NCBI RefSeq assembly: GCF_016623615.1
Contig: NZ_JAEHFX010000001.1
Span: 868,001 to 932,000 of the forward strand
Direction: 5' to 3'
DNA: 64,000 nucleotides
Origin: Adhaeribacter terrigena
GTDB taxonomy: Bacteria > Bacteroidota > Bacteroidia > Cytophagales > Hymenobacteraceae
A model generated the notes under the pieces. That model searched no databases and was not told the DNA's origin. It worked only from the letters and a program-made list of their open reading frames with translations. Below are positions 1 through 64,000 of the stretch, one piece after another (within the stretch, counting starts at the first letter, position 1; the number at the start of each line of letters is the position of its first letter). Position numbers and translations under genes: made by a program.

Positions 1-648
1 GTCGTTGTTGTATAAGTAACCGGCCGCCAGGTAATATAAACTGTAGTCGGGCTCTTTCTGGTTTTTAATGCGTTCCTCAATTTCGGCCATTACTTTGGCA
101 TCTACTTCGGTTTCGATCCGGAATTTAACGGCGGTTTTGGCCCAAAGCAATTCCACATCTGCAGAATTCTGGGTGTAGTTGGTCAGGTCTATGGTGAAGG
201 CTTCTACGTCGTTGGCATTTTTTTGAGCCGGCACATTGAATCGCAGCAAGTCGTTGGCCTGGTTGTAATTGTCGGATCCCCAAAGGCTTATGTCTTTGTG
301 AATGATAATGGTCCATTGGTCGGCGCCGGGAATGGTATAAAGCGCATAAGTACCGGCCGGCACGCGGTTGCCTTCTAAGGTAACATTGTCGGCAAAGGTA
401 ATTTTAGTAGATTCGTTGGCACCGGTGCGCCATACTTTGCCGTAAGAAACCAGATCGCCGAAAATTTTACGACCCTGCACACTCGGGCGCGAATAATCGA
501 AGGTAACATCGGTAAGGCCTACTTTCTGGGTCAGTTTGGCCCGGGGGCTGATGGGCGGCAATTCAACCTGGGCAAAGGCAGCATTGGAAAGCAGGAAGGT
601 GAAGCTTAGCAGGAAGGAGAGGAGCAGGTAAGAATTTCGTTTGTACAT
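1..648 (-). CDS. DUF2911 family periplasmic/secreted protein (C-terminus cut by window edge)
   Basis: The frame is open from an ATG at 648 to base 1, giving 216 residues with the C-terminus beyond the window. Residues 1-27 form a signal peptide ending in an AFAQ-type cleavage site. It is followed by the DUF2911 hallmark stretch SPRAKLTQKVGLTDV, then DYSRPSVQGRKIFGDLV and YGKVWRTGANESTKI. The central part reads like the family's beta-rich domain (PAGTYALYTIPG) and the end starts to look helical, as in DUF2911 proteins carrying a TPR-like tail. The function of DUF2911 is not established. Family assignment is from recognised motifs. Confidence 0.85.
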   Translation of the reverse strand, partial: MYKRNSYLLLSFLLSFTFLLSNAAFAQVELPPISPRAKLTQKVGLTDVTFDYSRPSVQGRKIFGDLVSYGKVWRTGANESTKITFADNVTLEGNRVPAGTYALYTIPGADQWTIIIHKDISLWGSDNYNQANDLLRFNVPAQKNANDVEAFTIDLTNYTQNSADVELLWAKTAVKFRIETEVDAKVMAEIEERIKNQKEPDYSLYYLAAGYLYNND

Positions 649-752
649 ATAAGTTGTTTTTAGTTAGCAATCGGTAATTCCCCGAAACTGGAAAATACCT
701 TAAAAGGTTGTGGGCTGCCTTACTAAAACTTTGCCAAAAATTTAATGCAATA

Positions 753-782
753 AAAAAGGCTGCCCTTAAAGGCAGCCTTTTT
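753..782 (-). terminator. Rho-independent terminator of the ABC exporter gene
   Basis: AAAAAAGGCTGCC-cttaa-GGCAGCCTTTTT is a GC-rich stem flanked by A and T tracts, so it could act in either direction. It lies just past the exporter stop codon. Confidence 0.8.
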
Positions 783-809
783 AGTTTTTCAGCTTAAAAG
801 CATAGCGTT

Positions 810-2633
810 TTAATGTTGTTGCAATTGCAGTTTTAACAGGTTCGCATACAGGCCGTTATCTTCAGAAAGCGCTTCGTGCGAACCTTCTTCGGCAATCTGG
901 CCGCCATCGATTACCAGAATTTTATCAGCTTTGCGGATGGTGCTTAAACGGTGGGCAATAATGATGCTGGTGCGGTCTTTCATGAGTTCGTCCATGGCAT
1001 CCTGCACCAGTTTTTCGCTTTCCGAATCGAGGGAGCTTGTGGCTTCGTCTAATACCAGAATGGCCGGGTTTTTCAGGATGGCCCGCGCTATGGCAATGCG
1101 TTGGCGCTGGCCGCCGGAAAGCTTGATGCCGCGTTCGCCAACCACAGTTTCAAAACCTTCGGGGAAAGAAGAAACGAACTGGTACGCATTGGCTTTCCGG
1201 GCGGCTTCGGTAATTTCTTCCAACGTAGCGTTTGGTTTCCCGTAGGCAATATTTTCGCGGATGGTGCCGCCAAATAAAATGGTTTCCTGCGGTACAATGC
1301 CGATGTTGTGGCGCAGCTGCGTGAGATTGAACGCATTAATATCTTTTCCATCGATGCTGATGGTACCGCTTTGCAGGTCGTAGAATTTCATGAGCAGCTG
1401 CACAATGGTCGATTTACCGGCCCCGCTCGGGCCAACCAGCGCAATTTTTTCGCCGCTTTTAATGCTGAAGCTGATGTTTTTGAGTACCTGCACATCGGGG
1501 CGGGTAGGGTAGGAGAAGGCCACATTCTGGTAGGAAATATTGCCCTGTACCCGCGAAGCCGCGTTGTTGAACGGTTCGCTTTCCTGCACCGGTTCTTCGG
1601 TTTCGTCCAGAATTTCCAGTACCCGTTCCGAAGCGCCCAACGACACTTGTAACTTGCTGTACAGATCGCCCAAGCCGCCCACGGAAGCGCCAATGAATGT
1701 GGTGTACATCACGAAAGAAAGCAGCTCGCCGATAGTAATATCACCGTTTTGCACCAGCGTGGCGCCGTACCAGATAATGGCAATGATGCCCCCGAAAATG
1801 CCGATGATGATGAATGAAACGAACGCGCCGCGGTAATAGGAAGCCTGCAGGGCGGTGCGAACCGTTTTATTCAGGGCGGTGTTGTAGCGTTTTATTTCGA
1901 AGAATTCGTTTGTGAAAGCTTTTACGGCGTTGATGGCTTGCAGCGTTTCTTCCACGATCACGTTCGTTTTAGCGAGTTCATCCTGGGTGCTGCGGCTCAG
2001 TTTTTTAATGCGCTTCCCAAAAACCATGGCCAGCACAATGATGAACGGAAACGTAGCCAGCATGAATAAACTCAGTTTCACCGACATGACCATGATGAAA
2101 ACTACGCCGCCGACCAGGGTGATCACCTGCCGGAAAAGTTCGGCCAGGGTGATGGAAAGCGTGTCTTGTAATTGCCCTACGTCGGAAGTGATGCGGCTGG
2201 TAATTTCGCCTACGCGCCGTTTTTCGTAAAATTGAATGGGCAGCGTCATGAATTGCCTGTACAAGCTCCGGCGGATATCGGCTACGGCATTTTCAGAAAC
2301 CTGGGCGAAGAAATAGATGCGGAAAAAAGAGAAAATTCCCTGCAATAAAATTACCCCGAACAAACCCAGCGCAATCAGGTTGATGTCGTTCACAAACCAG
2401 TCGGTTTTACCCATAGCCGAATCGACGAGCTTGCCGGTTACGAGGGGGAAAACCATGAAAGTGGAGCTGGAAAGCAATAAAAAGAAAAGCCCGATGATGA
2501 ATTTGGCTTTGTAAGGCAGCACGTAATTAAAAATGCGCAGTCCTTTTTTGAGGTTCTCTTTGGTAAGAGGTTTTTTATTTTCTTTATCGTCAGCGCTTCC
2601 GTTTCTGGAAGGACCGAATCCGCGTTTTGCCAT
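810..2633 (-). CDS. ABC exporter half-transporter (MsbA/ABCB type), fused membrane and ATPase domains
   Basis: This 607-residue protein has the usual length of an exporter half-transporter that works as a homodimer in the inner membrane. Residues about 45-330 hold the six-helix ABC transmembrane domain. The nucleotide-binding domain follows with Walker A GPSGAGKST (about 401-409), signature LSGGQRQR (about 503), Walker B ILVLDEATSSLD (about 524) and switch IIAHRLST (about 560). Sequence alone does not tell lipid A, drug or peptide substrates apart; MsbA-like lipid flipping is the default guess. It is monocistronic. Its stop codon directly abuts a copy of the dispersed ATAGCGTTTT motif, and a terminator follows. 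Confidence 0.92.
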   Translation of the reverse strand: MAKRGFGPSRNGSADDKENKKPLTKENLKKGLRIFNYVLPYKAKFIIGLFFLLLSSSTFMVFPLVTGKLVDSAMGKTDWFVNDINLIALGLFGVILLQGIFSFFRIYFFAQVSENAVADIRRSLYRQFMTLPIQFYEKRRVGEITSRITSDVGQLQDTLSITLAELFRQVITLVGGVVFIMVMSVKLSLFMLATFPFIIVLAMVFGKRIKKLSRSTQDELAKTNVIVEETLQAINAVKAFTNEFFEIKRYNTALNKTVRTALQASYYRGAFVSFIIIGIFGGIIAIIWYGATLVQNGDITIGELLSFVMYTTFIGASVGGLGDLYSKLQVSLGASERVLEILDETEEPVQESEPFNNAASRVQGNISYQNVAFSYPTRPDVQVLKNISFSIKSGEKIALVGPSGAGKSTIVQLLMKFYDLQSGTISIDGKDINAFNLTQLRHNIGIVPQETILFGGTIRENIAYGKPNATLEEITEAARKANAYQFVSSFPEGFETVVGERGIKLSGGQRQRIAIARAILKNPAILVLDEATSSLDSESEKLVQDAMDELMKDRTSIIIAHRLSTIRKADKILVIDGGQIAEEGSHEALSEDNGLYANLLKLQLQQH

Positions 2634-2662
2634 TCTCTGCTTTTGTATTAGTTTTTTTGCCT

Positions 2663-2785
2663 GAAAGCATAGCGTTTTGAGCTTTGGTTGATCTCAGGGA
2701 AAAATCGTGCAAAGATACGGAAATTTAAGGAGTTTTGCTTGGAAAGCGGTTGGCCGGAGTTTTTTAGCTGGAAAGGATAGCGTTT
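2663..2785. repeat. Left direct repeat flanking the WG-repeat gene block
   Basis: It reads: dispersed motif, then CAGGGAAAAATCG, then AAGATACGGAAATTTAAGGA, then GTTTTG, a T-rich stretch and a second motif copy. The same order recurs at 4834-4938. Together the copies flank a block of about 2.2 kb holding two gene remnants and the WG-repeat gene. This copy also carries the exporter's -7 box. Confidence 0.6.
2710..2717 (-). promoter_or_regulatory. Bacteroidota -7 box upstream of the ABC exporter
   Basis: TATCTTTG on the minus strand fits TAnnTTTG and lies about 77 bases upstream of the exporter ATG. No good TTTG -33 box sits at the ideal spacing, so this is tentative. Confidence 0.4.
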
Positions 2786-2870
2786 CTACATCGCCTTTGG
2801 GAATGGCAGCAATCAGGTTGCGGGTGTAATCGTTTTGGGATTGGTTGAAAACGCTATCAAAACCAGCCTG
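2778..2870 (-). pseudogene. Remnant of an oligopeptide-type ABC ATPase C-terminus
   Basis: The minus strand has 31 open codons reading QAGFDSVFNQSQNDYTRNLI then AAIPKGDVETL. This is the C-terminal signature of DppD/OppF-type ATP-binding subunits, whose usual form is HPYTRxLLxAIPxxD. No Walker or signature motif remains nearby, so only a scar of the gene is left. Its downstream end runs into a dispersed motif copy. Confidence 0.65.
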
Positions 2871-2911
2871 AAAAGTGCACCAAGCTATAACAATTTAAAT
2901 TAAAAGAGCTT

Positions 2912-4552
2912 TCAGTCTTTAAAATACTTTCTTCCATACCGGTCTATATATCCCATACTATCTGGATCATCAAAAATAGTATGAACTTTTATTAAGCCGT
3001 TTTGTAAAATTGCCATTACTTCAGTACCCGGAGGCAAGTTTCCTGGAGGAAGTAACTCTTCTCCATTTTTACTTATTAATCCCATATAATCTTTTTGCCA
3101 TACGCCGATCATTCCATTTTTATACTTTTCTATTCGGGTATATTTTATTGGCGTAATTTCTTCTCCTAGATGATTAGTTAATCCGTAAAACCAATCTCCT
3201 GAAAAAGTGTGCCTTGCAAATGCAATATAAAGGACAGAGTCAAGCGCTTCAATAGATTTAAATTTAAAAGGAACTACTATACTATCTTTCTTATTTATTA
3301 CACCCCATTCGCCATTCTTATTTACAAAAGCATAACCATTGTAGAAGGATTTTGCATTATCATATTTAAAAGGTATCGTCAAAATACCATTTACATCTAT
3401 ATAACCTTTTGGTCCATAACCTTCTGAAAAAGCTGTTACCAAGTAATTTGAAACCGGTGCCAATCCTTCACTAAAGCTATCTTCTAAGTAATAATTATTT
3501 TTTACAATCTTTATATAAGGAGATTCAGGTTGAATAATTGCTAAATGGAATTTATTTTGTTCTTTTAAATAGTAGCAATTCTTATAATACTCGTATCTTA
3601 TATATTCATAAGTTGTATCTAACACACTTTTGCCTTCTTTATTTATTAAAGTTATTCCACTTTCATTTTTTACAATTGCAAATCCTCTTCTGAATTCACT
3701 AGCCTCTTTGTATATAGGCTTGATTATTAATTTGCCACTTTCATTAATATATCCCCATTTTCCGTCTTTCTCCACAGCCGCTAAGTTTTCCGAAAATTCT
3801 TGAGTAGAATTAAATTGTGGCTTAACTACTATTTCACCTTTTTTATTTATAAAGCCGAATTCGTTATCCTGTAAAATACATAGAAGTCCATTTTGAAATT
3901 TGCCTGAAACTAAAGCTTTTGATGCAAAAATGATTTTACCAGAAGAATTAATTAGATAATTATCAAATTCATCAGTAGCATTAAAATAGCCTTCTCCTAA
4001 AGGTTCTATTTTTAAATACTTAACAGGAAGAATTTGCTTTCCTGAGCTGTTAAATAAGCCATATTTTTTATTGGGAGAATAAATTTCGTTTGAAACTCTT
4101 ATATAAAGTTGAGTCTTATCAGTGTCCTGAATAAGTTCTACCCAACTGTATTTTGTTGGTACTATTTCTTGAGCTTTTTTATTGATTATTCCCCATCCTG
4201 AATTTGTCCGTACACGAGACAAGCCTTGATAAAAGGAAGAAATATCGGAGTATCTGCTTTTAGTTAATTCTTCTCCTTTAAAGTCGACAAGCCCCCATCC
4301 GTTTTTATCATGAACTTGTCCGACATTATCATGAAATGGTTCTGTTAACAAATATTGTGGCCGAATCTTAATTGCGCCTGTACTATCTGCATAGCCCCAT
4401 AACTTTCCTTCCCTGAATGGGATTAATATAGGCAACTTTGATTTTCCCGAATCCGAATTCTGTTTAGCTTCAGTAATTTTTTTAACTGAACAGGATGAAA
4501 TTAACCCTATACATAATAAAAGAAAGTTGTAAAATAATAATGAGCGCTTCAT
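2912..4552 (-). CDS. WG-repeat lipoprotein
   Basis: This 546-residue protein begins with a lipoprotein signal (lipobox LISSC near residue 21), so it is probably anchored in a membrane facing the periplasm or cell surface. The rest is about twelve WG (KWG) repeats of 40-50 residues with cores such as GKLWGYADSTG, NGWGLVDFKG, GEWGVINKKD and DSMGYIDRYG. WG repeats are predicted beta-propeller-like or solenoid modules, usually of unknown function. The gene is clearly more AT-rich than its neighbours and lies alone between two truncated gene remnants, which suggests acquisition or rearrangement here. Ligand and role are unknown. Confidence 0.85.
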   Translation of the reverse strand: MKRSLLFYNFLLLCIGLISSCSVKKITEAKQNSDSGKSKLPILIPFREGKLWGYADSTGAIKIRPQYLLTEPFHDNVGQVHDKNGWGLVDFKGEELTKSRYSDISSFYQGLSRVRTNSGWGIINKKAQEIVPTKYSWVELIQDTDKTQLYIRVSNEIYSPNKKYGLFNSSGKQILPVKYLKIEPLGEGYFNATDEFDNYLINSSGKIIFASKALVSGKFQNGLLCILQDNEFGFINKKGEIVVKPQFNSTQEFSENLAAVEKDGKWGYINESGKLIIKPIYKEASEFRRGFAIVKNESGITLINKEGKSVLDTTYEYIRYEYYKNCYYLKEQNKFHLAIIQPESPYIKIVKNNYYLEDSFSEGLAPVSNYLVTAFSEGYGPKGYIDVNGILTIPFKYDNAKSFYNGYAFVNKNGEWGVINKKDSIVVPFKFKSIEALDSVLYIAFARHTFSGDWFYGLTNHLGEEITPIKYTRIEKYKNGMIGVWQKDYMGLISKNGEELLPPGNLPPGTEVMAILQNGLIKVHTIFDDPDSMGYIDRYGRKYFKD

Positions 4553-4675
4553 TCTAAAAAAGTCAATTAGCTTGTTCTACACTTCAACGTTGTTAGTGAT
4601 TTAATTAGAAATTATTAACCGTAAACAAAATTCAAAAACGCTAATATTCAGCACCAAAAACGGCCAAAGCTAGGT

Positions 4676-4804
4676 TTACGAAGCCACCGGCAATAACGCC
4701 ACTACATCTTCCGGGTGTTTTTTAGAAATGAACCACAAGCCCATAAAGGTCAGGAAGCCGTTGAGCATCAGAATTTCGAACCCGAATTTGTAGCCGAAAT
4801 GCCA
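4676..4804 (-). pseudogene. Remnant of a second sodium:solute symporter (last 42 codons)
   Basis: The minus strand encodes GYKFGFEILMLNGFLTFMGL, then WFISKKHPED, a short variable stretch, PVAS and a stop. This is almost identical to the last 42 codons of the intact symporter gene at 7568-9043. Nothing upstream continues the homology, so all but the 3' end of a paralogue has been lost. DNA identity is also high, which points to a recent duplication followed by deletion. Confidence 0.88.
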
Positions 4805-4833
4805 TTTTCTGCTAATGAAATAGTTTTTCCCGC

Positions 4834-4938
4834 TAAAAGCATAGCGTTTTTGCTAAAGCTTTTTCAGGGAAAAATCGAAGATACGGAAATTTAAGGAGTT
4901 TTGAGTTTGGAGTTTTTGTGGCAAAAAGGATAGCGTTT
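4834..4938. repeat. Right direct repeat flanking the WG-repeat gene block
   Basis: It has the same order as 2663-2785: motif, CAGGGAAAAATCG, AGATACGGAAATTTAAGGA, GTTTTG, T-rich spacer, motif. It is slightly shorter because it lacks the TGCA before AAGATACGG. It lies directly upstream of the symporter remnant. Confidence 0.6.
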
Positions 4939-4950
4939 AATATTATCCAA

Positions 4951-4994
4951 AACTCAAAAGGCTGACGGTTTACTTCCGTCAGCCTTTTGAGTTT
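4951..4994 (-). terminator. Strong hairpin terminator of the T9SS repeat protein gene
   Basis: A perfect stem of about 18 bp, AACTCAAAAGGCTGACGG paired with its complement, has a 7-base loop and lies 15 bases past the stop of the downstream-facing minus-strand gene. Confidence 0.85.
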
Positions 4995-5008
4995 TAAAAC
5001 CAGTTTCC

Positions 5009-6748
5009 TTATTCCTTTATTAACTGCAGGTGCTGAGCCCCGTTGCTCGTGATCAGCCGGGCAATGTAGAGTCCGCTTTTTGCCTGCTCCGGCAACCAGG
5101 TAATTTTAACCTGCTGGCCTGCTTCGGCGCTGGCAGTTGGCCAGCGTTTTATAAGCTCACCGGCGAAATTATATATTTCCAGGGTGTAATCCTGCGTTTC
5201 CGGGAATGTTAAGGCAAGGGTAGTGCTGCTGGTTAAAGGATTTGGATACGCCTGCCACGAAGCCAGAGATTGACTAGCGGAATTTGGGGTAAGGGGAAGG
5301 GCTATGGAAGGATTTGATGTTTCCTCCAGCTTAACGATCCAATAGTCGTAGCCGCCCTGATTTGGCTTGGTCTTGTCGCCGCTTACCGGAGAATCGGAAA
5401 TGCCGCCTACTATGTATTTGTTTGGATAGCCTCTGTCCAGGGTAGTGAGTTGATCATCGCCACTGCCCCCTAAGGTTTTGTCCCAGAGAATGTTGCCGGT
5501 AGAAGAAATCCTGATTACCCAGAAATCATCGGTGTTAATAGTGTTGTCTCTGGGGGCTTCCGTTTTGTCAGCGCCAATATCCGAATCGGAGCGGCCTCCT
5601 AAAAGAAAACCTCCGTCTTTGGTTTCCACCATTGCTGTAAGCGCATCATCGCCGAGCCCACCAATTGTTTTATCCCATTGAATAACGCCGGTAGCATTTA
5701 TTTTTACCACCCAGTAATCGCGGTAATCTGAGAAAAAGCTTTTATTGGGTTCTGTTTTATCGAACCCGGCCCCGGAATCGGAAGAGCCGCCCAGCAAAAA
5801 GCCGCCATCTTTGGTACTAACCATGGCCGCAACGCTTTCCCCTTGCTCTCCGCCGACACCGCCGATGGTTCTGTCCCACATTTTCTTGCCTTTGGAGTTT
5901 ATTTTCACTACCCACATATCAAACTCGCATTCATCTTCGCAAAACCGTTTCTGGGGGTCTGTTTTGTCGCCGCTTACTACCGAAACGGATGCGCCGCCCA
6001 GCAGGTAACCGCCATCCGGGGTTTGCAGCACTTTAGAAAGAAGGTCTGCAGAATTACCGCCAAGAGTTTTATCCCAGGATTTACTTCCTGAACTGCTCAG
6101 TTTTACCACCCAGTAATCGTTGGCGCCCCGGGAGGGTTCGGATTTATCTTTGCCAATGCCGGAGATGGACCAGCCGCCCAATAAATAGCCCTCATCTTTC
6201 GTTTGGATAATGTCCCTCAAACCATCGGTACTCATTCCGCCTAAGGTTCTATCCCATTGTTTCTTTCCTTTGGAGCTGATCTTTACAACCCAGTAATCAT
6301 TGCCGCCCCGACTGCCTTTCGATTTGTCGCCGCTTTCCGGCGAATCGGAGGAACCTCCCAGGATATAGCCGCCGTCGCAGGTTTGCCGGATAACCTCTAA
6401 AATATCGCGTCCGGAGCCGCCAAACCGGCGATCCCATTCTTTTTTGCCCTGGGAATTGAGCTTTACGACCCAGTAATCCATGCCTCCCCGGCTAGCCTGC
6501 GTTTTGCTTCCGCTGATGCCTGATTCGGAAGAACCGCCCAGGATATAGCCGCCGTCGTCGGTGTGCTGCATAAACTCCAGTTCATCGTTGCCGGTGCCTC
6601 CGAAGTTCTTATCCCATATTTTTGTCTGCCCATTAGCAAGCAGCGAGAGCAACAGGAAAGCTGAAAGTAAAGAGAAAATGCGATAGTTTGAAAAAGCGTG
6701 AATGGCGTTGCCGCAAGCGGCTTTAAAGGGAGCTAAATTTCTAATCAT
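5009..6748 (-). CDS. Secreted repeat protein with type IX secretion sorting domain
   Basis: This 579-residue protein has an extended N-region, a hydrophobic signal segment (about residues 23-40) and a cleavage-like ANGQ. Seven repeats of 65-75 residues follow, each starting [KIL]xWD[KR]xxGG and carrying a TxDGGYLLGG core, an SGDKT-like stretch and a DYWVVKL end. From about residue 500 comes a type A T9SS C-terminal domain (WQAYPNPLTSSTTL, then GLYIARL near the end). T9SS cargo is exported across the outer membrane and has this domain cleaved or anchored. Repeats of this kind are probably beta-propeller blades, usually of unknown ligand. Monocistronic, with its own terminator. Confidence 0.85.
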   Translation of the reverse strand: MIRNLAPFKAACGNAIHAFSNYRIFSLLSAFLLLSLLANGQTKIWDKNFGGTGNDELEFMQHTDDGGYILGGSSESGISGSKTQASRGGMDYWVVKLNSQGKKEWDRRFGGSGRDILEVIRQTCDGGYILGGSSDSPESGDKSKGSRGGNDYWVVKISSKGKKQWDRTLGGMSTDGLRDIIQTKDEGYLLGGWSISGIGKDKSEPSRGANDYWVVKLSSSGSKSWDKTLGGNSADLLSKVLQTPDGGYLLGGASVSVVSGDKTDPQKRFCEDECEFDMWVVKINSKGKKMWDRTIGGVGGEQGESVAAMVSTKDGGFLLGGSSDSGAGFDKTEPNKSFFSDYRDYWVVKINATGVIQWDKTIGGLGDDALTAMVETKDGGFLLGGRSDSDIGADKTEAPRDNTINTDDFWVIRISSTGNILWDKTLGGSGDDQLTTLDRGYPNKYIVGGISDSPVSGDKTKPNQGGYDYWIVKLEETSNPSIALPLTPNSASQSLASWQAYPNPLTSSTTLALTFPETQDYTLEIYNFAGELIKRWPTASAEAGQQVKITWLPEQAKSGLYIARLITSNGAQHLQLIKE

Positions 6749-7444
6749 AATAAAGAATAAAAATGTATAACTTTAAAAAAGGACAGCAGGAGATTTACAC
6801 CCAGGAAAATGGTATTTAGTGTGCTTGAATCGGGAGGATAGGATTACCAGGGCGTAAATGAAACCACCCAATTCCTGCGTTAAAAGGAAGGGTGTAACCG
6901 AAGCGGATGCTACAACAGGTAACTTTATCTGGTAGTACGCTTGTTCTTTTCAGAAAGGATAACAAATTACAGGAACGGACATTAAATTCATGTTAAGGAA
7001 GCAGGTTCCCCTTTGTAGCCCCTTCTCATTTTTAGTTCTCAGACCAATTGCAATCTGACAAAACCCTTAAAACTACCGTGAATTGTATTATACCTATTTA
7101 AAGCTGGTGTATCCTTGTTTTCAATATTGGTTACGAATACTGCCCAGTCGTATAAACTGACTCTCCTTAACCTGACGAGTAGCACCATAGTTTTAGACCA
7201 GATTATAAAAGGTAGAGACGCAATGTTTTGCGTCTCCAATCGAGGTAGAAGAATTAAATGGGATTAGGGCTTCCGGCATCTGAAAAACGCAGAATATTGC
7301 TCCCTACACACGGTAATGGTCGTGAAGGTTCTTTAGTTGTAAGCTAAAGGTTTCCGGTTCTTCTCTAAGAAACTGAGGTCTTGAATTTTAGGATAAATCA
7401 ACGCAAAAAAACAGGAATTCGAATCCCTAAAACAGCCAAAAAAA
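6749..7444. other. Intergenic region without a supported gene
   Basis: I see no convincing coding sequence. The one readable element is a short perfect hairpin, GAGACGCAA-tgt-TTTGCGTCTC (7214-7235), of a type widely seen between genes in Bacteroidota. The rest holds no repeat I could match elsewhere in the window. Confidence 0.5.
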
Positions 7445-7482
7445 GCCCTGAATTGCTGATGCTGTGCAATTCAGGGCTTTTT
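7445..7482 (-). terminator. Terminator of the sodium:solute symporter
   Basis: Stem GCCCTGAATTG / CAATTCAGGGC with flanking A and T runs, downstream of the minus-strand symporter gene. Confidence 0.85.
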
Positions 7483-7567
7483 ATTTCTTCCTGGAAAATA
7501 GTGTAAGGCTTAGCTCATAAGCCGAAACAGTTAACCTGCTTCTGGATTTCTGGCGAAAGCCTACAGT

Positions 7568-9043
7568 TTACGATGCTACCGGCATGAGTACGGTTACATC
7601 TTCGGGATGCTTTTTGGAAATAAACCACAAGCCCATGAAAGTCAGGAAACCATTTAACATCAGTATTTCGAAACCGAACTTATAACCGTCGAACCAGATC
7701 TCAGAATTTTCATTGGTAATGTAAGTAAGGATGGGGCAGATAATGCAAACTAGCGGTACCAATTTATCGCGGAGGTGGCGTTTGGTGAAAAGCCCGAAAG
7801 CATACAAGCCAAGCAGTGGGCCGTAAGTATAGCCGGCCACTTTAAACACGGCAGCAATTACACTCTGGTCGTTTATAGCCCGGAAAATGAGAATCACGAG
7901 CATGAGCAGAAACGAAAAACCGAGGTGAACCAGGTAGCGGTACCGTACGCGCTGGTGTTCGTCGCGGTTGGCAAAATCAAGAAAATCGACGCAGAAAGAC
8001 GTGGTTAAAGCTGTTAAGGCCGAGTCGGCGGAAGCGTAGGTAATGGCTACAATGCCGATGATGAACGTAACGCTGGCCAGTACGTTGAAATGATTCAGCG
8101 CCAGGAATGGGAACACATCGTCGCCTTTGGCCGGTAACTGAATGCCTTTGGTATCGGCGTAAATGTATAGCAAAGCGCCCAAGGTCAGGAAGAAAATATT
8201 TACCAGCACCAGAATAATACTGAACCAGAACATGTTTTTCTGGGCTTCGCCGATGTTTTTACAACTCAGGTTTTTCTGCATCATGTCCTGATCAAGCCCC
8301 GTCATTACAATAGTGATGAAGGCCCCGGAAAAGAATTGTTTCAGGAAGTATTTGCTGTCTTTTGGATCCCAGAAAAAGGTTTGGGAATATTTACTTTCCG
8401 AAATGGTGGTTACCATGCCGTCAAAACTCAGGTTAAGGTCCTGGGAAATGAGCACAATGGTGGTGCCTACGCAAATAAGCATGGCCAATGTCTGGAAAGT
8501 ATCGGTCCAGATAATGGTTTTCATACCGCCCCGGAACGTGTAAACCCAGATCAGCATTACGGTAATTAATACTGAAAGCCAGAACGGTACGCCCAGCGGA
8601 TCGAAAACGGCCAGCTGTAAAACCAGCGCCACTACATAAAGTCTTAAGGCCGCGCCAATGGTTCTGGAAAGCAGAAAGAAAAACGCGCCGGTCTTATAAC
8701 TCCAGAAACCAAAGCGCTGCTCCAGATAAGTATAGATCGAAACCAGGTTCAGCTTGTAATAGAGCGGCATTAAGATCGTAGCAATTACCAGGTAACCGAG
8801 TAAATAACCCAGCACCAATTGCAGATAAGAAAAACTATTGGTGGCAACCGTGCCGGGAATGGAAATGAACGTAACGCCGGAGAGCGACGTGCCGATCATA
8901 CCGAATGCTACAATGTACCAGGGTGATTGTTTGTTGGCGAGAAAAAAGGTTTGCGAATCGGTATTCTTGCCGGTGAGGAAAGAAATAAAGATCAGAATGC
9001 AGAAATACGCGGCGATGATGCCGATAATAAGCGTTGGCGACAT
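7568..9043 (-). CDS. Sodium:solute symporter (SSS family)
   Basis: A 491-residue integral membrane protein with about 13 hydrophobic segments and the SSS-family start, including the GTSLSGVTFISIPGTV stretch of the first helices and a TYASADSALTAL region in the later core. The family (TC 2.A.21) moves sugars, amino acids, sialic acid and other solutes with sodium; the substrate cannot be read from sequence. The ATG follows a TATCTTTG -7 box by about 23 bases. A nearly identical 42-codon C-terminal scar at 4676-4804 shows that a paralogue once lay downstream. Confidence 0.92.
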   Translation of the reverse strand: MSPTLIIGIIAAYFCILIFISFLTGKNTDSQTFFLANKQSPWYIVAFGMIGTSLSGVTFISIPGTVATNSFSYLQLVLGYLLGYLVIATILMPLYYKLNLVSIYTYLEQRFGFWSYKTGAFFFLLSRTIGAALRLYVVALVLQLAVFDPLGVPFWLSVLITVMLIWVYTFRGGMKTIIWTDTFQTLAMLICVGTTIVLISQDLNLSFDGMVTTISESKYSQTFFWDPKDSKYFLKQFFSGAFITIVMTGLDQDMMQKNLSCKNIGEAQKNMFWFSIILVLVNIFFLTLGALLYIYADTKGIQLPAKGDDVFPFLALNHFNVLASVTFIIGIVAITYASADSALTALTTSFCVDFLDFANRDEHQRVRYRYLVHLGFSFLLMLVILIFRAINDQSVIAAVFKVAGYTYGPLLGLYAFGLFTKRHLRDKLVPLVCIICPILTYITNENSEIWFDGYKFGFEILMLNGFLTFMGLWFISKKHPEDVTVLMPVAS

Positions 9044-9066
9044 GGAAATTCCTTTATTGCAATGGG

Positions 9067-9074
9067 CAAAGATA
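9067..9074 (-). promoter_or_regulatory. -7 box of the symporter promoter
   Basis: TATCTTTG on the minus strand matches TAnnTTTG and lies 23 bases upstream of the start codon. A -33 TTTG at ideal spacing is not obvious. Confidence 0.45.
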
Positions 9075-9200
9075 AGGAAATCAGGGATTTTAGCTTATGG
9101 TTTGTTTTTTCTTCGCTGAAACGGATGTTTTTTTAAGAAAGCTGTTGGTATTAGGGGAATTATGATTGGGGATTTAAAAGATTTGGTGTTTTTTTGGTTT

Positions 9201-9900
9201 GAAAGGTTAGTGTATTTTTTAATCGTCATCCCGACGAAAGGAGGGATCTAGTCAAGCTAATATGTTAGTTTGCAATTGAGTTTTATGCCTAAAAGGATAC
9301 CATTTTTATAACTGGCTTTTAGCTTTCAACCTCTAACTTTTTTCTTTCAAATTTGCTTTCTCCCTCAAGCCGGGTGGCTTCGTTTAGCTCCGCTGAATCT
9401 GTGATTTCTGCGTTCGCGTCTTCTATTCAAACTGGCCTTGCGGCCTGCCTAAAGGCACCGTATGAATAGGAGGCCGCGCACGCAGAAACTGGTGTCGGTT
9501 TATCTTCGTAGCTGACTTTCTTTTATTTTAGTTTCTCGGATAACGTGATTTTCTGGGGCGCTGCGCTGGCGATATGTGTGAAAATCAAATTAAAAATAAT
9601 CCTGTCTATCTTTTAATCTTGTAAATCGTGTTCAGACAAAAAAACACCATAATCAGATAAATCCCAATTCAGACAGTATTGATCGGGAATGCGTGCGGAC
9701 AGGTCGCGACCTGTCCCTACATCGTCACGCTAATCATAAGGATCATAAAAATCACAGTTCAGACAATTGTCCTGAAAATCCTTGAATCCTGAAAATCCTG
9801 ATCAAAAAAAGCCCTCCCCTGAATTAGGGGAGGGTTGGGTGGGTTGATTTCCAGGCTGCCGAATTTTGCTGACAGGTTCCTTTGCAGGTTTTATTTCAGA
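9201..9900. repeat. Composite intergenic element, type A, copy 1
   Basis: The order is: dispersed motif (9201), solo inverted-repeat arm CGTCATCCCGACGAAAGGAG (9227), second motif (9291), a 190-bp GC-rich core starting CTCCCTCAAGCCGGGTGGCT (about 9360), a run of CCTGAAAATCCTGATTCAGAC-like units, a perfect palindrome GGACAGGTCGCGACCTGTCC (9697-9716) and a CCCTCCCCTgaattAGGGGAGGG hairpin (9812-9834). The core pairs with itself (TTTCTGCG with CGCAGAAA, TATTCA with TGAATA) and so could form a structured RNA or DNA. Copies 2 and 3 are at 13450 and 54585. No coding sequence is supported inside. Confidence 0.75.
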
Positions 9901-9901
9901 T

Positions 9902-10555
9902 TTATAACCCGAAATACGGATTGCGGCCGAAGCCGGAATTATAGGAATTGTAATTGTTGAAATATGGTGAACTGTATGGATTTCCGTGGGAAGTACGAAT
10001 GCTGCCGTGCACGGAAAAGTTTTCGCTGAACTTGTAGCTGGCGTTGAATTCGGTACCGTAGCTGGCCGGCATTTTAAGACCGTTCATCAGTTCGGGCTGG
10101 CCGGAAATACCGGAAAAGTCGCGCCACACGCTACCCGATAAACGTAATTTGTCGGAAACATCGTAAGCGCCGCCTACATGCACCAGATAATGTTTGGTAG
10201 CCATAGGTGGACGGTTTTCGTTGGCAAAAGGCGCGAAATTGCTGTTCAGATACGTTACGCTGGAAAACACGCTGAATCTGTTGTTCAGGCGGTAGTACAT
10301 GGCCGGCGATAAATACGAAGCATGGCCGTAATTGCTGAACATGGTGCCGGCCGATAAGCTGAACGATACTTTTTGCGGCACTTGCCCTACCGTTTTTACT
10401 GGCGCAACAGGAGTAGTTTTCGCAACGGAATCGGAGGAAAGGGTTGTTGCAACTTCCGGAACAGCATTGGTTAAAGCCGCTTTTTCAGTTTGCTGCGCGA
10501 AAGCGGTAAAGCTAAGGGTAGCGGAAAGGGCAATAAAAGTAAGTTTCAGTTTCAT
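9902..10555 (-). CDS. Predicted outer-membrane beta-barrel or surface protein
   Basis: This 217-residue protein has a clean signal peptide (cleavage after TAFAQ, about residue 20) and a threonine/valine-rich linker. The rest is rich in alternating aromatic and hydrophobic residues (for example FSVFSSVTYLNSNF and LRLSGSVWRDFSG), typical of antiparallel barrel strands. It ends in a Tyr/Asn-rich tail closing with PYFGL; a terminal hydrophobic residue fits outer-membrane assembly. I recognise no named family. Possible roles are a small porin-like or structural envelope protein. Confidence 0.6.
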   Translation of the reverse strand: MKLKLTFIALSATLSFTAFAQQTEKAALTNAVPEVATTLSSDSVAKTTPVAPVKTVGQVPQKVSFSLSAGTMFSNYGHASYLSPAMYYRLNNRFSVFSSVTYLNSNFAPFANENRPPMATKHYLVHVGGAYDVSDKLRLSGSVWRDFSGISGQPELMNGLKMPASYGTEFNASYKFSENFSVHGSIRTSHGNPYSSPYFNNYNSYNSGFGRNPYFGL

Positions 10556-10757
10556 AGGTAAAAGTATTTGCCGTGCGAGAGCAAGTTACAAAATTCTGCG
10601 GTTCTTTCCTTTAACGGAAATCTGGCCGGAAAAGTGTGTTTCTGAATGCCAGGTTTTATCCAGGTTTGTCTGTTTCACCATGTGGTCAATGCCACAGTTA
10701 AGTGCATTACGATTAGGGATTTAAAATAGCACTTGAGCCCATTGAAAAATTAGCACA

Positions 10758-12593
10758 TTATTTCAGCCAATTATCGCGCAGTTTTTTTGCCGATTCCGAT
10801 AGCGTTTTGCCGGTTTTTTCGGTACTGACCACTTCTATATCCGGATTTTCAATTAAAGTTACCGTGGCTGTTTTTACCTGGCTGCGCTGCATAAATTCTA
10901 AGGTTACTTTATTGCCGGGCTTGTGTTTTTTGAGGATGTTTTGGAGGGTTTTGGCGCTGGTTATTTTTTTGCCATCCAGTTTTAAAAGCACGTCTTCGTT
11001 TTCTAGCCCGGCCTGGTATAAAGGGCTGCCGCGTAAACTGCCGGCTTGCATGGTGGCACGGTTGCTGGCAAAAGAAAGCGGCGCAAAACCCAAAGAAGCT
11101 TCGTTTGGTTTTTCGGGGCGCAGCTCCAGCCCGGCGTTTTTCAGGAGCGGGTTAAAATCTATCGGCGCGTGCCCGTAAACGTATTTCTGAAAGAATTCGC
11201 TGGCGAAAGATTCGTTTTTGGTTAATTCGGCCAGGGTTTGTTCCAGGTCTTTGAGCACGTATGGCTTTTGCGTTTTGCCGTATTTCTGCCAAATGGCGCG
11301 CATATAATCGTCTAAACTTATACCTGCAAATTCGGAACGTAGAGTCAGATCTAAGGCTAAGGCTAGCACATCGCCGTGCGTATAATAAGAAACGAAAGTG
11401 TTCAGGCGGTTGGTATTATCTACAGATCGGGCGGCATCTACAAAAGGGGCTTGCCGGCTCATTTCGGCCGGAGAATAAAGATCTTTGCCGGGCAGCAGCA
11501 GGAAATTGTTCAGGTTGTTGCTCAGAACTTTGGCGTAATCATCTACCGAGAGTAAACCGCTGCGGCATAAAAGCAGATCGCCGTAATAATTCGTGAATCC
11601 TTCGGCAAACCAGAGTGCATCGCTTGAGTTGGCATCGGCAAAATTAAAAGGCTCCAGGTTTTGCGGACGAATGCGCTCTACATTCCAGGCATGAAAAAAT
11701 TCGTGCGAAACGGTCCCCAGATTATCTTTGGCGTGGGTTTTTAAAGGCCGGGAGGAAGTAAGGATGGTAGAGTTGCGGTGTTCCATGCCATCGCCGGCGG
11801 CGTGCGGCATGTAGCAGCCAATAAAGGTGTAGGTTCCGAAATCAAAAGCCGGTAATTCACCGAAAACGTCTTTGGCTTCCTGCACCATTTTTTTAGTATC
11901 CTCAACGTATTTATCGAATTCGGCGGCGGAACCATTATGGTGCAGGGCGAAGCGGATGGTTTGGGTTTTTCCATTTTCCTGGACCGGCCATTCGCGCCAC
12001 ATAAAGTCGGCTATTTTAACGGGCGAATCCATTAAATACTGGAAACTCGGGGCAGAAAACGTGTTTTTAGCAGTTTCGGGTTTAAGCTGGGTGGCAATGG
12101 TCCAGTTCTTTCCGGCGGGAATCTCGAATTTTACGAAACTGGGTTTCTGGTCGAAAACCGGGGCATACATAAACGTGGCCGGGGCATTTAAATGGGCATG
12201 CGTTTCATCTACTGCGGCGTAGGTGCCATCCGGCCGGTCGGCAAATAACGTGTAGGTGATTTTAACAGTACCATTGTGGCCCGTTACATTCCATTGGTGC
12301 AGATTGGGACGGGTTATTTTCAGCGTTTCGCCTTTGGAATTGGTGGCTTTTACGGCATATACATTTTTGGCAAATTCGTGCAGCGCATACCGGCCCGGTG
12401 AACTGCGAGCCATGCGCACTTCCAAAACTTCTGCAGGTACGCCGGTAAATTCGGCCGTAATTTCGGCTTCGTGATGCACTAAATTGGGAAACGAAACGGT
12501 GTAATTGGTTTGCGTTTGGGCTAGTAAAAGGGTAGGAAAAAGCAGTAAAAAACTGGCGGTAGAACGCAGTAATATTTTTTTCATAGTACGCAA
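10758..12593 (-). CDS. M61-family peptidase with C-terminal PDZ domain
   Basis: A 611-residue secreted metallopeptidase. The signal peptide ends near LLLAQ (about residue 26). The zinc motif is HEFFHAWN (about residue 294), and the third zinc ligand lies in WFAEGFTNYYGD about 35 residues later, as in M61 glycyl aminopeptidases. A PDZ domain occupies about residues 500-590 (GSLRGSPLYQAGLENEDVLL). M61 enzymes cleave N-terminal Gly/Ala or act on periplasmic peptides. The start could be the ATG at 12593 or the one three codons in (12584); the second gives a more standard MKK signal. Confidence 0.9.
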   Translation of the reverse strand: MRTMKKILLRSTASFLLLFPTLLLAQTQTNYTVSFPNLVHHEAEITAEFTGVPAEVLEVRMARSSPGRYALHEFAKNVYAVKATNSKGETLKITRPNLHQWNVTGHNGTVKITYTLFADRPDGTYAAVDETHAHLNAPATFMYAPVFDQKPSFVKFEIPAGKNWTIATQLKPETAKNTFSAPSFQYLMDSPVKIADFMWREWPVQENGKTQTIRFALHHNGSAAEFDKYVEDTKKMVQEAKDVFGELPAFDFGTYTFIGCYMPHAAGDGMEHRNSTILTSSRPLKTHAKDNLGTVSHEFFHAWNVERIRPQNLEPFNFADANSSDALWFAEGFTNYYGDLLLCRSGLLSVDDYAKVLSNNLNNFLLLPGKDLYSPAEMSRQAPFVDAARSVDNTNRLNTFVSYYTHGDVLALALDLTLRSEFAGISLDDYMRAIWQKYGKTQKPYVLKDLEQTLAELTKNESFASEFFQKYVYGHAPIDFNPLLKNAGLELRPEKPNEASLGFAPLSFASNRATMQAGSLRGSPLYQAGLENEDVLLKLDGKKITSAKTLQNILKKHKPGNKVTLEFMQRSQVKTATVTLIENPDIEVVSTEKTGKTLSESAKKLRDNWLK

Positions 12594-12722
12594 AAGCTTG
12601 GAACAGGGAAGATAAGAAAAAATGGCGGAATGTTAAGTTTACAAGGTATATGAAAGCAGTTTTTCAGATGAAAACCATAACGTTTTCCGGCGGGATTTCC
12701 GGTCGGTTTCAGATCCTGAGCA

Positions 12723-13361
12723 TTACCGTTTAAGGTAAACTGCCCCGAAAATAAGATCGTGATAAAAATGTTTTTTTTGCTTTTGTACCAGCGGAAATTT
12801 TTCGAAAGCTTTTTCAATTTCGGGCAGGCGGTTTGCCTGTAGGTTGGCGGTAAGTTTGAAGAACAGTACCATGGATTTGAGCAGACTTTTTTGCCAGTAC
12901 CGGGTAGCGTTTTGCGGCGCAAAATCGGCCAGGAGCCAAAGCCCGGCTGGTTTTAAATGCGTGTAAAGTTTATGCATGAGTAGCTGCAGGTTTTCAGGCT
13001 GAAACAGGTCGAGCAGGAAACCGGTAAAGACCACATCGAACGTTTCTTCGCGCTTTAATTCCTGTTCGGTTCCCAGCCGGAATTCTACTTTTACAGCAGA
13101 CTTTCTGGGGCTTTTTGCATAGCGTTTTTGACTTTGTTCCAGCATTTTTTCCGACGCTTCGAGGTAAAGGATCCTGCTTACGTTGGTTTGCTTCAGCATT
13201 TCTTCCAGAATCCAGCCCGTGCCACCACCGATTATTAAAACGGTGGCATTTTGGGGGATAAAAGGCAGCAGCCAGGTTTGGGAATTCTGAATGCTGCTGC
13301 CGAAAATAAGTTTGGCGAGCGGGTCGTAAAAAGGGGCTACAAAGTTGAAGTTGTTTTGCAA
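12723..13361 (-). CDS. Class I SAM-dependent methyltransferase
   Basis: A 212-residue Rossmann-type methyltransferase with SAM motif I VLIIGGGTGWILEEML (about 40-55), an acidic motif II in ILYLEASEKML, and motif IV-like FDVVFTGFLLDLF, followed by a Methyltransf_11-like LKPAGLWLLADF. The substrate is unknown; UbiE/COQ5-like small-molecule methylation is one possibility. A copy of the dispersed motif (13113-13129) lies inside the reading frame, which is unusual since nearly all other copies are intergenic. Confidence 0.8.
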   Translation of the reverse strand: MQNNFNFVAPFYDPLAKLIFGSSIQNSQTWLLPFIPQNATVLIIGGGTGWILEEMLKQTNVSRILYLEASEKMLEQSQKRYAKSPRKSAVKVEFRLGTEQELKREETFDVVFTGFLLDLFQPENLQLLMHKLYTHLKPAGLWLLADFAPQNATRYWQKSLLKSMVLFFKLTANLQANRLPEIEKAFEKFPLVQKQKKHFYHDLIFGAVYLKR

Positions 13362-13449
13362 TGTTTTTTGTGGCGAATGTAAGGGTTTTTTGGTTTTAAG
13401 GTGTGGGAAGTGTTGGTACTAAATAGTAAGCTGTTGATTTTTTCAGGCT

Positions 13450-14029
13450 GAAAGCATAGTGTTTTTCTCGGTCATCTCGACGAAAGGAGAGATCTCATCA
13501 GGTTTGTAGAAAGTTAGCTATTGAGTTTTTTAGTTTGAATAGTGTTTTACCCCACCTAAATAGCTAAATCAGAGGGAAGCTTTTTGGCTTCTCAATTTCA
13601 TTGCAGGTTTCAACCCATAACTTTTAACTTTCATAGTAAGCTTTTTCCCTCCAGCCGGGTGGCTTCGTTTCTGCGTTCGCGGCTGCAACCCTTCCTGCCC
13701 TGGCAGGCTGCCTCGTTCCTCGGCACCGGAAGTCTTGGAGGCCGCTCTCACAGAAACTGGTATCAGCTTCCCTTCGTAGCTTGCTTCTTTTTAGTTTAGT
13801 TTTCCGGATAACGTGATCTTCAGGTGACGCTGCGCTGGCGATATGGGCAGAAGAAGTTGGAAGAGAAATTCTGTAAATTATTTAATTCTGATAATTCAGA
13901 TTCAGACAAAAATCCTGCCCATCCAGTAAATCCTTAAAATCGTGTTCAGACTTCATTGCCGGCTGATTTAGCTGACGGTTTTAGGCTCCCCTGAAATAGT
14001 TGTTGGGTGGGGAAACACAGACTTAAACG
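13450..14029. repeat. Composite intergenic element, type A, copy 2
   Basis: The order matches copy 1: motif (13451), solo arm GTCATCTCGACGAAAGGAGA (13468), TATTGAGTTTTT, a reduced second motif, the GC-rich core with CCGGGTGGCTTCG (about 13655) and the tail of AATCCTGATTCAGAC-like units, ending in a CTCCCCTGAAATAG remnant. The core is the most divergent of the three, yet both ends still match in inverted orientation (GTTTCTGCG near 13667, CACAGAAAC near 13750). This conserved pairing despite sequence change suggests selection on structure. Confidence 0.7.
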
Positions 14030-14515
14030 CTAGAAGTGCCTGTCGTAAATTTCTTCCATTTTGGTGAAGATAAATTCGGTGGCTTGCTTGCGCACATTTT
14101 CGGAGGTTCCTTCAAAAACTTCCCGGAACTCTTCGATCTTATCTTTATAAAACATGGAAAAGAAAACGGTGCCTACTGGTTTGTTATCCGTTTCGGAAGC
14201 GCCGGTTTCGGCCAGCCCGGTTACGGCAATGCTGAAATCGGCGTTTAAAAGTTTGTGCAAACCCATTACCATTTCATTGGTAACTTGTTGGCTTTCGGCG
14301 GTATAAAGTTCCAGGGTTTTCTTTTTTACGCCCAGCAAGGTTTGTTTTACGCTTTCGTTATAGGTTACAATGCTGCCCAGAAACGTAGTGCCGGTGCCTT
14401 TAGCTTTCACAATTTCGGAAGCGAGCATGCCCGCCGTGGCGCTTTCGGCAAAAGCAACGGTGAGTTTGCTGGTCTGGAGTTTGCGCACAATGCGGGTGAT
14501 ATCGGAAGTATTCAT
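14030..14515 (-). CDS. CinA C-terminal family nicotinamide-nucleotide amidohydrolase
   Basis: A 161-residue stand-alone CinA C-terminal domain. The hallmark AESATAGMLASEIV (about residues 20-33), the GSIVTYNESVKQTLLGV stretch and VTGLAETG are all present. The family (PncC) deamidates NMN to nicotinic acid mononucleotide in pyridine-nucleotide salvage. The usual glycine-rich GPGG stretch after VTG is replaced by LAETG, so activity is probable rather than certain. It lies 45 bases downstream of thpR on the same strand and may be co-transcribed. Confidence 0.85.
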   Translation of the reverse strand: MNTSDITRIVRKLQTSKLTVAFAESATAGMLASEIVKAKGTGTTFLGSIVTYNESVKQTLLGVKKKTLELYTAESQQVTNEMVMGLHKLLNADFSIAVTGLAETGASETDNKPVGTVFFSMFYKDKIEEFREVFEGTSENVRKQATEFIFTKMEEIYDRHF

Positions 14516-14560
14516 GAAGCAGAAGAGTTTTTTACCGGTTTTGCATACCGTTTTTAAAGC

Positions 14561-15127
14561 TTAATTGTTTTCAGGTTCCGGGTTTTTGTTGCCTAAAGTA
14601 TAGCGTTCCAGAATGGTGTAATGCGGGTGCGGCTTCCGTAATTCCGATTCCCAAAGCGAAATTTCCTGCACCGGGAACAGCGTATTCTCTTTGGCAGGTG
14701 TCTGGGGCATTTTGGGCGGCCGGATATCTTTGGCAAACCGCGCAAGCGTAACGTGGGCAACCGGGTGCTGATGATCCATTTTAGCGCCTAAGGCAAACGT
14801 AACGGCACGTACCATTTTTTCGAAAGCCTGGTTTGCGGCAAATTCGGCCCAGATCAGGCGTGGCATTTTGGCATTGGGTCCGGGAGCCACGCGCAGTAGT
14901 TTCAGTTCGAAATTTTCCAGCTGCGGCGCCAAGGTATTTAGTTTTTCAGCAATTTCCGGAACCTGCGTTTTGGGTACGTTGCCAATAAAATGCACGGTTA
15001 AATGCCAGTTCTCTTCGGGAATAATGCGCACGCCTGGTTTTTCATAAGCGGGCAGATAAGTTACAAGTTCTTCGGTTAGCAAACCGGGCAAGGGAACCGC
15101 GACGAACAAACGGGCGTAATGCTTCAT
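14561..15127 (-). CDS. thpR: RNA 2',3'-cyclic phosphodiesterase (2'-5' RNA ligase family)
   Basis: This 188-residue 2H phosphoesterase has both catalytic HxTx motifs: HLTV in NWHLTVHFIGN (about residue 43) and HVTL in PVAHVTLARF (about residue 127). The N-terminal RLFVAVPLP and the overall length fit the bacterial ThpR family, which hydrolyses 2',3'-cyclic phosphates and can seal 2'-5' bonds. The 3' end of the reading frame overlaps one copy of the dispersed motif (14595-14608) and another copy lies between this gene and cinA. Confidence 0.88.
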   Translation of the reverse strand: MKHYARLFVAVPLPGLLTEELVTYLPAYEKPGVRIIPEENWHLTVHFIGNVPKTQVPEIAEKLNTLAPQLENFELKLLRVAPGPNAKMPRLIWAEFAANQAFEKMVRAVTFALGAKMDHQHPVAHVTLARFAKDIRPPKMPQTPAKENTLFPVQEISLWESELRKPHPHYTILERYTLGNKNPEPENN

Positions 15128-15248
15128 AATTTTCTGAAAAAAGTAATTTTACGGAAGATGGTGTGAGCATAGCCGGGCTTTGCTGGAAAATTCTTTACTT
15201 TTATGGACTGTTTTACTTTTTAAGCTTCAAATACTACCGTTTTAAATT

Positions 15249-15980
15249 ATGCGGAAAATTATTGAACGGGCCTGGGTGCGCCTGGTGGCCATGTTTGCGC
15301 TTTTTACTTTAGAATTATTTTTGATTCTGGCCCTGTTTCTGGGCAGCATCATTATGTTTTTGTTTCTGGCTTCCAAGATCAGGGGCGGGGGAGAAGTGAA
15401 ATTCGATAAACTGGCCTTCGATTTCATGGATAGCCTGAGTTCGCCGGCAGTTACTGATTTTATGATCTTTATGTCGTTTCTGGGCGATGCGCCTTTTATA
15501 ACCGGGTCGGCCATTTTGCTCATCGTTTATTTTCTTTTCATAAAAAAGCACAGGTGGTATTCGGTTAAAGTGCCGGTAATTGCGGTGGGCAGTATTTCGC
15601 TTAACCTGATCACCAAATTTTTCTTTCATCGCGAGCGGCCTATTATTCCGCATCTGGTAGAGGCATCGGGCCTGAGTTTTCCGAGCGGCCACTCCATGGT
15701 AAGTGCCTCTTTTTACGGCCTGCTGATCTACCTTTCGTGGCATAATATCGAGAACCGGAGATTATATTATTTTTTAACCGGCCTGCTGATCTTAACTATT
15801 ATCCTGATCGGTTGCAGCCGGGTTTATCTTCACGTACATTATGCTACTGATGTAATAGCGGGCTTTTCGGCTGGTTTTCTGTGGGTTATACTGGGCCTTT
15901 ACGGTTTGCGGAAACTGGAACGTTATTCTAAACGCAACCTGAACCCGATCGTGGAAGAAGCAGCCGTAAAAGTGGAGTAA
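15249..15980 (+). CDS. PAP2-family membrane phosphatase (paralogue 1)
   Basis: A 243-residue protein with five to six membrane segments and the three-part acid phosphatase signature: KFFFHRERP (about 120), PSGHSMVS (about 142) and SRVYLHVHYATDVIAG (about 193). PAP2 enzymes dephosphorylate lipid phosphates such as undecaprenyl pyrophosphate or phosphatidate on the periplasmic face. A paralogue of exactly the same length lies at 17107. The pair encloses tRNA-Leu and an XRE-like gene. Confidence 0.9.
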   Translation: MRKIIERAWVRLVAMFALFTLELFLILALFLGSIIMFLFLASKIRGGGEVKFDKLAFDFMDSLSSPAVTDFMIFMSFLGDAPFITGSAILLIVYFLFIKKHRWYSVKVPVIAVGSISLNLITKFFFHRERPIIPHLVEASGLSFPSGHSMVSASFYGLLIYLSWHNIENRRLYYFLTGLLILTIILIGCSRVYLHVHYATDVIAGFSAGFLWVILGLYGLRKLERYSKRNLNPIVEEAAVKVE

Positions 15981-16020
15981 TTTTTTTTGGCAGCGGTATG
16001 GTTTTTCTGAAATTAAATTT

Positions 16021-16028
16021 TACCTTTG
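16021..16028 (+). promoter_or_regulatory. -7 box of the tRNA-Leu promoter
   Basis: TACCTTTG fits TAnnTTTG and lies about 50 bases before the tRNA 5' end. The -33 region reads TATGG rather than TTTG. Confidence 0.45.
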
Positions 16029-16077
16029 CATCACTAAATCGAAAAGGGTTTCCCGGATTGGTTAGTAGTCTACTAAT

Positions 16078-16161
16078 GCGCACGTGGCGGAACTGGTAGA
16101 CGTGCAGGTCTCAGAAGCCTGTGGGAGTTGTCCCGTGGGAGTTCGAGTCTCCCCGTGCGCA
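16078..16161 (+). tRNA. tRNA-Leu(CAG)
   Basis: Acceptor strands GCGCACG (16078-16084) and CGTGCGC (16154-16160) pair fully, with A73 at 16161. The D-arm has the leucine-type GGCGGAACTGGTAGAC. The anticodon stem CAGGT/GCCTG encloses loop CTCAGAA, giving anticodon CAG. A long variable arm and the T-arm motif GTTCGAGTC complete a class II tRNA. The 3' CCA is not encoded. Confidence 0.95.
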
Positions 16162-16183
16162 CGATGCACGAAGCATCTTTCTG

Positions 16184-16212
16184 AAAAGCCCCGGTAACCC
16201 CGGGGCTTTTTT
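16184..16212 (+). terminator. Terminator of tRNA-Leu
   Basis: AAAAGCCCCGG-taa-CCCCGGGGCTTTTTT, 23 bases past the tRNA. Confidence 0.9.
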
Positions 16213-16327
16213 CGTTTTAAGGGTAGTCAATTAAAGGGCATTCATTTTTTTTATTCTATTAATAACATTGATTAAAAATATATGCGCCTTTTTACTGCTA
16301 TTGATTCCTAGCTTAAGTATTATACCC

Positions 16328-16394
<67 letters not shown>

Positions 16395-16431
16395 TACAAA
16401 TTTTAAGACATTTGTAATAATTTTATTGTAG

Positions 16432-16845
16432 CTATGATTTTGCAATTAAATTGGTAAGATTCTTCTGGCACTCAAGGAATAAGGCCTCCCATTTATCACG
16501 ATCTTTTTCAACTTCCTTCAGGCGTATGGCTTCCCCATTTTTAGCAACATGCGCCAGCAAAGCGTCCTTTCTGTCAAGCATCTTTCCTATTCCTCTTATC
16601 AGCCACTCTGCGCTCACATCTGGATGCACGTTAAGGGTTTTGTTAATCACCTCAAACCCAGGAAACCCCTTGCGACCTTCCCCACCAGGCAGGAAGTAAT
16701 TCAATGCCCCCGGTTTATGCTCAATAGCCTGCGCGAACGCCCGTTTATTTCCTTTATAGAAGTGGTCAATTATTTGCATCATTCTGCTAGCCATTTCAGT
16801 TTGGGTCGATACAGTTGGGTTTTTAGAATTTTCCATAATTTTCAT
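16432..16845 (-). CDS. XRE-like small DNA-binding protein with coiled C-terminus
   Basis: A 137-residue protein. Residues about 20-90 resemble the Bacteroidota XRE helix-turn-helix type: a helix RMMQIIDHFYKGNKRAFAQA, then a glycine/proline-rich turn where the recognition helix is expected, then the typical close INKTLNVHPDVSAEWLIRG with GKML. Residues about 95-137 are charged and heptad-like, a likely coiled coil for dimerisation. The gene is AT-rich, solitary and next to a tRNA. It may be a phage or island regulator remnant, or an ordinary regulator. The ATG at 16845 could instead be the one three codons in. Confidence 0.55.
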   Translation of the reverse strand: MKIMENSKNPTVSTQTEMASRMMQIIDHFYKGNKRAFAQAIEHKPGALNYFLPGGEGRKGFPGFEVINKTLNVHPDVSAEWLIRGIGKMLDRKDALLAHVAKNGEAIRLKEVEKDRDKWEALFLECQKNLTNLIAKS

Positions 16846-17106
16846 TTTAGTAAATTAAAGATATTTGCTTTTATTTTTGCTAAATAAATATATTACAAAT
16901 GTATAATAAAAATATATTATATTCAAATAATTGTAGTAGTAATTAGAATAATATTATTATATTATTGATATTCGTCTTTTCCTGAAACATTTTAATTCTA
17001 ATTGATCAGATTGTGCGATTTGAAAGTACTGATGGATGAAGCTAATAATAAGAGTAACCTTTATTGCAGAATTCAGGTTTTAAGCAAGCATTAATATTAA
17101 GTCCTT

Positions 17107-17838
17107 ATGCAGCAGGAAAATAAAAAGCAACTCACTTTCTGGACTTTCTTTACCTTGGAAGCCCTGGTATTGCTGGCTATATTCATTTCCTGTTTCGGCA
17201 TTTTTTTCTTCCTTACCAAGGAAATTTTTCTCGACAAAGAAGATGATTTCGATAAGGCCGCTTTTGCCTGGCTGGCTACGAAGCGTTCGACTTTCATGAC
17301 GGACCTGATGCAATTTATTACCTACTTTGCCTCCAAGCGTTTTCTACTCTCCGTGCCGGCGGCGCTTATCGTTTTTTTTCTGTTGTTTAAGAAATGGCGG
17401 TGGTTTTCGGCCCAGATCTTGAGCGCTACGCTCGGCAGTTTTTTGCTGAACCAATACCTGAAAAATAATTTTGGCCGGCTGCGCCCCGAAACCGCTTTTT
17501 ACCACCAGAGCGGCTTTAGTTTTCCGAGCGGGCACGCCATGATCGGCGGCGCTTTTTATGGCGTGCTTATTTACCTTAGCTGGGTAAACATAGAAAATAA
17601 ATGGCTGCGCCTTGTGGTTTGTATCGCGTTGCTGATCTGGCAGTTATTAATTGCGGTGAGCCGGGTTTACCTGAACGTGCATTATGCCACCGATGTAATT
17701 GCCGGCCTTTCGGCAGGCTTGTTCTGGGTGGTGCTTTCGGTAATTTTAGTACGCCAGCTGGAACGGTATTTTTACCTGCGCGAACGCCACCGCCGGCTCA
17801 ACGAAATCCGTAAAATTCGCCGGGCCAGGGGCTTTTAA
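17107..17838 (+). CDS. PAP2-family membrane phosphatase (paralogue 2)
   Basis: This 243-residue paralogue of the 15249-15980 gene has KNNFGRLRP (about 118), PSGHAMIGG (about 140) and SRVYLNVHYATDVIAG (about 182) and the same run of membrane segments. The C-terminus ends in a strongly basic tail (RERHRRLNEIRKIRRARGF), unlike its sister. Probably a periplasm-facing lipid-phosphate or undecaprenyl-pyrophosphate phosphatase. The 260 bases upstream are very AT-rich and share no clear promoter with the first copy. Confidence 0.9.
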   Translation: MQQENKKQLTFWTFFTLEALVLLAIFISCFGIFFFLTKEIFLDKEDDFDKAAFAWLATKRSTFMTDLMQFITYFASKRFLLSVPAALIVFFLLFKKWRWFSAQILSATLGSFLLNQYLKNNFGRLRPETAFYHQSGFSFPSGHAMIGGAFYGVLIYLSWVNIENKWLRLVVCIALLIWQLLIAVSRVYLNVHYATDVIAGLSAGLFWVVLSVILVRQLERYFYLRERHRRLNEIRKIRRARGF

Positions 17839-17907
17839 AATCCGGTTCAGGTTCGTTTGCCGGCAGTTTTTAAGGTAATAACCATAGCGTTTTAGAAGCA
17901 AAGAAGG

Positions 17908-20238
17908 TTATTTTTTTACTTTCACCCGCAAAGCCTGCAAACCTTTCACGCCCTGTAATTCCTCAATTTCTACGTTCTCAATATCTTCCTCCAGAATGCC
18001 TTTGTTCTGCAGGTAATCTATGTATTCGAGGTATTCGGTTGCTTCTTTGGCCTGCGAATACACAATGGCAATTTTACCGGGCTGCGTAAGGCGTTCTTCA
18101 GAATTAACGATGTAGGCCTTGTCGATGCGCTTTTTGATGATCTCGTAGCGGATATTATAAGCCCCGTCCACGTCGAATTGCCGCTCGTCGAGCCGGAAAC
18201 GGATGGAAAGCGGCTGCGCGTGAATGAGGATCAGGTGCGTGGTATCGAGCGTAACCTGCAGGTTTTCTTTAAGCATAGCCGTTTTTTTCGATATTTTACA
18301 CATCATCATCAGCTGCCAGAGGCGCATGTTTTTCAGAATGATCGGGTCGAACTGAATACCATCTACCAATGACTCACCGATGTAAATATTGTGTTCTACG
18401 CCGTCGGTTTTATACTTCTGAAAATAATGCGGGAACATTTCCTGGGCTTTTTCTTCTTCCTCATCGAGCAGGTCGGAAATAGCATCGTTCAGGGTAGTAA
18501 GGCTTTCTTCAAAACTTTTACGGCGTTTATATAGAATGCCCAGCTTCGGATCCATGGCTTCCCAGTACGTGTCTATTACCGGTTTCAGCTCCGGATTCGT
18601 GGTTTCGAGGTATTCGAAAAGCGGTTCTACTTCGGTTTTGATAGAATTGAAAATGCTTACTTCATCTTCCGATAATAACCCTTGTTTCAGTTTTTCCAGA
18701 TGCTTGGAAATAAAAAAACGCAGTTCATCCAGAATGGGCAATTCCTGAAGTTCCAGGGCTTTTATCAGTACGTTTTCGGCCAGTTGCAAATGTTCGATCA
18801 GGTCTTCCTGAATAGCATTATTGCGTTCTGTAGAAGAGCCGCGAATGTCGGAAACGCCGTAAAGCGGATACACTTCCGGGAAAATGATCGGCTCCATTTC
18901 AGCTTGTTTACTGGTCTCGCTTAGCTCTAAAAAGTTGAGGGCAGCTTCTTTAAACCGCCATTCCAGAACCGGATGAATAGCCGTGAACCGTTCTTTGATA
19001 ATGGCCTGCACGCGGTTCTCGATTTCTTCGGCGTTGCGTTTTACGGCTACCGAAAAAAGCGGCATGAATTGCTCTACTTTGCTGAGTGAAAAATTATCGA
19101 GATCGTTGGAATTTGGCGAACCCAGTTCCAGAATACCAATGGTTTCGTCGTGAAAACAAAGCAGCACCAGAATAATGTTGTTGATACCCAGCCGCAGAAT
19201 TTCTTTTTTTATTTTTTCGGGCAGGTTCGAAGAGGCCACATCTTTTACCACCAGGGGTTTATTTTCCTGGATCAGCTGGCGGTACATGGCCCGGAATTCG
19301 CGCGAAAAGTTGCTGTCTTTAATGTTCTGAACCAGGAAACTGTGGTTTATTTTATTGCCGAAGTTTACGAACGTATTGCGGTTCTTGTGAAAAGCGGTTA
19401 CGCCTAATTGCAGATTAGGGCGCTTAAAAAGCACGCGGATCTTTTCCTGCAATTGTTCAAAACGGTCGGCGGCCAGCATTACGTCGGTTTGCAGCAGGTC
19501 GTATTTCAACGACGAGAGCACTTCCTGATCAGTTACATCCACGAGTTTCATTACGTAAAACCCTTCCAGCGTAAACTGTTCCGGAGGCAGCACTTCCATC
19601 CACATTTCCAGGTTGTTGATGTTGTCGTAGAGTTGCTGAATGGTTTCCGGCGTTATTTCCGGGTTTTCGCCGGAGTGTTGAATCTTCAGGAAACTGGAGT
19701 TCAGTTCGATGTTGTAATGGCGGTATAACCCGGTTTTGTAATCGGGAATGGTATAAATAAGCGGCTCCCGCGGCGGCTGCGGTATGTGGTAGAATTTTTC
19801 TAGAATGAGCATGTAGGTAAGCCGCGTGAGGTAATAATGCATGGTTTTGGTATCCATGTTCAGCGGCTGCTTCAGTTCGTGGTCGTTATTCAGAATTATC
19901 TCCGAAAATTTAGGCGAAAAGTAAAAACTGAAATCCTGCAAAGGCGTAATGGCGCCCATGGTTTCGGTTTCGAAAGTAGCCGCCGGAAAAACCGCCGACA
20001 TGAGTTGCGCCACCAATTCGTAATGCTGTTCGAGCACCGTAAAATCTTCGATAGGTTCCAGTAATTCGGGTGCGTCTTTCAGTTCTTTGGCAATCTGGCG
20101 GGCTACCAGCGAAAGGGCTTTGCTGGGTTCATTGGTTTTGGCGCGCCAGTATTCAATTATGGGTAAAAAACTCAGCACCGTATTGAACGGAAAGGTTTCG
20201 ATGCTGGCTTCTAAAGTCTGGGTGTTCGGATCATTCAT
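17908..20238 (-). CDS. Large GAF-domain protein of unknown function
   Basis: A 776-residue soluble protein with no signal peptide. About residues 280-400 read as a GAF domain (LGVTAFHKNRNTFVNFG; later GINNIILVLLCFHDETIGIL and LELGSP), so small-ligand sensing is likely. The N-terminal 270 residues and the C-terminal 370 are mostly helical, the latter with acidic coiled-coil-like stretches (LLDEEEEKAQEMFPHYFQKY). No kinase, cyclase or output domain is visible. The family seems to be a Bacteroidota-type GAF protein without assigned role. Monocistronic. Confidence 0.7.
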   Translation of the reverse strand: MNDPNTQTLEASIETFPFNTVLSFLPIIEYWRAKTNEPSKALSLVARQIAKELKDAPELLEPIEDFTVLEQHYELVAQLMSAVFPAATFETETMGAITPLQDFSFYFSPKFSEIILNNDHELKQPLNMDTKTMHYYLTRLTYMLILEKFYHIPQPPREPLIYTIPDYKTGLYRHYNIELNSSFLKIQHSGENPEITPETIQQLYDNINNLEMWMEVLPPEQFTLEGFYVMKLVDVTDQEVLSSLKYDLLQTDVMLAADRFEQLQEKIRVLFKRPNLQLGVTAFHKNRNTFVNFGNKINHSFLVQNIKDSNFSREFRAMYRQLIQENKPLVVKDVASSNLPEKIKKEILRLGINNIILVLLCFHDETIGILELGSPNSNDLDNFSLSKVEQFMPLFSVAVKRNAEEIENRVQAIIKERFTAIHPVLEWRFKEAALNFLELSETSKQAEMEPIIFPEVYPLYGVSDIRGSSTERNNAIQEDLIEHLQLAENVLIKALELQELPILDELRFFISKHLEKLKQGLLSEDEVSIFNSIKTEVEPLFEYLETTNPELKPVIDTYWEAMDPKLGILYKRRKSFEESLTTLNDAISDLLDEEEEKAQEMFPHYFQKYKTDGVEHNIYIGESLVDGIQFDPIILKNMRLWQLMMMCKISKKTAMLKENLQVTLDTTHLILIHAQPLSIRFRLDERQFDVDGAYNIRYEIIKKRIDKAYIVNSEERLTQPGKIAIVYSQAKEATEYLEYIDYLQNKGILEEDIENVEIEELQGVKGLQALRVKVKK

Positions 20239-20335
20239 AAATTTAAGGGCAGAAAACGGCGCAAAAGGCCATCATTCATAATAAACGAAGCCGGATAGAA
20301 ACAGTTGCCCTGAACTTTAGGAATGAAAAACGATA

Positions 20336-20809
20336 TTATTTCCGGAGCACAAGGGTGTCGGCGATCAGATCGTGAAGTGCCTGCTTGCGCTCGGTGAAGG
20401 CCGCCATAATATAGCCAATAAGCAAGGTAATGCCGGAAACAATTTTGCCGAAATAACGCAAGGTAGCCCGCAAAAAAGTAAGCCGGCTTCCGTCTATTCT
20501 GCACACGTACAGGTTCATGGCCTGTTTACCCAGAGTTGCCTGTTTGGCAGAGCTTTCGAACAAGGAAAAATATAGCCAGTTAATCAGGAAACTGGTAGCA
20601 TTGTAAATATTGAAGTACTGGTATTCGATGGCTTCGGTTGTAGTAGGATTTATTTCCGGAGTCGGGTTATCGCTGAACCAGGTTGCCAGGAAATACACCG
20701 GTACCGAGAGAATGAGCATGTCGATAAAAAGGGCAGCGGCGCGGCGCCAGAAACCGGCATAATTGGTCAGGTTTCCGGGCGGGGTTTCGGCATTTAATAA
20801 GTTATCCAT
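20336..20809 (-). CDS. RDD-family membrane protein
   Basis: I start this at the ATG at 20809 (157 residues); the open frame continues upstream, but those 49 codons look non-coding. The RDD family signature is visible: YAGFWRRAAALFIDMLILS near residue 17, two or three hydrophobic segments, and the ATLGKQAMNLYVCRIDG loop near residue 90. It ends with HDLIADTLVLRK, the classic RDD close. Function of the family is poorly defined; some members affect ion or solute homeostasis. Confidence 0.85.
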   Translation of the reverse strand: MDNLLNAETPPGNLTNYAGFWRRAAALFIDMLILSVPVYFLATWFSDNPTPEINPTTTEAIEYQYFNIYNATSFLINWLYFSLFESSAKQATLGKQAMNLYVCRIDGSRLTFLRATLRYFGKIVSGITLLIGYIMAAFTERKQALHDLIADTLVLRK

Positions 20810-20905
20810 CGTGCTAAGCAGTTTTAGGGGTTGGCTGTATACCGTTTTTTGTGCTTTTACGGGAAAGGGCTGAAAAAGACGTTTCTGTACGGGTTTCGGG
20901 GAAGG

Positions 20906-20937
20906 GCATAAAAAAGCCCGATTCAAAAAGAACCAGG
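20906..20937 (-). terminator. Terminator of the dicarboxylate symporter
   Basis: On the minus strand AGCCTGGTTC-tttttt-GAATCGGGCT pairs fully with two G-U wobbles and runs into T6. Confidence 0.65.
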
Positions 20938-20972
20938 CTCCATACTTTTCAGGCAAAAAATGATAGCGTTTT

Positions 20973-22376
20973 TTATTTCACTACCTCTTCCAGTTCCATG
21001 TAGTCTAAGGCCGGATTGTCCTGAAATTCACCTTCCCAGCGGGCTATTACGGCGGTTGCCAGGCAGTTTCCCAGCACGTTTACCGAGGTGCGGGCCATGT
21101 CCATCAGTTCATCAATTCCCAGAATAATAAAGATGGGTTCTACCGGTAAATTAAAGGAAGCCGCAGTTCCTAATAAAATTACCAGGGAAGCTCTTGGTAC
21201 GCCGGCTACGCCTTTAGAAGTGAGCATCAGGGTGAAAACCATAAGCAGTTGCTGGCCCCAGCTTAGGTCTATGCCCGCAGCCTGCGCTACAAAAACCGAA
21301 GCCAGAGAAAGGTAAAGCGTGGTGCCATCTAAATTGAAACTATACCCCATCGGCATTACAAACGCTACGGTTTTTCTAGGCACGCCAATGGCTTCCATAG
21401 CCTCCATGGCGCGCGGCAAAGCGGCTTCGGAACTGGTAGTGGCAAAGGCAATGGAGATCGGTTCGGCAACTGCTTTCAGGAAACGTTTGATCGGGATGCG
21501 GAACATTAAAGCGGCCGGCAAAAGCACCAGCAAAATGAAGGCAATCAAGGCTACGTAAAGCGTGAGCAGCAATTTGAACAGGTTGAGCAAAATGCCAAAA
21601 CCCATGTGGCCGACCGTATAGGCAATGGCCGCGCCCACCGCAACCGGAGCCATGTACATAATAATGTTCGTGAATTTGAACATGGTTTCGGCCAGGCTTT
21701 CGGCAAAGTTCAGCATCGGTTTGCGTTTTTCGGCGCTGAGCATGGCCAGGGCAAAACCAAAAATTACGCTGAAAACCACGATCTGCAACACCTGGCCTTC
21801 GGCAATGGATTTGGCAATATTCTCCGGGAAAACGTGCAGAATAATATCAGAAATGGTTTGTTTGGGCGGGGCCACAATTTCGCCGTGGTCAGCAGCGCCT
21901 TTTAATACAATGCCTTCGCCGGCTTTGGAAATGTTGATAGCAGCCAGGCCAATAAAAAGGGCAATGGTGGTAACTACTTCGAAGTAAATAAGCGCTTTAA
22001 TACCCATTTTACCCACCTGTTTCATATCCGAATGGCCGGCAATGCCCACCACTAACGTTGCAAAAATAAGCGGGGCAATAATGGTTTTGATAAGCTTGAG
22101 AAAGACCTTGCTGAAAATATTGAGGTGCATGGCAATTTCCGGGAAATCGTTGCCGATCTCGGCGCCCACCACCATGCTCACCAGGATCCAGGTCGTTAAA
22201 TTTTTCCGGACAAAAGCATAGCCCACTAAAATTGCAATGGCCGCCCAGCGTAAACCGGCAGCTACCACTTCAGGCACTGCAATGAAATTGTAAAGATTAA
22301 GTACCGTAATAATGGCCGCGATGGTAAGGGCAATAAAGGCCGCTAAGCCAAAAATTCTGCTTCTTGAAGGTTGCAT
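20973..22376 (-). CDS. Dicarboxylate/amino acid:cation symporter (DAACS family)
   Basis: A 467-residue inner-membrane transporter of the GltP/DctA family. The serine-rich re-entrant motif reads ATTSSEAALPRAMEAMEAIG, followed by the substrate/cation motif MPMGYSFNLDGTTLYLSLAS. Later LGIDELMDMARTSVNVLGN carries the conserved substrate-binding Asp/Arg/Asn region. It probably imports glutamate, aspartate or C4-dicarboxylates with protons or sodium. Its stop codon overlaps a dispersed motif copy (20955-20973). Confidence 0.92.
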   Translation of the reverse strand: MQPSRSRIFGLAAFIALTIAAIITVLNLYNFIAVPEVVAAGLRWAAIAILVGYAFVRKNLTTWILVSMVVGAEIGNDFPEIAMHLNIFSKVFLKLIKTIIAPLIFATLVVGIAGHSDMKQVGKMGIKALIYFEVVTTIALFIGLAAINISKAGEGIVLKGAADHGEIVAPPKQTISDIILHVFPENIAKSIAEGQVLQIVVFSVIFGFALAMLSAEKRKPMLNFAESLAETMFKFTNIIMYMAPVAVGAAIAYTVGHMGFGILLNLFKLLLTLYVALIAFILLVLLPAALMFRIPIKRFLKAVAEPISIAFATTSSEAALPRAMEAMEAIGVPRKTVAFVMPMGYSFNLDGTTLYLSLASVFVAQAAGIDLSWGQQLLMVFTLMLTSKGVAGVPRASLVILLGTAASFNLPVEPIFIILGIDELMDMARTSVNVLGNCLATAVIARWEGEFQDNPALDYMELEEVVK

Positions 22377-22599
22377 TCAGAAAATGGTATTGGTTGGGGG
22401 CTAAAAAGTCTGCCGGAGCGGAAATTTGTACCCTGATAATTGTTTCAGCCTTAAAAGTAACGATTATTTTTTTTCTGTGCGTGGTCAGGCCGAAAGCAAA
22501 TGCAGCGCAAAAGCGGAAAGATTTGGCCGGAAGTTTTGATTAGGGCGGAATTTCCCTGAACTTCGGCTTCTCCTGAACGGGCTTTTAAACGAATTAAAA

Positions 22600-23589
22600 A
22601 TGCTGAACTGGCACATAGAAGCGCTGGCGCTGGAACTGAATTACGTCTGGAAAATTGCGCGCAACACTTCAGAATCTAAAATAAATTTGTTTGTGCGCGT
22701 TTCCGACGAACACCACACCGGAATAGGGGAAGCGGCGCCTAACATTCGCTACCACGAAACGCCCGAAAACCTGATCGTGGAATTTGGCGACCTGGTGGCG
22801 GCTGGTTTAAATAAAGTGCGTTCGCTGGATGATCTTCTGGTTTTGCTGAATACCCAGAAACCGGCCAATGCGCTACGGTTTGCCGTAGAATCGGCTTACA
22901 TTCATTTTATCTGCCAGCGGCTTAATTTAACCGTGCCTGATTTTCTAGGCGTGCCGGAACCGCTGCCACTGGCTACTACGTTTTCGCTGCCCATAATGGA
23001 GCCGGAAAAAATTGCCGGTTTCATTGCCCAGAATAATTTAAGCCGTTTTTCAGCTTTAAAAGTGAAAGTGAACCGGGAAACCGGGCTGGAAACAGTGCAC
23101 CAGGTTACCCAAAATTTCTCCGGGCCATTATTGATAGACGCCAACGAAGCCTGGACCGAGCCGGAAACGCTATTGGTTTTCCTTGAAAAACTGCGGCCTT
23201 ACAATATTATGTTCATAGAACAGCCCATGCCGGCAACGGAAGAAGACGGCTATATTTACCTGAAGAAAAAATCGCCATTCGATATTTACGCCGACGAATC
23301 GGTATTGGATCAGCCGGAATTTGAGCGCCTCAAACCGCAATTCCATGGGGTGAACATGAAACTGATGAAAGCGGGCGGGTATCTGAATGGCAAACGCATT
23401 CTGGAAGAAGCCGCAGTTTTTGGTATGAAAACAATGATCGGCTGCATGGTAGAAACCTCGCTCGGTATCTGGAGCGCTTTGCAGCTCAGCCGGTTGGCGC
23501 AAACCGCCGATCTCGACGGTTTCCTGATCGTGAAAGCAGAGCCTTTTCAGATCGTGAAAGAGGAAGCCGGCTTGCTTTATTTACGCTAG
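22600..23589 (+). CDS. Dipeptide epimerase (enolase superfamily)
   Basis: A 329-residue member of the muconate-lactonizing subgroup. The catalytic KxK is in ALKVKVN (about 152-156). Metal ligands are in DANEAW (about 180), IEQPMP (about 206) and DES (about 232), and the second catalytic Lys is in MKLMKAGG (about 255). The set matches L-Ala-D/L-Glu epimerases, which turn murein-derived L-Ala-D-Glu into L-Ala-L-Glu for recycling. Specificity for other dipeptides is possible. It is divergent from the transporter gene upstream. Confidence 0.85.
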   Translation: MLNWHIEALALELNYVWKIARNTSESKINLFVRVSDEHHTGIGEAAPNIRYHETPENLIVEFGDLVAAGLNKVRSLDDLLVLLNTQKPANALRFAVESAYIHFICQRLNLTVPDFLGVPEPLPLATTFSLPIMEPEKIAGFIAQNNLSRFSALKVKVNRETGLETVHQVTQNFSGPLLIDANEAWTEPETLLVFLEKLRPYNIMFIEQPMPATEEDGYIYLKKKSPFDIYADESVLDQPEFERLKPQFHGVNMKLMKAGGYLNGKRILEEAAVFGMKTMIGCMVETSLGIWSALQLSRLAQTADLDGFLIVKAEPFQIVKEEAGLLYLR

Positions 23590-23742
23590 TTGGAAAAAGT
23601 GCAAAATATTTTTTAAGCCTAAAACGCTAGGGTTTTTTGCCTGAAAAGTGCTTTTGTAGTAAATGTGCCAACTTTTAACGCCGGTTCTGGTTTATTAGGG
23701 ATCATTCAAAAAAAAATATTTTCAAAATTTCCGGAACTAATG

Positions 23743-23773
23743 TTTGTACATTTAATGTATGTACATATATTTG
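23743..23773 (+). promoter_or_regulatory. Bacteroidota promoter with an embedded palindromic operator, upstream of marR
   Basis: TTTG (23743-23746), exactly 19 bases, then TATATTTG (23766-23773): a full consensus match. The spacer is two TGTACAT half-sites around TTAATGTA. An operator filling the whole spacer fits autorepression by the MarR protein encoded 22 bases downstream. Confidence 0.85.
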
Positions 23774-23794
23774 CAACGTAAATGCTGAAAAGAC

Positions 23795-24253
23795 ATGAAG
23801 CTTATGAGAATAGAAGACGAAATTCAGCAGAAAGCTTTTAAAAGCGAAGGCCATAAAGCCCAGATCAATATCCTTTATACGGCTAACTATCTGGGGGTGA
23901 AACAGGCAGCAGTTTTTAAACCGTTTGGCATCACGTTGCCGCAGTTTAACGTGTTGCGCATATTGCGCGGACAGCACCCTACTCCGGCTACCGTTAATTT
24001 GTTAATGGAACGCATGCTGGATAAAACGAGCAATGTTTCGCGCATTATGGATAAACTGGTAGTGAAAGGTCTGGCTACCCGCAAGCAATGCCCCAACGAC
24101 CGCCGTTCGGTAGATATTTTAATTACGGATGCCGGCCTGGAATTGCTTAAGAAGATGGATGTGGCCATGGAAAAACAGGAAATTGGCCTGAATAACTTAA
24201 CGGAAAAAGAAGCGCAGGAATTAAACCGCCTGCTCGATAAAATCCGGGACTGA
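23795..24253 (+). CDS. MarR-family transcriptional regulator
   Basis: A 152-residue winged-helix regulator. The DNA-binding core has LPQFNVLRILRGQHPTPATV, the recognition-helix region MLDKTSNVSRIMDKLVVKGL and the wing RKQCPNDRRSVDILITDAG. MarR proteins bind palindromes as dimers, usually release DNA on ligand binding or cysteine oxidation, and repress themselves and neighbours. One cysteine lies at the wing (RKQCPND). It is 77 bases upstream of a YceI gene on the same strand, a common pairing. Confidence 0.93.
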   Translation: MKLMRIEDEIQQKAFKSEGHKAQINILYTANYLGVKQAAVFKPFGITLPQFNVLRILRGQHPTPATVNLLMERMLDKTSNVSRIMDKLVVKGLATRKQCPNDRRSVDILITDAGLELLKKMDVAMEKQEIGLNNLTEKEAQELNRLLDKIRD

Positions 24254-24330
24254 TTTTTGCCCGGCAGCTTTCCAAACAATAGAACTTGAAAAACAAATTA
24301 AAAATAAAAATAAACCCAAACACAAATAAA

Positions 24331-24987
24331 ATGAAAAAGTTAATCTTATCAGCAGCCCTGGCTTCGGCCGTAGTTTTTGCCCCGGCGTTTACCGCTACCG
24401 CAGATAATGCAAAAGGCAAAGCTAAATCTGAAAAAGCTGTTAAAGCCGACAAAACGTTAAAAGTAAACACTGCTTCCAGCAAAATTGTATGGAACGGTAA
24501 AAAAGTTGCCGGCGAACACAGCGGTAACATTAACATTGCGAACGGTAACCTGTTGGTAGCTAAAAATAAACTGGTTGGCGGTACTTTCGACATCGACATG
24601 AACTCGATCACGGTAACCGATATCACCGATCCGGAATACAATGGCAAACTGGTTGGTCACCTGAAGAACGATGATTTCTTCGCTACCGATAAATTCCCGA
24701 AAGCTTCTTTCAAAATCACTTCTTTAGCTCCGATTAAAGGTGCCAAAGCTGGCCAGAATAACTACAATGTAACCGGCGACCTGACCATTAAAGGCATTAC
24801 AAAACCAGTTACGTTCCCGGCTGACATTAAAGTAGAAGGCAACAAAGCAATTGCTAAAGGCGTGGCAACAGTAGACCGTTCTAAATACGACGTGAAATAT
24901 GCTTCCAAGTCTTTCTTCGATTCTATTGGCGACAAAGCAATCGACGATAACTTCACGCTGAACTTCAACGTTGTTGCCCAGCAGTAA
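24331..24987 (+). CDS. YceI-family secreted lipid-binding protein
   Basis: I start at the ATG at 24331 (218 residues, MKKLILSAALAS), because a signal peptide begins there and the 15 codons before it are low-complexity Lys/Asn. After a Lys/Ala-rich linker the YceI lipocalin-like fold runs from about residue 48 (NTASSKIVWNGKKVAGEHSG) through TFDIDMNSITVTDI and FPKASFKITS to GVATVDRSKYDVKYASKSFF. YceI proteins bind polyisoprenoids or fatty-acid amides in the periplasm. The MarR gene upstream is its probable regulator. Confidence 0.9.
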   Translation: MKKLILSAALASAVVFAPAFTATADNAKGKAKSEKAVKADKTLKVNTASSKIVWNGKKVAGEHSGNINIANGNLLVAKNKLVGGTFDIDMNSITVTDITDPEYNGKLVGHLKNDDFFATDKFPKASFKITSLAPIKGAKAGQNNYNVTGDLTIKGITKPVTFPADIKVEGNKAIAKGVATVDRSKYDVKYASKSFFDSIGDKAIDDNFTLNFNVVAQQ

Positions 24988-25064
24988 TTAATTTGAAAAT
25001 GCGAATATCCGGATAGGATCTCCAATTCCATTTTCAATTAATAGTTAAAAATCAATTACAAAAA

Positions 25065-25092
25065 AAGCCCCGAAGAAATTCGGGGCTTTTTG
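25065..25092 (+). terminator. Terminator of the marR-yceI unit
   Basis: AAGCCCCGAA-gaaa-TTCGGGGCTTTTT. Confidence 0.9.
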
Positions 25093-25231
25093 ATTTTTCC
25101 TACTTTCAGATTTTAAAGATGATGAGGTTTCAGGGTTTTGATTTAGCGGTAGAAACCCGGCAATGCGTTTGAAACAAGGCGGCGCTGGTTTCTATATCGT
25201 TGTCCGATTTTTCGGGCTGAAACCCTACCGT

Positions 25232-25777
25232 TTATTTCACAGCCTCGAACGTTTCGGGTAAAACAAACGAAAGCGGTTTCCGGCGGCTGTGGATCGCTTC
25301 CAGGTATTCGTTTATTTCGTCTTCGTATTCCACAAAGTAATCTTCGTCCAGGTTCTTTTTGATGAGCTGGGCCGTTTTTAAAAGCAGCCGGGCGGTAGCC
25401 GTATAAAAGCTTTTGTAAAAGCTATCAAACTGACCGGTAAAATTCTGGAAAATAAGGCGCAGTAAAAACAAATGCAGATCTACTTCGCCTTTCACGTTTT
25501 TGGTTACTTTCTTGAAGCGTGCAATTTCCTTGATGCTTTTGCGGAGCGAGCGGGTTAAACTTTTGCTCAGGCTTCTTCCCGTTAAACCATACATCAGATC
25601 GTGAATTTTCTCGGAAGTTTCTTCTACGAGTTGTTCCACCGGAATATCCAGCAGCTCAAAAGCCACAATGTCATACAGCTCCGCATCGCGCCGCACGGCT
25701 TTTAAAAGAAGGGCTTCTTTTTCCTTGTCGGTCAGTTGCTTAATGGCTTTCTTAAATTCGGCGCTGGGAACGGGCAT
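25232..25777 (-). CDS. Hypothetical helical protein
   Basis: A 181-residue soluble protein with no signal or membrane segment, predicted all-helical and highly charged. I do not recognise the family. The N-terminus (FKKAIKQLTDKEKEALLLKA) and the LIKKNLDEDYFVEYEDEINE stretch suggest a helical-bundle scaffold. The stop codon lies inside a dispersed motif copy (25217-25233). It runs in the same direction as, and 66 bases after, the small gene upstream, and could share its transcript. Confidence 0.65.
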   Translation of the reverse strand: MPVPSAEFKKAIKQLTDKEKEALLLKAVRRDAELYDIVAFELLDIPVEQLVEETSEKIHDLMYGLTGRSLSKSLTRSLRKSIKEIARFKKVTKNVKGEVDLHLFLLRLIFQNFTGQFDSFYKSFYTATARLLLKTAQLIKKNLDEDYFVEYEDEINEYLEAIHSRRKPLSFVLPETFEAVK

Positions 25778-25843
25778 TTAAATTTGAAGATTTGAAAATG
25801 TGGAGATTTGAAAATGATCGCAAAGTTAAACCAGAAACCTGGT

Positions 25844-26170
25844 TTATTTGAATTCGGGTAATTGCCGGATAGGGGAGAAGTTCACCTTCCAGAAATCGAG
25901 CTCGTACAGGTCGCCAAAATTATCGATTCGCAGGGAAACCGTGATGGGAACTTTGTCTACGTCGTGGCCAATTTGGGCCGCAATTTCTTTGCCCAGTCTT
26001 CGCTCCGGCGAATTGCTGCCGGCAAACCGCAAACTTCCCATACCGCCGTCCGGCAATTCTTCTACCTGCACGGTTCGCAACTGCGGCAGTAATTTTTTTG
26101 CTTCCGGTTTATCGTGGAGCAATTTCTCGATCAGTTTTATTTCTTCCGGTTTTAGCTGCCGCTTTTCCAT
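25844..26170 (-). CDS. Small DUF6984-like protein
   Basis: 108 residues from the ATG at 26170, preferred over the one 12 codons upstream because MEKRQLKPEEIKLIEKLL matches the usual family start. The centre has the glycine-rich DGGMGSLRFAG and the end reads LRIDNFGDLYELDFWKVNF then SPIRQLPEF, as I recall for DUF6984. The function is unknown; the family name is a memory-based match that needs a profile search. Confidence 0.6.
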   Translation of the reverse strand: MEKRQLKPEEIKLIEKLLHDKPEAKKLLPQLRTVQVEELPDGGMGSLRFAGSNSPERRLGKEIAAQIGHDVDKVPITVSLRIDNFGDLYELDFWKVNFSPIRQLPEFK

Positions 26171-26400
26171 AATTACGTTTTTAGAAATGTGCTCATGCAT
26201 ACGCACTTTATGGATTGTAAGATTTTAATTCCATAATTTAAGAAAACTTTGTCCGGTAATTCCCGCCGAAATCTGGATAACTCGAAAATTTAGCGCAACT
26301 GTCCGAAAACCATATAACGCCTGCATCAGAAAATGGCTTTATAAATCTCCTCGATTGGTTCCCGCAACGACCTGAAAACGGTATGGTAAATGCAAAAAAA

Positions 26401-26429
26401 AGTAGCGCAGAAATTATTCTGCGCTACTT
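26401..26429 (-). terminator. Terminator of the S9 peptidase gene
   Basis: AGTAGCGCAGAA-atta-TTCTGCGCTACTT, followed on the minus strand by T8. Confidence 0.85.
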
Positions 26430-26464
26430 ATAAAATTCATTGTCTTCTGCTTTTTCTTTCGGAA

Positions 26465-28663
26465 TTAATTCACCGCCGGAGCAGTATTCAGCAGGAAATC
26501 GTCGAAATACTGCGTTACTTTATTCATTAAATGCACGCGGTCTTTGCCCAGCACGTTGTGCGGGTGGCCCGGGTACATAAAATAATCGATCTGCTTGCCG
26601 GCATCTACCGCTTTCTTGGTGTACGTCATGCTGTGCTGCCAAACTACCACGTCATCGATCGTACCATGAATCATCAGTAAGCGGCCTTTCAGGTTTGGGA
26701 TGTATTGGTAAAGCGTATTGGCTTTATAGCCTTCCGGGTTTTCCTGCGGCGTATCCATGTAGCGTTCGGTGTACATTACTTCGTACAAATTCCAGTCGAT
26801 AACCGGACCGCCGGCCACGCCTACTTTAAACGCATCCGGGGTGCGGGTCATTAAAGAAGTTGTCATGAAACCGCCGTAGCTCCAGCCGTGAATACCTACG
26901 CGGTTCGCATCTACAAATGGCTGACTTTTCAGATGGTTGGTGCCGGCAATTACGTCCTGCATTTCCAGGGTACCCAGCTGACGATGAACCGCCGATTCAA
27001 ATGCAAAACCTCTGCCCGCGGAGCCGCGCGTATCTACCGTAAAAACCACGTAGCCTTTTTGCGCCATCAGTTGCATCCACAAATTCGAGCCGCCCAGCCA
27101 GCTTTCAGTAATTAACTGCGCATGCGGACCGCCGTAAATGTAAACCACCGCCGGATATTTTTTATTCTTGTCGAAGTTCGGCGGCGTGATCATGCGGCAA
27201 TACAGATCCGTTCCGTCTTCAGCTTTGATCGGGAATAATTTGGTTTCGCCTAAGGCAAATTCTTTCAGCGGATTTGGAGCTACCAGCAACGTATTCGCTA
27301 CTTTGGCATCGGTACCAATTACGCGAACCGTGCGGGGCACCATCGTGCTGCTGTAGTTGTCGATGATGAAATTTCCGTTCGGGCTTAAAACAGCGTTATG
27401 CGTGCCGGAACCCTGCGAAATACGTTCAATGGCGCCGGAGTTTACATTGGCTGCATACACGTGACGCTCCAGCGGACTTTCGGCGGTGCTGCGGTAAATT
27501 ACGCGGCCGCCTTTATCGAAGCCCAGCACATCGGTTACCATCCAGTTGCCTTTGGTTACCTGACGAATTAACTGGCCGTTCGTATCGTAGAGGTACAAGT
27601 GATTAAAACCATCGCGCTCGCTTAACCACAGGAATTTTCCGGCATCTTTGGGCAGGAAGTACAGGCCGTTTTCCGGCTCCACATATTTCTCGTTTTTCTC
27701 TTCGAACAGGGTTTTTACAAAATTACCGGAAGCAGCATCGTACTGATTCAGTTTCATGTGGTTTTGCTCCCGGTTCACTACCGCAATGTAGATCGATTTT
27801 TCGTCCGGGCTCCAGGTAACGTTGGTCAGGTATTGTTCCAATGGTTCGCCGGTTTTCAGGAAAACTGTCTGCTTGGAATTCAGGTTGTAAACGCCAATGG
27901 TTGCGTGGTGGCTTTTGCCGCCAGCCATCGGGTATTTGATATTGCGCACGGTAGCCGGCATGTTGTTGATCTCCAGGATCGGGTAATCGGTTACCATGGT
28001 TTGGTCCATGCGGGCAAAAGCCAGGGAGTTTCCGCTCGGCGACCAGAACGTACCTTTGGTAATGCCGAATTCGGAACGGTGGTAGGTTTGCCCGTTTACA
28101 ATATTCAGCATCGTTTCCTGCGTAACCGCTACATCCGGCGCGCCTTTCTGCGAAATATACAGGTTATTGGCTTTGGTATAGGCTATTTTTTGCTTCGTCG
28201 GGTCCAGTTCGCCGTTTTCGGCTTCATCGGCAATGCTGGTAACCAGGCTGGCTGCCTTTTTCTTTACATCGAAATTATACAGCTTGCCTTTAACCGTTAC
28301 CACAAAGTTGTTTTTGTCGCGCCACTGGATCTGCGGGAAACCGGCTTGTTTTTCGGCGCCGGCTTTTACCATTGCATCGCTGAAATCGTCAAGTTTCAGG
28401 ATATCGTTTTCTTTCTTTTTACCGGCGGTACCGCGTACCAGTTTGTCTTTTTTGTCGTCGGCTTTCAGGTAAGCGTAATCGTCGGTATTCGGGATCCAGC
28501 CCAGTTGTTTCAGGTTGGCCGGCACCAATGCCCGGTTCAGATGGGCGTCTTCCATGGTGAGCATTTTGTTCTGCGCGGCCAGCGGCTGCACATACAACCA
28601 GGTGCTCAGTACCAGCAATAACGCCGTTAAACGACGTTTTTTTAACGAATAAAGCATTTTCAA
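26465..28663 (-). CDS. S9-family (dipeptidyl-peptidase IV-like) serine peptidase
   Basis: A 732-residue secreted peptidase. A signal peptide (about residues 8-30) is followed by a beta-propeller domain (about 35-470, seen as SPDEKSIYIAVV- and WLSERDGFNHLYLYD-type blades). The alpha/beta hydrolase domain follows: nucleophile GWSYGGF (about 600), Asp in HGTIDDVV (about 675) and His in MYPGHPHNV (about 707). Such enzymes release dipeptides, often Xaa-Pro, from extracellular peptides. The double-Glu motif typical of true DPP4 is not certain, so prolyl oligopeptidase-like activity is also possible. Confidence 0.92.
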   Translation of the reverse strand: MKMLYSLKKRRLTALLLVLSTWLYVQPLAAQNKMLTMEDAHLNRALVPANLKQLGWIPNTDDYAYLKADDKKDKLVRGTAGKKKENDILKLDDFSDAMVKAGAEKQAGFPQIQWRDKNNFVVTVKGKLYNFDVKKKAASLVTSIADEAENGELDPTKQKIAYTKANNLYISQKGAPDVAVTQETMLNIVNGQTYHRSEFGITKGTFWSPSGNSLAFARMDQTMVTDYPILEINNMPATVRNIKYPMAGGKSHHATIGVYNLNSKQTVFLKTGEPLEQYLTNVTWSPDEKSIYIAVVNREQNHMKLNQYDAASGNFVKTLFEEKNEKYVEPENGLYFLPKDAGKFLWLSERDGFNHLYLYDTNGQLIRQVTKGNWMVTDVLGFDKGGRVIYRSTAESPLERHVYAANVNSGAIERISQGSGTHNAVLSPNGNFIIDNYSSTMVPRTVRVIGTDAKVANTLLVAPNPLKEFALGETKLFPIKAEDGTDLYCRMITPPNFDKNKKYPAVVYIYGGPHAQLITESWLGGSNLWMQLMAQKGYVVFTVDTRGSAGRGFAFESAVHRQLGTLEMQDVIAGTNHLKSQPFVDANRVGIHGWSYGGFMTTSLMTRTPDAFKVGVAGGPVIDWNLYEVMYTERYMDTPQENPEGYKANTLYQYIPNLKGRLLMIHGTIDDVVVWQHSMTYTKKAVDAGKQIDYFMYPGHPHNVLGKDRVHLMNKVTQYFDDFLLNTAPAVN

Positions 28664-28853
28664 AGAGTTTTAATTTAAAAACGGTAGGGTTTGGAGCCAA
28701 AAAAGTCGGCCGCCGCCCATTGGGTAAAGATACGAAGTTTTGAATTAAGGATTTAGTGTTCGGGATGTGCGGATTCGGGCGAAGTTTTGGATTAAATTTG
28801 TTAATTGCATTAGAGTTTAACGAAGATTTTGCTAATTATTAGAAATTATTGTG

Positions 28854-29462
28854 ATGGTACTTATAATCTTTAATATATTCTCGATCATTTTGTCATTAAG
28901 GGTTGAAGATAATGGAGGGAAGCCAATTGAAACTATTGTTAAAGATGTAAATCAAGATGGTATTATTGACACAATTTATCTGAAAGATAAACCAGAAGAT
29001 CCTGGGCTTTTTACAACTATAGAAATTAAGATTACAGGTAGGGGAGTTTACAGGTTTAAAGCTCGAGATGCATGGGATAAAGTTGATGGGAGCTTTTTGC
29101 TAAATCATAAAAATCAGATTAACTCGCCAAATGCTTTTTTAACCCAAAACTCCAAAGATGTATTTATTCTATTATTTGGATTTACTTATGGCTCAAGTAG
29201 AGATGAATTTTCTATAATTAAAGTTAGCGGTGATAAAGCAACGATGATTCTCGATAGAGATTTAGAAAAGATTGTAGCATTTAAAGATATTAATAATGAT
29301 GGAAGAATGGAATTGGTTTGCTACAACGAAGTCGATAGAATTGAAAGTTTTGATAAACAATTAAAAGCGAAAGGCGGGTTTTATGTTTTTACAATAGGTG
29401 AATCTGCAACTTTTAATCCGCATCTTTCAGATTCCTATAATTTGAAAAATAAACGTAAGTAA
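28854..29462 (+). CDS. AT-rich hypothetical protein with calcium-loop-like repeats
   Basis: 202 residues from the ATG at 28854 (a GTG codon precedes it). A short hydrophobic N-terminus (VLIIFNIFSIILSL) may be a signal segment. Two DxNxDGxxD-type loops are visible, DVNQDGIIDTIYL near residue 28 and DINNDGRMELVCY near 144. These resemble VCBS/FG-GAP calcium-binding repeats. It is much more AT-rich than its neighbours, like the WG-repeat gene. Probably secreted; function unknown. Confidence 0.6.
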   Translation: MVLIIFNIFSIILSLRVEDNGGKPIETIVKDVNQDGIIDTIYLKDKPEDPGLFTTIEIKITGRGVYRFKARDAWDKVDGSFLLNHKNQINSPNAFLTQNSKDVFILLFGFTYGSSRDEFSIIKVSGDKATMILDRDLEKIVAFKDINNDGRMELVCYNEVDRIESFDKQLKAKGGFYVFTIGESATFNPHLSDSYNLKNKRK

Positions 29463-29598
29463 GAGCAATTTCTGATAAAATTCCTTAAAATAAACCGCTC
29501 CCAAAAGGAATTCTCACCCGCTTGGGTTTGTTCTAAAAAGCCGGCCAGGGTGGCGTGGTGGCGGACGATTTGCCTTGTAAAAGTCCGTAGTTTTTTCG

Positions 29599-29606
29599 TA
29601 ATTTTG
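29599..29606 (+). promoter_or_regulatory. -7 box immediately before clpS (possible leaderless start)
   Basis: TAATTTTG fits TAnnTTTG, with only four bases between it and the clpS ATG. Transcription would begin at or next to the A of ATG. The -33 box is poor. Confidence 0.45.
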
Positions 29607-29610
29607 TAAG

Positions 29611-29892
29611 ATGAACACAGCTACCGAAATCCAATACGAAGACGATGTTTTACTCCTCGAAGAAACTACCGATGTGCGTAACCTCGTGGTTTACAACGAC
29701 GACGTAAATACCTTCGATCACGTGATCGAAACCCTGATTGATGTATGCAATCATACTTCCGAGCAGGCCGAGCAGTGCACGCTACTCATTCATTACAAAG
29801 GTAAATGCGTGGTAAAAATGGGCGAGTTCGAAGCGTTAGCCGGCATGTGCACTGCCATTCACGACCGTGGCATTTCGGCCGATGTTGTTTAA
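29611..29892 (+). CDS. clpS: ClpS-family adaptor of the Clp protease
   Basis: 93 residues. The N-terminal tail is flexible and acidic. The core starts NLVVYNDDVNTFDHVIETLI, the ClpS hallmark, and continues with a Cys/Glu-rich helix (SEQAEQCTLLIHYKGKCVVK). ClpS binds the N-domain of ClpA/ClpC and delivers N-degron substrates. The usual MxxHxxG region is replaced by TLLIHYKGKCVVK, as in the shorter Bacteroidota versions, so N-end recognition could differ. recR follows 15 bases later. Confidence 0.9.
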   Translation: MNTATEIQYEDDVLLLEETTDVRNLVVYNDDVNTFDHVIETLIDVCNHTSEQAEQCTLLIHYKGKCVVKMGEFEALAGMCTAIHDRGISADVV

Positions 29893-29907
29893 TTTTTATT
29901 CTGCTAA

Positions 29908-30516
29908 GTGAATTATCCTTCCAAGTTAATAGAAAATGCGGTTGAAGAGCTGGCCAAACTCCCGGGTATCGGGCGTAAAACGGCTTTGCGACTAGCCTTG
30001 CATTTGCTCAAAACCGAAACTGAACAAACCGTAGGTATGGCCGATGCGCTGCTGAAAATGCGGACCCTGATCACCTATTGCAAAACCTGCCACAACATTT
30101 CCGATTCGGAAACCTGCAGTATTTGCGCCAACCCCGGCCGCGACCACAGCCTCGTGTGCGTGGTTTCGGATATCCGCGACGTGATGGCCATTGAAAATAC
30201 CTCGCAGTTCAAAGGGGTTTATCACGTGCTGGGCGGCGTTATTTCCCCCATCGAAGGCATCGGCCCAAGCGATCTGACCATAAATTCGTTGCTGGAGCGC
30301 ATTCCGAATTCTGAAATCAGAGAAATTATCCTGGCGCTCAGCCCCACCATTGAGGGCGATACGACTTCGTTCTACATTACCCGCAAACTCAAAGATTTCA
30401 ACCTGAAAATTACGAGCATTGCCCGCGGGGTGCCGGTGGGTGGTGAGTTGGAGTATATTGATGAAATTACGCTTGGCCGTAGTATTGTAGAACGTAGCAA
30501 TTACGGGCGGGCTTAA
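29908..30516 (+). CDS. recR: Recombination mediator RecR
   Basis: 202 residues. The helix-hairpin-helix region LAKLPGIGRKTALRLALHLL is followed by the four-cysteine zinc motif CKTCHNISDSETCSIC (about 57-72) and a Toprim domain beginning VCVVSDIRDVMAIENT. The end has ITSIARGVPVGGELEYIDE. RecR works with RecO to load RecA on SSB-coated gaps. The start codon is GTG at 29908. It is coupled closely to clpS. Confidence 0.96.
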   Translation: MNYPSKLIENAVEELAKLPGIGRKTALRLALHLLKTETEQTVGMADALLKMRTLITYCKTCHNISDSETCSICANPGRDHSLVCVVSDIRDVMAIENTSQFKGVYHVLGGVISPIEGIGPSDLTINSLLERIPNSEIREIILALSPTIEGDTTSFYITRKLKDFNLKITSIARGVPVGGELEYIDEITLGRSIVERSNYGRA

Positions 30517-30599
30517 TTGTCTGAATTTGGATTTATCAGATTATTGAATTTTAGGATTTTTGGGTTTTTTCGTTTAAAACCATACCGTTTTTATATCTT

Positions 30600-30636
30600 T
30601 GAAAGCTGCCCCGCAAAGGCAGCTTTTAGTTTTTTA
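30600..30636 (+). terminator. Terminator after recR
   Basis: AAAGCTGCC-ccgcaaa-GGCAGCTTTTAGTTTTTT, flanked on both sides by dispersed motif copies. Confidence 0.75.
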
Positions 30637-30683
30637 GGTGAAATGGATATCGTTTTTTTAGTTTTCGCGCTCTAAATTATTGC

Positions 30684-30781
30684 GTCATCTCGACGTCAGG
30701 AGAGATCTCCGGAGGAAGGTAGTAAAGCCAGAATAAAGGGTAGTACAAACTGGTTGTGATCTCTCCTGACGTCGAGATGAC
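30684..30781. repeat. 98-bp inverted-repeat element (complete copy)
   Basis: Perfect 24-bp arms (GTCATCTCGACGTCAGGAGAGATC and its complement) enclose 50 bases. Solo arms occur at 9227, 13467, 32887 and 54606, and a degenerate full copy at 56650-56745. Size and structure resemble a MITE or REP-like hairpin; no target duplication is clear. Confidence 0.85.
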
Positions 30782-30894
30782 ATAACGGACTTTTTCTGCT
30801 CAAAACCCTAGCATTTTTCAACTCCTTACAATCCCATTACCAAACCCTCAGAAAAAATCTCCATATTTGCTTCTTTGATTCTCCGAATTCCCGT

Positions 30895-32847
30895 TTGAAA
30901 AAGCTTGCCGTAATAATTGTTAACTACAACGTGTGCTACTTCCTGGAGCAGGCGCTGCTTTCCGTGCGTAAAGCGGTGCAGCATCTGGATGCGGAAGTAT
31001 GGGTTGTCGATAATAATTCGGTAGATGGTTCGGTGGAAATGGTGCGGGAGAAATTCCCGGAGGTGAAGCTGATCGCCAATAAGGTGAATACCGGTTTCAG
31101 TAAAGCCAACAACCAGGCCATCCGGGAAAGCAATGCCGAATATGTGCTGCTGCTTAACCCCGATACGGTGGTGGAGGAAGATACTTTTGTGAAGGTGTGC
31201 CGCTTTATGGACGAACACCCGGAAGCCGGCGGTCTGGGCGTGAAGATGCTCGATGGCAAAGGAGAGTTTTTGCCGGAAAGCAAGCGCGGATTGCCTACGC
31301 CATGGGTGGCTTTTTACAAAATTTTCGGGCTTTCGAAATTATTTCCAAAATCGAAACGCTTTGGGCGTTACCATTTAGGCTACCTCGATAACGATAAAAT
31401 TCACGAAGTTGATGTTTTAAGCGGGGCGTTCATGCTCATGCGAAAAACCACGCTCGATAAAGTCGGTTTGCTGGATGAAGATTATTTTATGTACGGCGAA
31501 GACATCGATCTTTCTTACCGGATCACGCAGGGCGGCTACAAGAACTATTATTTTCCGGAAACGCGCATCATTCATTACAAAGGCGAAAGTACCAAGCGCA
31601 CCAGCGTGAACTACGTGTTCGTGTTTTACCGCGCCATGATCATTTTCGCCAAAAAGCATTTCAGCAGCGGCAACGCGGGTGTTTTTTCGTTCCTGATAAA
31701 CCTGGCCATTTATTTGCGTGCCGGGGCGGCCATTGCTATGCGTTTTTTCAAGGCAGCGCTACCGGTTTTGCTCGATGCGGTGATCATATTTGTGGGCATG
31801 TTTTTCCTGAAAAATTACTGGGAAAATAACCACAAATGGGTGCCTACGGATTATCCGCCGCAATTTATGCTGGTGGCCGTGCCGGCTTATATATTTATCT
31901 GGCTGCTTTCGGCGTTTTTCAGCGGCGCCTACGATAAACCTTTTCGGGCCTCTAAAGCTGTAAGGGGCATTTTTATCGGTACTATTTTAATCGCCGCTAT
32001 TTCCAATTTCTTCGATGCCTACCGGTTTTCCAAAGCCTTAATTGTATTGGGCGGCGTTTGGGCGGTTACTGCCTTTGCCGGACGAAGATTGCTGATGCAT
32101 TTTCTGAAATATAAGAATTTCCGGATGGGGGAGGCGCAGCAGAAACGCATTGCCATTGTGGGTTCGGAAGCCGAAAGCCGGCGCGTGATCGGTTTGCTGA
32201 AGGTGGCGCACGTTGACGCTACAATTTTAGGCTTTATTTCCGATGATAAAGCGGAACGCAGTGCCGGCGATTTTTTAGGTGATCTGGGCCAGCTAAGCGA
32301 GATCATTCAGATCTATGGCGTAAATGAGCTGATCTTTTGCGGCAAAAGCCTGGGAACGAGCGAAATAATTGGCCTGATGGCGCAGATCCCAAACAAGGAA
32401 ATTGAGTTCAAGATCTTGCCGGAAGCCAGCGAATACATTATCGGCAGCAGCTCCAAAACCAGTCAGGGCGATTATTATACCCTGCAAATTGACCTGAACT
32501 TAGATAAAAAAACGAACCGGCGCACGAAGCGCTTACTGGAGTTTTTCCTGAGTTTCGGTTTTATAGTTTTGAGTCCGGTTTTGCTACCGTTTGTGGAAAA
32601 GAAAGGCGGTTTTCTGCGGAATTGTTTGGTTGTGCTTTTTGGAAATAAGCAGTGGGTTGGGTTAAAACATACTGCCAAAGATGTGCTTCAAACACGGAAG
32701 ATCGTACTTTCGCCGGCGGATCGGTTTAAAGAAAATGCATTGGATGAAGCAACCATTGAACGGCTGGAAGTGCTTTATGCGAAAGAATATACGCCGATGC
32801 TTGATCTGGAGATTATTTTTAAGGCGTTCCGGAAGTTAGGGGACTGA
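30895..32847 (+). CDS. GT2 glycosyltransferase fused to a membrane and degenerate sugar-phosphate-transferase-like region
   Basis: 650 residues. The start is TTG at 30895, placing MKKLAVIIVNYN at the usual family start. Residues 1-280 are a GT2 domain (WVVDNNSVDGSVEM; LLLNPDTVV; EDYFMYGEDIDLSYRI), of rhamnosyltransferase-like type. Four hydrophobic segments follow (about 265-400), then a Rossmann-like domain (KRIAIVGSEAESRRVIGLL, about 418) as in WcaJ/WbaP. The C-terminus has KRLLEFFLSFGFIVLSPVLL, which matches the start of the bacterial sugar transferase domain, and GNKQWVGLK, which resembles its NVLKGDMSLVGPR end. The catalytic middle is missing. Probably makes a surface polysaccharide or lipid-linked glycan. 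Confidence 0.82.
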   Translation: MKKLAVIIVNYNVCYFLEQALLSVRKAVQHLDAEVWVVDNNSVDGSVEMVREKFPEVKLIANKVNTGFSKANNQAIRESNAEYVLLLNPDTVVEEDTFVKVCRFMDEHPEAGGLGVKMLDGKGEFLPESKRGLPTPWVAFYKIFGLSKLFPKSKRFGRYHLGYLDNDKIHEVDVLSGAFMLMRKTTLDKVGLLDEDYFMYGEDIDLSYRITQGGYKNYYFPETRIIHYKGESTKRTSVNYVFVFYRAMIIFAKKHFSSGNAGVFSFLINLAIYLRAGAAIAMRFFKAALPVLLDAVIIFVGMFFLKNYWENNHKWVPTDYPPQFMLVAVPAYIFIWLLSAFFSGAYDKPFRASKAVRGIFIGTILIAAISNFFDAYRFSKALIVLGGVWAVTAFAGRRLLMHFLKYKNFRMGEAQQKRIAIVGSEAESRRVIGLLKVAHVDATILGFISDDKAERSAGDFLGDLGQLSEIIQIYGVNELIFCGKSLGTSEIIGLMAQIPNKEIEFKILPEASEYIIGSSSKTSQGDYYTLQIDLNLDKKTNRRTKRLLEFFLSFGFIVLSPVLLPFVEKKGGFLRNCLVVLFGNKQWVGLKHTAKDVLQTRKIVLSPADRFKENALDEATIERLEVLYAKEYTPMLDLEIIFKAFRKLGD

Positions 32848-32865
32848 TTTTTTGCTTTTTGGGTG

Positions 32866-33500
32866 GAAAGCAGGGCGTTTTTCTTGGTCATCTCGAGGCT
32901 AGGAGAGATCTCTTCGGGTTGGATAATGTAAGCTATTGACTTTTTAGCTTCAAAAGGATAGCGTTTTTCATAGTTTACATACTGCCTTTGAGCAGATAGC
33001 TTTTCTATTTCATAGTTTACTTCTGTGTTCTTTTTGTCCCCAAAAGGGTTCGGGATGTTCCACTTGACACAAAAAGAACCAACGAAAATCATGCGGCGCG
33101 TCCCGAAGCATTTCGGGGCAAAGCGCAAACTTCCCGCAAGCCTGCGGGACAGGCGCTGACCGCTTAAACAACGCTTTGACATTGGCTACCGTGATACTTT
33201 TCCTGCATTTCATAGTAAACTGAACAGTGCCTGGATAGTGAACTTTTCTGCTCTTGCAGGCACCAAAATTTGCTGCCGCAAGCGCAAAATATGCTGGTAG
33301 TTCTTCGCTTTCGTTGATCGTACTCCGCTGCGCGTTCGAGTGCTAGTTTCTAAAGACGGAATTCTGAAAATTCTAAAACTCTTCAAATCCTAATTCAGAC
33401 AAAAAATCAAATAAATCATCGTTCAGAAAATCTTGACAATCCTTTAATTCTGAAAATCCTGATTCAGACTTTATTGTCGTCTGCTTTGGCTGACGGCGCA
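32866..33500. repeat. Composite intergenic element, type B, copy 1
   Basis: The order is: motif (32866), solo arm GTCATCTCGAGGCTAGGAGA (32888), second motif (32951), a core starting ACTTCTGTGTTCTTTTTGTC (about 33018) with GGGATGTTCCACTTG and AAAAAGAACCAACGAAAATC, then GCGTTCGAGTGC (33334) and a tail of AATCCTGATTCAGAC-like units. The core differs from type A but the flanks share the same order. The sister copy is at 38297-38935. Frames inside read alike in both copies only because the DNA is alike. Confidence 0.75.
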
Positions 33501-33572
33501 GTTTTTTCCGTTTTAAAACAGTTTTTAACGAAAATATTGTTTATTTTTGGCTCCCTTAAACCTACTTGAACT

Positions 33573-34787
33573 ATGCAGTTAACAGAAACTGTAAGCGGCG
33601 TTTTGTCCGACCGTATTATTTCCCTTTCCGAATCGCAGACCATTGCCATGGCTAAAAAAGCACGTGAGCTGGTAGCGCAAGGCCGAGATGTAATAAATCT
33701 GAGCTTCGGCGAACCCGATTTTCAAACGCCGCAATATATTAAAGATGCTGCTAAACAGGCTATCGACGATGGTTTTACGTTTTATACGCCCGTGGCCGGT
33801 TACCCGGAACTGCGGCAGGCCATTGCTGATAAACTGAAGCGCGATAATAACCTTGACTACAAACCCGAGAATATTGTGGTTTCTACCGGCGCCAAGCAAG
33901 CCATTGCCAATGCGGTAATGTGCCTGGTGAACCCGGGCGACGAAGTGCTGATCTTTTCGCCGTACTGGGTGAGCTACGAAGAAATTGTAAAGCTGGCCGA
34001 AGGCATTCCGGTGCAGGTGGTTGGCAAGATCGAGCACAATTATAAAGTTACTGCGCAGCAGCTCGAAGATGCAATCACTTCCAATACCAAGGTAGTCATG
34101 TATTCTTCGCCATGTAACCCTACCGGTTCGGTTTTCACCAAAGAAGAGCTCGAAGCTTTTGCCCGCATCCTGGAGAAACATCCGCAGGTGCACGTAATTG
34201 CCGATGAGATTTACGAATACATCAACTTTGGCGGACAGCATTTCAGCATGGCCGGGTTCGATTTTATAAAAGACCGCGTAATTACCATTAACGGATTCTC
34301 CAAAGGCTATGCCATGACCGGATGGCGCGTGGGTTATTTAGCGGCCACCAAAGAAATTGCCGATGCCTGCGATAAGATGCAAAGCCAGATCACTTCCGGA
34401 ACCTGTTCTATTGCCCAGAAAGCGGCCGTTGGGGCGCTGCGGGGCGGCCGGGAATCGGCAGAAATGATGACGGAAGCTTATAAACGCCGCCGTGACCTGG
34501 TGCTGGATCTGATGAAAGAAATTCCGGGCATTAAAACGTACGTGCCGGAAGGCGCTTTTTATATTTTTCCGGATGTAAGCGCGTTTTTCGGAAAGTCCTG
34601 CGAAGGCTACCAGATCAACGATTCAATGGATCTGAGCATGTTTTTACTGAACGATGCGAGCGTGGCCCTGGTAAGCGGCGATGCTTTTGGGGCGCCGCAG
34701 TGCATTCGTTTCTCGTTTGCCGCTTCCGATGAAAAACTGACCGAGGCACTGAGCCGCATTAAAGCCAGCCTCGCTAAATTAGCTTAA
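33573..34787 (+). CDS. Class I pyridoxal-phosphate aminotransferase (aspartate aminotransferase type)
   Basis: 404 residues, fold type I. Key motifs are SSPCNPTGSVF (about 182), DEIYEYINF (about 210, cofactor Asp/Tyr) and the Schiff-base lysine in NGFSKGYAMTGWRVGY (about 243); the substrate-carboxylate Arg is in QCIRFSFA near the end. It probably interconverts aspartate and oxaloacetate, and may act on prephenate as some members do. The next gene starts 10 bases later. Confidence 0.9.
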   Translation: MQLTETVSGVLSDRIISLSESQTIAMAKKARELVAQGRDVINLSFGEPDFQTPQYIKDAAKQAIDDGFTFYTPVAGYPELRQAIADKLKRDNNLDYKPENIVVSTGAKQAIANAVMCLVNPGDEVLIFSPYWVSYEEIVKLAEGIPVQVVGKIEHNYKVTAQQLEDAITSNTKVVMYSSPCNPTGSVFTKEELEAFARILEKHPQVHVIADEIYEYINFGGQHFSMAGFDFIKDRVITINGFSKGYAMTGWRVGYLAATKEIADACDKMQSQITSGTCSIAQKAAVGALRGGRESAEMMTEAYKRRRDLVLDLMKEIPGIKTYVPEGAFYIFPDVSAFFGKSCEGYQINDSMDLSMFLLNDASVALVSGDAFGAPQCIRFSFAASDEKLTEALSRIKASLAKLA

Positions 34788-34796
34788 TTTATTGCT

Positions 34797-35807
34797 TTGA
34801 ACAGTCTGAAAGAACTTTTCGATTCCTTCGATGAGCTTACCGCGCTGATCGTGGGTGATGTAATGATCGATTCGTATTTGTGGGGAAAATCGTCGCGGCT
34901 TTCGCCCGAGGCGCCGGTGCCGATCGTGAACGTGGTGAAAACCGAAAAGCGGTTGGGCGGGGCTGCCAACGTAGCGCTGAATGTGCAGGCTTTGGGCGCC
35001 ACGCCTCTTCTATGCTCGGTGATAGGCGATGATATGGAAGGGGCCGATTTTGAACGGTTGCTCGAAGAAAAACAACTCTCGCTGGAAGGCATTGTAAAAA
35101 GCGTGGAACGGGTAACTACCACCAAACAGCGGATCATTGCCGGGAACCAGCAGCTGTTGCGTATCGATTCGGAGCACGAAACTGACTTAACTGAATTTGA
35201 AGAGCGCCACTTGCTGGAACGCTATGAAAAACTGCTCGGAAAGTGCGATGTGGTTATTTTCGAGGATTATGACAAAGGCGTTCTGACGGAAAGAATAATT
35301 GACAAACTCATTGCCCGGGCGAGGGAAAAAAATATTCCGACGGTAGTTGACCCTAAGAAGAAAAATTTTCTGAGTTATGTGGGCGTGAGCCTTTTCAAGC
35401 CGAATCTGAAAGAACTGAAGGAAGGGTTGAAAGTGGAATTTGCCGATGCCAACCTGGAAGCTTTTGAACATGCCGCTGAAACGTTGCAGCAGAAACTACA
35501 GGCGGGTAACATTTTAATTACCCTTTCTGAGCGCGGCGTATTTTGTACCGATGGCGAAACCAAAACCTACATCGATGCGCACATGCGTTCAATTTCCGAT
35601 GTTTCAGGAGCTGGTGATACCGTGGTAAGCATTGCGGCTTTGTGCCTGGCGCGCCAAATGCCTTTGCCGTTGCTGGCCGGCCTGGCAAATTTAGGCGGAG
35701 GATTGGTTTGTGAGCAGGTGGGAGTAGTTCCCATAGACAAAGGAAGACTTTACGAAGAAGCCCGCGAATTCAATTTGTTTGAAGAACTTTCAGAAATCAG
35801 AAATTAG
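34797..35807 (+). CDS. PfkB-family kinase, D-glycero-beta-D-manno-heptose-7-phosphate kinase type
   Basis: 336 residues from a TTG start at 34797. The N-terminus (LIVGDVMIDSYLWGKSSRLS, then PEAPVPIV) is the RfaE/HldE domain I signature, with RLGGAANVALNVQALGA and the phosphate/anion-hole motif GAGDTVVS (about 270). This domain phosphorylates heptose-7-phosphate for ADP-heptose in LPS core synthesis. The adenylyltransferase domain of HldE is absent, so a separate enzyme would be needed. It shares a likely transcript with the aminotransferase. Confidence 0.85.
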   Translation: MNSLKELFDSFDELTALIVGDVMIDSYLWGKSSRLSPEAPVPIVNVVKTEKRLGGAANVALNVQALGATPLLCSVIGDDMEGADFERLLEEKQLSLEGIVKSVERVTTTKQRIIAGNQQLLRIDSEHETDLTEFEERHLLERYEKLLGKCDVVIFEDYDKGVLTERIIDKLIARAREKNIPTVVDPKKKNFLSYVGVSLFKPNLKELKEGLKVEFADANLEAFEHAAETLQQKLQAGNILITLSERGVFCTDGETKTYIDAHMRSISDVSGAGDTVVSIAALCLARQMPLPLLAGLANLGGGLVCEQVGVVPIDKGRLYEEAREFNLFEELSEIRN

Positions 35808-35828
35808 CAGTCACGTTACTTTTGCAGC

Positions 35829-35882
35829 TAAAAACAATAGCGTTTCGAGATACTTTTAAGTTAATCGGAACGCTATTGTTTT
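35829..35882. terminator. Bidirectional hairpin made of two inverted dispersed motifs
   Basis: AAAACAATAGCGTTTCGA pairs with TCGGAACGCTATTGTTTT across about 20 bases, between convergent genes. One arm is a motif copy, the other its inverse. Confidence 0.75.
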
Positions 35883-36334
35883 TAAACGGCCAGGATCCAG
35901 CGTTCTGCATTTTCAATATTATCGAATACAATGGCAATGGTATCGGTTACGGAACGGCTAAGCACCGAATCTGCGGAAAACCGGCTGATGGATTCTTCGG
36001 AATAAATCCAGGCTACATGATGCACACCCAGAGCATTCATACGCGGGGCAAAATTTGTGATGATCCATTCTACTGATTCCGTAAAAAGACCTTCAACTTT
36101 AGCTACGTCGTTTATTATTTTGGAAATGTTGTATTGCTTCACATATACCAATATCTGTTCACTTCCCACTTTAATCTGTTCTTTGGAGGGCAGCCCATTC
36201 CACACCAATTTTAAAAAGTTGCCTTCTGCAGAATAAAAGATCTTCATGTAATCTTGTTGCCAAAGCAAGTCATATTTAATACCGTTCGGGAAATGCATAG
36301 GTTGGTTAGTAGCAGTAGTAGTAGATGCGGGCAT
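35882..36334 (-). CDS. Hypothetical protein, possibly STAS-like
   Basis: 150 residues, soluble, with a short Thr/Ala-rich N-terminus. The order (a strand-rich MKIFYSAEGNFLKLVWNG, a helix, then YNISKIINDVAKVEGLFTES and a long helix, then VHHVAWIYSEES) resembles SpoIIAA/STAS-like folds seen in small Bacteroidota proteins. No phosphorylatable serine motif can be singled out. This is a weak structural guess. Confidence 0.55.
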   Translation of the reverse strand: MPASTTTATNQPMHFPNGIKYDLLWQQDYMKIFYSAEGNFLKLVWNGLPSKEQIKVGSEQILVYVKQYNISKIINDVAKVEGLFTESVEWIITNFAPRMNALGVHHVAWIYSEESISRFSADSVLSRSVTDTIAIVFDNIENAERWILAV

Positions 36335-37062
36335 GGCTTAAATAATTTGTATCGAATTTAAGAACAAAAAACGCGCAGATATCTGATTTAAGTTTAGAAT
36401 TACGAATAATTATGGTAAGAAGCAGTTTTTTGCAGGTTAACTTCACATAGCACAGGTTACCCGAGTAAATGCCAGTATTATACTGCAATTTAGTGATTTC
36501 AACACCTGCTCTGGATGGTAAGTGATTTGTTATTGTATTGCTGTAGATTTAAAATAACTAAAGTCGCGTTTGTGGTTTAACGGTTTTTAAGTTTGTAATG
36601 TCAACTTTAAAGCAATACTGTTAAAAATTGTAGTCAATTAATTCCGCAAGTTTGCATTAAGAACACATGCCAGCCATTCGGATCTTCGAAGGTAAGACTT
36701 GGCTAATCGGTAAGAACTTTGCGGAGCAACCGGGCAATGACCTGGTTTTTAAGCGGTTTTAGATAATGTAAATAGTCAGTGATGCACCATACCAGAAAGT
36801 TATCTTCGGAAGGGGCAGGGTGTGGGTTTCCGGTTTCATGCGTAATAAACCCGAGGTGGTACAAAGAATCTGGTAAAACTTAATATAACGCATTCTTGTG
36901 CGCTTCAAAAACCACCGAGTAATTCTAAACAATCCTCTGGCATAAAACGCTACAGCTTTCTCTGCTGATCAGCGAGTTTTACTATGCGGACATGCAGTAC
37001 CGGTCAGTTTTTATACTCAGTGGGTTTACCATGAAAATGCCATGGAAACGGGGTAAAAAAGT
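36335..37062. other. Long intergenic region with a possible decayed reading frame
   Basis: No intact gene. On the + strand 36667-36759 reads MPAIRIFEGKTWLIGK and NFAEQPGNDLVFKRF before a stop. In the same frame 36778-36876 gives SDAPYQKVIFGRGRVWVSGF and MRNKPEVVQRIW. This may be a decayed gene, but I cannot name a parent. It contains no dispersed motif. Confidence 0.3.
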
Positions 37063-37091
37063 GAAGGCCGGCTTTTTATAAACCAGCCTTC
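37063..37091 (-). terminator. Terminator of hemE
   Basis: GAAGGCCGG-ctttttataaa-CCAGCCTTC with one wobble, 16 bases past the hemE stop. Confidence 0.65.
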
Positions 37092-37106
37092 TATTGTAAC
37101 TAAAGC

Positions 37107-38144
37107 TTAACGCATTTGGGCGCTGAATTCTTTTACCGCATCTATGTAGCAACGTACATGGTCGGGGTTGGTATCCGGGTAAACGCCATGGCCGAGATTG
37201 GCAATGTGGCGGTCAGGACCAAAAGCTTCCAGCATCTTTTTCGTTTCTTTCCGGATGGTAGCAAAATCGCTGTACAACGCGCACGGATCTAGATTTCCCT
37301 GCAGGGTTTTGTTTGGACCAACTAATTTGCGGCTTTCGGCAATGTTCATGTTCCAGTCTAAACCTATAACCGAGCAATTCAGTTTGCCGAAATCTTCCAG
37401 CGCAAAAAAAGCACCTTTGGCAAAAACGGTTACGGGCACATCCGGTAAGGCGTCACAGATCTGCTTGATGTATTTATAGGAAAATTCCTGGTAATGTGCC
37501 GGGGGCAAAATACCGGCCCAGGAATCGAAGATCTGAATTAAATTAGCTCCGGCCGTAACCTGTGCCTGCAGATAGGCAATGGTGGTATTGGTAATTTTCT
37601 GCAGCAGCTTGTGGGCCATTGCCGGTTCTGTATAAAGCATTTTCCGGGCCTGCGAAAACGTTTTAGAACCGCTGCCTTCTATCATGTACGCCAGAATGGT
37701 AAAGGGAGCACCAGCAAAACCGATGAGAGGTACGCGGCCGTTCAGGGCTTTTTTGGTGATTTTTATCGCATCGAGCACGTAACCCAAATGTTCTTCCGGA
37801 TCGGCTACCAGCAACTGGTCAATATCCTTTTCAGTCTTCACTGTTTTCGGGAAGATCGGTCCGCGGCTTTCTACCATTTCGTAGGTCAGGCCCATGGCTT
37901 CGGGCACAACTAAAATATCGGAGAAAATAATGGCAGCATCCACTCCCAGCAGATCTACCGGCTGAATCGTAACTTCAGCCGCAAATTCCGGAGTTTCTAC
38001 CAGTTCTTTAAAGCCGCTTAAAGAGGCGCGAACGGCGCGGTATTCAGGTAAAATACGGCCGGCCTGGCGCATCAGCCAAACAGGAGTTCTTTCAGTTTTT
38101 TCGCCGCGGGCAGCCCGCAGAAACAGGTCGTTCTTCAATTGCAT
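37107..38144 (-). CDS. hemE: Uroporphyrinogen decarboxylase
   Basis: 345 residues, full length. The N-terminal signature [19 protein letters not shown] (about residues 20-38) and the second motif [16 protein letters not shown] (about 143) are both present. HemE decarboxylates the four acetate side chains of uroporphyrinogen III to make coproporphyrinogen III, a step of heme synthesis in the cytoplasm. No other heme gene is in the window. A -7 box lies four bases before the ATG. Confidence 0.97.
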
Positions 38145-38148
38145 GGCG

Positions 38149-38156
38149 CAAAGATA
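38149..38156 (-). promoter_or_regulatory. -7 box immediately before hemE (possible leaderless start)
   Basis: TATCTTTG on the minus strand, four bases from the ATG, the same distance as at clpS. The -33 region is TTTC-like. Confidence 0.5.
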
Positions 38157-38296
38157 CTTTTTATTGTTTAATGAGGGAAAGTCTGAAGACGGGAAATATT
38201 GTTTTGGGTTTTGTGATTTAGATCATTGATTTTGTTAGGGTGGTGTATTTTAAAGTTTGAAAGGGGGTTAGTAGGTTTTTAGCAGTTTTTCAGCTG

Positions 38297-38935
38297 AAAA
38301 GTATACCGTTTTTCATAGCTAGCTTTCTACCTTTTATCATTAGCTGAATTAGCTTTTAACTTACTTCTTTGTTCTTTTTGTCCCCGAAAGGGTCCGGGAT
38401 GTTCCACTTGAAATAAAAAGAACCAACGAAAATCAAGTGGCACCTCCCGAAGCATTTCAGGAGCAAGCGCAAACTCGCTGACCACTCAAACAGTGCGCTT
38501 GACATTGGCCACCGTGATACATTTGCTACCCTGTAGAGAATTGACCAGTGCCTGGATAGTAAGCCTCTCTGCTCTGGCAAGCGGCCTAATTTGCTACTGT
38601 AAGCGCAAATTCTGCTGGTAGTTCTTCGCTTCTCGTTGATCGTACTTCGCTCTCGCGTTCGAAGGGAAGTTTTTAAAAGATTGAATTTTGGAAATTCTAA
38701 AATTGGCTACGCCGAACTTCGTTTCTGTAAATCCTGATTCAGAAAAAAATCCTTTAATCCTCTAATCCAATAAATCCCAATTGGCTTCGCCGAACTACGT
38801 TTCAGACAAATAATCCTGCTCATCCCATAAATCCCTGAAATCGTGTTCAGACTTTCATTGCCATGATGGTATGCATCCCGATCAAAATTCTCCCCTGAAT
38901 TAGGGGAGGATTTAGGTGGGGTAATTCTGATCCTG
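38297..38935. repeat. Composite intergenic element, type B, copy 2
   Basis: Motif (38297), the type B core with ACTTCTTTGTTCTTTTTGTC (38362), GGGATGTTCCACTTG and AAAAAGAACCAACGAAAATC, GCGTTCGAAGGG (38653), then two ATTGGCTWCGCCGAACTWCG units and TTCAGAC-type tail repeats, and finally CTCCCCTGAATTAGGGGAGG (38893). The left motif-plus-solo-arm part seen in copy 1 is missing, so copy 2 is shorter on that side. Confidence 0.75.
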
Positions 38936-38939
38936 GCAA

Positions 38940-39566
38940 TTACATTTTCAGGAGCTCAATAATGGATGAAACAATAAAATTAACCCCGATTGCCAGCACG
39001 ATGAAACCCATGATCTTGGAAAGTGCTTCGAGACCGGCGCGGCCCATAAAGCGCATCAGGCTGCTGGAAAAATACAGAATGGCGTAACTTAAGAGGGCAA
39101 CCAGGGCAATTCCGGAAATGATCAGTATAAAATCGAGGGTGTGCAGATTGGGCTTGAACATGCTGATGCTCACGGCTATGGCGCCGGGGCCGGAAAGCAT
39201 GGGCATAGCCAGCGGCGCAAAGGAAATATCGTTGCGCTGCAGGCTGTCGGCTACCGAAGTTTTAGAAATCTTGCGGCCCCCGCCGGTTTTGGAGTTTAGC
39301 AGATCGAAACCCGCTTTCATGATCATCAGGCCGCCGGCAATCCGTAGGTCATGAATGCGGACGCCGAAGAAATTGAGAACATACTGACCAATAAAAAAGA
39401 AAACCACCAGAATGCCAAGCATATATAAACAGGCGTTCCGGGCTTGCTGGTTGCGGCGTTCGGGCGTATCGTCGTGCGTTAAAGTCAGGAAAACCGGCAT
39501 GGCTCCAAACGGATTCACCACCGAAAACAAAGCCGAAAACGTGGCCAGAAACAATTCCATAGGCAT
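38940..39566 (-). CDS. MarC-family integral membrane protein
   Basis: 208 residues with six hydrophobic segments. The family start FSALFSVVNPFGAMPVFLTL and the middle motif APLAMPMLSGPGAI are clear. MarC/UPF0056 proteins are inner-membrane proteins of unresolved transport function, formerly tied by mistake to multiple antibiotic resistance. The start is ATG at 39566 or the second codon pair. Monocistronic. Confidence 0.93.
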   Translation of the reverse strand: MPMELFLATFSALFSVVNPFGAMPVFLTLTHDDTPERRNQQARNACLYMLGILVVFFFIGQYVLNFFGVRIHDLRIAGGLMIMKAGFDLLNSKTGGGRKISKTSVADSLQRNDISFAPLAMPMLSGPGAIAVSISMFKPNLHTLDFILIISGIALVALLSYAILYFSSSLMRFMGRAGLEALSKIMGFIVLAIGVNFIVSSIIELLKM

Positions 39567-39801
39567 TTATTTGAAGTAAAGATAGGAAGCTTACATTACG
39601 CCGGCGTTTCGCAAACGTTAACTTACCACAATGTTTTAAATTGAATTTTTATGCCAAAACTCCTTTATGTCGGCATTTTTGAAAGAGCAGCATTTACCTG
39701 AAATATTAAATTGCAGAACCTGAATATAGTAAAATATATTTTCAGGCAGGATAAATTCCGGATTAAGCGCCGGCCATAACGCACAACTATTTTAATTTCT
39801 T

Positions 39802-39809
39802 TACTTTTG
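39802..39809 (+). promoter_or_regulatory. -7 box of the purK-purE operon
   Basis: TACTTTTG fits TAnnTTTG, 26 bases before the purK ATG. A dispersed motif copy (39816-39832) lies between it and the start codon, so the motif would be in the 5' leader. A -33 box is not clear. Confidence 0.45.
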
Positions 39810-39835
39810 AGGTCACAAACCCTAGCCTTTTTACC

Positions 39836-40966
39836 ATGATCGGAAACGTGAAACTCGGCATTCTGGGCGGCGGCCAGCTCGGGCGCATGCTTATCCAGGC
39901 CGGAATAGACCTCAACCTGTACACTTTAATTCTGGACCCGGACGCCGATGCGCCCTGCAAACCGCTTTGCAACGAATTTTACCACGGCAGCTTCGCCGAT
40001 TACGAAACGGTTTATAATTTCGGTAAAAAGTGCGACCTGGTTACCATCGAGATCGAGCACGTGAACTGCGATGCACTGGCTCAGCTGAAGAAAGAAGGCG
40101 TAAAAGTTTTCCCTGATCCGGAAGTGATCCGCACCATTCAGGACAAAGGTCTGCAAAAGGAATTCTACCGAAAAAACAACATCCCTACCGCCGATTTCCG
40201 GTTAATGAAAGATGCTTCGGAACTGAAAACGAATGAAGATTTTCTGCCCGCTTTCCAGAAACTCCGGACGCTGGGTTACGATGGCCGCGGTGTGCAGAAA
40301 GTAACTGCCGAAACTGCTTCGGACAAAATATTTGCTGAGCCTTCGGTTTTAGAGAAACTGGTAGATTATGAAAAGGAAATTGCCGTGATCTGCGCCCGCA
40401 ACGAAAGTGGCGAAATTGCGGTTTTCCCTTCTACCGAACTCGTTTTCCATCCCGAATTTAATCTGGTAGATTACTTGATCGCGCCGGCTAATATTTCAGC
40501 AGAACTGGAAAAAACGGTAGCCAATTTAGCCCAAAAAGTGCTGGAAGCCTTCGGTATGGTTGGTTTGCTGGCCGTGGAAATGTTCCTGACCAAAACCGGC
40601 GAAGTGCTGGTAAATGAAGTGGCCCCGCGACCGCACAACTCCGGCCATCATACCATGAAAGCTAATTTTACTTCGCAGTTCGAGCAGCATTTGCGCGCCA
40701 TTCTGAATTTACCGCTCGGAGATACCCGTCAGCACAGCGCCGCGGCCATGGCGAATTTATTGGGCGAACCGGGCTTTACCGGCGAAGCCAAATATGAAGG
40801 CATAAACGAAACCCTGGAAATTCCGGGAGTTTATGTACATTTATACGGAAAGAAAATTACCAAACCGGCGCGCAAAATGGGCCACCTCACTGCCCTGGCT
40901 CAAACTACCGCCGAAGCGCAAGCCAAAGCTGAAAATGCCCGCCAAAATTTAAAGATAATTGCATGA
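39836..40966 (+). CDS. purK: 5-(carboxyamino)imidazole ribonucleotide synthase
   Basis: 376 residues, ATP-grasp fold. It starts with the PurK signature LGILGGGQLGRMLIQAGIDL, has the IEIEHVN stretch (about 75), the grasp loop TLGYDGRGVQKV (about 143) and the metal site MFLTKTGEVLVNEVAPRPHN (about 248-267, then SGHHTMKA). It makes N5-CAIR from AIR, ATP and bicarbonate in purine synthesis. Its stop codon overlaps the purE start by ATGA. Confidence 0.97.
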   Translation: MIGNVKLGILGGGQLGRMLIQAGIDLNLYTLILDPDADAPCKPLCNEFYHGSFADYETVYNFGKKCDLVTIEIEHVNCDALAQLKKEGVKVFPDPEVIRTIQDKGLQKEFYRKNNIPTADFRLMKDASELKTNEDFLPAFQKLRTLGYDGRGVQKVTAETASDKIFAEPSVLEKLVDYEKEIAVICARNESGEIAVFPSTELVFHPEFNLVDYLIAPANISAELEKTVANLAQKVLEAFGMVGLLAVEMFLTKTGEVLVNEVAPRPHNSGHHTMKANFTSQFEQHLRAILNLPLGDTRQHSAAAMANLLGEPGFTGEAKYEGINETLEIPGVYVHLYGKKITKPARKMGHLTALAQTTAEAQAKAENARQNLKIIA

Positions 40967-41496
40967 GTGAAAATCAATCAACCCCGAAAACTGCGCCCGT
41001 AGTGGGCATTATTATGGGCAGCCAGAGCGACCTGAAAGTAATGGAAGCCGCTTCCGAGGTCCTGGAAATGCTGCAGGTTCCCTACGAGCTGACCATTGTT
41101 TCTGCCCACCGCACCCCGCACCGCATGTTCGAATACGCTGAAGGTGCCCGTAAACGCGGCATAAAAATTATTATTGCCGGAGCCGGTGGCGCGGCGCATT
41201 TACCGGGTATGGTGGCTTCGCTTACAACGCTGCCGGTAATTGGGGTGCCGGTAAAATCGAGCAATTCTATAGATGGCTGGGATTCTGTGCTTTCTATTTT
41301 ACAAATGCCGGGCGGTATTCCGGTTGCAACAGTTGCGTTGAATGGCGCACAAAATGCCGGTATTTTAGCGGCTCAGATCCTGGGAACCACTGATGCCGTG
41401 GTTGCTGATCGGCTGGAAAAATACCGTAGTACCTTGAAAGATAAAGTAATGCGCTCCGCCGAAGAACTTCGTCGCGGTGACCGTGATATAGACTAA
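40963..41496 (+). CDS. purE: 5-(carboxyamino)imidazole ribonucleotide mutase
   Basis: 177 residues. The class I PurE motifs GIIMGSQSDLKVM (about 15), SAHRTPHRM (about 47) and the glycine-rich AGAGGAAHLPGMVA (about 71), with catalytic His in AHLPG, are all present. It converts N5-CAIR to CAIR. Start overlaps purK by four bases, so translation is probably coupled. Confidence 0.97.
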   Translation: MSENQSTPKTAPVVGIIMGSQSDLKVMEAASEVLEMLQVPYELTIVSAHRTPHRMFEYAEGARKRGIKIIIAGAGGAAHLPGMVASLTTLPVIGVPVKSSNSIDGWDSVLSILQMPGGIPVATVALNGAQNAGILAAQILGTTDAVVADRLEKYRSTLKDKVMRSAEELRRGDRDID

Positions 41497-41520
41497 AGAT
41501 TTTTTAAAACTACCTAAGTA

Positions 41521-41552
41521 AGCCTGATCGTGAAAACGATCGGGCTTTTTTT
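41521..41552 (+). terminator. Terminator of purK-purE
   Basis: AGCCTGATCG-tgaaaa-CGATCGGGCTTTTTTT, stem with a G-T wobble. Confidence 0.88.
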
Positions 41553-41625
41553 ATGCAGTTTTTTGATTGAAAATGATACCATTTAAGAAACTATTCTCAA
41601 AAATTAGAGTTATGGCTTTAACAAG

Positions 41626-41641
41626 TTTAGATTAATCTAAA
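41626..41641 (+). promoter_or_regulatory. Perfect 16-bp palindrome TTTAGATTAATCTAAA, probable metal-regulator operator
   Basis: It lies 78 bases before the TonB receptor ATG. The form TTTAGnnTAnnCTAAA resembles DtxR/MntR-family metal boxes more than Fur boxes. Around it two direct copies of a TTAG...TTATGGCTTT unit occur (41604 and 41668). Site identity is inferred. Confidence 0.6.
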
Positions 41642-41718
41642 AATTAAATTACTTTTGTTTTTAATTTTTAGTTATGGCTTTGCTTAAAATATAATTCGAC
41701 CTTTTTAATATTTGATAT

Positions 41719-43971
41719 ATGCTTAAAGGGATACTTTATACTATTTTAATGCACCTGTTTGGTTTCCAGGTGGCTTTTGCTCAGAATCTGAAACAGGAGA
41801 TCAGCGGGAAAGTAGTTTCTGAAGGAGAAGGAGTAGGTTTTGCGTTGATCGGTCTGAAAGGAACCGCCCATGGAATTACCGCTGATGCCGCCGGAAATTT
41901 TACGCTAAAGGAAGTTCCGGCGGGAACTTACGACTTGGTAGTTTCGGCCATTGGGTTTCAGAACTATAAAAAAACGGTAGGGATTGGAGCCGAAAAAGTC
42001 TGGCTTCAGGTGGAGTTGAAAAAATCGTTGCAACAACTTCAGGAAGTGGTAGTGAGCGGCACCATGAAGGAAACCTACACCATGCAATCGCCGATTCACG
42101 TGGAGGTTTATACGCCTAAATTATTTCAGAAAAACCCGACGCCCAGCATTTTCGAAGCCATGCAAATGGTGAACGGGGTGCAGCCGCAACTTAACTGCAA
42201 CGTCTGTAATACCGGCGACATTCACATTAACGGCATGGAAGGCCCTTATACCATGGTGACGATCGACGGCATGCCAATCGTAAGTTCATTGGGCAGCGTT
42301 TATGGCTTGAGCGGTATTCCCAATAGCATGATCCAGCGGGTGGAAGTGGTGAAAGGTCCGGCTTCTACGCTGTACGGTTCCGAAGCGGTGGGCGGTTTGA
42401 TCAATATTATCACTAAAAATCCGGTGGATGCGCCGCTGGTTGCTACAGATCTGATGGCGACTTCGCACGGCGAACTGAATGCGGATGTTGCTGTGAAAAA
42501 AGACTTCGGGACAGCCCAAAGTTTGCTCGGGATCAATGCTTTTAGTTTTCAGAACCGCCGCGATGTGAACGACGATAATTTTACGGACATCACCTTGCAT
42601 CAGCGCATTTCGTTGTTCAATAAATGGAATTTCAACCGGAAAGAAAACCGCCTGGCATCGCTCGCGGCGCGCTATTTATACGAAGACCGCTGGGGCGGTG
42701 AAATGAACTGGCAACCTGCATTCCGGGGGGGCGACAGCATTTACGGCGAATCGATCTTTACGAAGCGGGTGGAAGTAATTGGGGCGTACGCATTGCCGGT
42801 GAAAGAAAAAATGACCTTGCAGTTTTCCTATAATAATCACCGGCAAAATTCGGCTTACGGCGCGATGCGTTTCCTGGCAAACCAGCATATTGCATTTGCG
42901 CAACTGCTCTGGAATAAAACCCTGGAGCGGCATGATATCATGTTTGGTCTGCCTTTCCGTTTCGATTTCTACGACGATAATACGGTTGGAACGCAGCAAA
43001 AAGACGGTAAGAATAAACCGCAGCAGCTTTATTTGCCGGGCATTTTTTTGCAGGATGAAATTACGATAAACGAAAAGCTGACTTCTTTGCCCGGCCTTCG
43101 CTTCGATTATAATTCCGCGCACGGCGGCATTTTTTCGCCGCGGTTGGGTTTTAAATTCGCGCCGAACAACCATAATACTTTTCGCCTGAATGCGGGCAAC
43201 GGCTACCGCATAGTGAATTTATTTACTGAAGACCACGCAGCGTTAACCGGTTCCCGCGAAATAATTATTAAAGATGATCTGAAACCGGAAAGAAGCTGGA
43301 ACGCAAGCCTGAACTACCAGAAATTCATTGATCTGGATAAGGGTTTCCTGAACCTGGATGGCAGCTTGTTTTACACCTATTTCACTAATAAAATTCTCGG
43401 CGATTTTCTGACGAATCCAGATCAGATCATTTACCAGAATTTGCAGGGACACAGCATTTCGCGCGGAATTACTTTAAATGCCGACTGGATGTTTGCCATC
43501 CCTTTAAAACTGAATGCCGGCGCTACTTTTATGGAGGTTTATACTATGCAAAAAGCCGAAAACGGCGCGGAGGAAAAACAACCCCAATTACACGCGCCCA
43601 AGGTTTCGGCCACTTACGCGATCACCTATACCTTCAGCAAAATTAGTGTTTCTGTAGATTACACCGGCAGGCTTTACGGCCCCATGCATTTGCCGGTCCT
43701 GGAAAATGATTTCCGACCGGGGAAATCGCCGTGGTTCAGCCAGGATAATCTGCAACTGACCAAGAAACTGAGGCATGGGTTTGAAATTTATGGCGGCGTG
43801 AAAAACCTGTACAATTTCCTGCCCAAAGACCCGCTCATGCGCCCTTTCGATCCGTTCGATAAGCACGTGAACGAAAATAATCCGGAAGGCTATACCTTCG
43901 ATACCACTTACAATTATGCGCCAATGCAGGGCAGAAGGCTGTTTTTAGGCGTCAGGTGGAATCTGGGCTGA
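41719..43971 (+). CDS. TonB-dependent outer-membrane receptor (metal or siderophore type)
   Basis: 750 residues. A signal peptide (about 1-22, ending FAQ) is followed by a carboxypeptidase-regulatory-like domain (ISGKVVSEGEGVGFALIGLK, about 27-100), the plug (about 115-240) and a 22-strand barrel ending LFLGVRWNLG. The plug has a cysteine pair in LNCNVCNTGDIHINGMEGPY and the conserved EVVKGPASTLYGSEAVGG. Receptors with this CNVCNTGD plug often accompany metal uptake. Regulation by a DtxR-like repressor is inferred from the palindrome upstream. Confidence 0.9.
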   Translation: MLKGILYTILMHLFGFQVAFAQNLKQEISGKVVSEGEGVGFALIGLKGTAHGITADAAGNFTLKEVPAGTYDLVVSAIGFQNYKKTVGIGAEKVWLQVELKKSLQQLQEVVVSGTMKETYTMQSPIHVEVYTPKLFQKNPTPSIFEAMQMVNGVQPQLNCNVCNTGDIHINGMEGPYTMVTIDGMPIVSSLGSVYGLSGIPNSMIQRVEVVKGPASTLYGSEAVGGLINIITKNPVDAPLVATDLMATSHGELNADVAVKKDFGTAQSLLGINAFSFQNRRDVNDDNFTDITLHQRISLFNKWNFNRKENRLASLAARYLYEDRWGGEMNWQPAFRGGDSIYGESIFTKRVEVIGAYALPVKEKMTLQFSYNNHRQNSAYGAMRFLANQHIAFAQLLWNKTLERHDIMFGLPFRFDFYDDNTVGTQQKDGKNKPQQLYLPGIFLQDEITINEKLTSLPGLRFDYNSAHGGIFSPRLGFKFAPNNHNTFRLNAGNGYRIVNLFTEDHAALTGSREIIIKDDLKPERSWNASLNYQKFIDLDKGFLNLDGSLFYTYFTNKILGDFLTNPDQIIYQNLQGHSISRGITLNADWMFAIPLKLNAGATFMEVYTMQKAENGAEEKQPQLHAPKVSATYAITYTFSKISVSVDYTGRLYGPMHLPVLENDFRPGKSPWFSQDNLQLTKKLRHGFEIYGGVKNLYNFLPKDPLMRPFDPFDKHVNENNPEGYTFDTTYNYAPMQGRRLFLGVRWNLG

Positions 43972-43991
43972 AGTTAGATCGCGGGAGTTTT

Positions 43992-44384
43992 TTACCGCAA
44001 TTCCCTACCGTTTTCAGGCTTATCGGGGAGGTGGCGGAGCAGAAAGTAAAAGCAAAGTACGTAAACCATCTGCGTACCGGCGGTATCCCAGTCCTGTTTC
44101 AGGGTTACGCCAAACAGCAGGGCACCCATTAACACGCCTCCGGCAAAAACTGCCCAGCGCAACCAGAAACCCGTTAAAATCAGCACCCCGATCACCAGTT
44201 CAGCCAACGGAATAACGTAACCCATGGCCAAAACCTAGGGGTAAGGCAAAACTGTTTCGGTAAAGCCGGCGGCCATTTTTTCGGCAAAACCACTTAGATT
44301 GAAAACGCGGGTTAAGCCGTGCATGAGCATGTTTACGCCCAGCCCAAGCCGGAGAATCAGGTGTGCCAGTTGCGGATTGGTCAT
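43992..44384 (-). pseudogene. DoxX-family membrane protein gene broken by an amber codon
   Basis: From ATG 44384 the frame reads LGVNMLMHGLTRVF then GFTETVLPYP up to codon 50, a TAG at 44235-44237. In the same frame it continues VLAMGYVIPLAELVIGVLIL, then TGFWLRWAVF and on to a normal stop (about 130 codons in all, the usual DoxX length). Both halves are well-formed DoxX sequence, so only one base keeps it from being intact. A restart at the TTG (44231) or ATG (44225) after the stop is possible. DoxX proteins have four membrane helices; roles are poorly known, some in respiratory or redox stress. Confidence 0.75.
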
Positions 44385-44543
44385 GGTTCAACGGTTAATT
44401 TCGGACGATATCTGAGTTCTGGATGAAGGAGTTTTTGGGCAGAAAAACATTGCGTTTTTTCTTGGCAGGTTTTGGTTTGCGGTTTGAAGCATACGGTAAA
44501 ACGGAAGGCTTTCGGGTTTAAAAAGTCGGGTTGAAAATAGTGA

Positions 44544-45380
44544 TCAGCCGCAGCCTTCTTTCATTAATTTGTTAAAATCTACCGGGGCCGGCGGTATGGT
44601 TCTGATATAGGCCTGCCAGTCTTTTTCCAGTTTTTTCAGGTTGAAGCCGTAAATTTTTTCCAGATCGGCAAAGCCCTGCTGACAGAGTTTTTTCAGTTTT
44701 TCATTGCCGTATTTTTCCTGCAGATATTTAATAACCGCGGCACTTTGCAGGTAGGCAATTACGTCGCTCTCTTTGGCTTTGGCATCGAAGTTATGAACCA
44801 GGTCTTCGAGCTTCATGAGTTTTTTATGTTGCAGGAAATAGGCGTTTATGCCGTAGATGGGGTTTTCGTAAAAGCAATCGTTATCGGTGAACTGGGCGGC
44901 GCCTTCTTCCAGCATGCGGTGCGGACTTTTGCCCCAGAGCGCGAAAGAAATAATATGAAAAATTTCGTGCTTGAATTGCGGCCGCAGCTTTTCGTTGAAT
45001 ACAAAAAATACAAAATCGTGGCCCTGCAGGGCGCCGCCTTTTATGTGCATGCCCATAAGTTCCTGCATGGCGTCTTCGGAGTCTACGGCCAGTAAATTAA
45101 TGCCGCGGTTATATTCGGTTGCCCCTAAAACGGCCAGAATGCGGTTAAAAGCTATATTCAGCTCCTGTTTCAGGTGGGGCAGGTTTTTGGCCGCGTAAGA
45201 ATTCTCTTGAAAATAGATCCGGAAATTACCGTGGTTTACCGATTGCACCGGCACCGAATCGTTGGCAATGAAATGAGCTACATAGGGGATAGGTGGGTAA
45301 AAAATTACTTCTTTTTGCTGCGCTTTAAGGGTTGCCGATGTGGCCAGAAAAAGCATCAGAAGCCAGAATTTAAGTTTCAT
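44544..45380 (-). CDS. Secreted putative zinc metallopeptidase (gluzincin-like)
   Basis: 278 residues with a signal peptide (cleavage near TLKAQ, about 21). The zinc motif HEIFH is at about residue 139 (FKHEIFHIISFALWG) and the third ligand in LEEGAAQFTDND about 20 residues on, the HExxH...E order of M1-like "peptidase MA" proteins. The rest is helical, with an LQSAAVIKYLQEKYG close typical of this group. No substrate is known. Same strand as its neighbours, but a gap of 150 bases separates it from the next gene. Confidence 0.7.
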   Translation of the reverse strand: MKLKFWLLMLFLATSATLKAQQKEVIFYPPIPYVAHFIANDSVPVQSVNHGNFRIYFQENSYAAKNLPHLKQELNIAFNRILAVLGATEYNRGINLLAVDSEDAMQELMGMHIKGGALQGHDFVFFVFNEKLRPQFKHEIFHIISFALWGKSPHRMLEEGAAQFTDNDCFYENPIYGINAYFLQHKKLMKLEDLVHNFDAKAKESDVIAYLQSAAVIKYLQEKYGNEKLKKLCQQGFADLEKIYGFNLKKLEKDWQAYIRTIPPAPVDFNKLMKEGCG

Positions 45381-45535
45381 TGTTTTAAGGGCAAAAAGGA
45401 TAGTGCTTTAAAATTTTATAAACTCCTGAAAACTGAAAAATATTGTAGTCGCGTTATTTTGCCCGATAACTTTGATTTAATTCCTGCAGTTTTCTGAAAA
45501 AGGGTATCTTTTTTACGTGAAAAAGTGCCCGGAAA

Positions 45536-46585
45536 TTACCGGCTAGTTTGCCGGATGCGCGGCTCGCGGGAAAGAATAATTTTTAACTGCAAACGCACAA
45601 TGTCGCCCATATTCTTGCATTTCAGAAACTCCGGGGCTTCATGATGCTGGGCCAGTTCCTGCTGAAGTTGCACGATCTTTTCGGGCGTAGAAATCGTATC
45701 GGTGCGCATTATGTCTACCAGATCCTTTAAACGGTAGCGCGCCGATCTGAGCCGGTGAAACAGGGAGGTGCGTTCTTCGCTTTGGTATTGCTGCATGGTT
45801 TGCGGGTTTAGCAGCTTTATTACCAGGTCTACCATTTTGTTGTTTTCCTTGAAAAACTGGGGCAGGTACATTTTCTTTTGTCCTTCGTAGCTTTGCTGGT
45901 CAAAATCGATGGAGCGGATCCGGTATTGCTCGTCTTCGAAGTCGGGTGTAACGTCTATCACGTAATTATAAGAACGCATATCGCCGAGCAACCGGATAAA
46001 GCAGCGTTCATTAAATTTTACAAATTCTTTCGCAATGCGTACTTTATTGGTATTCGGCAGGTCGAGGTAGTCTTTTATAAAAACATCGCCCGGAATGCCG
46101 GCAATGTGTTCTTCGATCAGGGTTTCGCCGTTTACAAGGTAGTTGATGCGGCTGGGAGAAAGAATATGTTCCAGTTCAAGCCCGTAGATCCTGGACGCAT
46201 CGGCCCGCTTTACATAAAAATAATCGTAGTTATCGTTCAGCTGATTGGTGATCTGCACCCGGAACGGATTGGTATTGCCAAAAGTGCAGTAATCGATGCG
46301 GGTAACCACCAGGTGCTCCATTACCGAAATATCGCCATCCGTTTTCAGCAGCGCATAGATCATGGTAAGGCCTTCGTTTAATTCCTGCCGCTGCCCTTCG
46401 TGGTACATTACCGTTTGCCAAAGCGTATCGATGCCTTTTTTATCGAAATAGGGAAATGATTCGGTGTAATGAAGCAGGTCCTTGTACTCTACCGGCAGGG
46501 AAACCTGGCGATCGTAAGCGTGCAGGTACCTTTGCAGACTTGCAGAAACCGGATAGATCAGTTTTTTTTTGGAGATATGAAGCAC
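45536..46585 (-). CDS. Unknown protein with a divergent kinase-like C-lobe
   Basis: 349 residues, soluble. About residues 155-240 carry what looks like a phosphotransferase core: FNERCFIRLLGDMRSYNYVI in the place of the HGDLHxxN catalytic loop, then the DxD-like IRSIDFDQQS for the metal-binding loop. No glycine-rich loop is clear at the N-terminus, so activity is doubtful. The end is a helical, Gln/Glu-rich segment. I do not recognise a named family. It is 165 bases downstream of the PLP decarboxylase on the same strand, with a terminator between them. Confidence 0.6.
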   Translation of the reverse strand: MLHISKKKLIYPVSASLQRYLHAYDRQVSLPVEYKDLLHYTESFPYFDKKGIDTLWQTVMYHEGQRQELNEGLTMIYALLKTDGDISVMEHLVVTRIDYCTFGNTNPFRVQITNQLNDNYDYFYVKRADASRIYGLELEHILSPSRINYLVNGETLIEEHIAGIPGDVFIKDYLDLPNTNKVRIAKEFVKFNERCFIRLLGDMRSYNYVIDVTPDFEDEQYRIRSIDFDQQSYEGQKKMYLPQFFKENNKMVDLVIKLLNPQTMQQYQSEERTSLFHRLRSARYRLKDLVDIMRTDTISTPEKIVQLQQELAQHHEAPEFLKCKNMGDIVRLQLKIILSREPRIRQTSR

Positions 46586-46681
46586 AGGCAGGTTCTATCT
46601 TTCAATTGTTTGAAATTTAAGTAAAATTCCATTTGACAGTATAACGCGGTGATTTTAAAAACGCTATGCTTTTACATGAAA

Positions 46682-46710
46682 AAAGTCTTTTCGCAGGACG
46701 AAAAGACTTT
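46682..46710 (-). terminator. Terminator of the PLP decarboxylase gene
   Basis: AAAGTCTTTTCG-cagga-CGAAAAGACTTT, running into T6 on the minus strand and into a dispersed motif copy in reverse orientation. Confidence 0.85.
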
Positions 46711-46750
46711 CCGTGAGTTGTCAAAACTATATCACTTTAAACTTTATTTT

Positions 46751-48010
46751 TCAAACAATTACGGCCTGTTCGGCTTTTAATTCATTTATAAACTGGTCCA
46801 GAATGCCCTGGCGCACGTGTGGCATTACTACAATTTTATACCAGCTGGCTTCGTGTTCATAAGTATCGGCTACGAGGTGGTATTTTTCGGCAAGCTGGGT
46901 AGAAATATGGCTGCTCCGGATGGCGATGATGTTGATGTGCGGATCGCGGAAATAGCGGATGCCGAGTTCGTTCAGTTTGTTGCAAAGGCGCGAAGTACGG
47001 TCGTTGAGCATCTGCATCTTTACGCGCCAGCCATCGGAGCCGTGCGTGCGCAGGATCATCCACACGGAAATGGCGTTGGCTCCCGACCGGCTGCCGCAAA
47101 GCGTATAATCTTTGCCGGGAATGTACTGGGCTTCGTCGGTGCAAACGTATTCCATCCAGTTTTTGCGGATCAGGAAAATGCCGGTGCCGTAAGGCGTTTG
47201 CAGCATTTTGTGGGCATCTATGGTAATGGACGTAATGTCGGGGTTGCGGAACGAGAATTTGCTTTCGGGGTTGGTAAAGGGGTAAATAAAACCGCCGAAA
47301 GCTGCATCGATGTGAAGTTTAAAATCTACCTCCCGCTTTTTCAGCAGCTCGGTTACCGCCTCGATATCGTCTACTGAACCGAACATGGTGGTAGAAAGAT
47401 TTAGGATGAAAATAAAGTGCTTTACGCCCTGAGCCTGTAATTCAGTAAGAGCCAGTTCCAGGTCCTCCATTTCTAGCTGGCGGTTGGCGTCTTTCACTTT
47501 TAAAATGCGCGAGGGCAGGCCTAACAGGTTTACGCCTTTGGGCATGGAATAGTGGCTGTCCTGGGAAAAGATAACGGCAATTTCGTGCGGTTTCGCCTGT
47601 TTTTCGCGCATGAAATAATTGCGGTAGATCCACATGGCCTGGATATTGGCTTCGGTGCCACCGGGCGTTACGTAGCCGTCTTGCTGGCCGGGTTCGCCGC
47701 CAAAGATCTGTTCGGCGCAGATCTTTATCAGGTCAACTTCCAGCTTTTGGGTGCCGCGGAAATAACTTAAATGATCGTTGCTGAGCGTGTGGCAGCCAAT
47801 ATGGTTGGGATTGGCAATGAGCGTACGCAAAAAAGGCGCATCCTGCAGAAAGGGTGCATCTTCGTAAAATTCTTCCTGGTCGAGGTAGGTTCCCGGAATG
47901 CCGAGCACCGGTTCTTTATGCAGATCTATGTTTTGGCGCAATGCTTCTTCAATCCGCAGGTTTATGGCGTCGTGCGAAAATTTCTCCCAGTGCATGCTCA
48001 TTTCTTTCAT
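46751..48010 (-). CDS. Group II pyridoxal-dependent decarboxylase
   Basis: 419 residues, fold type I. Motifs include the cofactor-ring His region SQDSHYSMPKGVNLLG (about 146), the Asp in HIDAAFGGFIYP (about 236) and the Schiff-base Lys in TIDAHKMLQTPYGTG (about 266). It is shorter than plant or animal glutamate and aromatic amino-acid decarboxylases, and close to archaeal tyrosine/aspartate decarboxylases in size. Substrate is open: an amino acid such as glutamate, aspartate, tyrosine or diaminobutyrate. ATG 48010 or 48001 are both possible starts. Confidence 0.85.
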   Translation of the reverse strand: MKEMSMHWEKFSHDAINLRIEEALRQNIDLHKEPVLGIPGTYLDQEEFYEDAPFLQDAPFLRTLIANPNHIGCHTLSNDHLSYFRGTQKLEVDLIKICAEQIFGGEPGQQDGYVTPGGTEANIQAMWIYRNYFMREKQAKPHEIAVIFSQDSHYSMPKGVNLLGLPSRILKVKDANRQLEMEDLELALTELQAQGVKHFIFILNLSTTMFGSVDDIEAVTELLKKREVDFKLHIDAAFGGFIYPFTNPESKFSFRNPDITSITIDAHKMLQTPYGTGIFLIRKNWMEYVCTDEAQYIPGKDYTLCGSRSGANAISVWMILRTHGSDGWRVKMQMLNDRTSRLCNKLNELGIRYFRDPHINIIAIRSSHISTQLAEKYHLVADTYEHEASWYKIVVMPHVRQGILDQFINELKAEQAVIV

Positions 48011-48206
48011 GGGTAATTCCGTTTTTTTTAACGCTTCAAAATTATGTAACCAAAACCCGCGCTACCATGGAACCAGTCATGCCTGCAGGTGACATTGGTC
48101 AGTTTTGAAAGGCCGGCAAAGGATTGTTCGGATCGTGGTGCAATTTATGGCCGGGGCAAAGTGCTAACCCCACATTCATAACCTGGAAATTACCTGAAAC
48201 TGGGTA

Positions 48207-48237
48207 TTTGTAATTAGATTTTAATCCTATATTTTTG
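48207..48237 (+). promoter_or_regulatory. Consensus Bacteroidota promoter in an otherwise gene-free gap
   Basis: TTTG (48207-48210), exactly 19 bases, TATTTTTG (48230-48237): a full match to TTTG-N19-TAnnTTTG, with transcription starting near 48244. The only thing downstream before a terminator at 48401 is a 23-codon frame, so this should make a short RNA. Confidence 0.65.
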
Positions 48238-48251
48238 TAAAGTTACCAATT

Positions 48252-48323
48252 GTGGGTAAGTCTTTTTCAGGTTTGATTGCAGGTGCGGTTTGGGGCTTAT
48301 TGGGTGAGAGCATTAATTCCTGA
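48252..48323 (+). CDS. Candidate small membrane peptide (23 codons)
   Basis: A GTG at 48252 opens MGKSFSGLIAGAVWGLLGES then INS and a stop. It resembles the hydrophobic N-terminus of YtxH-type proteins (SGLIAGAVxGLL). It could be a real small hydrophobic peptide, the remnant of a YtxH gene, or chance within an sRNA. The promoter upstream and the terminator 80 bases past its stop favour transcription of the region. Confidence 0.35.
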   Translation: MGKSFSGLIAGAVWGLLGESINS

Positions 48324-48400
48324 AAAGCACCTGAGGTCAGCTGAAAACAATTAATTGCTTACAGAAATTTTTCCGGATAATCGGGACCAATACATTGCAG

Positions 48401-48432
48401 AAAGCCGGACCCTTGTTCCGGCTTTTGTTTTT
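48401..48432 (+). terminator. Terminator of the candidate small transcript
   Basis: AAAGCCGGA-cccttgt-TCCGGCTTTTGTTTTT. The only plus-strand promoter nearby is at 48207. Confidence 0.8.
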
Positions 48433-48570
48433 ACAGCAGTTTTTTGGTCTTAAAGCATAGCGTTTTTTTAAAGAAATCCGATATATTTACCAACGTATTG
48501 CTTTTCTGGCAAGATGGTTGCAAAACGGTTTTGTGCCGTGCCTGTTTGCGGAAATTTATTAATCATCCCT

Positions 48571-48972
48571 ATGAACAAGATCACTTTTTTTACTTTTCTG
48601 CTATTCAGTATTGCTTTTGGGCAAGTAGCTGTGGCACAAACTGCTGCCAAAGCGGCTACGCCTAAACCCGTTACAAAAGCTATTTCGGAAGAAGAGAAGA
48701 TCAATCGTCTGATAAAATACGTGGCTGATCTACAGGGGGCTACCTTTATCCGGAACGGCGACGAGTATCCGGCAAAGGATGCGGCCGCTCATTTGCAGAT
48801 GAAGCGCAAAAAAGCCGGTAATCGCGTGAAAACGGCCCGGGAGTTTATCGATGGCCTGGCTTCGGAATCTTACCTCTCGGGCGAAGAATACCACATCAGG
48901 TTTAAAGACGGTAAAACGTATAAAAGCCGCGATGTGCTCATGAAAGAATTGCAGCGCATTGAGAAACTGTAA
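48571..48972 (+). CDS. DUF5329-family secreted protein, copy 1
   Basis: 133 residues from the ATG at 48571, chosen over an upstream in-frame ATG because a signal peptide starts here (MNKITFFTFLLFSIAFG, cleavage near AVAQ). The DUF5329 core reads EEEKINRLIKYVADLQGATF, IRNGDEYPAKDAAAHLQMKR, TAREFIDGLASESYLSGEEY and HIRFKDGK. Function of the family is unknown. A tandem paralogue follows 261 bases later. Confidence 0.85.
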   Translation: MNKITFFTFLLFSIAFGQVAVAQTAAKAATPKPVTKAISEEEKINRLIKYVADLQGATFIRNGDEYPAKDAAAHLQMKRKKAGNRVKTAREFIDGLASESYLSGEEYHIRFKDGKTYKSRDVLMKELQRIEKL

Positions 48973-49003
48973 GCAGTTTTTTGATGTGAAACTATAGCAT
49001 TTT

Positions 49004-49040
49004 AAAAGCCTTGCCGGAAAACCGGCAAGGCTTTTTTTTT
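49004..49040 (+). terminator. Terminator between the two DUF5329 genes
   Basis: AAAAGCCTTGCCGG-aaaa-CCGGCAAGGCTTTTTTTTT, preceded by a dispersed motif copy (48988-49004). Confidence 0.93.
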
Positions 49041-49233
49041 CATTTCCTTATCGGTTTTCGTTCATCATGAGATTTTCAGCCTGTTTCCGGAATATGGTGG
49101 GCGCAATAATTAGTAAAGCTTAATAAGAACTTAGGAGGGTGAGCAACAAACTGAAAATCAGTATAGTAAACTATATTTGGGCTTTCGGTCTTTATACATT
49201 CCTGCATCAGCCCTAATACTTATTTGCACGCCA

Positions 49234-49626
49234 ATGAAAAAGCTAATTGTTTTTATAATGCTGGTTTCGGGTACTTTTCAGGCTTCGTTTCCGCAGAATT
49301 CTTCCTGCCGGAATATAACTGCGGTTTCGCAAGTTGTGATTATGACCGAAGAAGAAAAAGTAAATCACCTGATCGATTACATCCGCCATCTTTCGGGCTC
49401 GGTTTTTATCCGGAACGGCAAAGAATATTCCCCGGAAAAAGCCGCCGATCATTTATTAAGCAAGTGGAAAAAGCATAAGAAGAAAGTGAAAACTGCGCAG
49501 GGCTTTGTAGAACGGCTTGCTACGTATTCCAAAACCGATGAACCTTATATGATCCGTTTTTCAGATGGACATATGGAAAAATGTGGTGATCTGCTAAGCC
49601 TGGAATTGCAGCGCATTGAGATTTGA
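49234..49626 (+). CDS. DUF5329-family secreted protein, copy 2
   Basis: 130 residues from the ATG at 49234 (MKKLIVFIMLVSGTFQASFP as signal). The core aligns to copy 1: TEEEKVNHLIDYIRHLSGSV, FIRNGKEYSPEKAADHLLSK, TAQGFVERLATYSK and MIRFSDGH. It has an extra pair of cysteines (SSCRN near the N-terminus and MEKCGD near the end) absent from copy 1, so a disulfide is possible. The ATG follows a long AT-rich leader. Confidence 0.85.
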   Translation: MKKLIVFIMLVSGTFQASFPQNSSCRNITAVSQVVIMTEEEKVNHLIDYIRHLSGSVFIRNGKEYSPEKAADHLLSKWKKHKKKVKTAQGFVERLATYSKTDEPYMIRFSDGHMEKCGDLLSLELQRIEI

Positions 49627-49682
49627 ATCGTGGTTTACTATTCCTGACTGCTACCAGAGCAATGTGATTTGCTGCTTTTGCT

Positions 49683-50426
49683 TTAAAAAGATTGATATAA
49701 TTCGCGGATCGCTTCGTTACCGTAGGTTCGTTCCAGCCTTCTGATAATGAAATGCCCGCGGGCCATGTCCTGGAAATGATCCATAAAAATGGTGTTGATA
49801 AAAGCCCCGCCAGCCGCGCCAATAATAGGAACAGCCTGCGCACTCACTTTCTGTGCTACGGTTGCGCTAAACCGTTTGGCTACCACCGCTATTACTTTTG
49901 CCAGGATAGTTGCCCCTTCTTTTTTTGCTGAAATAGCTAAGGCCGCCCTTACCCCGTAGTACCCGAATTCCGCCGCATCATCGTTGGGAGAACTTCCGCC
50001 GAAAGCAAACACTTCGATGCAGGCTAGCCGGGTAGCTTCCTGACTGATATCCTCGCCTTCGCTGCGGGCGATGTCAGTAATAGAGCGCATCATTATGGCC
50101 GTAGAAACCGGTAATTCTACGGCTAAAGCAGCTACGCCAAATATGCCGCCAAGGCCACCTGTAACTGCTGCCGAGAGTTTATGCCATTTATCGGAAGAAG
50201 TTTTGCCCGGCGCATTTTGCAGCGATAAGGCGGCTGTATCGGCGGCTTTACGCAGGGCGGCCTGAATCACGCCCTCCATTTTCTGATTTAATTTTCCGGG
50301 CAGGTTTTCCAGCACTTTATCCAGCGGCATGCCTACCAGGTTGGCGATTTTTATGGCCAAACCGGGGTTTTCGAGCAGGGTTTTAGCCCGTTTCAGGTCC
50401 TGAAGATCGGTAGAGGATAGTTGCAT
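49683..50426 (-). CDS. EcsC-family protein
   Basis: 247 residues. The EcsC core is visible in the helical stretches AVTGGLGGIFGVAALAVELP, VSTAIMMRSITDIARSEGED and FAFGGSSPNDDAAEFGYYGVR, and the end AQAVPIIGAAGGAFINTIFM then DHFQDMARGHFIIRRLE. Glycine-rich segments may be membrane-associated. The family is named after a B. subtilis secretion-related operon but its function is unknown. Confidence 0.88.
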   Translation of the reverse strand: MQLSSTDLQDLKRAKTLLENPGLAIKIANLVGMPLDKVLENLPGKLNQKMEGVIQAALRKAADTAALSLQNAPGKTSSDKWHKLSAAVTGGLGGIFGVAALAVELPVSTAIMMRSITDIARSEGEDISQEATRLACIEVFAFGGSSPNDDAAEFGYYGVRAALAISAKKEGATILAKVIAVVAKRFSATVAQKVSAQAVPIIGAAGGAFINTIFMDHFQDMARGHFIIRRLERTYGNEAIRELYQSF

Positions 50427-50550
50427 GAATTGTGGGTTGGTTTGTTTGTACTGAACGGTTTTTAAGCGGAAAATGATAGTGTTTTTTGCCCGAAACTGAG
50501 GTTGCTTTTATTCATATTAGCAGACCTTTTGAGCCTAGAACCAAATCGTT

Positions 50551-51228
50551 TTATTGATTCGTATTTTCAGTTGGTGGGGTAAATTTAATTGTTTTTTGAA
50601 CCGGAGGTGGAGGCGCGCTTACTTTAAAATCTCTCCGGTTTACGATCGGTGTCACCAGACTATCATCGTTTAGTTTATAATCTTTTCCGGCCAGTTTTAA
50701 GGAATCAGGATTAACTGCAAAGTCAAATAACTTTTCTGATATCTTACCAAGTTTAAAGTCGTAAAGGGAACCTGATTTTATATGATCAATATAAAAGTAT
50801 CTTGTAGTGGTGTCTTTTTTATATTCCAGAAAGATAATTGGCCCGCTATAAAGTACGGCGTTTTCTTCAGGATTATTAAGCCTTGTTCCACTTTTTTTAG
50901 TAAAGAGGTACGGTTCAAAATAAGCGATGTCTCTTTTCAGTGAAAGCGGAATTTTACCGGTAAAGTATTTCGCTGGCTGTTTTCCGTATTGATATTCGTT
51001 AAAACCACTTTGATTTTGCTTTAAAAGAACGGAATCTGTATTCAGATTGATCTGCATAAAATGAGAAAATCTCCAACCTCTATTTGTAGAATTTTCTGAT
51101 GGATTTCCATTGAAAGAGCCAAACCTTATCTGATGTATTTCTGGTTTTTTTTGATTATTCTGCACTTGATTGCATCCTGAAAATGATAGGAAGAACAAGT
51201 ATAACGCTATCAGTTTTAATGTAGACAT
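50551..51228 (-). CDS. Hypothetical lipoprotein
   Basis: 225 residues. A lipoprotein signal with lipobox FSGC puts cysteine at about residue 19. The body is beta-rich and charged (FTGKIPLSLKRDIAYFEPYL; IFLEYKKDTTTRYFYIDH) and the C-terminus is Pro/Thr-rich (APPPPVQK). No family recognised. It is somewhat more AT-rich than dnaK next to it. Confidence 0.65.
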   Translation of the reverse strand: MSTLKLIALYLFFLSFSGCNQVQNNQKKPEIHQIRFGSFNGNPSENSTNRGWRFSHFMQINLNTDSVLLKQNQSGFNEYQYGKQPAKYFTGKIPLSLKRDIAYFEPYLFTKKSGTRLNNPEENAVLYSGPIIFLEYKKDTTTRYFYIDHIKSGSLYDFKLGKISEKLFDFAVNPDSLKLAGKDYKLNDDSLVTPIVNRRDFKVSAPPPPVQKTIKFTPPTENTNQ

Positions 51229-51283
51229 ATGTCATAATATTTTTACTCAACAAGTTAGCGCTTTTGGCCTGTAATCATAAAAA

Positions 51284-51314
51284 AAGTCCCGGAGAAATCT
51301 CTCCGGGACTTTTT
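51284..51314 (-). terminator. Terminator of dnaK
   Basis: AAGTCCCGGAGA-aatc-TCTCCGGGACTTTTT, then a dispersed motif copy that abuts the dnaK stop. Confidence 0.9.
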
Positions 51315-51337
51315 AAGCTTAAAACGATACCGTTTTA

Positions 51338-53266
51338 TTATTTTTTGTCGCCATCCACTTCTTCGTAATCCACGTCGGTTACGTTGTCGTGGCCTGGTTG
51401 GCCGTTGCCACTTGCTTGTCCGCCACCGGCGTTTCCGCCCATGTTCGGATCAGGTCCGGCGCTGCCGCCCTGGCTTGCCGCGTACATTTCCTGCGAAGCT
51501 GCCTGCCAGGCCGCGTTGATTTTCTCCATCGCGCTGTCAATAGCAGTTACGTCTTTAGAGCCGTGGGCCGTACGTAATTCGGTTAAGGCACCTTCAATAG
51601 CCGTTTTGTTTGGCTCAGAAAGTTTATCACCGAATTCTTTCAGCTGCTTTTCCGTCTGGAAGATCATGCTGTCAGCTGCGTTCAGTTTTTCGATTTCCTC
51701 TTTGGCTTTTTTATCTGCTTCGGCGTTCGCCTGAGCTTCCTGACGCATGCGCTCAATTTCCTGCTCGGTTAAGCCGGAAGAAGCTTCGATGCGGATCTTC
51801 TGTTCTTTGCCGGTTGCTTTATCTTTAGCGGTTACGTGCAGAATACCGTTGGCATCGATGTCGAAGGTTACTTCGATCTGCGGAACGCCGCGTGGTGCCG
51901 GTGGAAGACCGTCTAGGTGGAAGCGGCCAATGGTGCGGTTATCGCGGGCCATTGGGCGTTCGCCCTGCAACACGTGAATTTCTACTGAAGGCTGGTTATC
52001 GGAAGCGGTTGAGAACGTTTCCGATTTCTTCGTAGGGATCGTGGTGTTCGATTCGATCAGTTTGGTCATTACACCGCCCATGGTTTCGATACCCAAAGAA
52101 AGCGGCGTTACGTCTAACAGCAGCACGTCTTTTACTTCCCCGGTCAATACACCACCTTGGATCGCAGCGCCAACAGCTACTACTTCATCCGGGTTAACGC
52201 CTTTAGAAGGTTTTTTGCCGAAGAATTTCTCTACTTCTTCCTGCACTTTCGGAATACGGGTAGAACCACCCACCAAAATTACTTCGTCGATGTCGTTTAC
52301 CGATAAGCCGGCATCCTGTAACGCTTTTTTGCAAGGTGCCATCGCACGGTCTACCAGGTCATGCACCAGCTGCTCGAATTTAGAGCGGCTCAGTTTGCGT
52401 ACCAAGTGTTTCGGAATACCGTTAACCGGCATGATGTATGGCAGGTTAATTTCCGTTTCGTTCGAAGAAGAAAGCTCGATCTTAGCTTTTTCGGCTGCTT
52501 CTTTCAAGCGCTGTAAAGCCATCGGGTCCTGGCGCAGGTCAATGCCTTCGTCGTTCTTGAATTCGTCGGCTAACCAGTTAATGATCTTCTGGTCGAAGTC
52601 GTCGCCCCCTAAGTGGGTATCGCCGTTAGTAGAAAGCACTTCAAAAACGCCGTCGCCTAATTCCAGCACCGAAATATCAAAAGTACCGCCACCTAAGTCG
52701 AATACGGCAATTTTCTGGTCTTTGTGTTTTTTGTCTAAACCGTACGCTAAGGCTGCCGCCGTTGGTTCGTTAATGATCCGTTTTACATCCAGACCTGCAA
52801 TGGCGCCGGCTTCTTTGGTAGCCTGACGTTGCGCATCGTTAAAGTAAGCCGGAACGGTAATTACTGCTTCGGTAATGGTAGTGCCTAAATAATCTTCGGC
52901 GGTAGCTTTCATTTTCTGAAGCACCATGGCCGAGATTTCCTGCGGAGAGTATTCCCGGTCGTCGATCTTTACCCGAACCGTATTATTTGGTCCTTTCACG
53001 ATCTCATAAGACACATGTTCTGAGCTTACTTCGTCAAAACTATGGCCCATAAAACGCTTAATAGAAGCGATGGTCTTTTTCGGGTTGGTAATTGCCTGGC
53101 GTTTTGCCGGATCACCAACTTTGCGTTCGCCATTATCCAGGAACGCCACAATGGAAGGCGTTGTACGGCGCCCTTCACTGTTTGGAATTACCACTGGTTC
53201 GTTACCTTCCATTACGGACACGCAGGAGTTGGTAGTTCCTAAGTCAATACCTATAATTTTTCCCAT
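51338..53266 (-). CDS. dnaK: Molecular chaperone DnaK (Hsp70)
   Basis: 642 residues, full length. It has the phosphate-1 motif [17 protein letters not shown] at the N-terminus, phosphate-2 [19 protein letters not shown] (about 190), the adenosine motif [16 protein letters not shown] (about 335), the linker [14 protein letters not shown] (about 385) and the lid, ending in a Gly/Asn-rich tail and YEEVDGDKK. It folds and protects proteins with DnaJ and GrpE, neither of which is in this window. No CIRCE inverted repeat is visible upstream, so heat control would be by a sigma factor or another route. Confidence 0.98.
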
Positions 53267-53359
53267 TATGTTTTATTTAGTTTTAAATATCTAAGGTTTC
53301 TATATCAGGAATTCTGAATACGGATTTGATTTATCAACAGCTATGCCAACCAGAAAAAA

Positions 53360-53396
53360 AGCGCGCTACCGTGACAGATTGTCACAATAGCGCGCT
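53360..53396 (-). terminator. Terminator of the lipoprotein gene at 53421
   Basis: AGCGCGCTA-c-cGTGACA-gat-TGTCACaaTAGCGCGCT, running into T7 on the minus strand. It directly precedes the dnaK promoter region. Confidence 0.8.
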
Positions 53397-53420
53397 GCTT
53401 CAGCTCAAAGCGTGAATTTA

Positions 53421-54500
53421 TTACTTGAATTTCAGTTTCTGGTATTGACTGTTGTTGATCAGTTCGGCCAAAGCTGCCTGACTTAACACGGTTTTTACAG
53501 TGCGCTGTGCCCGCGCTCCGATCAGGCCGGTACCATTTTTTATATTATCCCACTCGGGTTTTACCTGCGAGAAAATGGAAAAGGAATTATTGATCCGATA
53601 ATTGGTGGCCAGGCTTTCAGACCCTGCCGTAATCGTTACCAGTATTTCGCCGGCCGTGCGGAACGTACCGGGTTTATCCTGGCTGGTATCGATGAGGTTT
53701 AGCAGATTGGTATAGAATAAGCGGTTTTCTACCTCGAACCGGATGTCTTTTACATCCTGCAGGAAATTATTGCGGATATACCACGAAAGCTGTTTGTTTT
53801 GAGTAGTAGTGCCGTCGGATTCGGTGTAGTTAAATGTTAGCTTTACCGTGTAGATAGAGGCATTAACCGGCCCCCGGAACTCAATGCGGTTCAGTTTTTC
53901 CGGCTCATATTTAGAGGTATCGATCTGGTCTAGCGGCGGGTAGCCGGAACCGGCAAAGCTTACTTTAAAGATGCTGAAACGTTCGCTCCGGCTGTTGTTT
54001 TTAAGTTGTATCAGTTGAGTAGCCCCGCTGGTAGATAATCCGGATTTTGGATTGGTGGCCACAATGCGGTATATCGACTCTTCATCGGTTAAAGGACCGG
54101 GCTGGTTGGGTTTGGTTCGGTAAAGTACCTGGTTGGGGCCAAAAAAAGTACCAGCTTCTTTGTTCGTGCTTACAAAGCGCTCCATCGGGTAAGAATTTAA
54201 AACCAGGCTGTCACCGTTTTTAATGGTGAGGCGCTCCAGTTTAACTACCAGGTTTTCTTCCGGATAGGTTGTAGAATCGGGGTTGGTAGCGGCAATGGTT
54301 AAGGCGTTGGAATTGGTATTCAGGAAAGCTTTATTCACTTTGGCATAATGAACAGTATCGGCCTGGTTCAGAATGCTGTACAATACCATTACCTCTTTGT
54401 ATTCGGCATTCGGATCGAGGTCGGTAGAACAGCCGGAAAAAAGGAACGCACCAAAGCCCAAAACAGCCAGGTACCGGAAAACAACTTGACGAAAGCGCAT
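53421..54500 (-). CDS. Large predicted lipoprotein, DUF4249-like
   Basis: 359 residues from the ATG at 54500; the frame stays open upstream, but the 37 extra codons precede a good signal with lipobox (AFLFSGC, about residue 20). The body is beta-rich, with LVVKLERLTIKNGDSLVLNS and EILVTITAGSESLATNYRIN. Its domain order recalls DUF4249-type outer-membrane lipoproteins found beside TonB receptors, but no such receptor is next to it. Family assignment is weak. Confidence 0.65.
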   Translation of the reverse strand: MRFRQVVFRYLAVLGFGAFLFSGCSTDLDPNAEYKEVMVLYSILNQADTVHYAKVNKAFLNTNSNALTIAATNPDSTTYPEENLVVKLERLTIKNGDSLVLNSYPMERFVSTNKEAGTFFGPNQVLYRTKPNQPGPLTDEESIYRIVATNPKSGLSTSGATQLIQLKNNSRSERFSIFKVSFAGSGYPPLDQIDTSKYEPEKLNRIEFRGPVNASIYTVKLTFNYTESDGTTTQNKQLSWYIRNNFLQDVKDIRFEVENRLFYTNLLNLIDTSQDKPGTFRTAGEILVTITAGSESLATNYRINNSFSIFSQVKPEWDNIKNGTGLIGARAQRTVKTVLSQAALAELINNSQYQKLKFK

Positions 54501-54584
54501 AAAAACAGGTTTCAATAACAAATGGGGGTAACCCGACAAATATACGAATTTCTTGCTTTTTTTACTGGCATTAGTTTTTTGTCT

Positions 54585-55209
54585 GAAAAGGATAGCGTTT
54601 TTTATCGTCATCCCGACGATAGGAGGGATCTATTTAAGATAATAAGCAAGTTTGTTATTGAGTTTTGAATATCAAAACGATAGCGTTTTCATAGCAAGCT
54701 TTAGTTTTTAATTATTAATTATTAATTAAACTTTCTCCCTCAAGCCGGGCGGCTTCGTTTAGCTCCGCTGAATCTTTGATTTCTGCATTCGCGTCTTCTA
54801 TTCAAACTGGCCTTGCGGCCTGCCTGAAGGCACTGTATGAATAGGAGGCCGCGCCCGCAGAAACTGGTGTCGGTTTCCTTTGTAGTAAGCTTTCTTTTAG
54901 TTTAGTTTTTCGGATAACGTGATTTTCAGGAGCGCTGCGCTGGCTAAACGCGTAAAAAAGTTCTCCCCTGTTTTTAGCTATTTAGGTGGGGCGATCCTGA
55001 TAATTCTTCAATTGGCTTCGCCGATCTTCGTTTCTGTAAATTCTGATTCTGACAGGTATGGATAACGTGCGGACAGGTTGCAACCTCTCCCTACATCGTC
55101 ACGATAATCAAAATAATCACATCAATGAAAAAATTACATCAATCAAAAGAATCACAGTTCGGACAATTGTCCTGAGAATCCTTTAATCCTGAAAATACTG
55201 ATTCAGATA
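54585..55209. repeat. Composite intergenic element, type A, copy 3
   Basis: Motif (54585), solo arm CGTCATCCCGACGATAGGAG (54606), TTATTGAGTTTTG, second motif (54673), GC-rich core starting CTCCCTCAAGCCGGGCGGCT (about 54738), the ATTGGCTTCGCCGATCTTCG unit (55010), the GTGCGGACAGGTTGCAACCT palindrome variant (about 55069) and tail units. It is over 80% alike by eye to copy 1 through the core. The core keeps the paired ends TTTCTGCA/GCAGAAAC and TATTCA/TGAATA. Confidence 0.78.
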
Positions 55210-55791
55210 TTAACGGTTCAATCCTTTCAGAGCTTTTATTTCTTCCGGAGTCAGCAGGCGGCTTTCTCCGGGTTGCAGGCCGGCAATTTTTAAAGGTCCG
55301 ATGGCTTCGCGGATAAGTCTTAAGGTGGGAAAACCTACGGCGGCAGTCATTTTACGGACCTGGCGGTTCATGCCCTGGCTTATTTTTATTTCTACCCAGC
55401 TGGTGGGAATGTTGGCTCGGAAACGGATCGGTTTGCTGCGTTCCCAGATGGCAGGTTCCGTTTCTAAAAGGCGGGCTTTGGCAGGGGCAGTTTTTACATT
55501 TTTTATTATTACGCCACGCCGAAGTTTTTCCAAAGCTGCTTCATCAGGAATGCCTTCTACCTGCGCCCAATACGTTTTTTCTACCTTAAATTTCGGGTCG
55601 GAGAGGCGGTGCTGCAATTGCTTGTCGGAGGTTAAAAGTACCAGCCCTTCGCTGTCGAAATCGAGGCGTCCTACCGGGTAAATATCCGGTGCTTTTACAA
55701 AGTCTTTAAGCGTGGCACGGCCGTTTTCGTCGGTAAACTGCGTGAGCACTTCGAAGGGTTTGTTCAGAATGAGGTAAGTAAATTGCTGCAC
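55210..55791 (-). CDS. RNA pseudouridine synthase of the RsuA/RluB/E/F group, without S4 domain
   Basis: 193 residues from a GTG at 55791, chosen because the homology starts at FTYLILNKPFEVLTQF and the longer frame has no typical N-terminus. The catalytic motif is GRLDFDSEGLVLLTSDKQLQ (Asp near residue 48). Later GMNRQVRKMTAAVGFPTLRL matches the group. The absence of an N-terminal S4 domain fits RluE-like enzymes, which modify U2457 of 23S rRNA in E. coli, but the target here is inferred. It is 90 bases past the SDR gene on the same strand. Confidence 0.85.
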   Translation of the reverse strand: MQQFTYLILNKPFEVLTQFTDENGRATLKDFVKAPDIYPVGRLDFDSEGLVLLTSDKQLQHRLSDPKFKVEKTYWAQVEGIPDEAALEKLRRGVIIKNVKTAPAKARLLETEPAIWERSKPIRFRANIPTSWVEIKISQGMNRQVRKMTAAVGFPTLRLIREAIGPLKIAGLQPGESRLLTPEEIKALKGLNR

Positions 55792-55805
55792 AGTTTTCAG
55801 GAGGA

Positions 55806-55860
55806 AAAGCCTACCGTTTTTCTGCCAGACCTGATTATTCGTGCCGGAAAAACGGTAGGG
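55806..55860. repeat. Two inverted motif copies forming a hairpin
   Basis: CCTACCGTTTTTC and GGAAAAACGGTAGG face each other across about 27 bases. Like 35829-35882, this is a pair of dispersed motifs in opposite orientation. On the minus strand a short T run follows, so it may end the SDR transcript. Confidence 0.65.
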
Positions 55861-55880
55861 GAAAGGTTGAAAAAAGTCGG

Positions 55881-56582
55881 TTAAAACGGATTGGTAGCCC
55901 AAACGGTCAGTTCCGGAATAAAGCCGCGGTCGTCCATTTCCAGCGATGATTTTATGGCGTGGGCAATTTCTTCGCCGCGTAGTTTGTTGGGTACTTCCGG
56001 TTTTTCTTCGCGGTTGGCCACGTTAAAAGCGGTGGTAACTTCGCTCGGGTTAATCAAAATTACGCGCACGTTGTGCTTGCGGAGTTCGGCCTGCCAGCAT
56101 TGGGTCATGCCGCGCAAGGCAAATTTAGAAGAGGCATAGATACTTCCGCCTTCAAAACCTTTGGTGCCCGCCGTAGAAGCAATGTTGATGATGTTGCCGG
56201 AATTCTGTTGCTTGAAAAGTTTTGCCGCTTCCGCGCCCATTAAAGCTGCCCCGAAAACGTTGATGCGGTAGATGCTTTCAAAATCTTCGAGCGTGCAGTC
56301 TTCAATTCTTTTAAATAAACCCAAACCGGCGTTGTTGATCAGACAATCCAGCTTGCCAAATTCCTTCAGAAATTCCTCGTACGTGCGTTTGATGTCTTCC
56401 GGATTGGCCACGTCGGCGGTGATTGGAAAAGCGCCTAGTTCTTTGGCAGCAGTTTCGGTGCGGGTTTTATCGCGGCCGGTGATGGCTACTTTTGCGCCGT
56501 TTTCGATGAGCAGTTTCGCCGTGGCGTAACCAATGCCCATGGTGCCGCCGGTTATTAAAAAAGTTGCATTTTCGATCTTCAT
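55881..56582 (-). CDS. Short-chain dehydrogenase/reductase
   Basis: 233 residues. The NAD(P) motif LITGGTMGIGYATAKLL (about 8-24), the NNAGLG (about 83), the catalytic Ser in INIASTAGTKG (about 134) and the YxxxK in YASSKFALRG (about 150) are all present. ITGRDK after strand 2 hints at NADP preference. The substrate is unknown. Confidence 0.92.
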   Translation of the reverse strand: MKIENATFLITGGTMGIGYATAKLLIENGAKVAITGRDKTRTETAAKELGAFPITADVANPEDIKRTYEEFLKEFGKLDCLINNAGLGLFKRIEDCTLEDFESIYRINVFGAALMGAEAAKLFKQQNSGNIINIASTAGTKGFEGGSIYASSKFALRGMTQCWQAELRKHNVRVILINPSEVTTAFNVANREEKPEVPNKLRGEEIAHAIKSSLEMDDRGFIPELTVWATNPF

Positions 56583-56649
56583 AGTTTTGGTAGTGTCAGG
56601 TAGAAAGTATCTGGTATCAGAACTTTTTATTTAATAAATATTTGCGGTA

Positions 56650-56745
56650 ATCTCGAACTAATTGAGAGATCTCATCAAGTTGGTGCTACCATTTATTCCG
56701 GCCTTACTGCCGTATGTAATAGATATCTCCTGTCCTCGAAAGGAC
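56650..56745. repeat. Degenerate copy of the GTCATCTCGAC inverted-repeat element
   Basis: GTAATCTCGAACTAATTGAG then AGATCTCATCAAG, a centre of about 45 bases, then GATATCTCCTGTCCTCGAAA. It keeps the shape and size of 30684-30781 but has lost base pairing at several places. Confidence 0.55.
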
Positions 56746-56843
56746 GGATTAAAGTAGTTTGAAGTTTTGAAACAGTTAAAACAACGCTATGGTTTTCGCA
56801 CTAAAAACTCATAACGCTTCAGGTATAACTTTAAACTAAAAAG

Positions 56844-57764
56844 TTACCGCCGGTTATCATCGCCTTCCAGAATGCTTTTGTAACTATCGAAACGCGTAAG
56901 CGAAATTTTGCCGGCTTCTACAGCTTCTAAAACCTTGCAGCCCGGTTCTTTCAGGTGCAGGCAATTGTTAAACCGGCACTCCGCCATAAACGGCCGGAAT
57001 TCGGGAAACAAACCGCCCAGTTCTTCTTTGGGAATATCGACAATGCCGAGTTCTTTAATGCCGGGCGTATCAATTAAATACGTTTCGGGGCCAATTTCAA
57101 ACATTTCGGCAAAGGTGGTGGTGTGTACGCCTTTGTCAGAAAACGCGGAAATTTCGGTGGTTTTCAGGTCGAGATCCGGAACCAGCGCATTTACCAGGGT
57201 AGATTTTCCTACGCCGGAATGGCCGGAAAATAAGGTTACTTTCTTGTCTAAAAGCTGCTGAATTTCTTCGATGCCAATGCCTTCGGCCGCCGAGCAAACC
57301 ACGCTTTCGTAACCAATTTGCCGGTACATGTTGCGCACGCGTTCCTGGTATTTAAGCGTGTCTTCGTCGTAGAGATCGATCTTGTTGAACAGCAGCGTAA
57401 CGGGAATGTGATACGCTTCGGCGGTAACCAGAAAACGATCGATGAAGCCAAACGACGTGCGCGGCGAAACCAGCGTTACCACCAGAAAAGCCTGATCTAA
57501 ATTGGAAGCAATGATGTGCGCGTGCGCCGTTTTATGGATCGATTTCCGGATGATGTGATTTCTGCGTTTGCCAATTTCGGTGATCACCGCCGAGCCTTCT
57601 TCGCCTTCCAGTTCCAGCGTTACGTGGTCGCCCACGGCTACCGGGTTGCTGAGTTTCAGGCCTTTATTTTTGAATTTTCCGCGCAGGCGAGCCCGTAAAA
57701 GTCCGCCGTCTTCTTTGCGCACCACGTACCACGAGCCCGTCGATTTTAATACCAGTCCTTTCAT
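56844..57764 (-). CDS. rsgA: Ribosome small subunit-dependent GTPase A
   Basis: 306 residues from the ATG at 57764, which overlaps the waaA stop by ATGA; the open frame runs six codons further, but MKGLVLKSTGSWY is the usual start. An OB-fold comes first, then the circularly permuted GTPase order: G4 LLFNKIDLYD (about 125), G1 FSGHSGVGKSTLVN (about 180), G3 LIDTPGIKELG (about 225). The zinc domain CRFNNCLHLKEPGCKV closes it. RsgA checks late 30S assembly. Confidence 0.96.
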   Translation of the reverse strand: MKGLVLKSTGSWYVVRKEDGGLLRARLRGKFKNKGLKLSNPVAVGDHVTLELEGEEGSAVITEIGKRRNHIIRKSIHKTAHAHIIASNLDQAFLVVTLVSPRTSFGFIDRFLVTAEAYHIPVTLLFNKIDLYDEDTLKYQERVRNMYRQIGYESVVCSAAEGIGIEEIQQLLDKKVTLFSGHSGVGKSTLVNALVPDLDLKTTEISAFSDKGVHTTTFAEMFEIGPETYLIDTPGIKELGIVDIPKEELGGLFPEFRPFMAECRFNNCLHLKEPGCKVLEAVEAGKISLTRFDSYKSILEGDDNRR

Positions 57765-58993
57765 AGCGTTGCGGAGATCCAATCCATAATTTTTTGTGTG
57801 GCACCGGCCTGTCCGGCAATGTAGGTTTTCTGCCTTGCGGCAATAGCGTTTTTCGTTTCCGGTTTTTTCACGTTTTCGAATACCGTTTCCAGCTCCGCGA
57901 AGTTATTTACAGGAAAGGCCGTTTGCAACGCAACGAGGTCTTTGGCTTCCTGGAATTTCTCGTATTTCGGACCGAAAAAAAGCGGCAAACCAAACACGGC
58001 AGCTTCCAAAGTATTGTGCAAACCTTTCCCAAACGCGCCGCCGATAAAAGCATACGAACCATAGCCATAAAGCGACGAAAGCATGCCGATATTGTCGATG
58101 ATCAATACGGAATATTCTGTCAGGTCACGAGTTTTAACTTCGGAAAAACGGATCGCGGTACCGGCAAATTCGTGGCAAAGCGCGGCAATTTCGTTTTCGT
58201 GAATTTCGTGCGGCGCAATGATGAATTTCAGTTCCGGCTGGTATTTTTTAAGGAATGGAACCAGTACCTGCATGTCTTCGGGCCACGAGCTGCCAATTAC
58301 AAATATCTCTTTGCCGGCTTTAAAAGCTTCCACTACCGGAATTGTTTTCACGCTGGCCGCCGTTTGCAAAACCCGGTCGAAGCGCGTATCGCCGGCCACG
58401 GAAACGTTGTTTATCTGTATGCTTTTCAGCAGGTTATCAGATTGCAGGTTTTGAGTGAAAAACCAGGAAAAATTGCGCAAAATATTCCGGTAAAAGCCGC
58501 CGTACGGTTTAAAGAAAAGCTGGCCTTCGCGGAAAATCGTGGAAATGGAAATGACCGGCACGTTCTGGTTTTTCAGTTCCTGCGTAAAGTAATGCCAGAA
58601 TTCATATTTCACGAATACCGCGAGTTTTGGCCGCAAAAGCGATACCATTTTCCGGGCGTTTGTGGCGGAATCTTTCGGCAAGTAAAAAATGTAATGGGCG
58701 CCGGCATAGTTTTTCCGCACTTCGTAACCGGAAGGAGAGAAGAAGCTGAGCGCAATTTTGTATTCCGGATACTGCTGTGCAAACGCCTCGATCACCGGCC
58801 GGCCCTGTTCAAATTCCCCTAACGAGGCACAATGAAACCACGCCACCGGCGCCGTATTTCCCTTTAGTTTCGCTTCCAGTTCCGCCCACATGTTTTGGCG
58901 CCCTTTCACCATCAGCTTCGCCTTGGTATGAAAAGGGGCCGCCAGCCGCACAAACAGCCAGTAAAACCAAATGGAAAGATTGTAAAGCAGCAT
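57761..58993 (-). CDS. waaA: 3-deoxy-D-manno-octulosonic acid transferase
   Basis: 410 residues. The GT30 signature has FHCASLGEFEQGRPVIEAFA (catalytic Glu about residue 61), then YPEYKIALSFFSPSGYEV. The GT-B C-domain has YSVLIIDNIGMLSSLYGYGS (about 285) and AFIGGAFGKGLHNTLEAAVF (about 310). KdtA/WaaA attaches Kdo to lipid A at the inner membrane. Its stop overlaps the rsgA start, so the two are co-translated. Confidence 0.95.
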   Translation of the reverse strand: MLLYNLSIWFYWLFVRLAAPFHTKAKLMVKGRQNMWAELEAKLKGNTAPVAWFHCASLGEFEQGRPVIEAFAQQYPEYKIALSFFSPSGYEVRKNYAGAHYIFYLPKDSATNARKMVSLLRPKLAVFVKYEFWHYFTQELKNQNVPVISISTIFREGQLFFKPYGGFYRNILRNFSWFFTQNLQSDNLLKSIQINNVSVAGDTRFDRVLQTAASVKTIPVVEAFKAGKEIFVIGSSWPEDMQVLVPFLKKYQPELKFIIAPHEIHENEIAALCHEFAGTAIRFSEVKTRDLTEYSVLIIDNIGMLSSLYGYGSYAFIGGAFGKGLHNTLEAAVFGLPLFFGPKYEKFQEAKDLVALQTAFPVNNFAELETVFENVKKPETKNAIAARQKTYIAGQAGATQKIMDWISATL

Positions 58994-59139
58994 TTCGATG
59001 ATTCGAATGTTCGTAGTTCGTATGTTCGACTTTTAAAGTCCGGAACGATAGCGTTATGCCGGGCAAAGGTACGGTTAAAATGAGAGAAAAGCAGAAGGAA
59101 GCAAGAAGAAGGATTTTTTGAAAATGATTGATCCGCGAA

Positions 59140-59262
59140 AGTGATTACCTCCCCTCACCTCCTCCAAAGGAGGACTTTATCAGAAATTGAATTTTTAGAT
59201 TTTACTTTTGCAGCGAGATCCGCTTCGGATGGAACAGGGGGATTTACGCATTCCGGTTAGAT
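59140..59262. repeat. Degenerate copy of the second inverted-repeat family
   Basis: AGTGATTACCTCCCCTCACC at the left and GGGGGATTTACGCATTC at the right, with GGAGGACTTTATCAGAAA inside. It aligns with 62756-62851, sharing the internal GGACTTTATCAGA. No coding sequence. Confidence 0.5.
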
Positions 59263-59443
59263 TCAGGAATTCATTAAAATGAAAACAACTGCTACAAAGC
59301 TGCAGCGGTTTTGCTTTTAAAATCAATACCGTTTTCCGGTAAAAAATTCGAACCATCAAAAAAAAATAAACCTTTTCCTGATTTAACAGTTAAATAAAAG
59401 TTTGCTCAAAATTGCTTCAATATAAAATTCCGTTGCCTTTTTC

Positions 59444-62158
59444 ATGGTAGAATCATCCGTTTCCAAACCCTTCGACCTGCAATTTATTTTGCATGCTATT
59501 CCCGGTGAATATTTAATTCTCGATACCGATCTGATAATGTTAACCGCCAGCGACGATTACCTGGCAGCTACCAAAACCACCCGGGAGGAGCTTATTGGCA
59601 AATACGTGTTCGATGTTTTTCCGGACAACCCTGAATTTCCGGGCGTAAACGTCGTAGAAAACCTGCGCGATTCGATGCTGCAGGTAATTCAAACGCGGGA
59701 AACGAACAGAATCTCCATGCTGCGCTACGATATTCGCGGCGAAAACGGCACGTTTGAACAACGCTATTGGGATATTGTAGATTCGCCGATCATTAATTCC
59801 GCTAATAAAGTTGTTGGCCTGATCCACCATTCTACCGATGTAACGACGCAGGTAAAAGCCCGGGAAGCAGCGCGCCGCAACGAAGAAATGATCCGCGTGG
59901 TAACGCAAGCGGTAAACGATGTGATCTGGGACTGGAATCTGGAAACCAACCAAGTTAACTGGAATGAAGGTTTTAACACCAAGTTCGGTTATGCCGTGGA
60001 AGAAACGGAACCTACCTCGCTTTCCTGGACCAACCGCATTCACCCGGAAGACCTGGAACGCGTTTCCGAAAAAATTCACCACGTAATAGATCACGGGGAA
60101 GAACACTGGACCGATATGTACCGCTTTAGACTGAAAGATGGTTCGTACGCCGTAATCCTGGACCGCGGCGCTGTGCTGCGCGATGAAACCGGAAAACCTT
60201 ACCGCATGATCGGGGCCATGGTAGATATTACGCTGAATAAAAAAGCTGAAAAAGAAGCTCTGGAAAACGAGAACCGGCTGCGCAGCATTATGGAAAGTAT
60301 TCCTCAAATGGCCTGGGCTGCTACTACCAACGGCGAAGTGTATTATTATAACCAGCAGTGGCCAAAATACCTGGGCGTAACTTTAGAAGATCTGTACTCC
60401 AACGGCTGGACCAAATACATGCATCCGGAAGATCTGGTAAAAACCCTTGCCAACTGGGAGCGTTGCCTGAAAACCGGCGAAAACGTAGAATTTGAACACC
60501 GCTATTTACAGGCACCCCATAACGAATACAAATGGTTTCTGACCCGCGCCGTGGCAACCCGCAATAACGAAGGCGAAATAGTGAACTGGGTAGGAACCTG
60601 TACCTATATAGACGATCAGAAAAAAATAACCCAGAAACTGCAGGAACAGGAAGAAAAAGTGCAGCGCATTTTAAGCCAGGCACCCGCGCATTTCTGTCTG
60701 GTAAAAGGCACCGCCCAGGTTATTGATTTTGCTTCGCCGGGCATGAAAAAACTATTTGGAAACCGCGAATGCATTGGCTTACCAATTGCCCAGGCCTGGC
60801 CCGAAATTGCAGAACAGGGCTTAACCAACAATATGCGTGAAGTATATGAATCTGGTAAACCGCAGTTTTTCTGGGAAAACCTGGTAATGGTAGATCGCGA
60901 AAATACCGGCGAATTAACCGAAGGATTTTACGATTTCACCTATCAGCCTTTCTGGGATTATAATGGTAAAATTGAAGGAGTTTTGGTTTTAGCCATTGAA
61001 GTAACGGAACAGGTTTTGGCTAAACAGGCAGCCTTTAAATTATCGGAAGAATTGCTGGAGGAAAAAGAACGCTTCCAGTTCCTGGCAGATACCATTCCAC
61101 AACTCGTCTGGACCACCGATCCGCAGGGCTACCACACCTATTTCAACCAGCGCTGGATCGATTATACCGGCTATACCGTGGAAGACAGTCAGGGCACTGA
61201 AATGTGGAATAACCTGCTCCACCCCGAAGACCGTGAACGATCGCGCAAACGCTGGCAGCATTCTTTAAATACCGGCGAGTTTTACGAAATAGAATACCGC
61301 TTTAAAAGCAAGGAAGGCACGTATCGCTGGTTTTTAGGGCAAGCCGCACCCATGCGAAATGTCGAAGGCGAAATTTACAAATGGTTTGGAACCTGCACCG
61401 ATATTGAAGAACAGAAACGGTGGCAGGAAGAAATGATCAAAGCCAACGAAGACCTCAAAAAAGCAAATGCCGACCTCGATAGTTTTGTTTACACCGCTTC
61501 GCACGATCTGAAATTACCCATTATCAGCATGGGCCGCATTTTCGAGGAACTTACCAACTCGGCTACTTTTGCTGATCCGGATGCGGAAAAACTGGTGGGC
61601 ATGTTTCAGAAATCGCTGAGCCAGATTAACGCTACAATTCAGGACCTGGCCGATATTGTGAAGGTGCAGAAGAACGCGCAGCAGAACCAGGAGTTTGTGT
61701 CGCTGGCAGCAATTACCGACGAAGTGAAACTCAGCATTCAGGATATGATCAAAGATTCCCAAGCCAGGATCACCACCGATTTCAGCGGTGCGCCGGAAGT
61801 TTATTTTTCGAAAGTAAACCTGAAAAGCGTGATCTACAACCTGATGAGCAACGCCATTAAATACCGCAGCCCGGAACGCATTCCGGAGGTTCAGCTAAAA
61901 TCCCGGATCGAAAATAATTGTCTGATCCTTACGGTGCAGGACAACGGATTAGGTATTAATTTAGCGCGGCATAAGGAAAAGCTTTACCAGATGTTCAAAC
62001 GGTTTCACAACCATGTTCCGGGTTCCGGAATCGGACTTTATATTGTGAACCGCATTGTTAAAAACCAAGGTGGCACGCTGGAGCTCGAAACAGAAGTTGA
62101 CCGGGGTTCAACGTTTAAAATTTCCCTTCCGCACAAAGAAAAAAACGAAATAGCATGA
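59444..62158 (+). CDS. Multi-PAS sensor histidine kinase
   Basis: 904 residues, no clear membrane helices, so probably cytosolic. Five PAS domains follow in a row (about 10-125, 145-265, 275-395, 405-520, 540-665), several with PAC-type ends such as WVGTCTYIDDQK and WFGTCTDIEEQK. The kinase core has the H-box in YTASHDLKLPIISMG (His about 687), N-box NLMSNAIKYRSP (about 803), G1 VQDNGLGIN (about 832) and G2 GSGIGLYIVNRIVKNQGG (about 860). It phosphorylates a regulator in response to an unknown signal. Overlaps the next gene by ATGA. Confidence 0.93.
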   Translation: MVESSVSKPFDLQFILHAIPGEYLILDTDLIMLTASDDYLAATKTTREELIGKYVFDVFPDNPEFPGVNVVENLRDSMLQVIQTRETNRISMLRYDIRGENGTFEQRYWDIVDSPIINSANKVVGLIHHSTDVTTQVKAREAARRNEEMIRVVTQAVNDVIWDWNLETNQVNWNEGFNTKFGYAVEETEPTSLSWTNRIHPEDLERVSEKIHHVIDHGEEHWTDMYRFRLKDGSYAVILDRGAVLRDETGKPYRMIGAMVDITLNKKAEKEALENENRLRSIMESIPQMAWAATTNGEVYYYNQQWPKYLGVTLEDLYSNGWTKYMHPEDLVKTLANWERCLKTGENVEFEHRYLQAPHNEYKWFLTRAVATRNNEGEIVNWVGTCTYIDDQKKITQKLQEQEEKVQRILSQAPAHFCLVKGTAQVIDFASPGMKKLFGNRECIGLPIAQAWPEIAEQGLTNNMREVYESGKPQFFWENLVMVDRENTGELTEGFYDFTYQPFWDYNGKIEGVLVLAIEVTEQVLAKQAAFKLSEELLEEKERFQFLADTIPQLVWTTDPQGYHTYFNQRWIDYTGYTVEDSQGTEMWNNLLHPEDRERSRKRWQHSLNTGEFYEIEYRFKSKEGTYRWFLGQAAPMRNVEGEIYKWFGTCTDIEEQKRWQEEMIKANEDLKKANADLDSFVYTASHDLKLPIISMGRIFEELTNSATFADPDAEKLVGMFQKSLSQINATIQDLADIVKVQKNAQQNQEFVSLAAITDEVKLSIQDMIKDSQARITTDFSGAPEVYFSKVNLKSVIYNLMSNAIKYRSPERIPEVQLKSRIENNCLILTVQDNGLGINLARHKEKLYQMFKRFHNHVPGSGIGLYIVNRIVKNQGGTLELETEVDRGSTFKISLPHKEKNEIA

Positions 62159-62598
62159 GAAAATTATCGCCGCTGAAAATGATCATGTTGGTGGACGACG
62201 ACGATACCACCAACTACCTGAACCAACGCCTGCTGGAGAAACTGGATGCCGCCGAAAAGGTGCTGGTTATGAAAGACGGCGAAGAAGCCCTGAATTACCT
62301 TACCAAAGCCTGCGAATCGGCCCATTCCGAAGAGTTCCCTTGCCCGGACCTCATGTTCCTGGATATTAAAATGCCGGTTATGGATGGGTTTGAATTTCTG
62401 GAAGCCTATAAGAATTCTAAACTTACTTTTAAACAGGAGATCGTGATCATGATGCTTACTTCGTCGGCCAGTTTCTACGATCTGGAAAAGCTGAAACAAT
62501 TCCCCGACGTTAAAAAGCACTACTCCAAATCGTTAACCGAAACCGACGTAAAAGATATCATGGAAGCTTATTTCCCGGCCCACGTTTCGCAGGTTTGA
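62155..62598 (+). CDS. Single-domain response regulator (receiver)
   Basis: 147 residues, receiver domain only. The acidic pocket is VDDDDTT (about residue 13), phosphoacceptor Asp in LMFLDIKMPVMDGFEFLEAY (about 70) and Thr/Ser in MMLTSSAS (about 102). The usual Lys-Pro near residue 123 reads YSKSL, so the invariant Lys is followed by Ser instead of Pro. No output domain, as in CheY-like or phosphorelay partners. Start overlaps the kinase stop by four bases; it is the probable partner of that kinase. Confidence 0.93.
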   Translation: MRKLSPLKMIMLVDDDDTTNYLNQRLLEKLDAAEKVLVMKDGEEALNYLTKACESAHSEEFPCPDLMFLDIKMPVMDGFEFLEAYKNSKLTFKQEIVIMMLTSSASFYDLEKLKQFPDVKKHYSKSLTETDVKDIMEAYFPAHVSQV

Positions 62599-62755
62599 TT
62601 TTAAGATGGTTCGAATTTTCGATCTTTCGAAGATTCTACTTTTTGAAGAGAAAACGGTATCGTTTTAGAATGAAAAACTGCTTCAGCAACGGAGCAGTTT
62701 TTTGCTTTTAAACCATATCGTTTTTGATTGAGGTCCACTGAAAAAAATATTTCTT

Positions 62756-62851
62756 AAATGCGAAATTCCTTCCCCAACCTCTTGAAAATGGGACTTTATC
62801 AGATAACGTATTTTTGATAGTCTTCCTTTGAGGGGGAGGAATTACGCATTT
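62756..62851. repeat. 96-bp inverted-repeat element (second family)
   Basis: Left AAATGCGAAATTCCTTCCCC and right GGGGAGGAATTACGCATTT match in inverse orientation with one mismatch and one extra base. The centre has GGACTTTATCAGA. A weaker copy is at 59140-59262. Confidence 0.75.
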
Positions 62852-62874
62852 CAAAGTCCAAGCCCAATAAAAAC

Positions 62875-62909
62875 AAAAGCCGCCCCGAAATACTTCGGGG
62901 CGGCTTTTT
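62875..62909 (-). terminator. Terminator of the peroxiredoxin gene
   Basis: AAAAGCCGCCCCGAA-atac-TTCGGGGCGGCTTTTT, followed by a dispersed motif copy. Confidence 0.93.
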
Positions 62910-62981
62910 CTTATAAAAACGATACCGTTTTCCGGTAAAAAAGTCTTAAATCTTACCGCTTAAGTCTTTCGTCTGAAAAAA

Positions 62982-63611
62982 TTAGTGACGGCTCAGGTAG
63001 CTGGCAACGCCTTCGCGGGTAGCGCTCATGGCTTCTTTGCCTTCTTCCCAGTTAGCCGGGCAAACTTCGCCTTTTTCTTCGAAGTATTGCAGGGCCGTAA
63101 CCATGCGCAGCGCCTCATCGATTGAACGGCCCAGTGGCAGGTCGTTTACAACCTGGTGACGAACGATGCCTTCTTTGTCGATCAGGAACAGGCCGCGGTA
63201 AGCAACCGGCTCGCCTTTGAATTCCATTTCGCCTTCGTCGTTATAGTGGTATTCGCCGGCTAAAACATCGTAGTTGGTAGCAATGGTTTTAGAAGCATCG
63301 GCCACTAACGGGTAGTTTACGCCTTCAATGCCGCCTTTATCGCGCGGAGTAGATAACCAGGCAAAGTGAGAGAAATGCGTGTCGGTAGAGCAACCTACTA
63401 CGGCTACGTTCTTCGATTCGAATTCTGCCATGCGATCCTGGAACGCGATGATCTCAGTTGGGCAAACGAAGGTAAAGTCCATCGGGTAGAAATAGAAAAG
63501 TACGTGTTTCTTTCCCAGGTATTGATCTAATGAGAAATTCTCTACGAATTCACCGTCTACAACGGCAGTTGCTTTAAAATGAGGAGCTCTTTTTCCTACT
63601 AATACAGCCAT
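62982..63611 (-). CDS. Typical 2-Cys peroxiredoxin (AhpC/Prx1 type)
   Basis: 209 residues. The peroxidatic cysteine is in DFTFVCPTEI (about residue 50) and the resolving cysteine in GEVCPANWEEG (about 171). The order PMDFTFVCPTEIIAF and GCSTDTHFSHFAWL is that of AhpC-like typical 2-Cys enzymes, which reduce hydrogen peroxide and organic peroxides using thioredoxin or AhpF. No ahpF is in view. A TAGCTTTG -7-like box lies about 62 bases upstream. Confidence 0.95.
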   Translation of the reverse strand: MAVLVGKRAPHFKATAVVDGEFVENFSLDQYLGKKHVLFYFYPMDFTFVCPTEIIAFQDRMAEFESKNVAVVGCSTDTHFSHFAWLSTPRDKGGIEGVNYPLVADASKTIATNYDVLAGEYHYNDEGEMEFKGEPVAYRGLFLIDKEGIVRHQVVNDLPLGRSIDEALRMVTALQYFEEKGEVCPANWEEGKEAMSATREGVASYLSRH

Positions 63612-63768
63612 GATTTTTTATAATTAAAAATTAGAAATTAAGAATTAGAAATTTCCAGAACGCGTAAGTACGCATGCCGAATAGGTTTGACACAAAGCTA
63701 CGCCGGAAGGTTGGGAAAGGCAAGTTTTGGGCTTGGGTTTATTATTTGGGTTATTCAAAATAAAAGCC

Positions 63769-64000
63769 TTATTGAATAGAAAAATTAAAAGTTCTCTCCT
63801 GTGCTCCGGGTTCACAAGGATATCCATATTTTTTCGAATATTCGCCAAGTCTGGTAATCGCATCAATTGCAGCTTTATCGCATTCAGGAGACAAACTTTT
63901 TATTATCAATATATCTGTTATTAAACAATCGGGCTGAATTTTGTATCCAATTTTAACCTTACCTTCAATATTCTTTTTTGCAGCCGTTTCTGGGTAATTA
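63769..64000 (-). CDS. C-terminus of a TonB-like energy transducer (cut by window edge)
   Basis: 77 codons from the window edge to a stop at 63769. The read NYPETAAKKNIEGKVKIGYK then IQPDCLITDILIIKSLSPEC and DKAAIDAITRL is the TonB C-terminal domain, which couples inner-membrane energy to outer-membrane receptors. The N-terminal anchor lies beyond the window. An extra cysteine pair (PDC and SPEC) may form a disulfide. Fairly AT-rich. Confidence 0.8.
   Translation of the reverse strand, partial: NYPETAAKKNIEGKVKIGYKIQPDCLITDILIIKSLSPECDKAAIDAITRLGEYSKKYGYPCEPGAQERTFNFSIQ

What the first reader, a model, noticed from the sequence alone, without database searches (positions are those of the whole stretch)
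797..62930. More than 40 copies of a strand-polar intergenic motif, about one per 1.4 kb
Seen: about 40 copies of T-tract + CTGAAAASS[AC]TA[GC]CGTTTT face the same way on the + strand; about 6 face the other way. They lie almost only between genes. In the mostly plus-strand block 30.5-44.5 kb all 11 face forward (apart from the inverted partner of the 35.8 kb hairpin), and in the mostly minus-strand blocks the great majority also do, so orientation follows the chromosome strand and not transcription. Density recalls DNA uptake sequences (USS/DUS, about one per 1-2 kb), but polarity recalls Chi or FtsK-orienting (KOPS) sites. Confinement to intergenic DNA fits neither exactly. A nucleoid-protein or segregation site, or a new polar genome marker, is possible. 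This is my best candidate for an undescribed system.
Basis: partly seen in the sequence, partly recalled or inferred. Interest (0 to 1): 0.85.

Follow-up and report, generated by a model that had tools for sequence, protein, structure and literature searches.

The report
Likely DNA uptake tag in Bacteroidota
The chromosome of this relative of Adhaeribacter soli carries thousands of copies of one 30-letter DNA tag, spread like the tags that Haemophilus and Neisseria use to recognise and take up DNA of their own kind; whether it does that job is untested.

Summary
The motif is real and far beyond chance. It is longer and more frequent than described: a 30-bp element, A-S-TTTTT-nnGCYn-AAAA-SSM-TASCGTTTT, at 65 places in the window and about one per 1.1 kb in 764 kb of the genome (696 places). 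ASTTTT-N14-TASCGTTT occurs 2,225 times genome-wide, the reversed control 0 times. The polarity is not real: 348 sites face each way. Confinement to intergenic DNA is partial: 240 of 696 lie in genes, though intergenic density is about tenfold higher.

The pattern matches uptake signal sequences (USS/DUS): one per kb, no strong orientation bias, many coding copies, more perfect than one-mismatch copies (461 vs 282), AT tracts about one helical turn apart, and change by substitution (22 of 24 ungapped). The sister species Adhaeribacter soli has a looser form; 57 other relatives have 0-2 exact cores each. Two type IV pilus profiles found nothing over cut-off in this genome; ComEC is present. Other genera of the family carry other hyper-abundant words. 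Best reading: a USS-like tag in Bacteroidota; function untested.

The parts
783..812 (+). 30-bp element
   Evidence: 37.3 bits, gene edge
2650..2679 (+). 30-bp element
   Evidence: 35.0 bits, intergenic
2758..2787 (+). 30-bp element
   Evidence: 35.1 bits, intergenic
2847..2876 (-). 30-bp element
   Evidence: 27.4 bits, intergenic
4822..4851 (+). 30-bp element
   Evidence: 35.8 bits, intergenic
4911..4940 (+). 30-bp element
   Evidence: 29.3 bits, intergenic
9278..9307 (+). 30-bp element
   Evidence: 19.9 bits, intergenic
10368..10397 (+). 30-bp element
   Evidence: 26.9 bits, in gene; alignment to A. soli gapped in or near the site
10780..10809 (+). 30-bp element
   Evidence: 30.0 bits, in gene; ungapped against A. 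soli
12525..12554 (-). 30-bp element
   Evidence: 21.1 bits, in gene; alignment to A. soli gapped in or near the site
12658..12687 (+). 30-bp element
   Evidence: 30.6 bits, intergenic
12885..12914 (+). 30-bp element
   Evidence: 21.8 bits, in gene; ungapped against A. soli
13100..13129 (+). 30-bp element
   Evidence: 27.1 bits, in gene; alignment to A. soli gapped in or near the site
13236..13265 (-). 30-bp element
   Evidence: 19.4 bits, in gene; ungapped against A. soli
13437..13466 (+). 30-bp element
   Evidence: 28.9 bits, intergenic
14526..14555 (+). 30-bp element
   Evidence: 29.8 bits, intergenic
14581..14610 (+). 30-bp element
   Evidence: 18.9 bits, in gene
15215..15244 (+). 30-bp element
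   Evidence: 29.7 bits, intergenic
17865..17894 (+). 30-bp element
   Evidence: 34.9 bits, intergenic
20820..20849 (+). 30-bp element
   Evidence: 18.6 bits, intergenic
20944..20973 (+). 30-bp element
   Evidence: 32.1 bits, gene edge
22380..22409 (-). 30-bp element
   Evidence: 26.3 bits, intergenic
23163..23192 (-). 30-bp element
   Evidence: 26.0 bits, in gene
23620..23649 (-). 30-bp element
   Evidence: 33.0 bits, intergenic; core matches on both strands
25206..25235 (+). 30-bp element
   Evidence: 26.8 bits, gene edge
26374..26403 (-). 30-bp element
   Evidence: 28.4 bits, intergenic
28677..28706 (-). 30-bp element
   Evidence: 37.1 bits, intergenic
30563..30592 (+). 30-bp element
   Evidence: 35.3 bits, intergenic
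30628..30657 (+). 30-bp element
   Evidence: 32.1 bits, intergenic
30789..30818 (+). 30-bp element
   Evidence: 34.9 bits, intergenic
32565..32594 (+). 30-bp element
   Evidence: 20.1 bits, in gene; ungapped against A. soli
32853..32882 (+). 30-bp element
   Evidence: 14.9 bits, intergenic
32939..32968 (+). 30-bp element
   Evidence: 36.8 bits, intergenic
35215..35244 (-). 30-bp element
   Evidence: 13.4 bits, in gene; ungapped against A. soli
35818..35847 (+). 30-bp element
   Evidence: 29.8 bits, intergenic
37033..37062 (-). 30-bp element
   Evidence: 23.2 bits, intergenic
38284..38313 (+). 30-bp element
   Evidence: 36.1 bits, intergenic
39803..39832 (+). 30-bp element
   Evidence: 28.5 bits, intergenic
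40510..40539 (-). 30-bp element
   Evidence: 33.0 bits, in gene; ungapped against A. soli
41557..41586 (+). 30-bp element
   Evidence: 23.7 bits, intergenic
41970..41999 (-). 30-bp element
   Evidence: 35.6 bits, in gene; ungapped against A. soli
43986..44015 (+). 30-bp element
   Evidence: 32.8 bits, gene edge
44430..44459 (+). 30-bp element
   Evidence: 28.7 bits, intergenic
44497..44526 (-). 30-bp element
   Evidence: 28.8 bits, intergenic
45381..45410 (+). 30-bp element
   Evidence: 15.0 bits, intergenic
45497..45526 (-). 30-bp element
   Evidence: 29.4 bits, intergenic
46657..46686 (-). 30-bp element
   Evidence: 33.9 bits, intergenic
48438..48467 (+). 30-bp element
   Evidence: 36.2 bits, intergenic
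48975..49004 (+). 30-bp element
   Evidence: 26.2 bits, intergenic
50457..50486 (+). 30-bp element
   Evidence: 28.7 bits, intergenic
50524..50553 (+). 30-bp element
   Evidence: 19.5 bits, gene edge
51308..51337 (+). 30-bp element
   Evidence: 38.0 bits, intergenic
54573..54602 (+). 30-bp element
   Evidence: 35.8 bits, called in gene, near its 5' end
54661..54690 (+). 30-bp element
   Evidence: 30.8 bits, intergenic; core matches on both strands
55792..55821 (+). 30-bp element
   Evidence: 32.4 bits, in gene
55848..55877 (-). 30-bp element
   Evidence: 24.5 bits, in gene
56780..56809 (-). 30-bp element
   Evidence: 30.8 bits, intergenic
57824..57853 (+). 30-bp element
   Evidence: 13.6 bits, in gene; ungapped against A. 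soli
57861..57890 (+). 30-bp element
   Evidence: 17.2 bits, in gene; one base differs in A. soli
58623..58652 (+). 30-bp element
   Evidence: 25.6 bits, in gene; ungapped against A. soli
59029..59058 (+). 30-bp element
   Evidence: 25.2 bits, intergenic
59307..59336 (+). 30-bp element
   Evidence: 24.3 bits, intergenic
62650..62679 (-). 30-bp element
   Evidence: 35.8 bits, intergenic
62696..62725 (+). 30-bp element
   Evidence: 32.4 bits, intergenic
62915..62944 (-). 30-bp element
   Evidence: 32.7 bits, intergenic; core matches on both strands

Best explanation
The element is a DNA uptake signal of the USS/DUS kind, or a recent remnant of one. A receptor at the cell surface or in the periplasm binds the 30-bp element: it reads the TASCGTTTT core and the two upstream A/T tracts, which lie about one helical turn apart. 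It thereby favours import of DNA of the same kind. Imported fragments recombine with the chromosome, so a mutation that improves a match is imported more often. This drive fills permissive DNA (intergenic gaps, tolerant codons) with near-perfect copies about 1 kb apart on either strand. Shown: abundance, architecture, lack of strong orientation bias, strong consensus, change by substitution, restriction to one species pair among the genomes searched, presence of a ComEC homologue. Inferred: competence, the receptor, biased uptake and the drive. No type IV pilus family tested (two profiles) was found in this genome, so the outer-membrane step would probably use other machinery.
For: Density: 696 places in 764 kb, one per 1,098 bp, about 4,000 by extrapolation to 4.43 Mb. 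Exact pattern 2,225 against 0 for the reversed control.
Orientation 348:348.
Density one per 279 bp outside genes, one per 2,652 bp inside.
Perfect matches to 12 fixed positions outnumber one-mismatch matches, 461 to 282, where Markov-3 sequence gives 2 and 43 (both strands, overlapping hits not merged). PMC1626085 (passages) names this excess as the anomaly that sets USS/DUS apart from regulatory sites.
Information 28.2 bits where 11.1 would suffice to locate the sites; the first figure is raised somewhat because sites were chosen by score.
The middle tract is AAA or TTT as a block (columns 15-16: AA 468, TT 112 of 696, top mutual information), which suggests that DNA shape is read.
22 of 24 genic sites with an A. 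soli orthologue have no gap inside the site; strongly conserved columns mismatch at 0.190, uninformative ones at 0.373, not controlled for codon position.
A 40-kb stretch with surface-polysaccharide genes (gaps of GC 0.37-0.43) holds 13 places where about 36 are expected.
On the 420-kb block places per 5 kb are more even than in 2,000 of 2,000 random placements, also when genic and non-genic sites are shuffled within their class (var/mean 0.55 against 1.32).
Exact cores: this genome 685, A. soli 40, 0-2 in each of 57 other relatives. In genome contigs only A. soli had more than one match.
ComEC present with an open frame.
Phylum precedent: Riemerella anatipestifer transforms without pilus homologues (PMC8459023, passage), and R. 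[quoted passage not shown]
Against: No competence or uptake data exist for this organism in what I saw. Type IV pilin (PF07963, a short profile) has no hit, and the T2SS/T4P ATPase (PF00437) none over its cut-off, in this genome; both known uptake-sequence families use pili. Other pilus families were not searched. DUF5689, the domain of one R. anatipestifer transformation protein, is also absent. ComEC occurs in all 12 genomes tested, with or without the motif, so it explains nothing specific. Close inverted pairs are not enriched: 29 inverted against 68 direct within 100 bp after merging, or 37 if the 8 hairpin pairs merged away are counted. The sister species has more one-mismatch than perfect copies (278 to 70). 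Even spacing holds in one of three blocks only; on the 140-kb block sites are more clustered than in 99.9 per cent of uniform placements. With looser orthologues and three flanking codons included, 4 of 21 genic sites have a gap. A dense respiratory operon also lacks sites for 11.7 kb, so scarcity does not mark foreign DNA only. A chromosomal protein that needs sites at a certain density, but not at fixed places, would give much of the same pattern.
Confidence: 0.6

Rival explanations
1. Binding sites of an abundant intracellular DNA-binding protein (nucleoid or chromosome-organising) that is particular to this lineage; the site is read as a dimer around the TA step plus one outer A-tract, and selection keeps about one site per kb.
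For: The core is partly two-fold symmetric, and 65 hit pairs overlap as dyads with an offset of 12. Sites occur on both strands and in genes. Sites are more even than random on the 420-kb block.
Against: About 28 bits of consensus for about 4,000 sites, and more perfect than one-mismatch copies, are not expected of intracellular sites that arise by mutation and selection (argument of PMC1626085). 0-2 exact cores in each of 57 other genomes of the order, although chromosome organisation is an old function.
Confidence: 0.22
2. A short mobile or copied element (REP/MITE-like) spread by a transposase or by gene conversion of whole copies.
For: Strong consensus and intergenic preference. Genus g6 of the family has a 38-bp palindromic, nearly wholly intergenic repeat. 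4 of 21 genic sites have a gap in or near the site.
Against: 22 of 24 genic copies have no indel inside the site against the orthologue. Several columns inside the element and the one just outside it carry almost no information, so copies do not look copied from one another. The AAAA block switches to TTTT.
Confidence: 0.06
3. A transcription signal: promoter or intrinsic terminator.
For: A T-tract followed by TA resembles the Bacteroidota promoter in a general way (recalled, not from a call). Some copies follow terminator-like hairpins in the sequence, for example before 51308 and beside 62915. Density is highest between convergent genes.
Against: Convergent gaps have a site per 204 bp and divergent gaps one per 356 bp, the reverse of a promoter. 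A third of sites are in genes, in either orientation (132 opposite, 108 same). Of eight copies folded as RNA one folds better than its shuffles (z -3.3), and they share no structure.
Confidence: 0.05
4. A polar chromosome marker (KOPS- or Chi-like) that follows replication arms.
For: Local bias of 46:19 in the window; 175:206 on C17 and 173:142 on C11, opposite in sign but weak.
Against: 348:348 over 764 kb, no long one-way blocks on the 420-kb stretch, and neighbouring sites agree in orientation in 292 of 559 cases.
Confidence: 0.02

Closest known systems
Uptake signal sequences (USS) of Pasteurellaceae
   Same: Core plus two AT-rich tracts spaced by about a helical turn, about 30 bp in all; about one per kb; both orientations; non-coding preference with many coding copies; substitution not insertion; more perfect than one-mismatch copies (features from passages of PMC1626085 and PMC12616744)
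   Different: Unrelated core; different phylum; two pilus profiles not found in the genome; uptake not tested; close inverted pairs not enriched
DNA uptake sequences (DUS) of Neisseriaceae, with dialects
   Same: Density; no strong polarity; lineage-specific words across genera of one family (PMC3630211 passages; words here)
   Different: DUS are continuous and at most about 13 nt (PMC12616744 passage); inverted pairs associated with terminators are common in Neisseriaceae and not enriched here
Natural transformation of Riemerella (Flavobacteriaceae, Bacteroidota)
   Same: Same phylum; transformation without pilus homologues; R. [quoted passage not shown])
   Different: Only A- and T-rich k-mers were listed there and no uptake motif was shown; the DUF5689 domain is absent here

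Membership tests
USS/DUS uptake signals | About one copy per kb, far above chance | tested here: met
   696 in 764 kb; 2,225 exact against 0 control genome-wide
USS/DUS uptake signals | No significant orientation bias | tested here: met
   348:348; 1,116:1,109 exact; the window alone is biased, 46:19
USS/DUS uptake signals | Mostly non-coding but many coding copies | tested here: met
   240 genic, 456 intergenic or edge, of 696
USS/DUS uptake signals | More perfect than singly mismatched copies | tested here: met
   461 against 282 in this genome; in the sister A. soli 70 against 278, so met here only
USS/DUS uptake signals | Copies arise by substitution, not insertion | tested here: met
   22 of 24 ungapped inside the site; only 24 of 240 genic sites could be tested; 17 of 21 with flanks and looser orthologues
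USS/DUS uptake signals | Close, oppositely oriented pairs | tested here: not met
   After merging 29 inverted and 68 direct pairs within 100 bp; merged beforehand: 65 overlapping dyads at offset 12, 8 inverted pairs at offset 11-12 and one direct pair
USS/DUS uptake signals | Spacing more regular than random | tested here: inconclusive
   Met on the 420-kb block, 0 of 2,000 class-wise shuffles as even; not on the 140-kb block (706 of 2,000) or the window (1,038 of 2,000)
USS/DUS uptake signals | Depleted from acquired DNA | tested here: inconclusive
   One polysaccharide region is poor in sites (13 in 40 kb), but a dense respiratory operon is too
USS/DUS uptake signals | Organism is competent and prefers DNA with the motif | not testable with these tools
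   Needs uptake assays
USS/DUS uptake signals | Type IV pilus uptake machine (both known families) | tested here: not met
   PF07963 0 hits; PF00437 none over cut-off in G000; other pilus families not searched
USS/DUS uptake signals | ComEC inner-membrane channel | tested here: met
   PF03772 E 1.5e-64, open frame 739 aa; also in the 11 other genomes tested
KOPS/Chi polar markers | Orientation follows the replication arm | tested here: not met
   No one-way blocks; origin not located
REP/MITE mobile repeats | Insertion leaves a gap against the empty site | tested here: not met
   22 of 24 ungapped inside the site

The most novel reading that the evidence does not exclude
This family of Bacteroidota runs its own sequence-tagged DNA exchange without type IV pili. 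Different genera, and even species of one genus, use unrelated 'words' (30-bp tripartite here; CCCTAGGTG; YTATASTTK), gained, swapped and lost like dialects. It would be a third, independent origin of uptake signals, and the sister species A. soli would show one in decay or in build-up.
Probability: 0.42. Interest if true: 0.92.

Novelty: new variant of a known kind. Interest (0 to 1): 0.78.

Why it matters
[quoted passage not shown] A candidate in Bacteroidota, in a genome where two pilus profiles found nothing over cut-off, would suggest that self-tagging of DNA evolved again with another uptake machine. It would also give a natural series (strong here, relaxed in A. soli, absent in neighbours) in which to ask whether such tags spread by molecular drive or by selection. 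The motif makes this directly testable with one pair of DNA fragments.

Tried and rejected
Rejected: chromosome polarity; promoter (context densities); shared RNA structure or terminator (eight sites folded); insertion element; phage origin (one match in each of 8 viral contigs).

Led nowhere: a type IV pilus link. The PF07963 and PF00437 hits in A. soli lie on one 30-kb contig; these families were not found over cut-off in the window's genome. DUF5689 link. The receptor was not found.

Corrected on the way: early counts include overlapping hits twice; counts from then on are merged. In the first 244 kb genic sites seemed biased against the gene strand (55:27); with 764 kb this is 132:108, p = 0.14. 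I first took the genus-g6 word for a dialect of the same architecture; its weight matrix proved to be a 38-bp palindrome, nearly all intergenic, so it may be another kind of element. The even spacing was first tested against uniform placement only; class-wise shuffles were added when the report was checked.

Rows dropped: 216 of 240 genic sites without a covering A. soli orthologue in the stretches held. One short stretch had no usable letters. Literature lists were capped: 15 of 806 papers shown, 20 of 30, 12 of 203, 12 of 13.

Full report
What is there. The core AAAASSNTASCGTTTT occurs 352 and 333 times on the two strands of the genome, the reversed control once on each. A weight matrix trained on 244 kb defines a 30-bp element with sharp edges: A S TTTTT n n G C Y n AAAA S S M TASCGTTTT. 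The exact sub-pattern ASTTTT-N14-TASCGTTT occurs 2,225 times against 0 for the control. On 764 kb, of which a 420-kb block of contig C17 was not used for training, there are 768 hits of at least 12 bits, or 696 places after merging of overlapping hits: one per 1,098 bp. On the first 344 kb there are 345 hits against 8 in Markov-3 sequence and 10 in the reversed sequence.

Polarity. The window is biased, 46 to 19, but the larger sample is 348 to 348. C17 alone has 175 to 206, the C11 stretches therefore 173 to 142. Blocks of 64 kb along C17 range from 25:33 to 33:22, and neighbouring sites agree in 292 of 559 cases. The origin was not located, but arm-wise polarity would show as one-way blocks, and none is seen in the stretches sampled.

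Where it lies. Of 696 places 381 are intergenic, 75 overlap a gene edge and 240 are inside genes. With 83 per cent of DNA called as coding, density is one per 279 bp outside genes and one per 2,652 bp inside. It is highest between convergent genes (one per 204 bp), then tandem (271), then divergent (356), which is not a promoter pattern. The gene caller is home-made, so these shares are approximate.

How strong the consensus is. Over 30 columns the sites hold 28.2 bits; 11.1 would be enough to find them (sites chosen by score, so the first figure is somewhat raised). Perfect matches to twelve fixed positions outnumber one-mismatch matches, 461 to 282, although Markov-3 sequence gives 2 and 43. 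Redfield and colleagues (PMC1626085, abstract and passages) describe such an excess of perfect copies as a puzzling mark of USS and DUS, together with one copy per kb, no orientation bias, somewhat regular spacing, preference for non-coding DNA with many coding copies, and some closely spaced inverted pairs. Here density, orientation, coding share and excess of perfect copies are met. Regular spacing is met on one block of three: on C17, 0 of 2,000 shuffles that keep genic and non-genic sites in their class are as even; on the 140-kb block 706 and in the window 1,038 of 2,000. Inverted pairs are not enriched (29 against 68 direct; 37 with the 8 merged hairpin pairs).

Architecture. The tracts TTTTT, AAAA and the TTTT of the core are centred 10.5 and 12 bp apart. 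The middle tract is AAA in most copies and TTT in others, switching as a block, which suggests that the shape of the helix is read. USS have a core and two AT tracts, up to 32 nt (PMC12616744 passage), the second centred 12 positions from the first in the Haemophilus type (PMC1626085 passage). Of eight copies folded as RNA one folds better than its shuffles, and no structure is shared, which points to recognition as DNA.

How copies change. For 24 of 240 genic sites an A. soli orthologue (over 55 per cent identity) covers the place; 22 have no gap inside the site. An earlier pass with fewer stretches, looser orthologues and three flanking codons had 17 ungapped of 21. Conserved columns mismatch less (0.190) than free columns (0.373), without control for codon position. 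At the 22 ungapped places A. soli scores at least 12 bits in 12, 0-12 in 5 and below 0 in 5. In 27 syntenic gaps 15 have a site in both species, 6 only here, 2 only in A. soli and 4 in neither (Fisher p = 0.15, so shared position is not shown statistically). Copies appear to be gained and lost by substitution, which argues against a mobile element.

Relatives. A. soli has the same element in looser form: the matrix trained here finds 362 hits of at least 12 bits in 640 kb against 10-12 in three controls, and its own matrix 620 against 69-70, but there are 278 one-mismatch and only 70 perfect cores. The other 57 relatives have 0-2 exact cores each. In genome contigs (one genome for each of 84,980 species) a 28-letter form gave 25 stretches, 10 of them from A. 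soli and one each from 15 other records; the window's own genome may be left out there.

Machinery. ComEC is present in 12 of 12 genomes tested. Type IV pilin (0 hits) and T2SS/T4P ATPase (none over cut-off) are not found in this genome, while A. soli has both on one contig. DprA, ComF, secretins and ComEA-like proteins were not searched. DUF5689, part of the machinery found in Riemerella anatipestifer by transposon mutagenesis (PMC8459023, abstract, passages and section 19), is absent from both species. In a competition experiment R. [quoted passage not shown]). So pilus-free, self-preferring transformation is reported in the phylum, but nothing links a known machine to this element.

Other words in the family. 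Unsupervised counts in samples of other genera found further hyper-abundant words, then counted genome-wide. CCCTAGGTG: 1,608, 1,490 and 1,314 copies in three of seven species of genus g4, at most 5 in the other four. YTATASTTK: 8,808, 7,981, 5,079 and 3,690 in four of seven species of genus g2, against 375-504 in their reversed controls; in the other three g2 species 336-974 against 298-601. CGTTTTTGGC-N4-TTT-N4-GRAA: 120 and 185 in two of seven species of genus g6, 0-6 in the other five, but this one is a 38-bp palindrome. All are balanced between strands. Lineage-specific words recall the DUS dialects of Neisseriaceae (PMC3630211 passages). I count this as support for a family-wide phenomenon, not as proof of function, since short palindromic words can have other causes.

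Verdict. The best reading is a USS-like uptake signal, confidence 0.6: genomic pattern shown, uptake inferred. It works like USS; I do not file it as a member, because the pilus families tested were not found and inverted pairs are not enriched. The strongest rival is a lineage-specific chromosomal binding protein (0.22). I found no report of an uptake sequence in this family or order in the searches, which cover open-licence PubMed Central papers only and partly showed capped lists. PMC2346458, PMC1939737 and PMC2397512 were seen as abstracts, the last with passages.

Noticed in passing
G004, G014, G029 (same family, genus g4); L046-L049: The word CCCTAGGTG is hyper-abundant in three species (1,314-1,608 copies) and near absent in four sister species of the same genus; in the G004 sample 34 of 48 places of CCCTAGGT are in genes.
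   Followed up: partly
G007, G017, G022, G032 (same family, genus g2); L164, L173, L178: YTATASTTK words are hyper-abundant (3,690-8,808 copies against 375-504 control), both strands equal; TTATACTT stands out in the G007 and G022 samples, CTATAGTT in the G017 sample.
   Followed up: partly
G016, G021 (same family, genus g6); L172, L177: A 38-bp palindromic repeat, CGTTTTTGGCYTGTTTTCYRGAAAACARGCCAAAAACG: 42 hits, two per palindrome, in 40 kb, 40 of them not inside genes. Its matrix also gives 21, 13 and 4 hits in 120, 20 and 20 kb of G006, G011 and G026.
   Followed up: partly
G000:C11:440001-480000 (L098, L099): Surface-polysaccharide genes by Pfam (six proteins scanned), gaps of GC 0.37-0.43, poor in the element (13 places).
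   Followed up: yes
L123-L124 (A. soli contig G001:C7): A. soli has T2SS/T4P-type pilin and ATPase matches on a 30-kb contig; these families were not found over cut-off in the window's genome.
   Followed up: partly
G002 (genus g2), L038-L041: TTATATAT is also over-represented (60 on both strands against about 20 expected); 43 of 60 are not inside genes.
   Followed up: no
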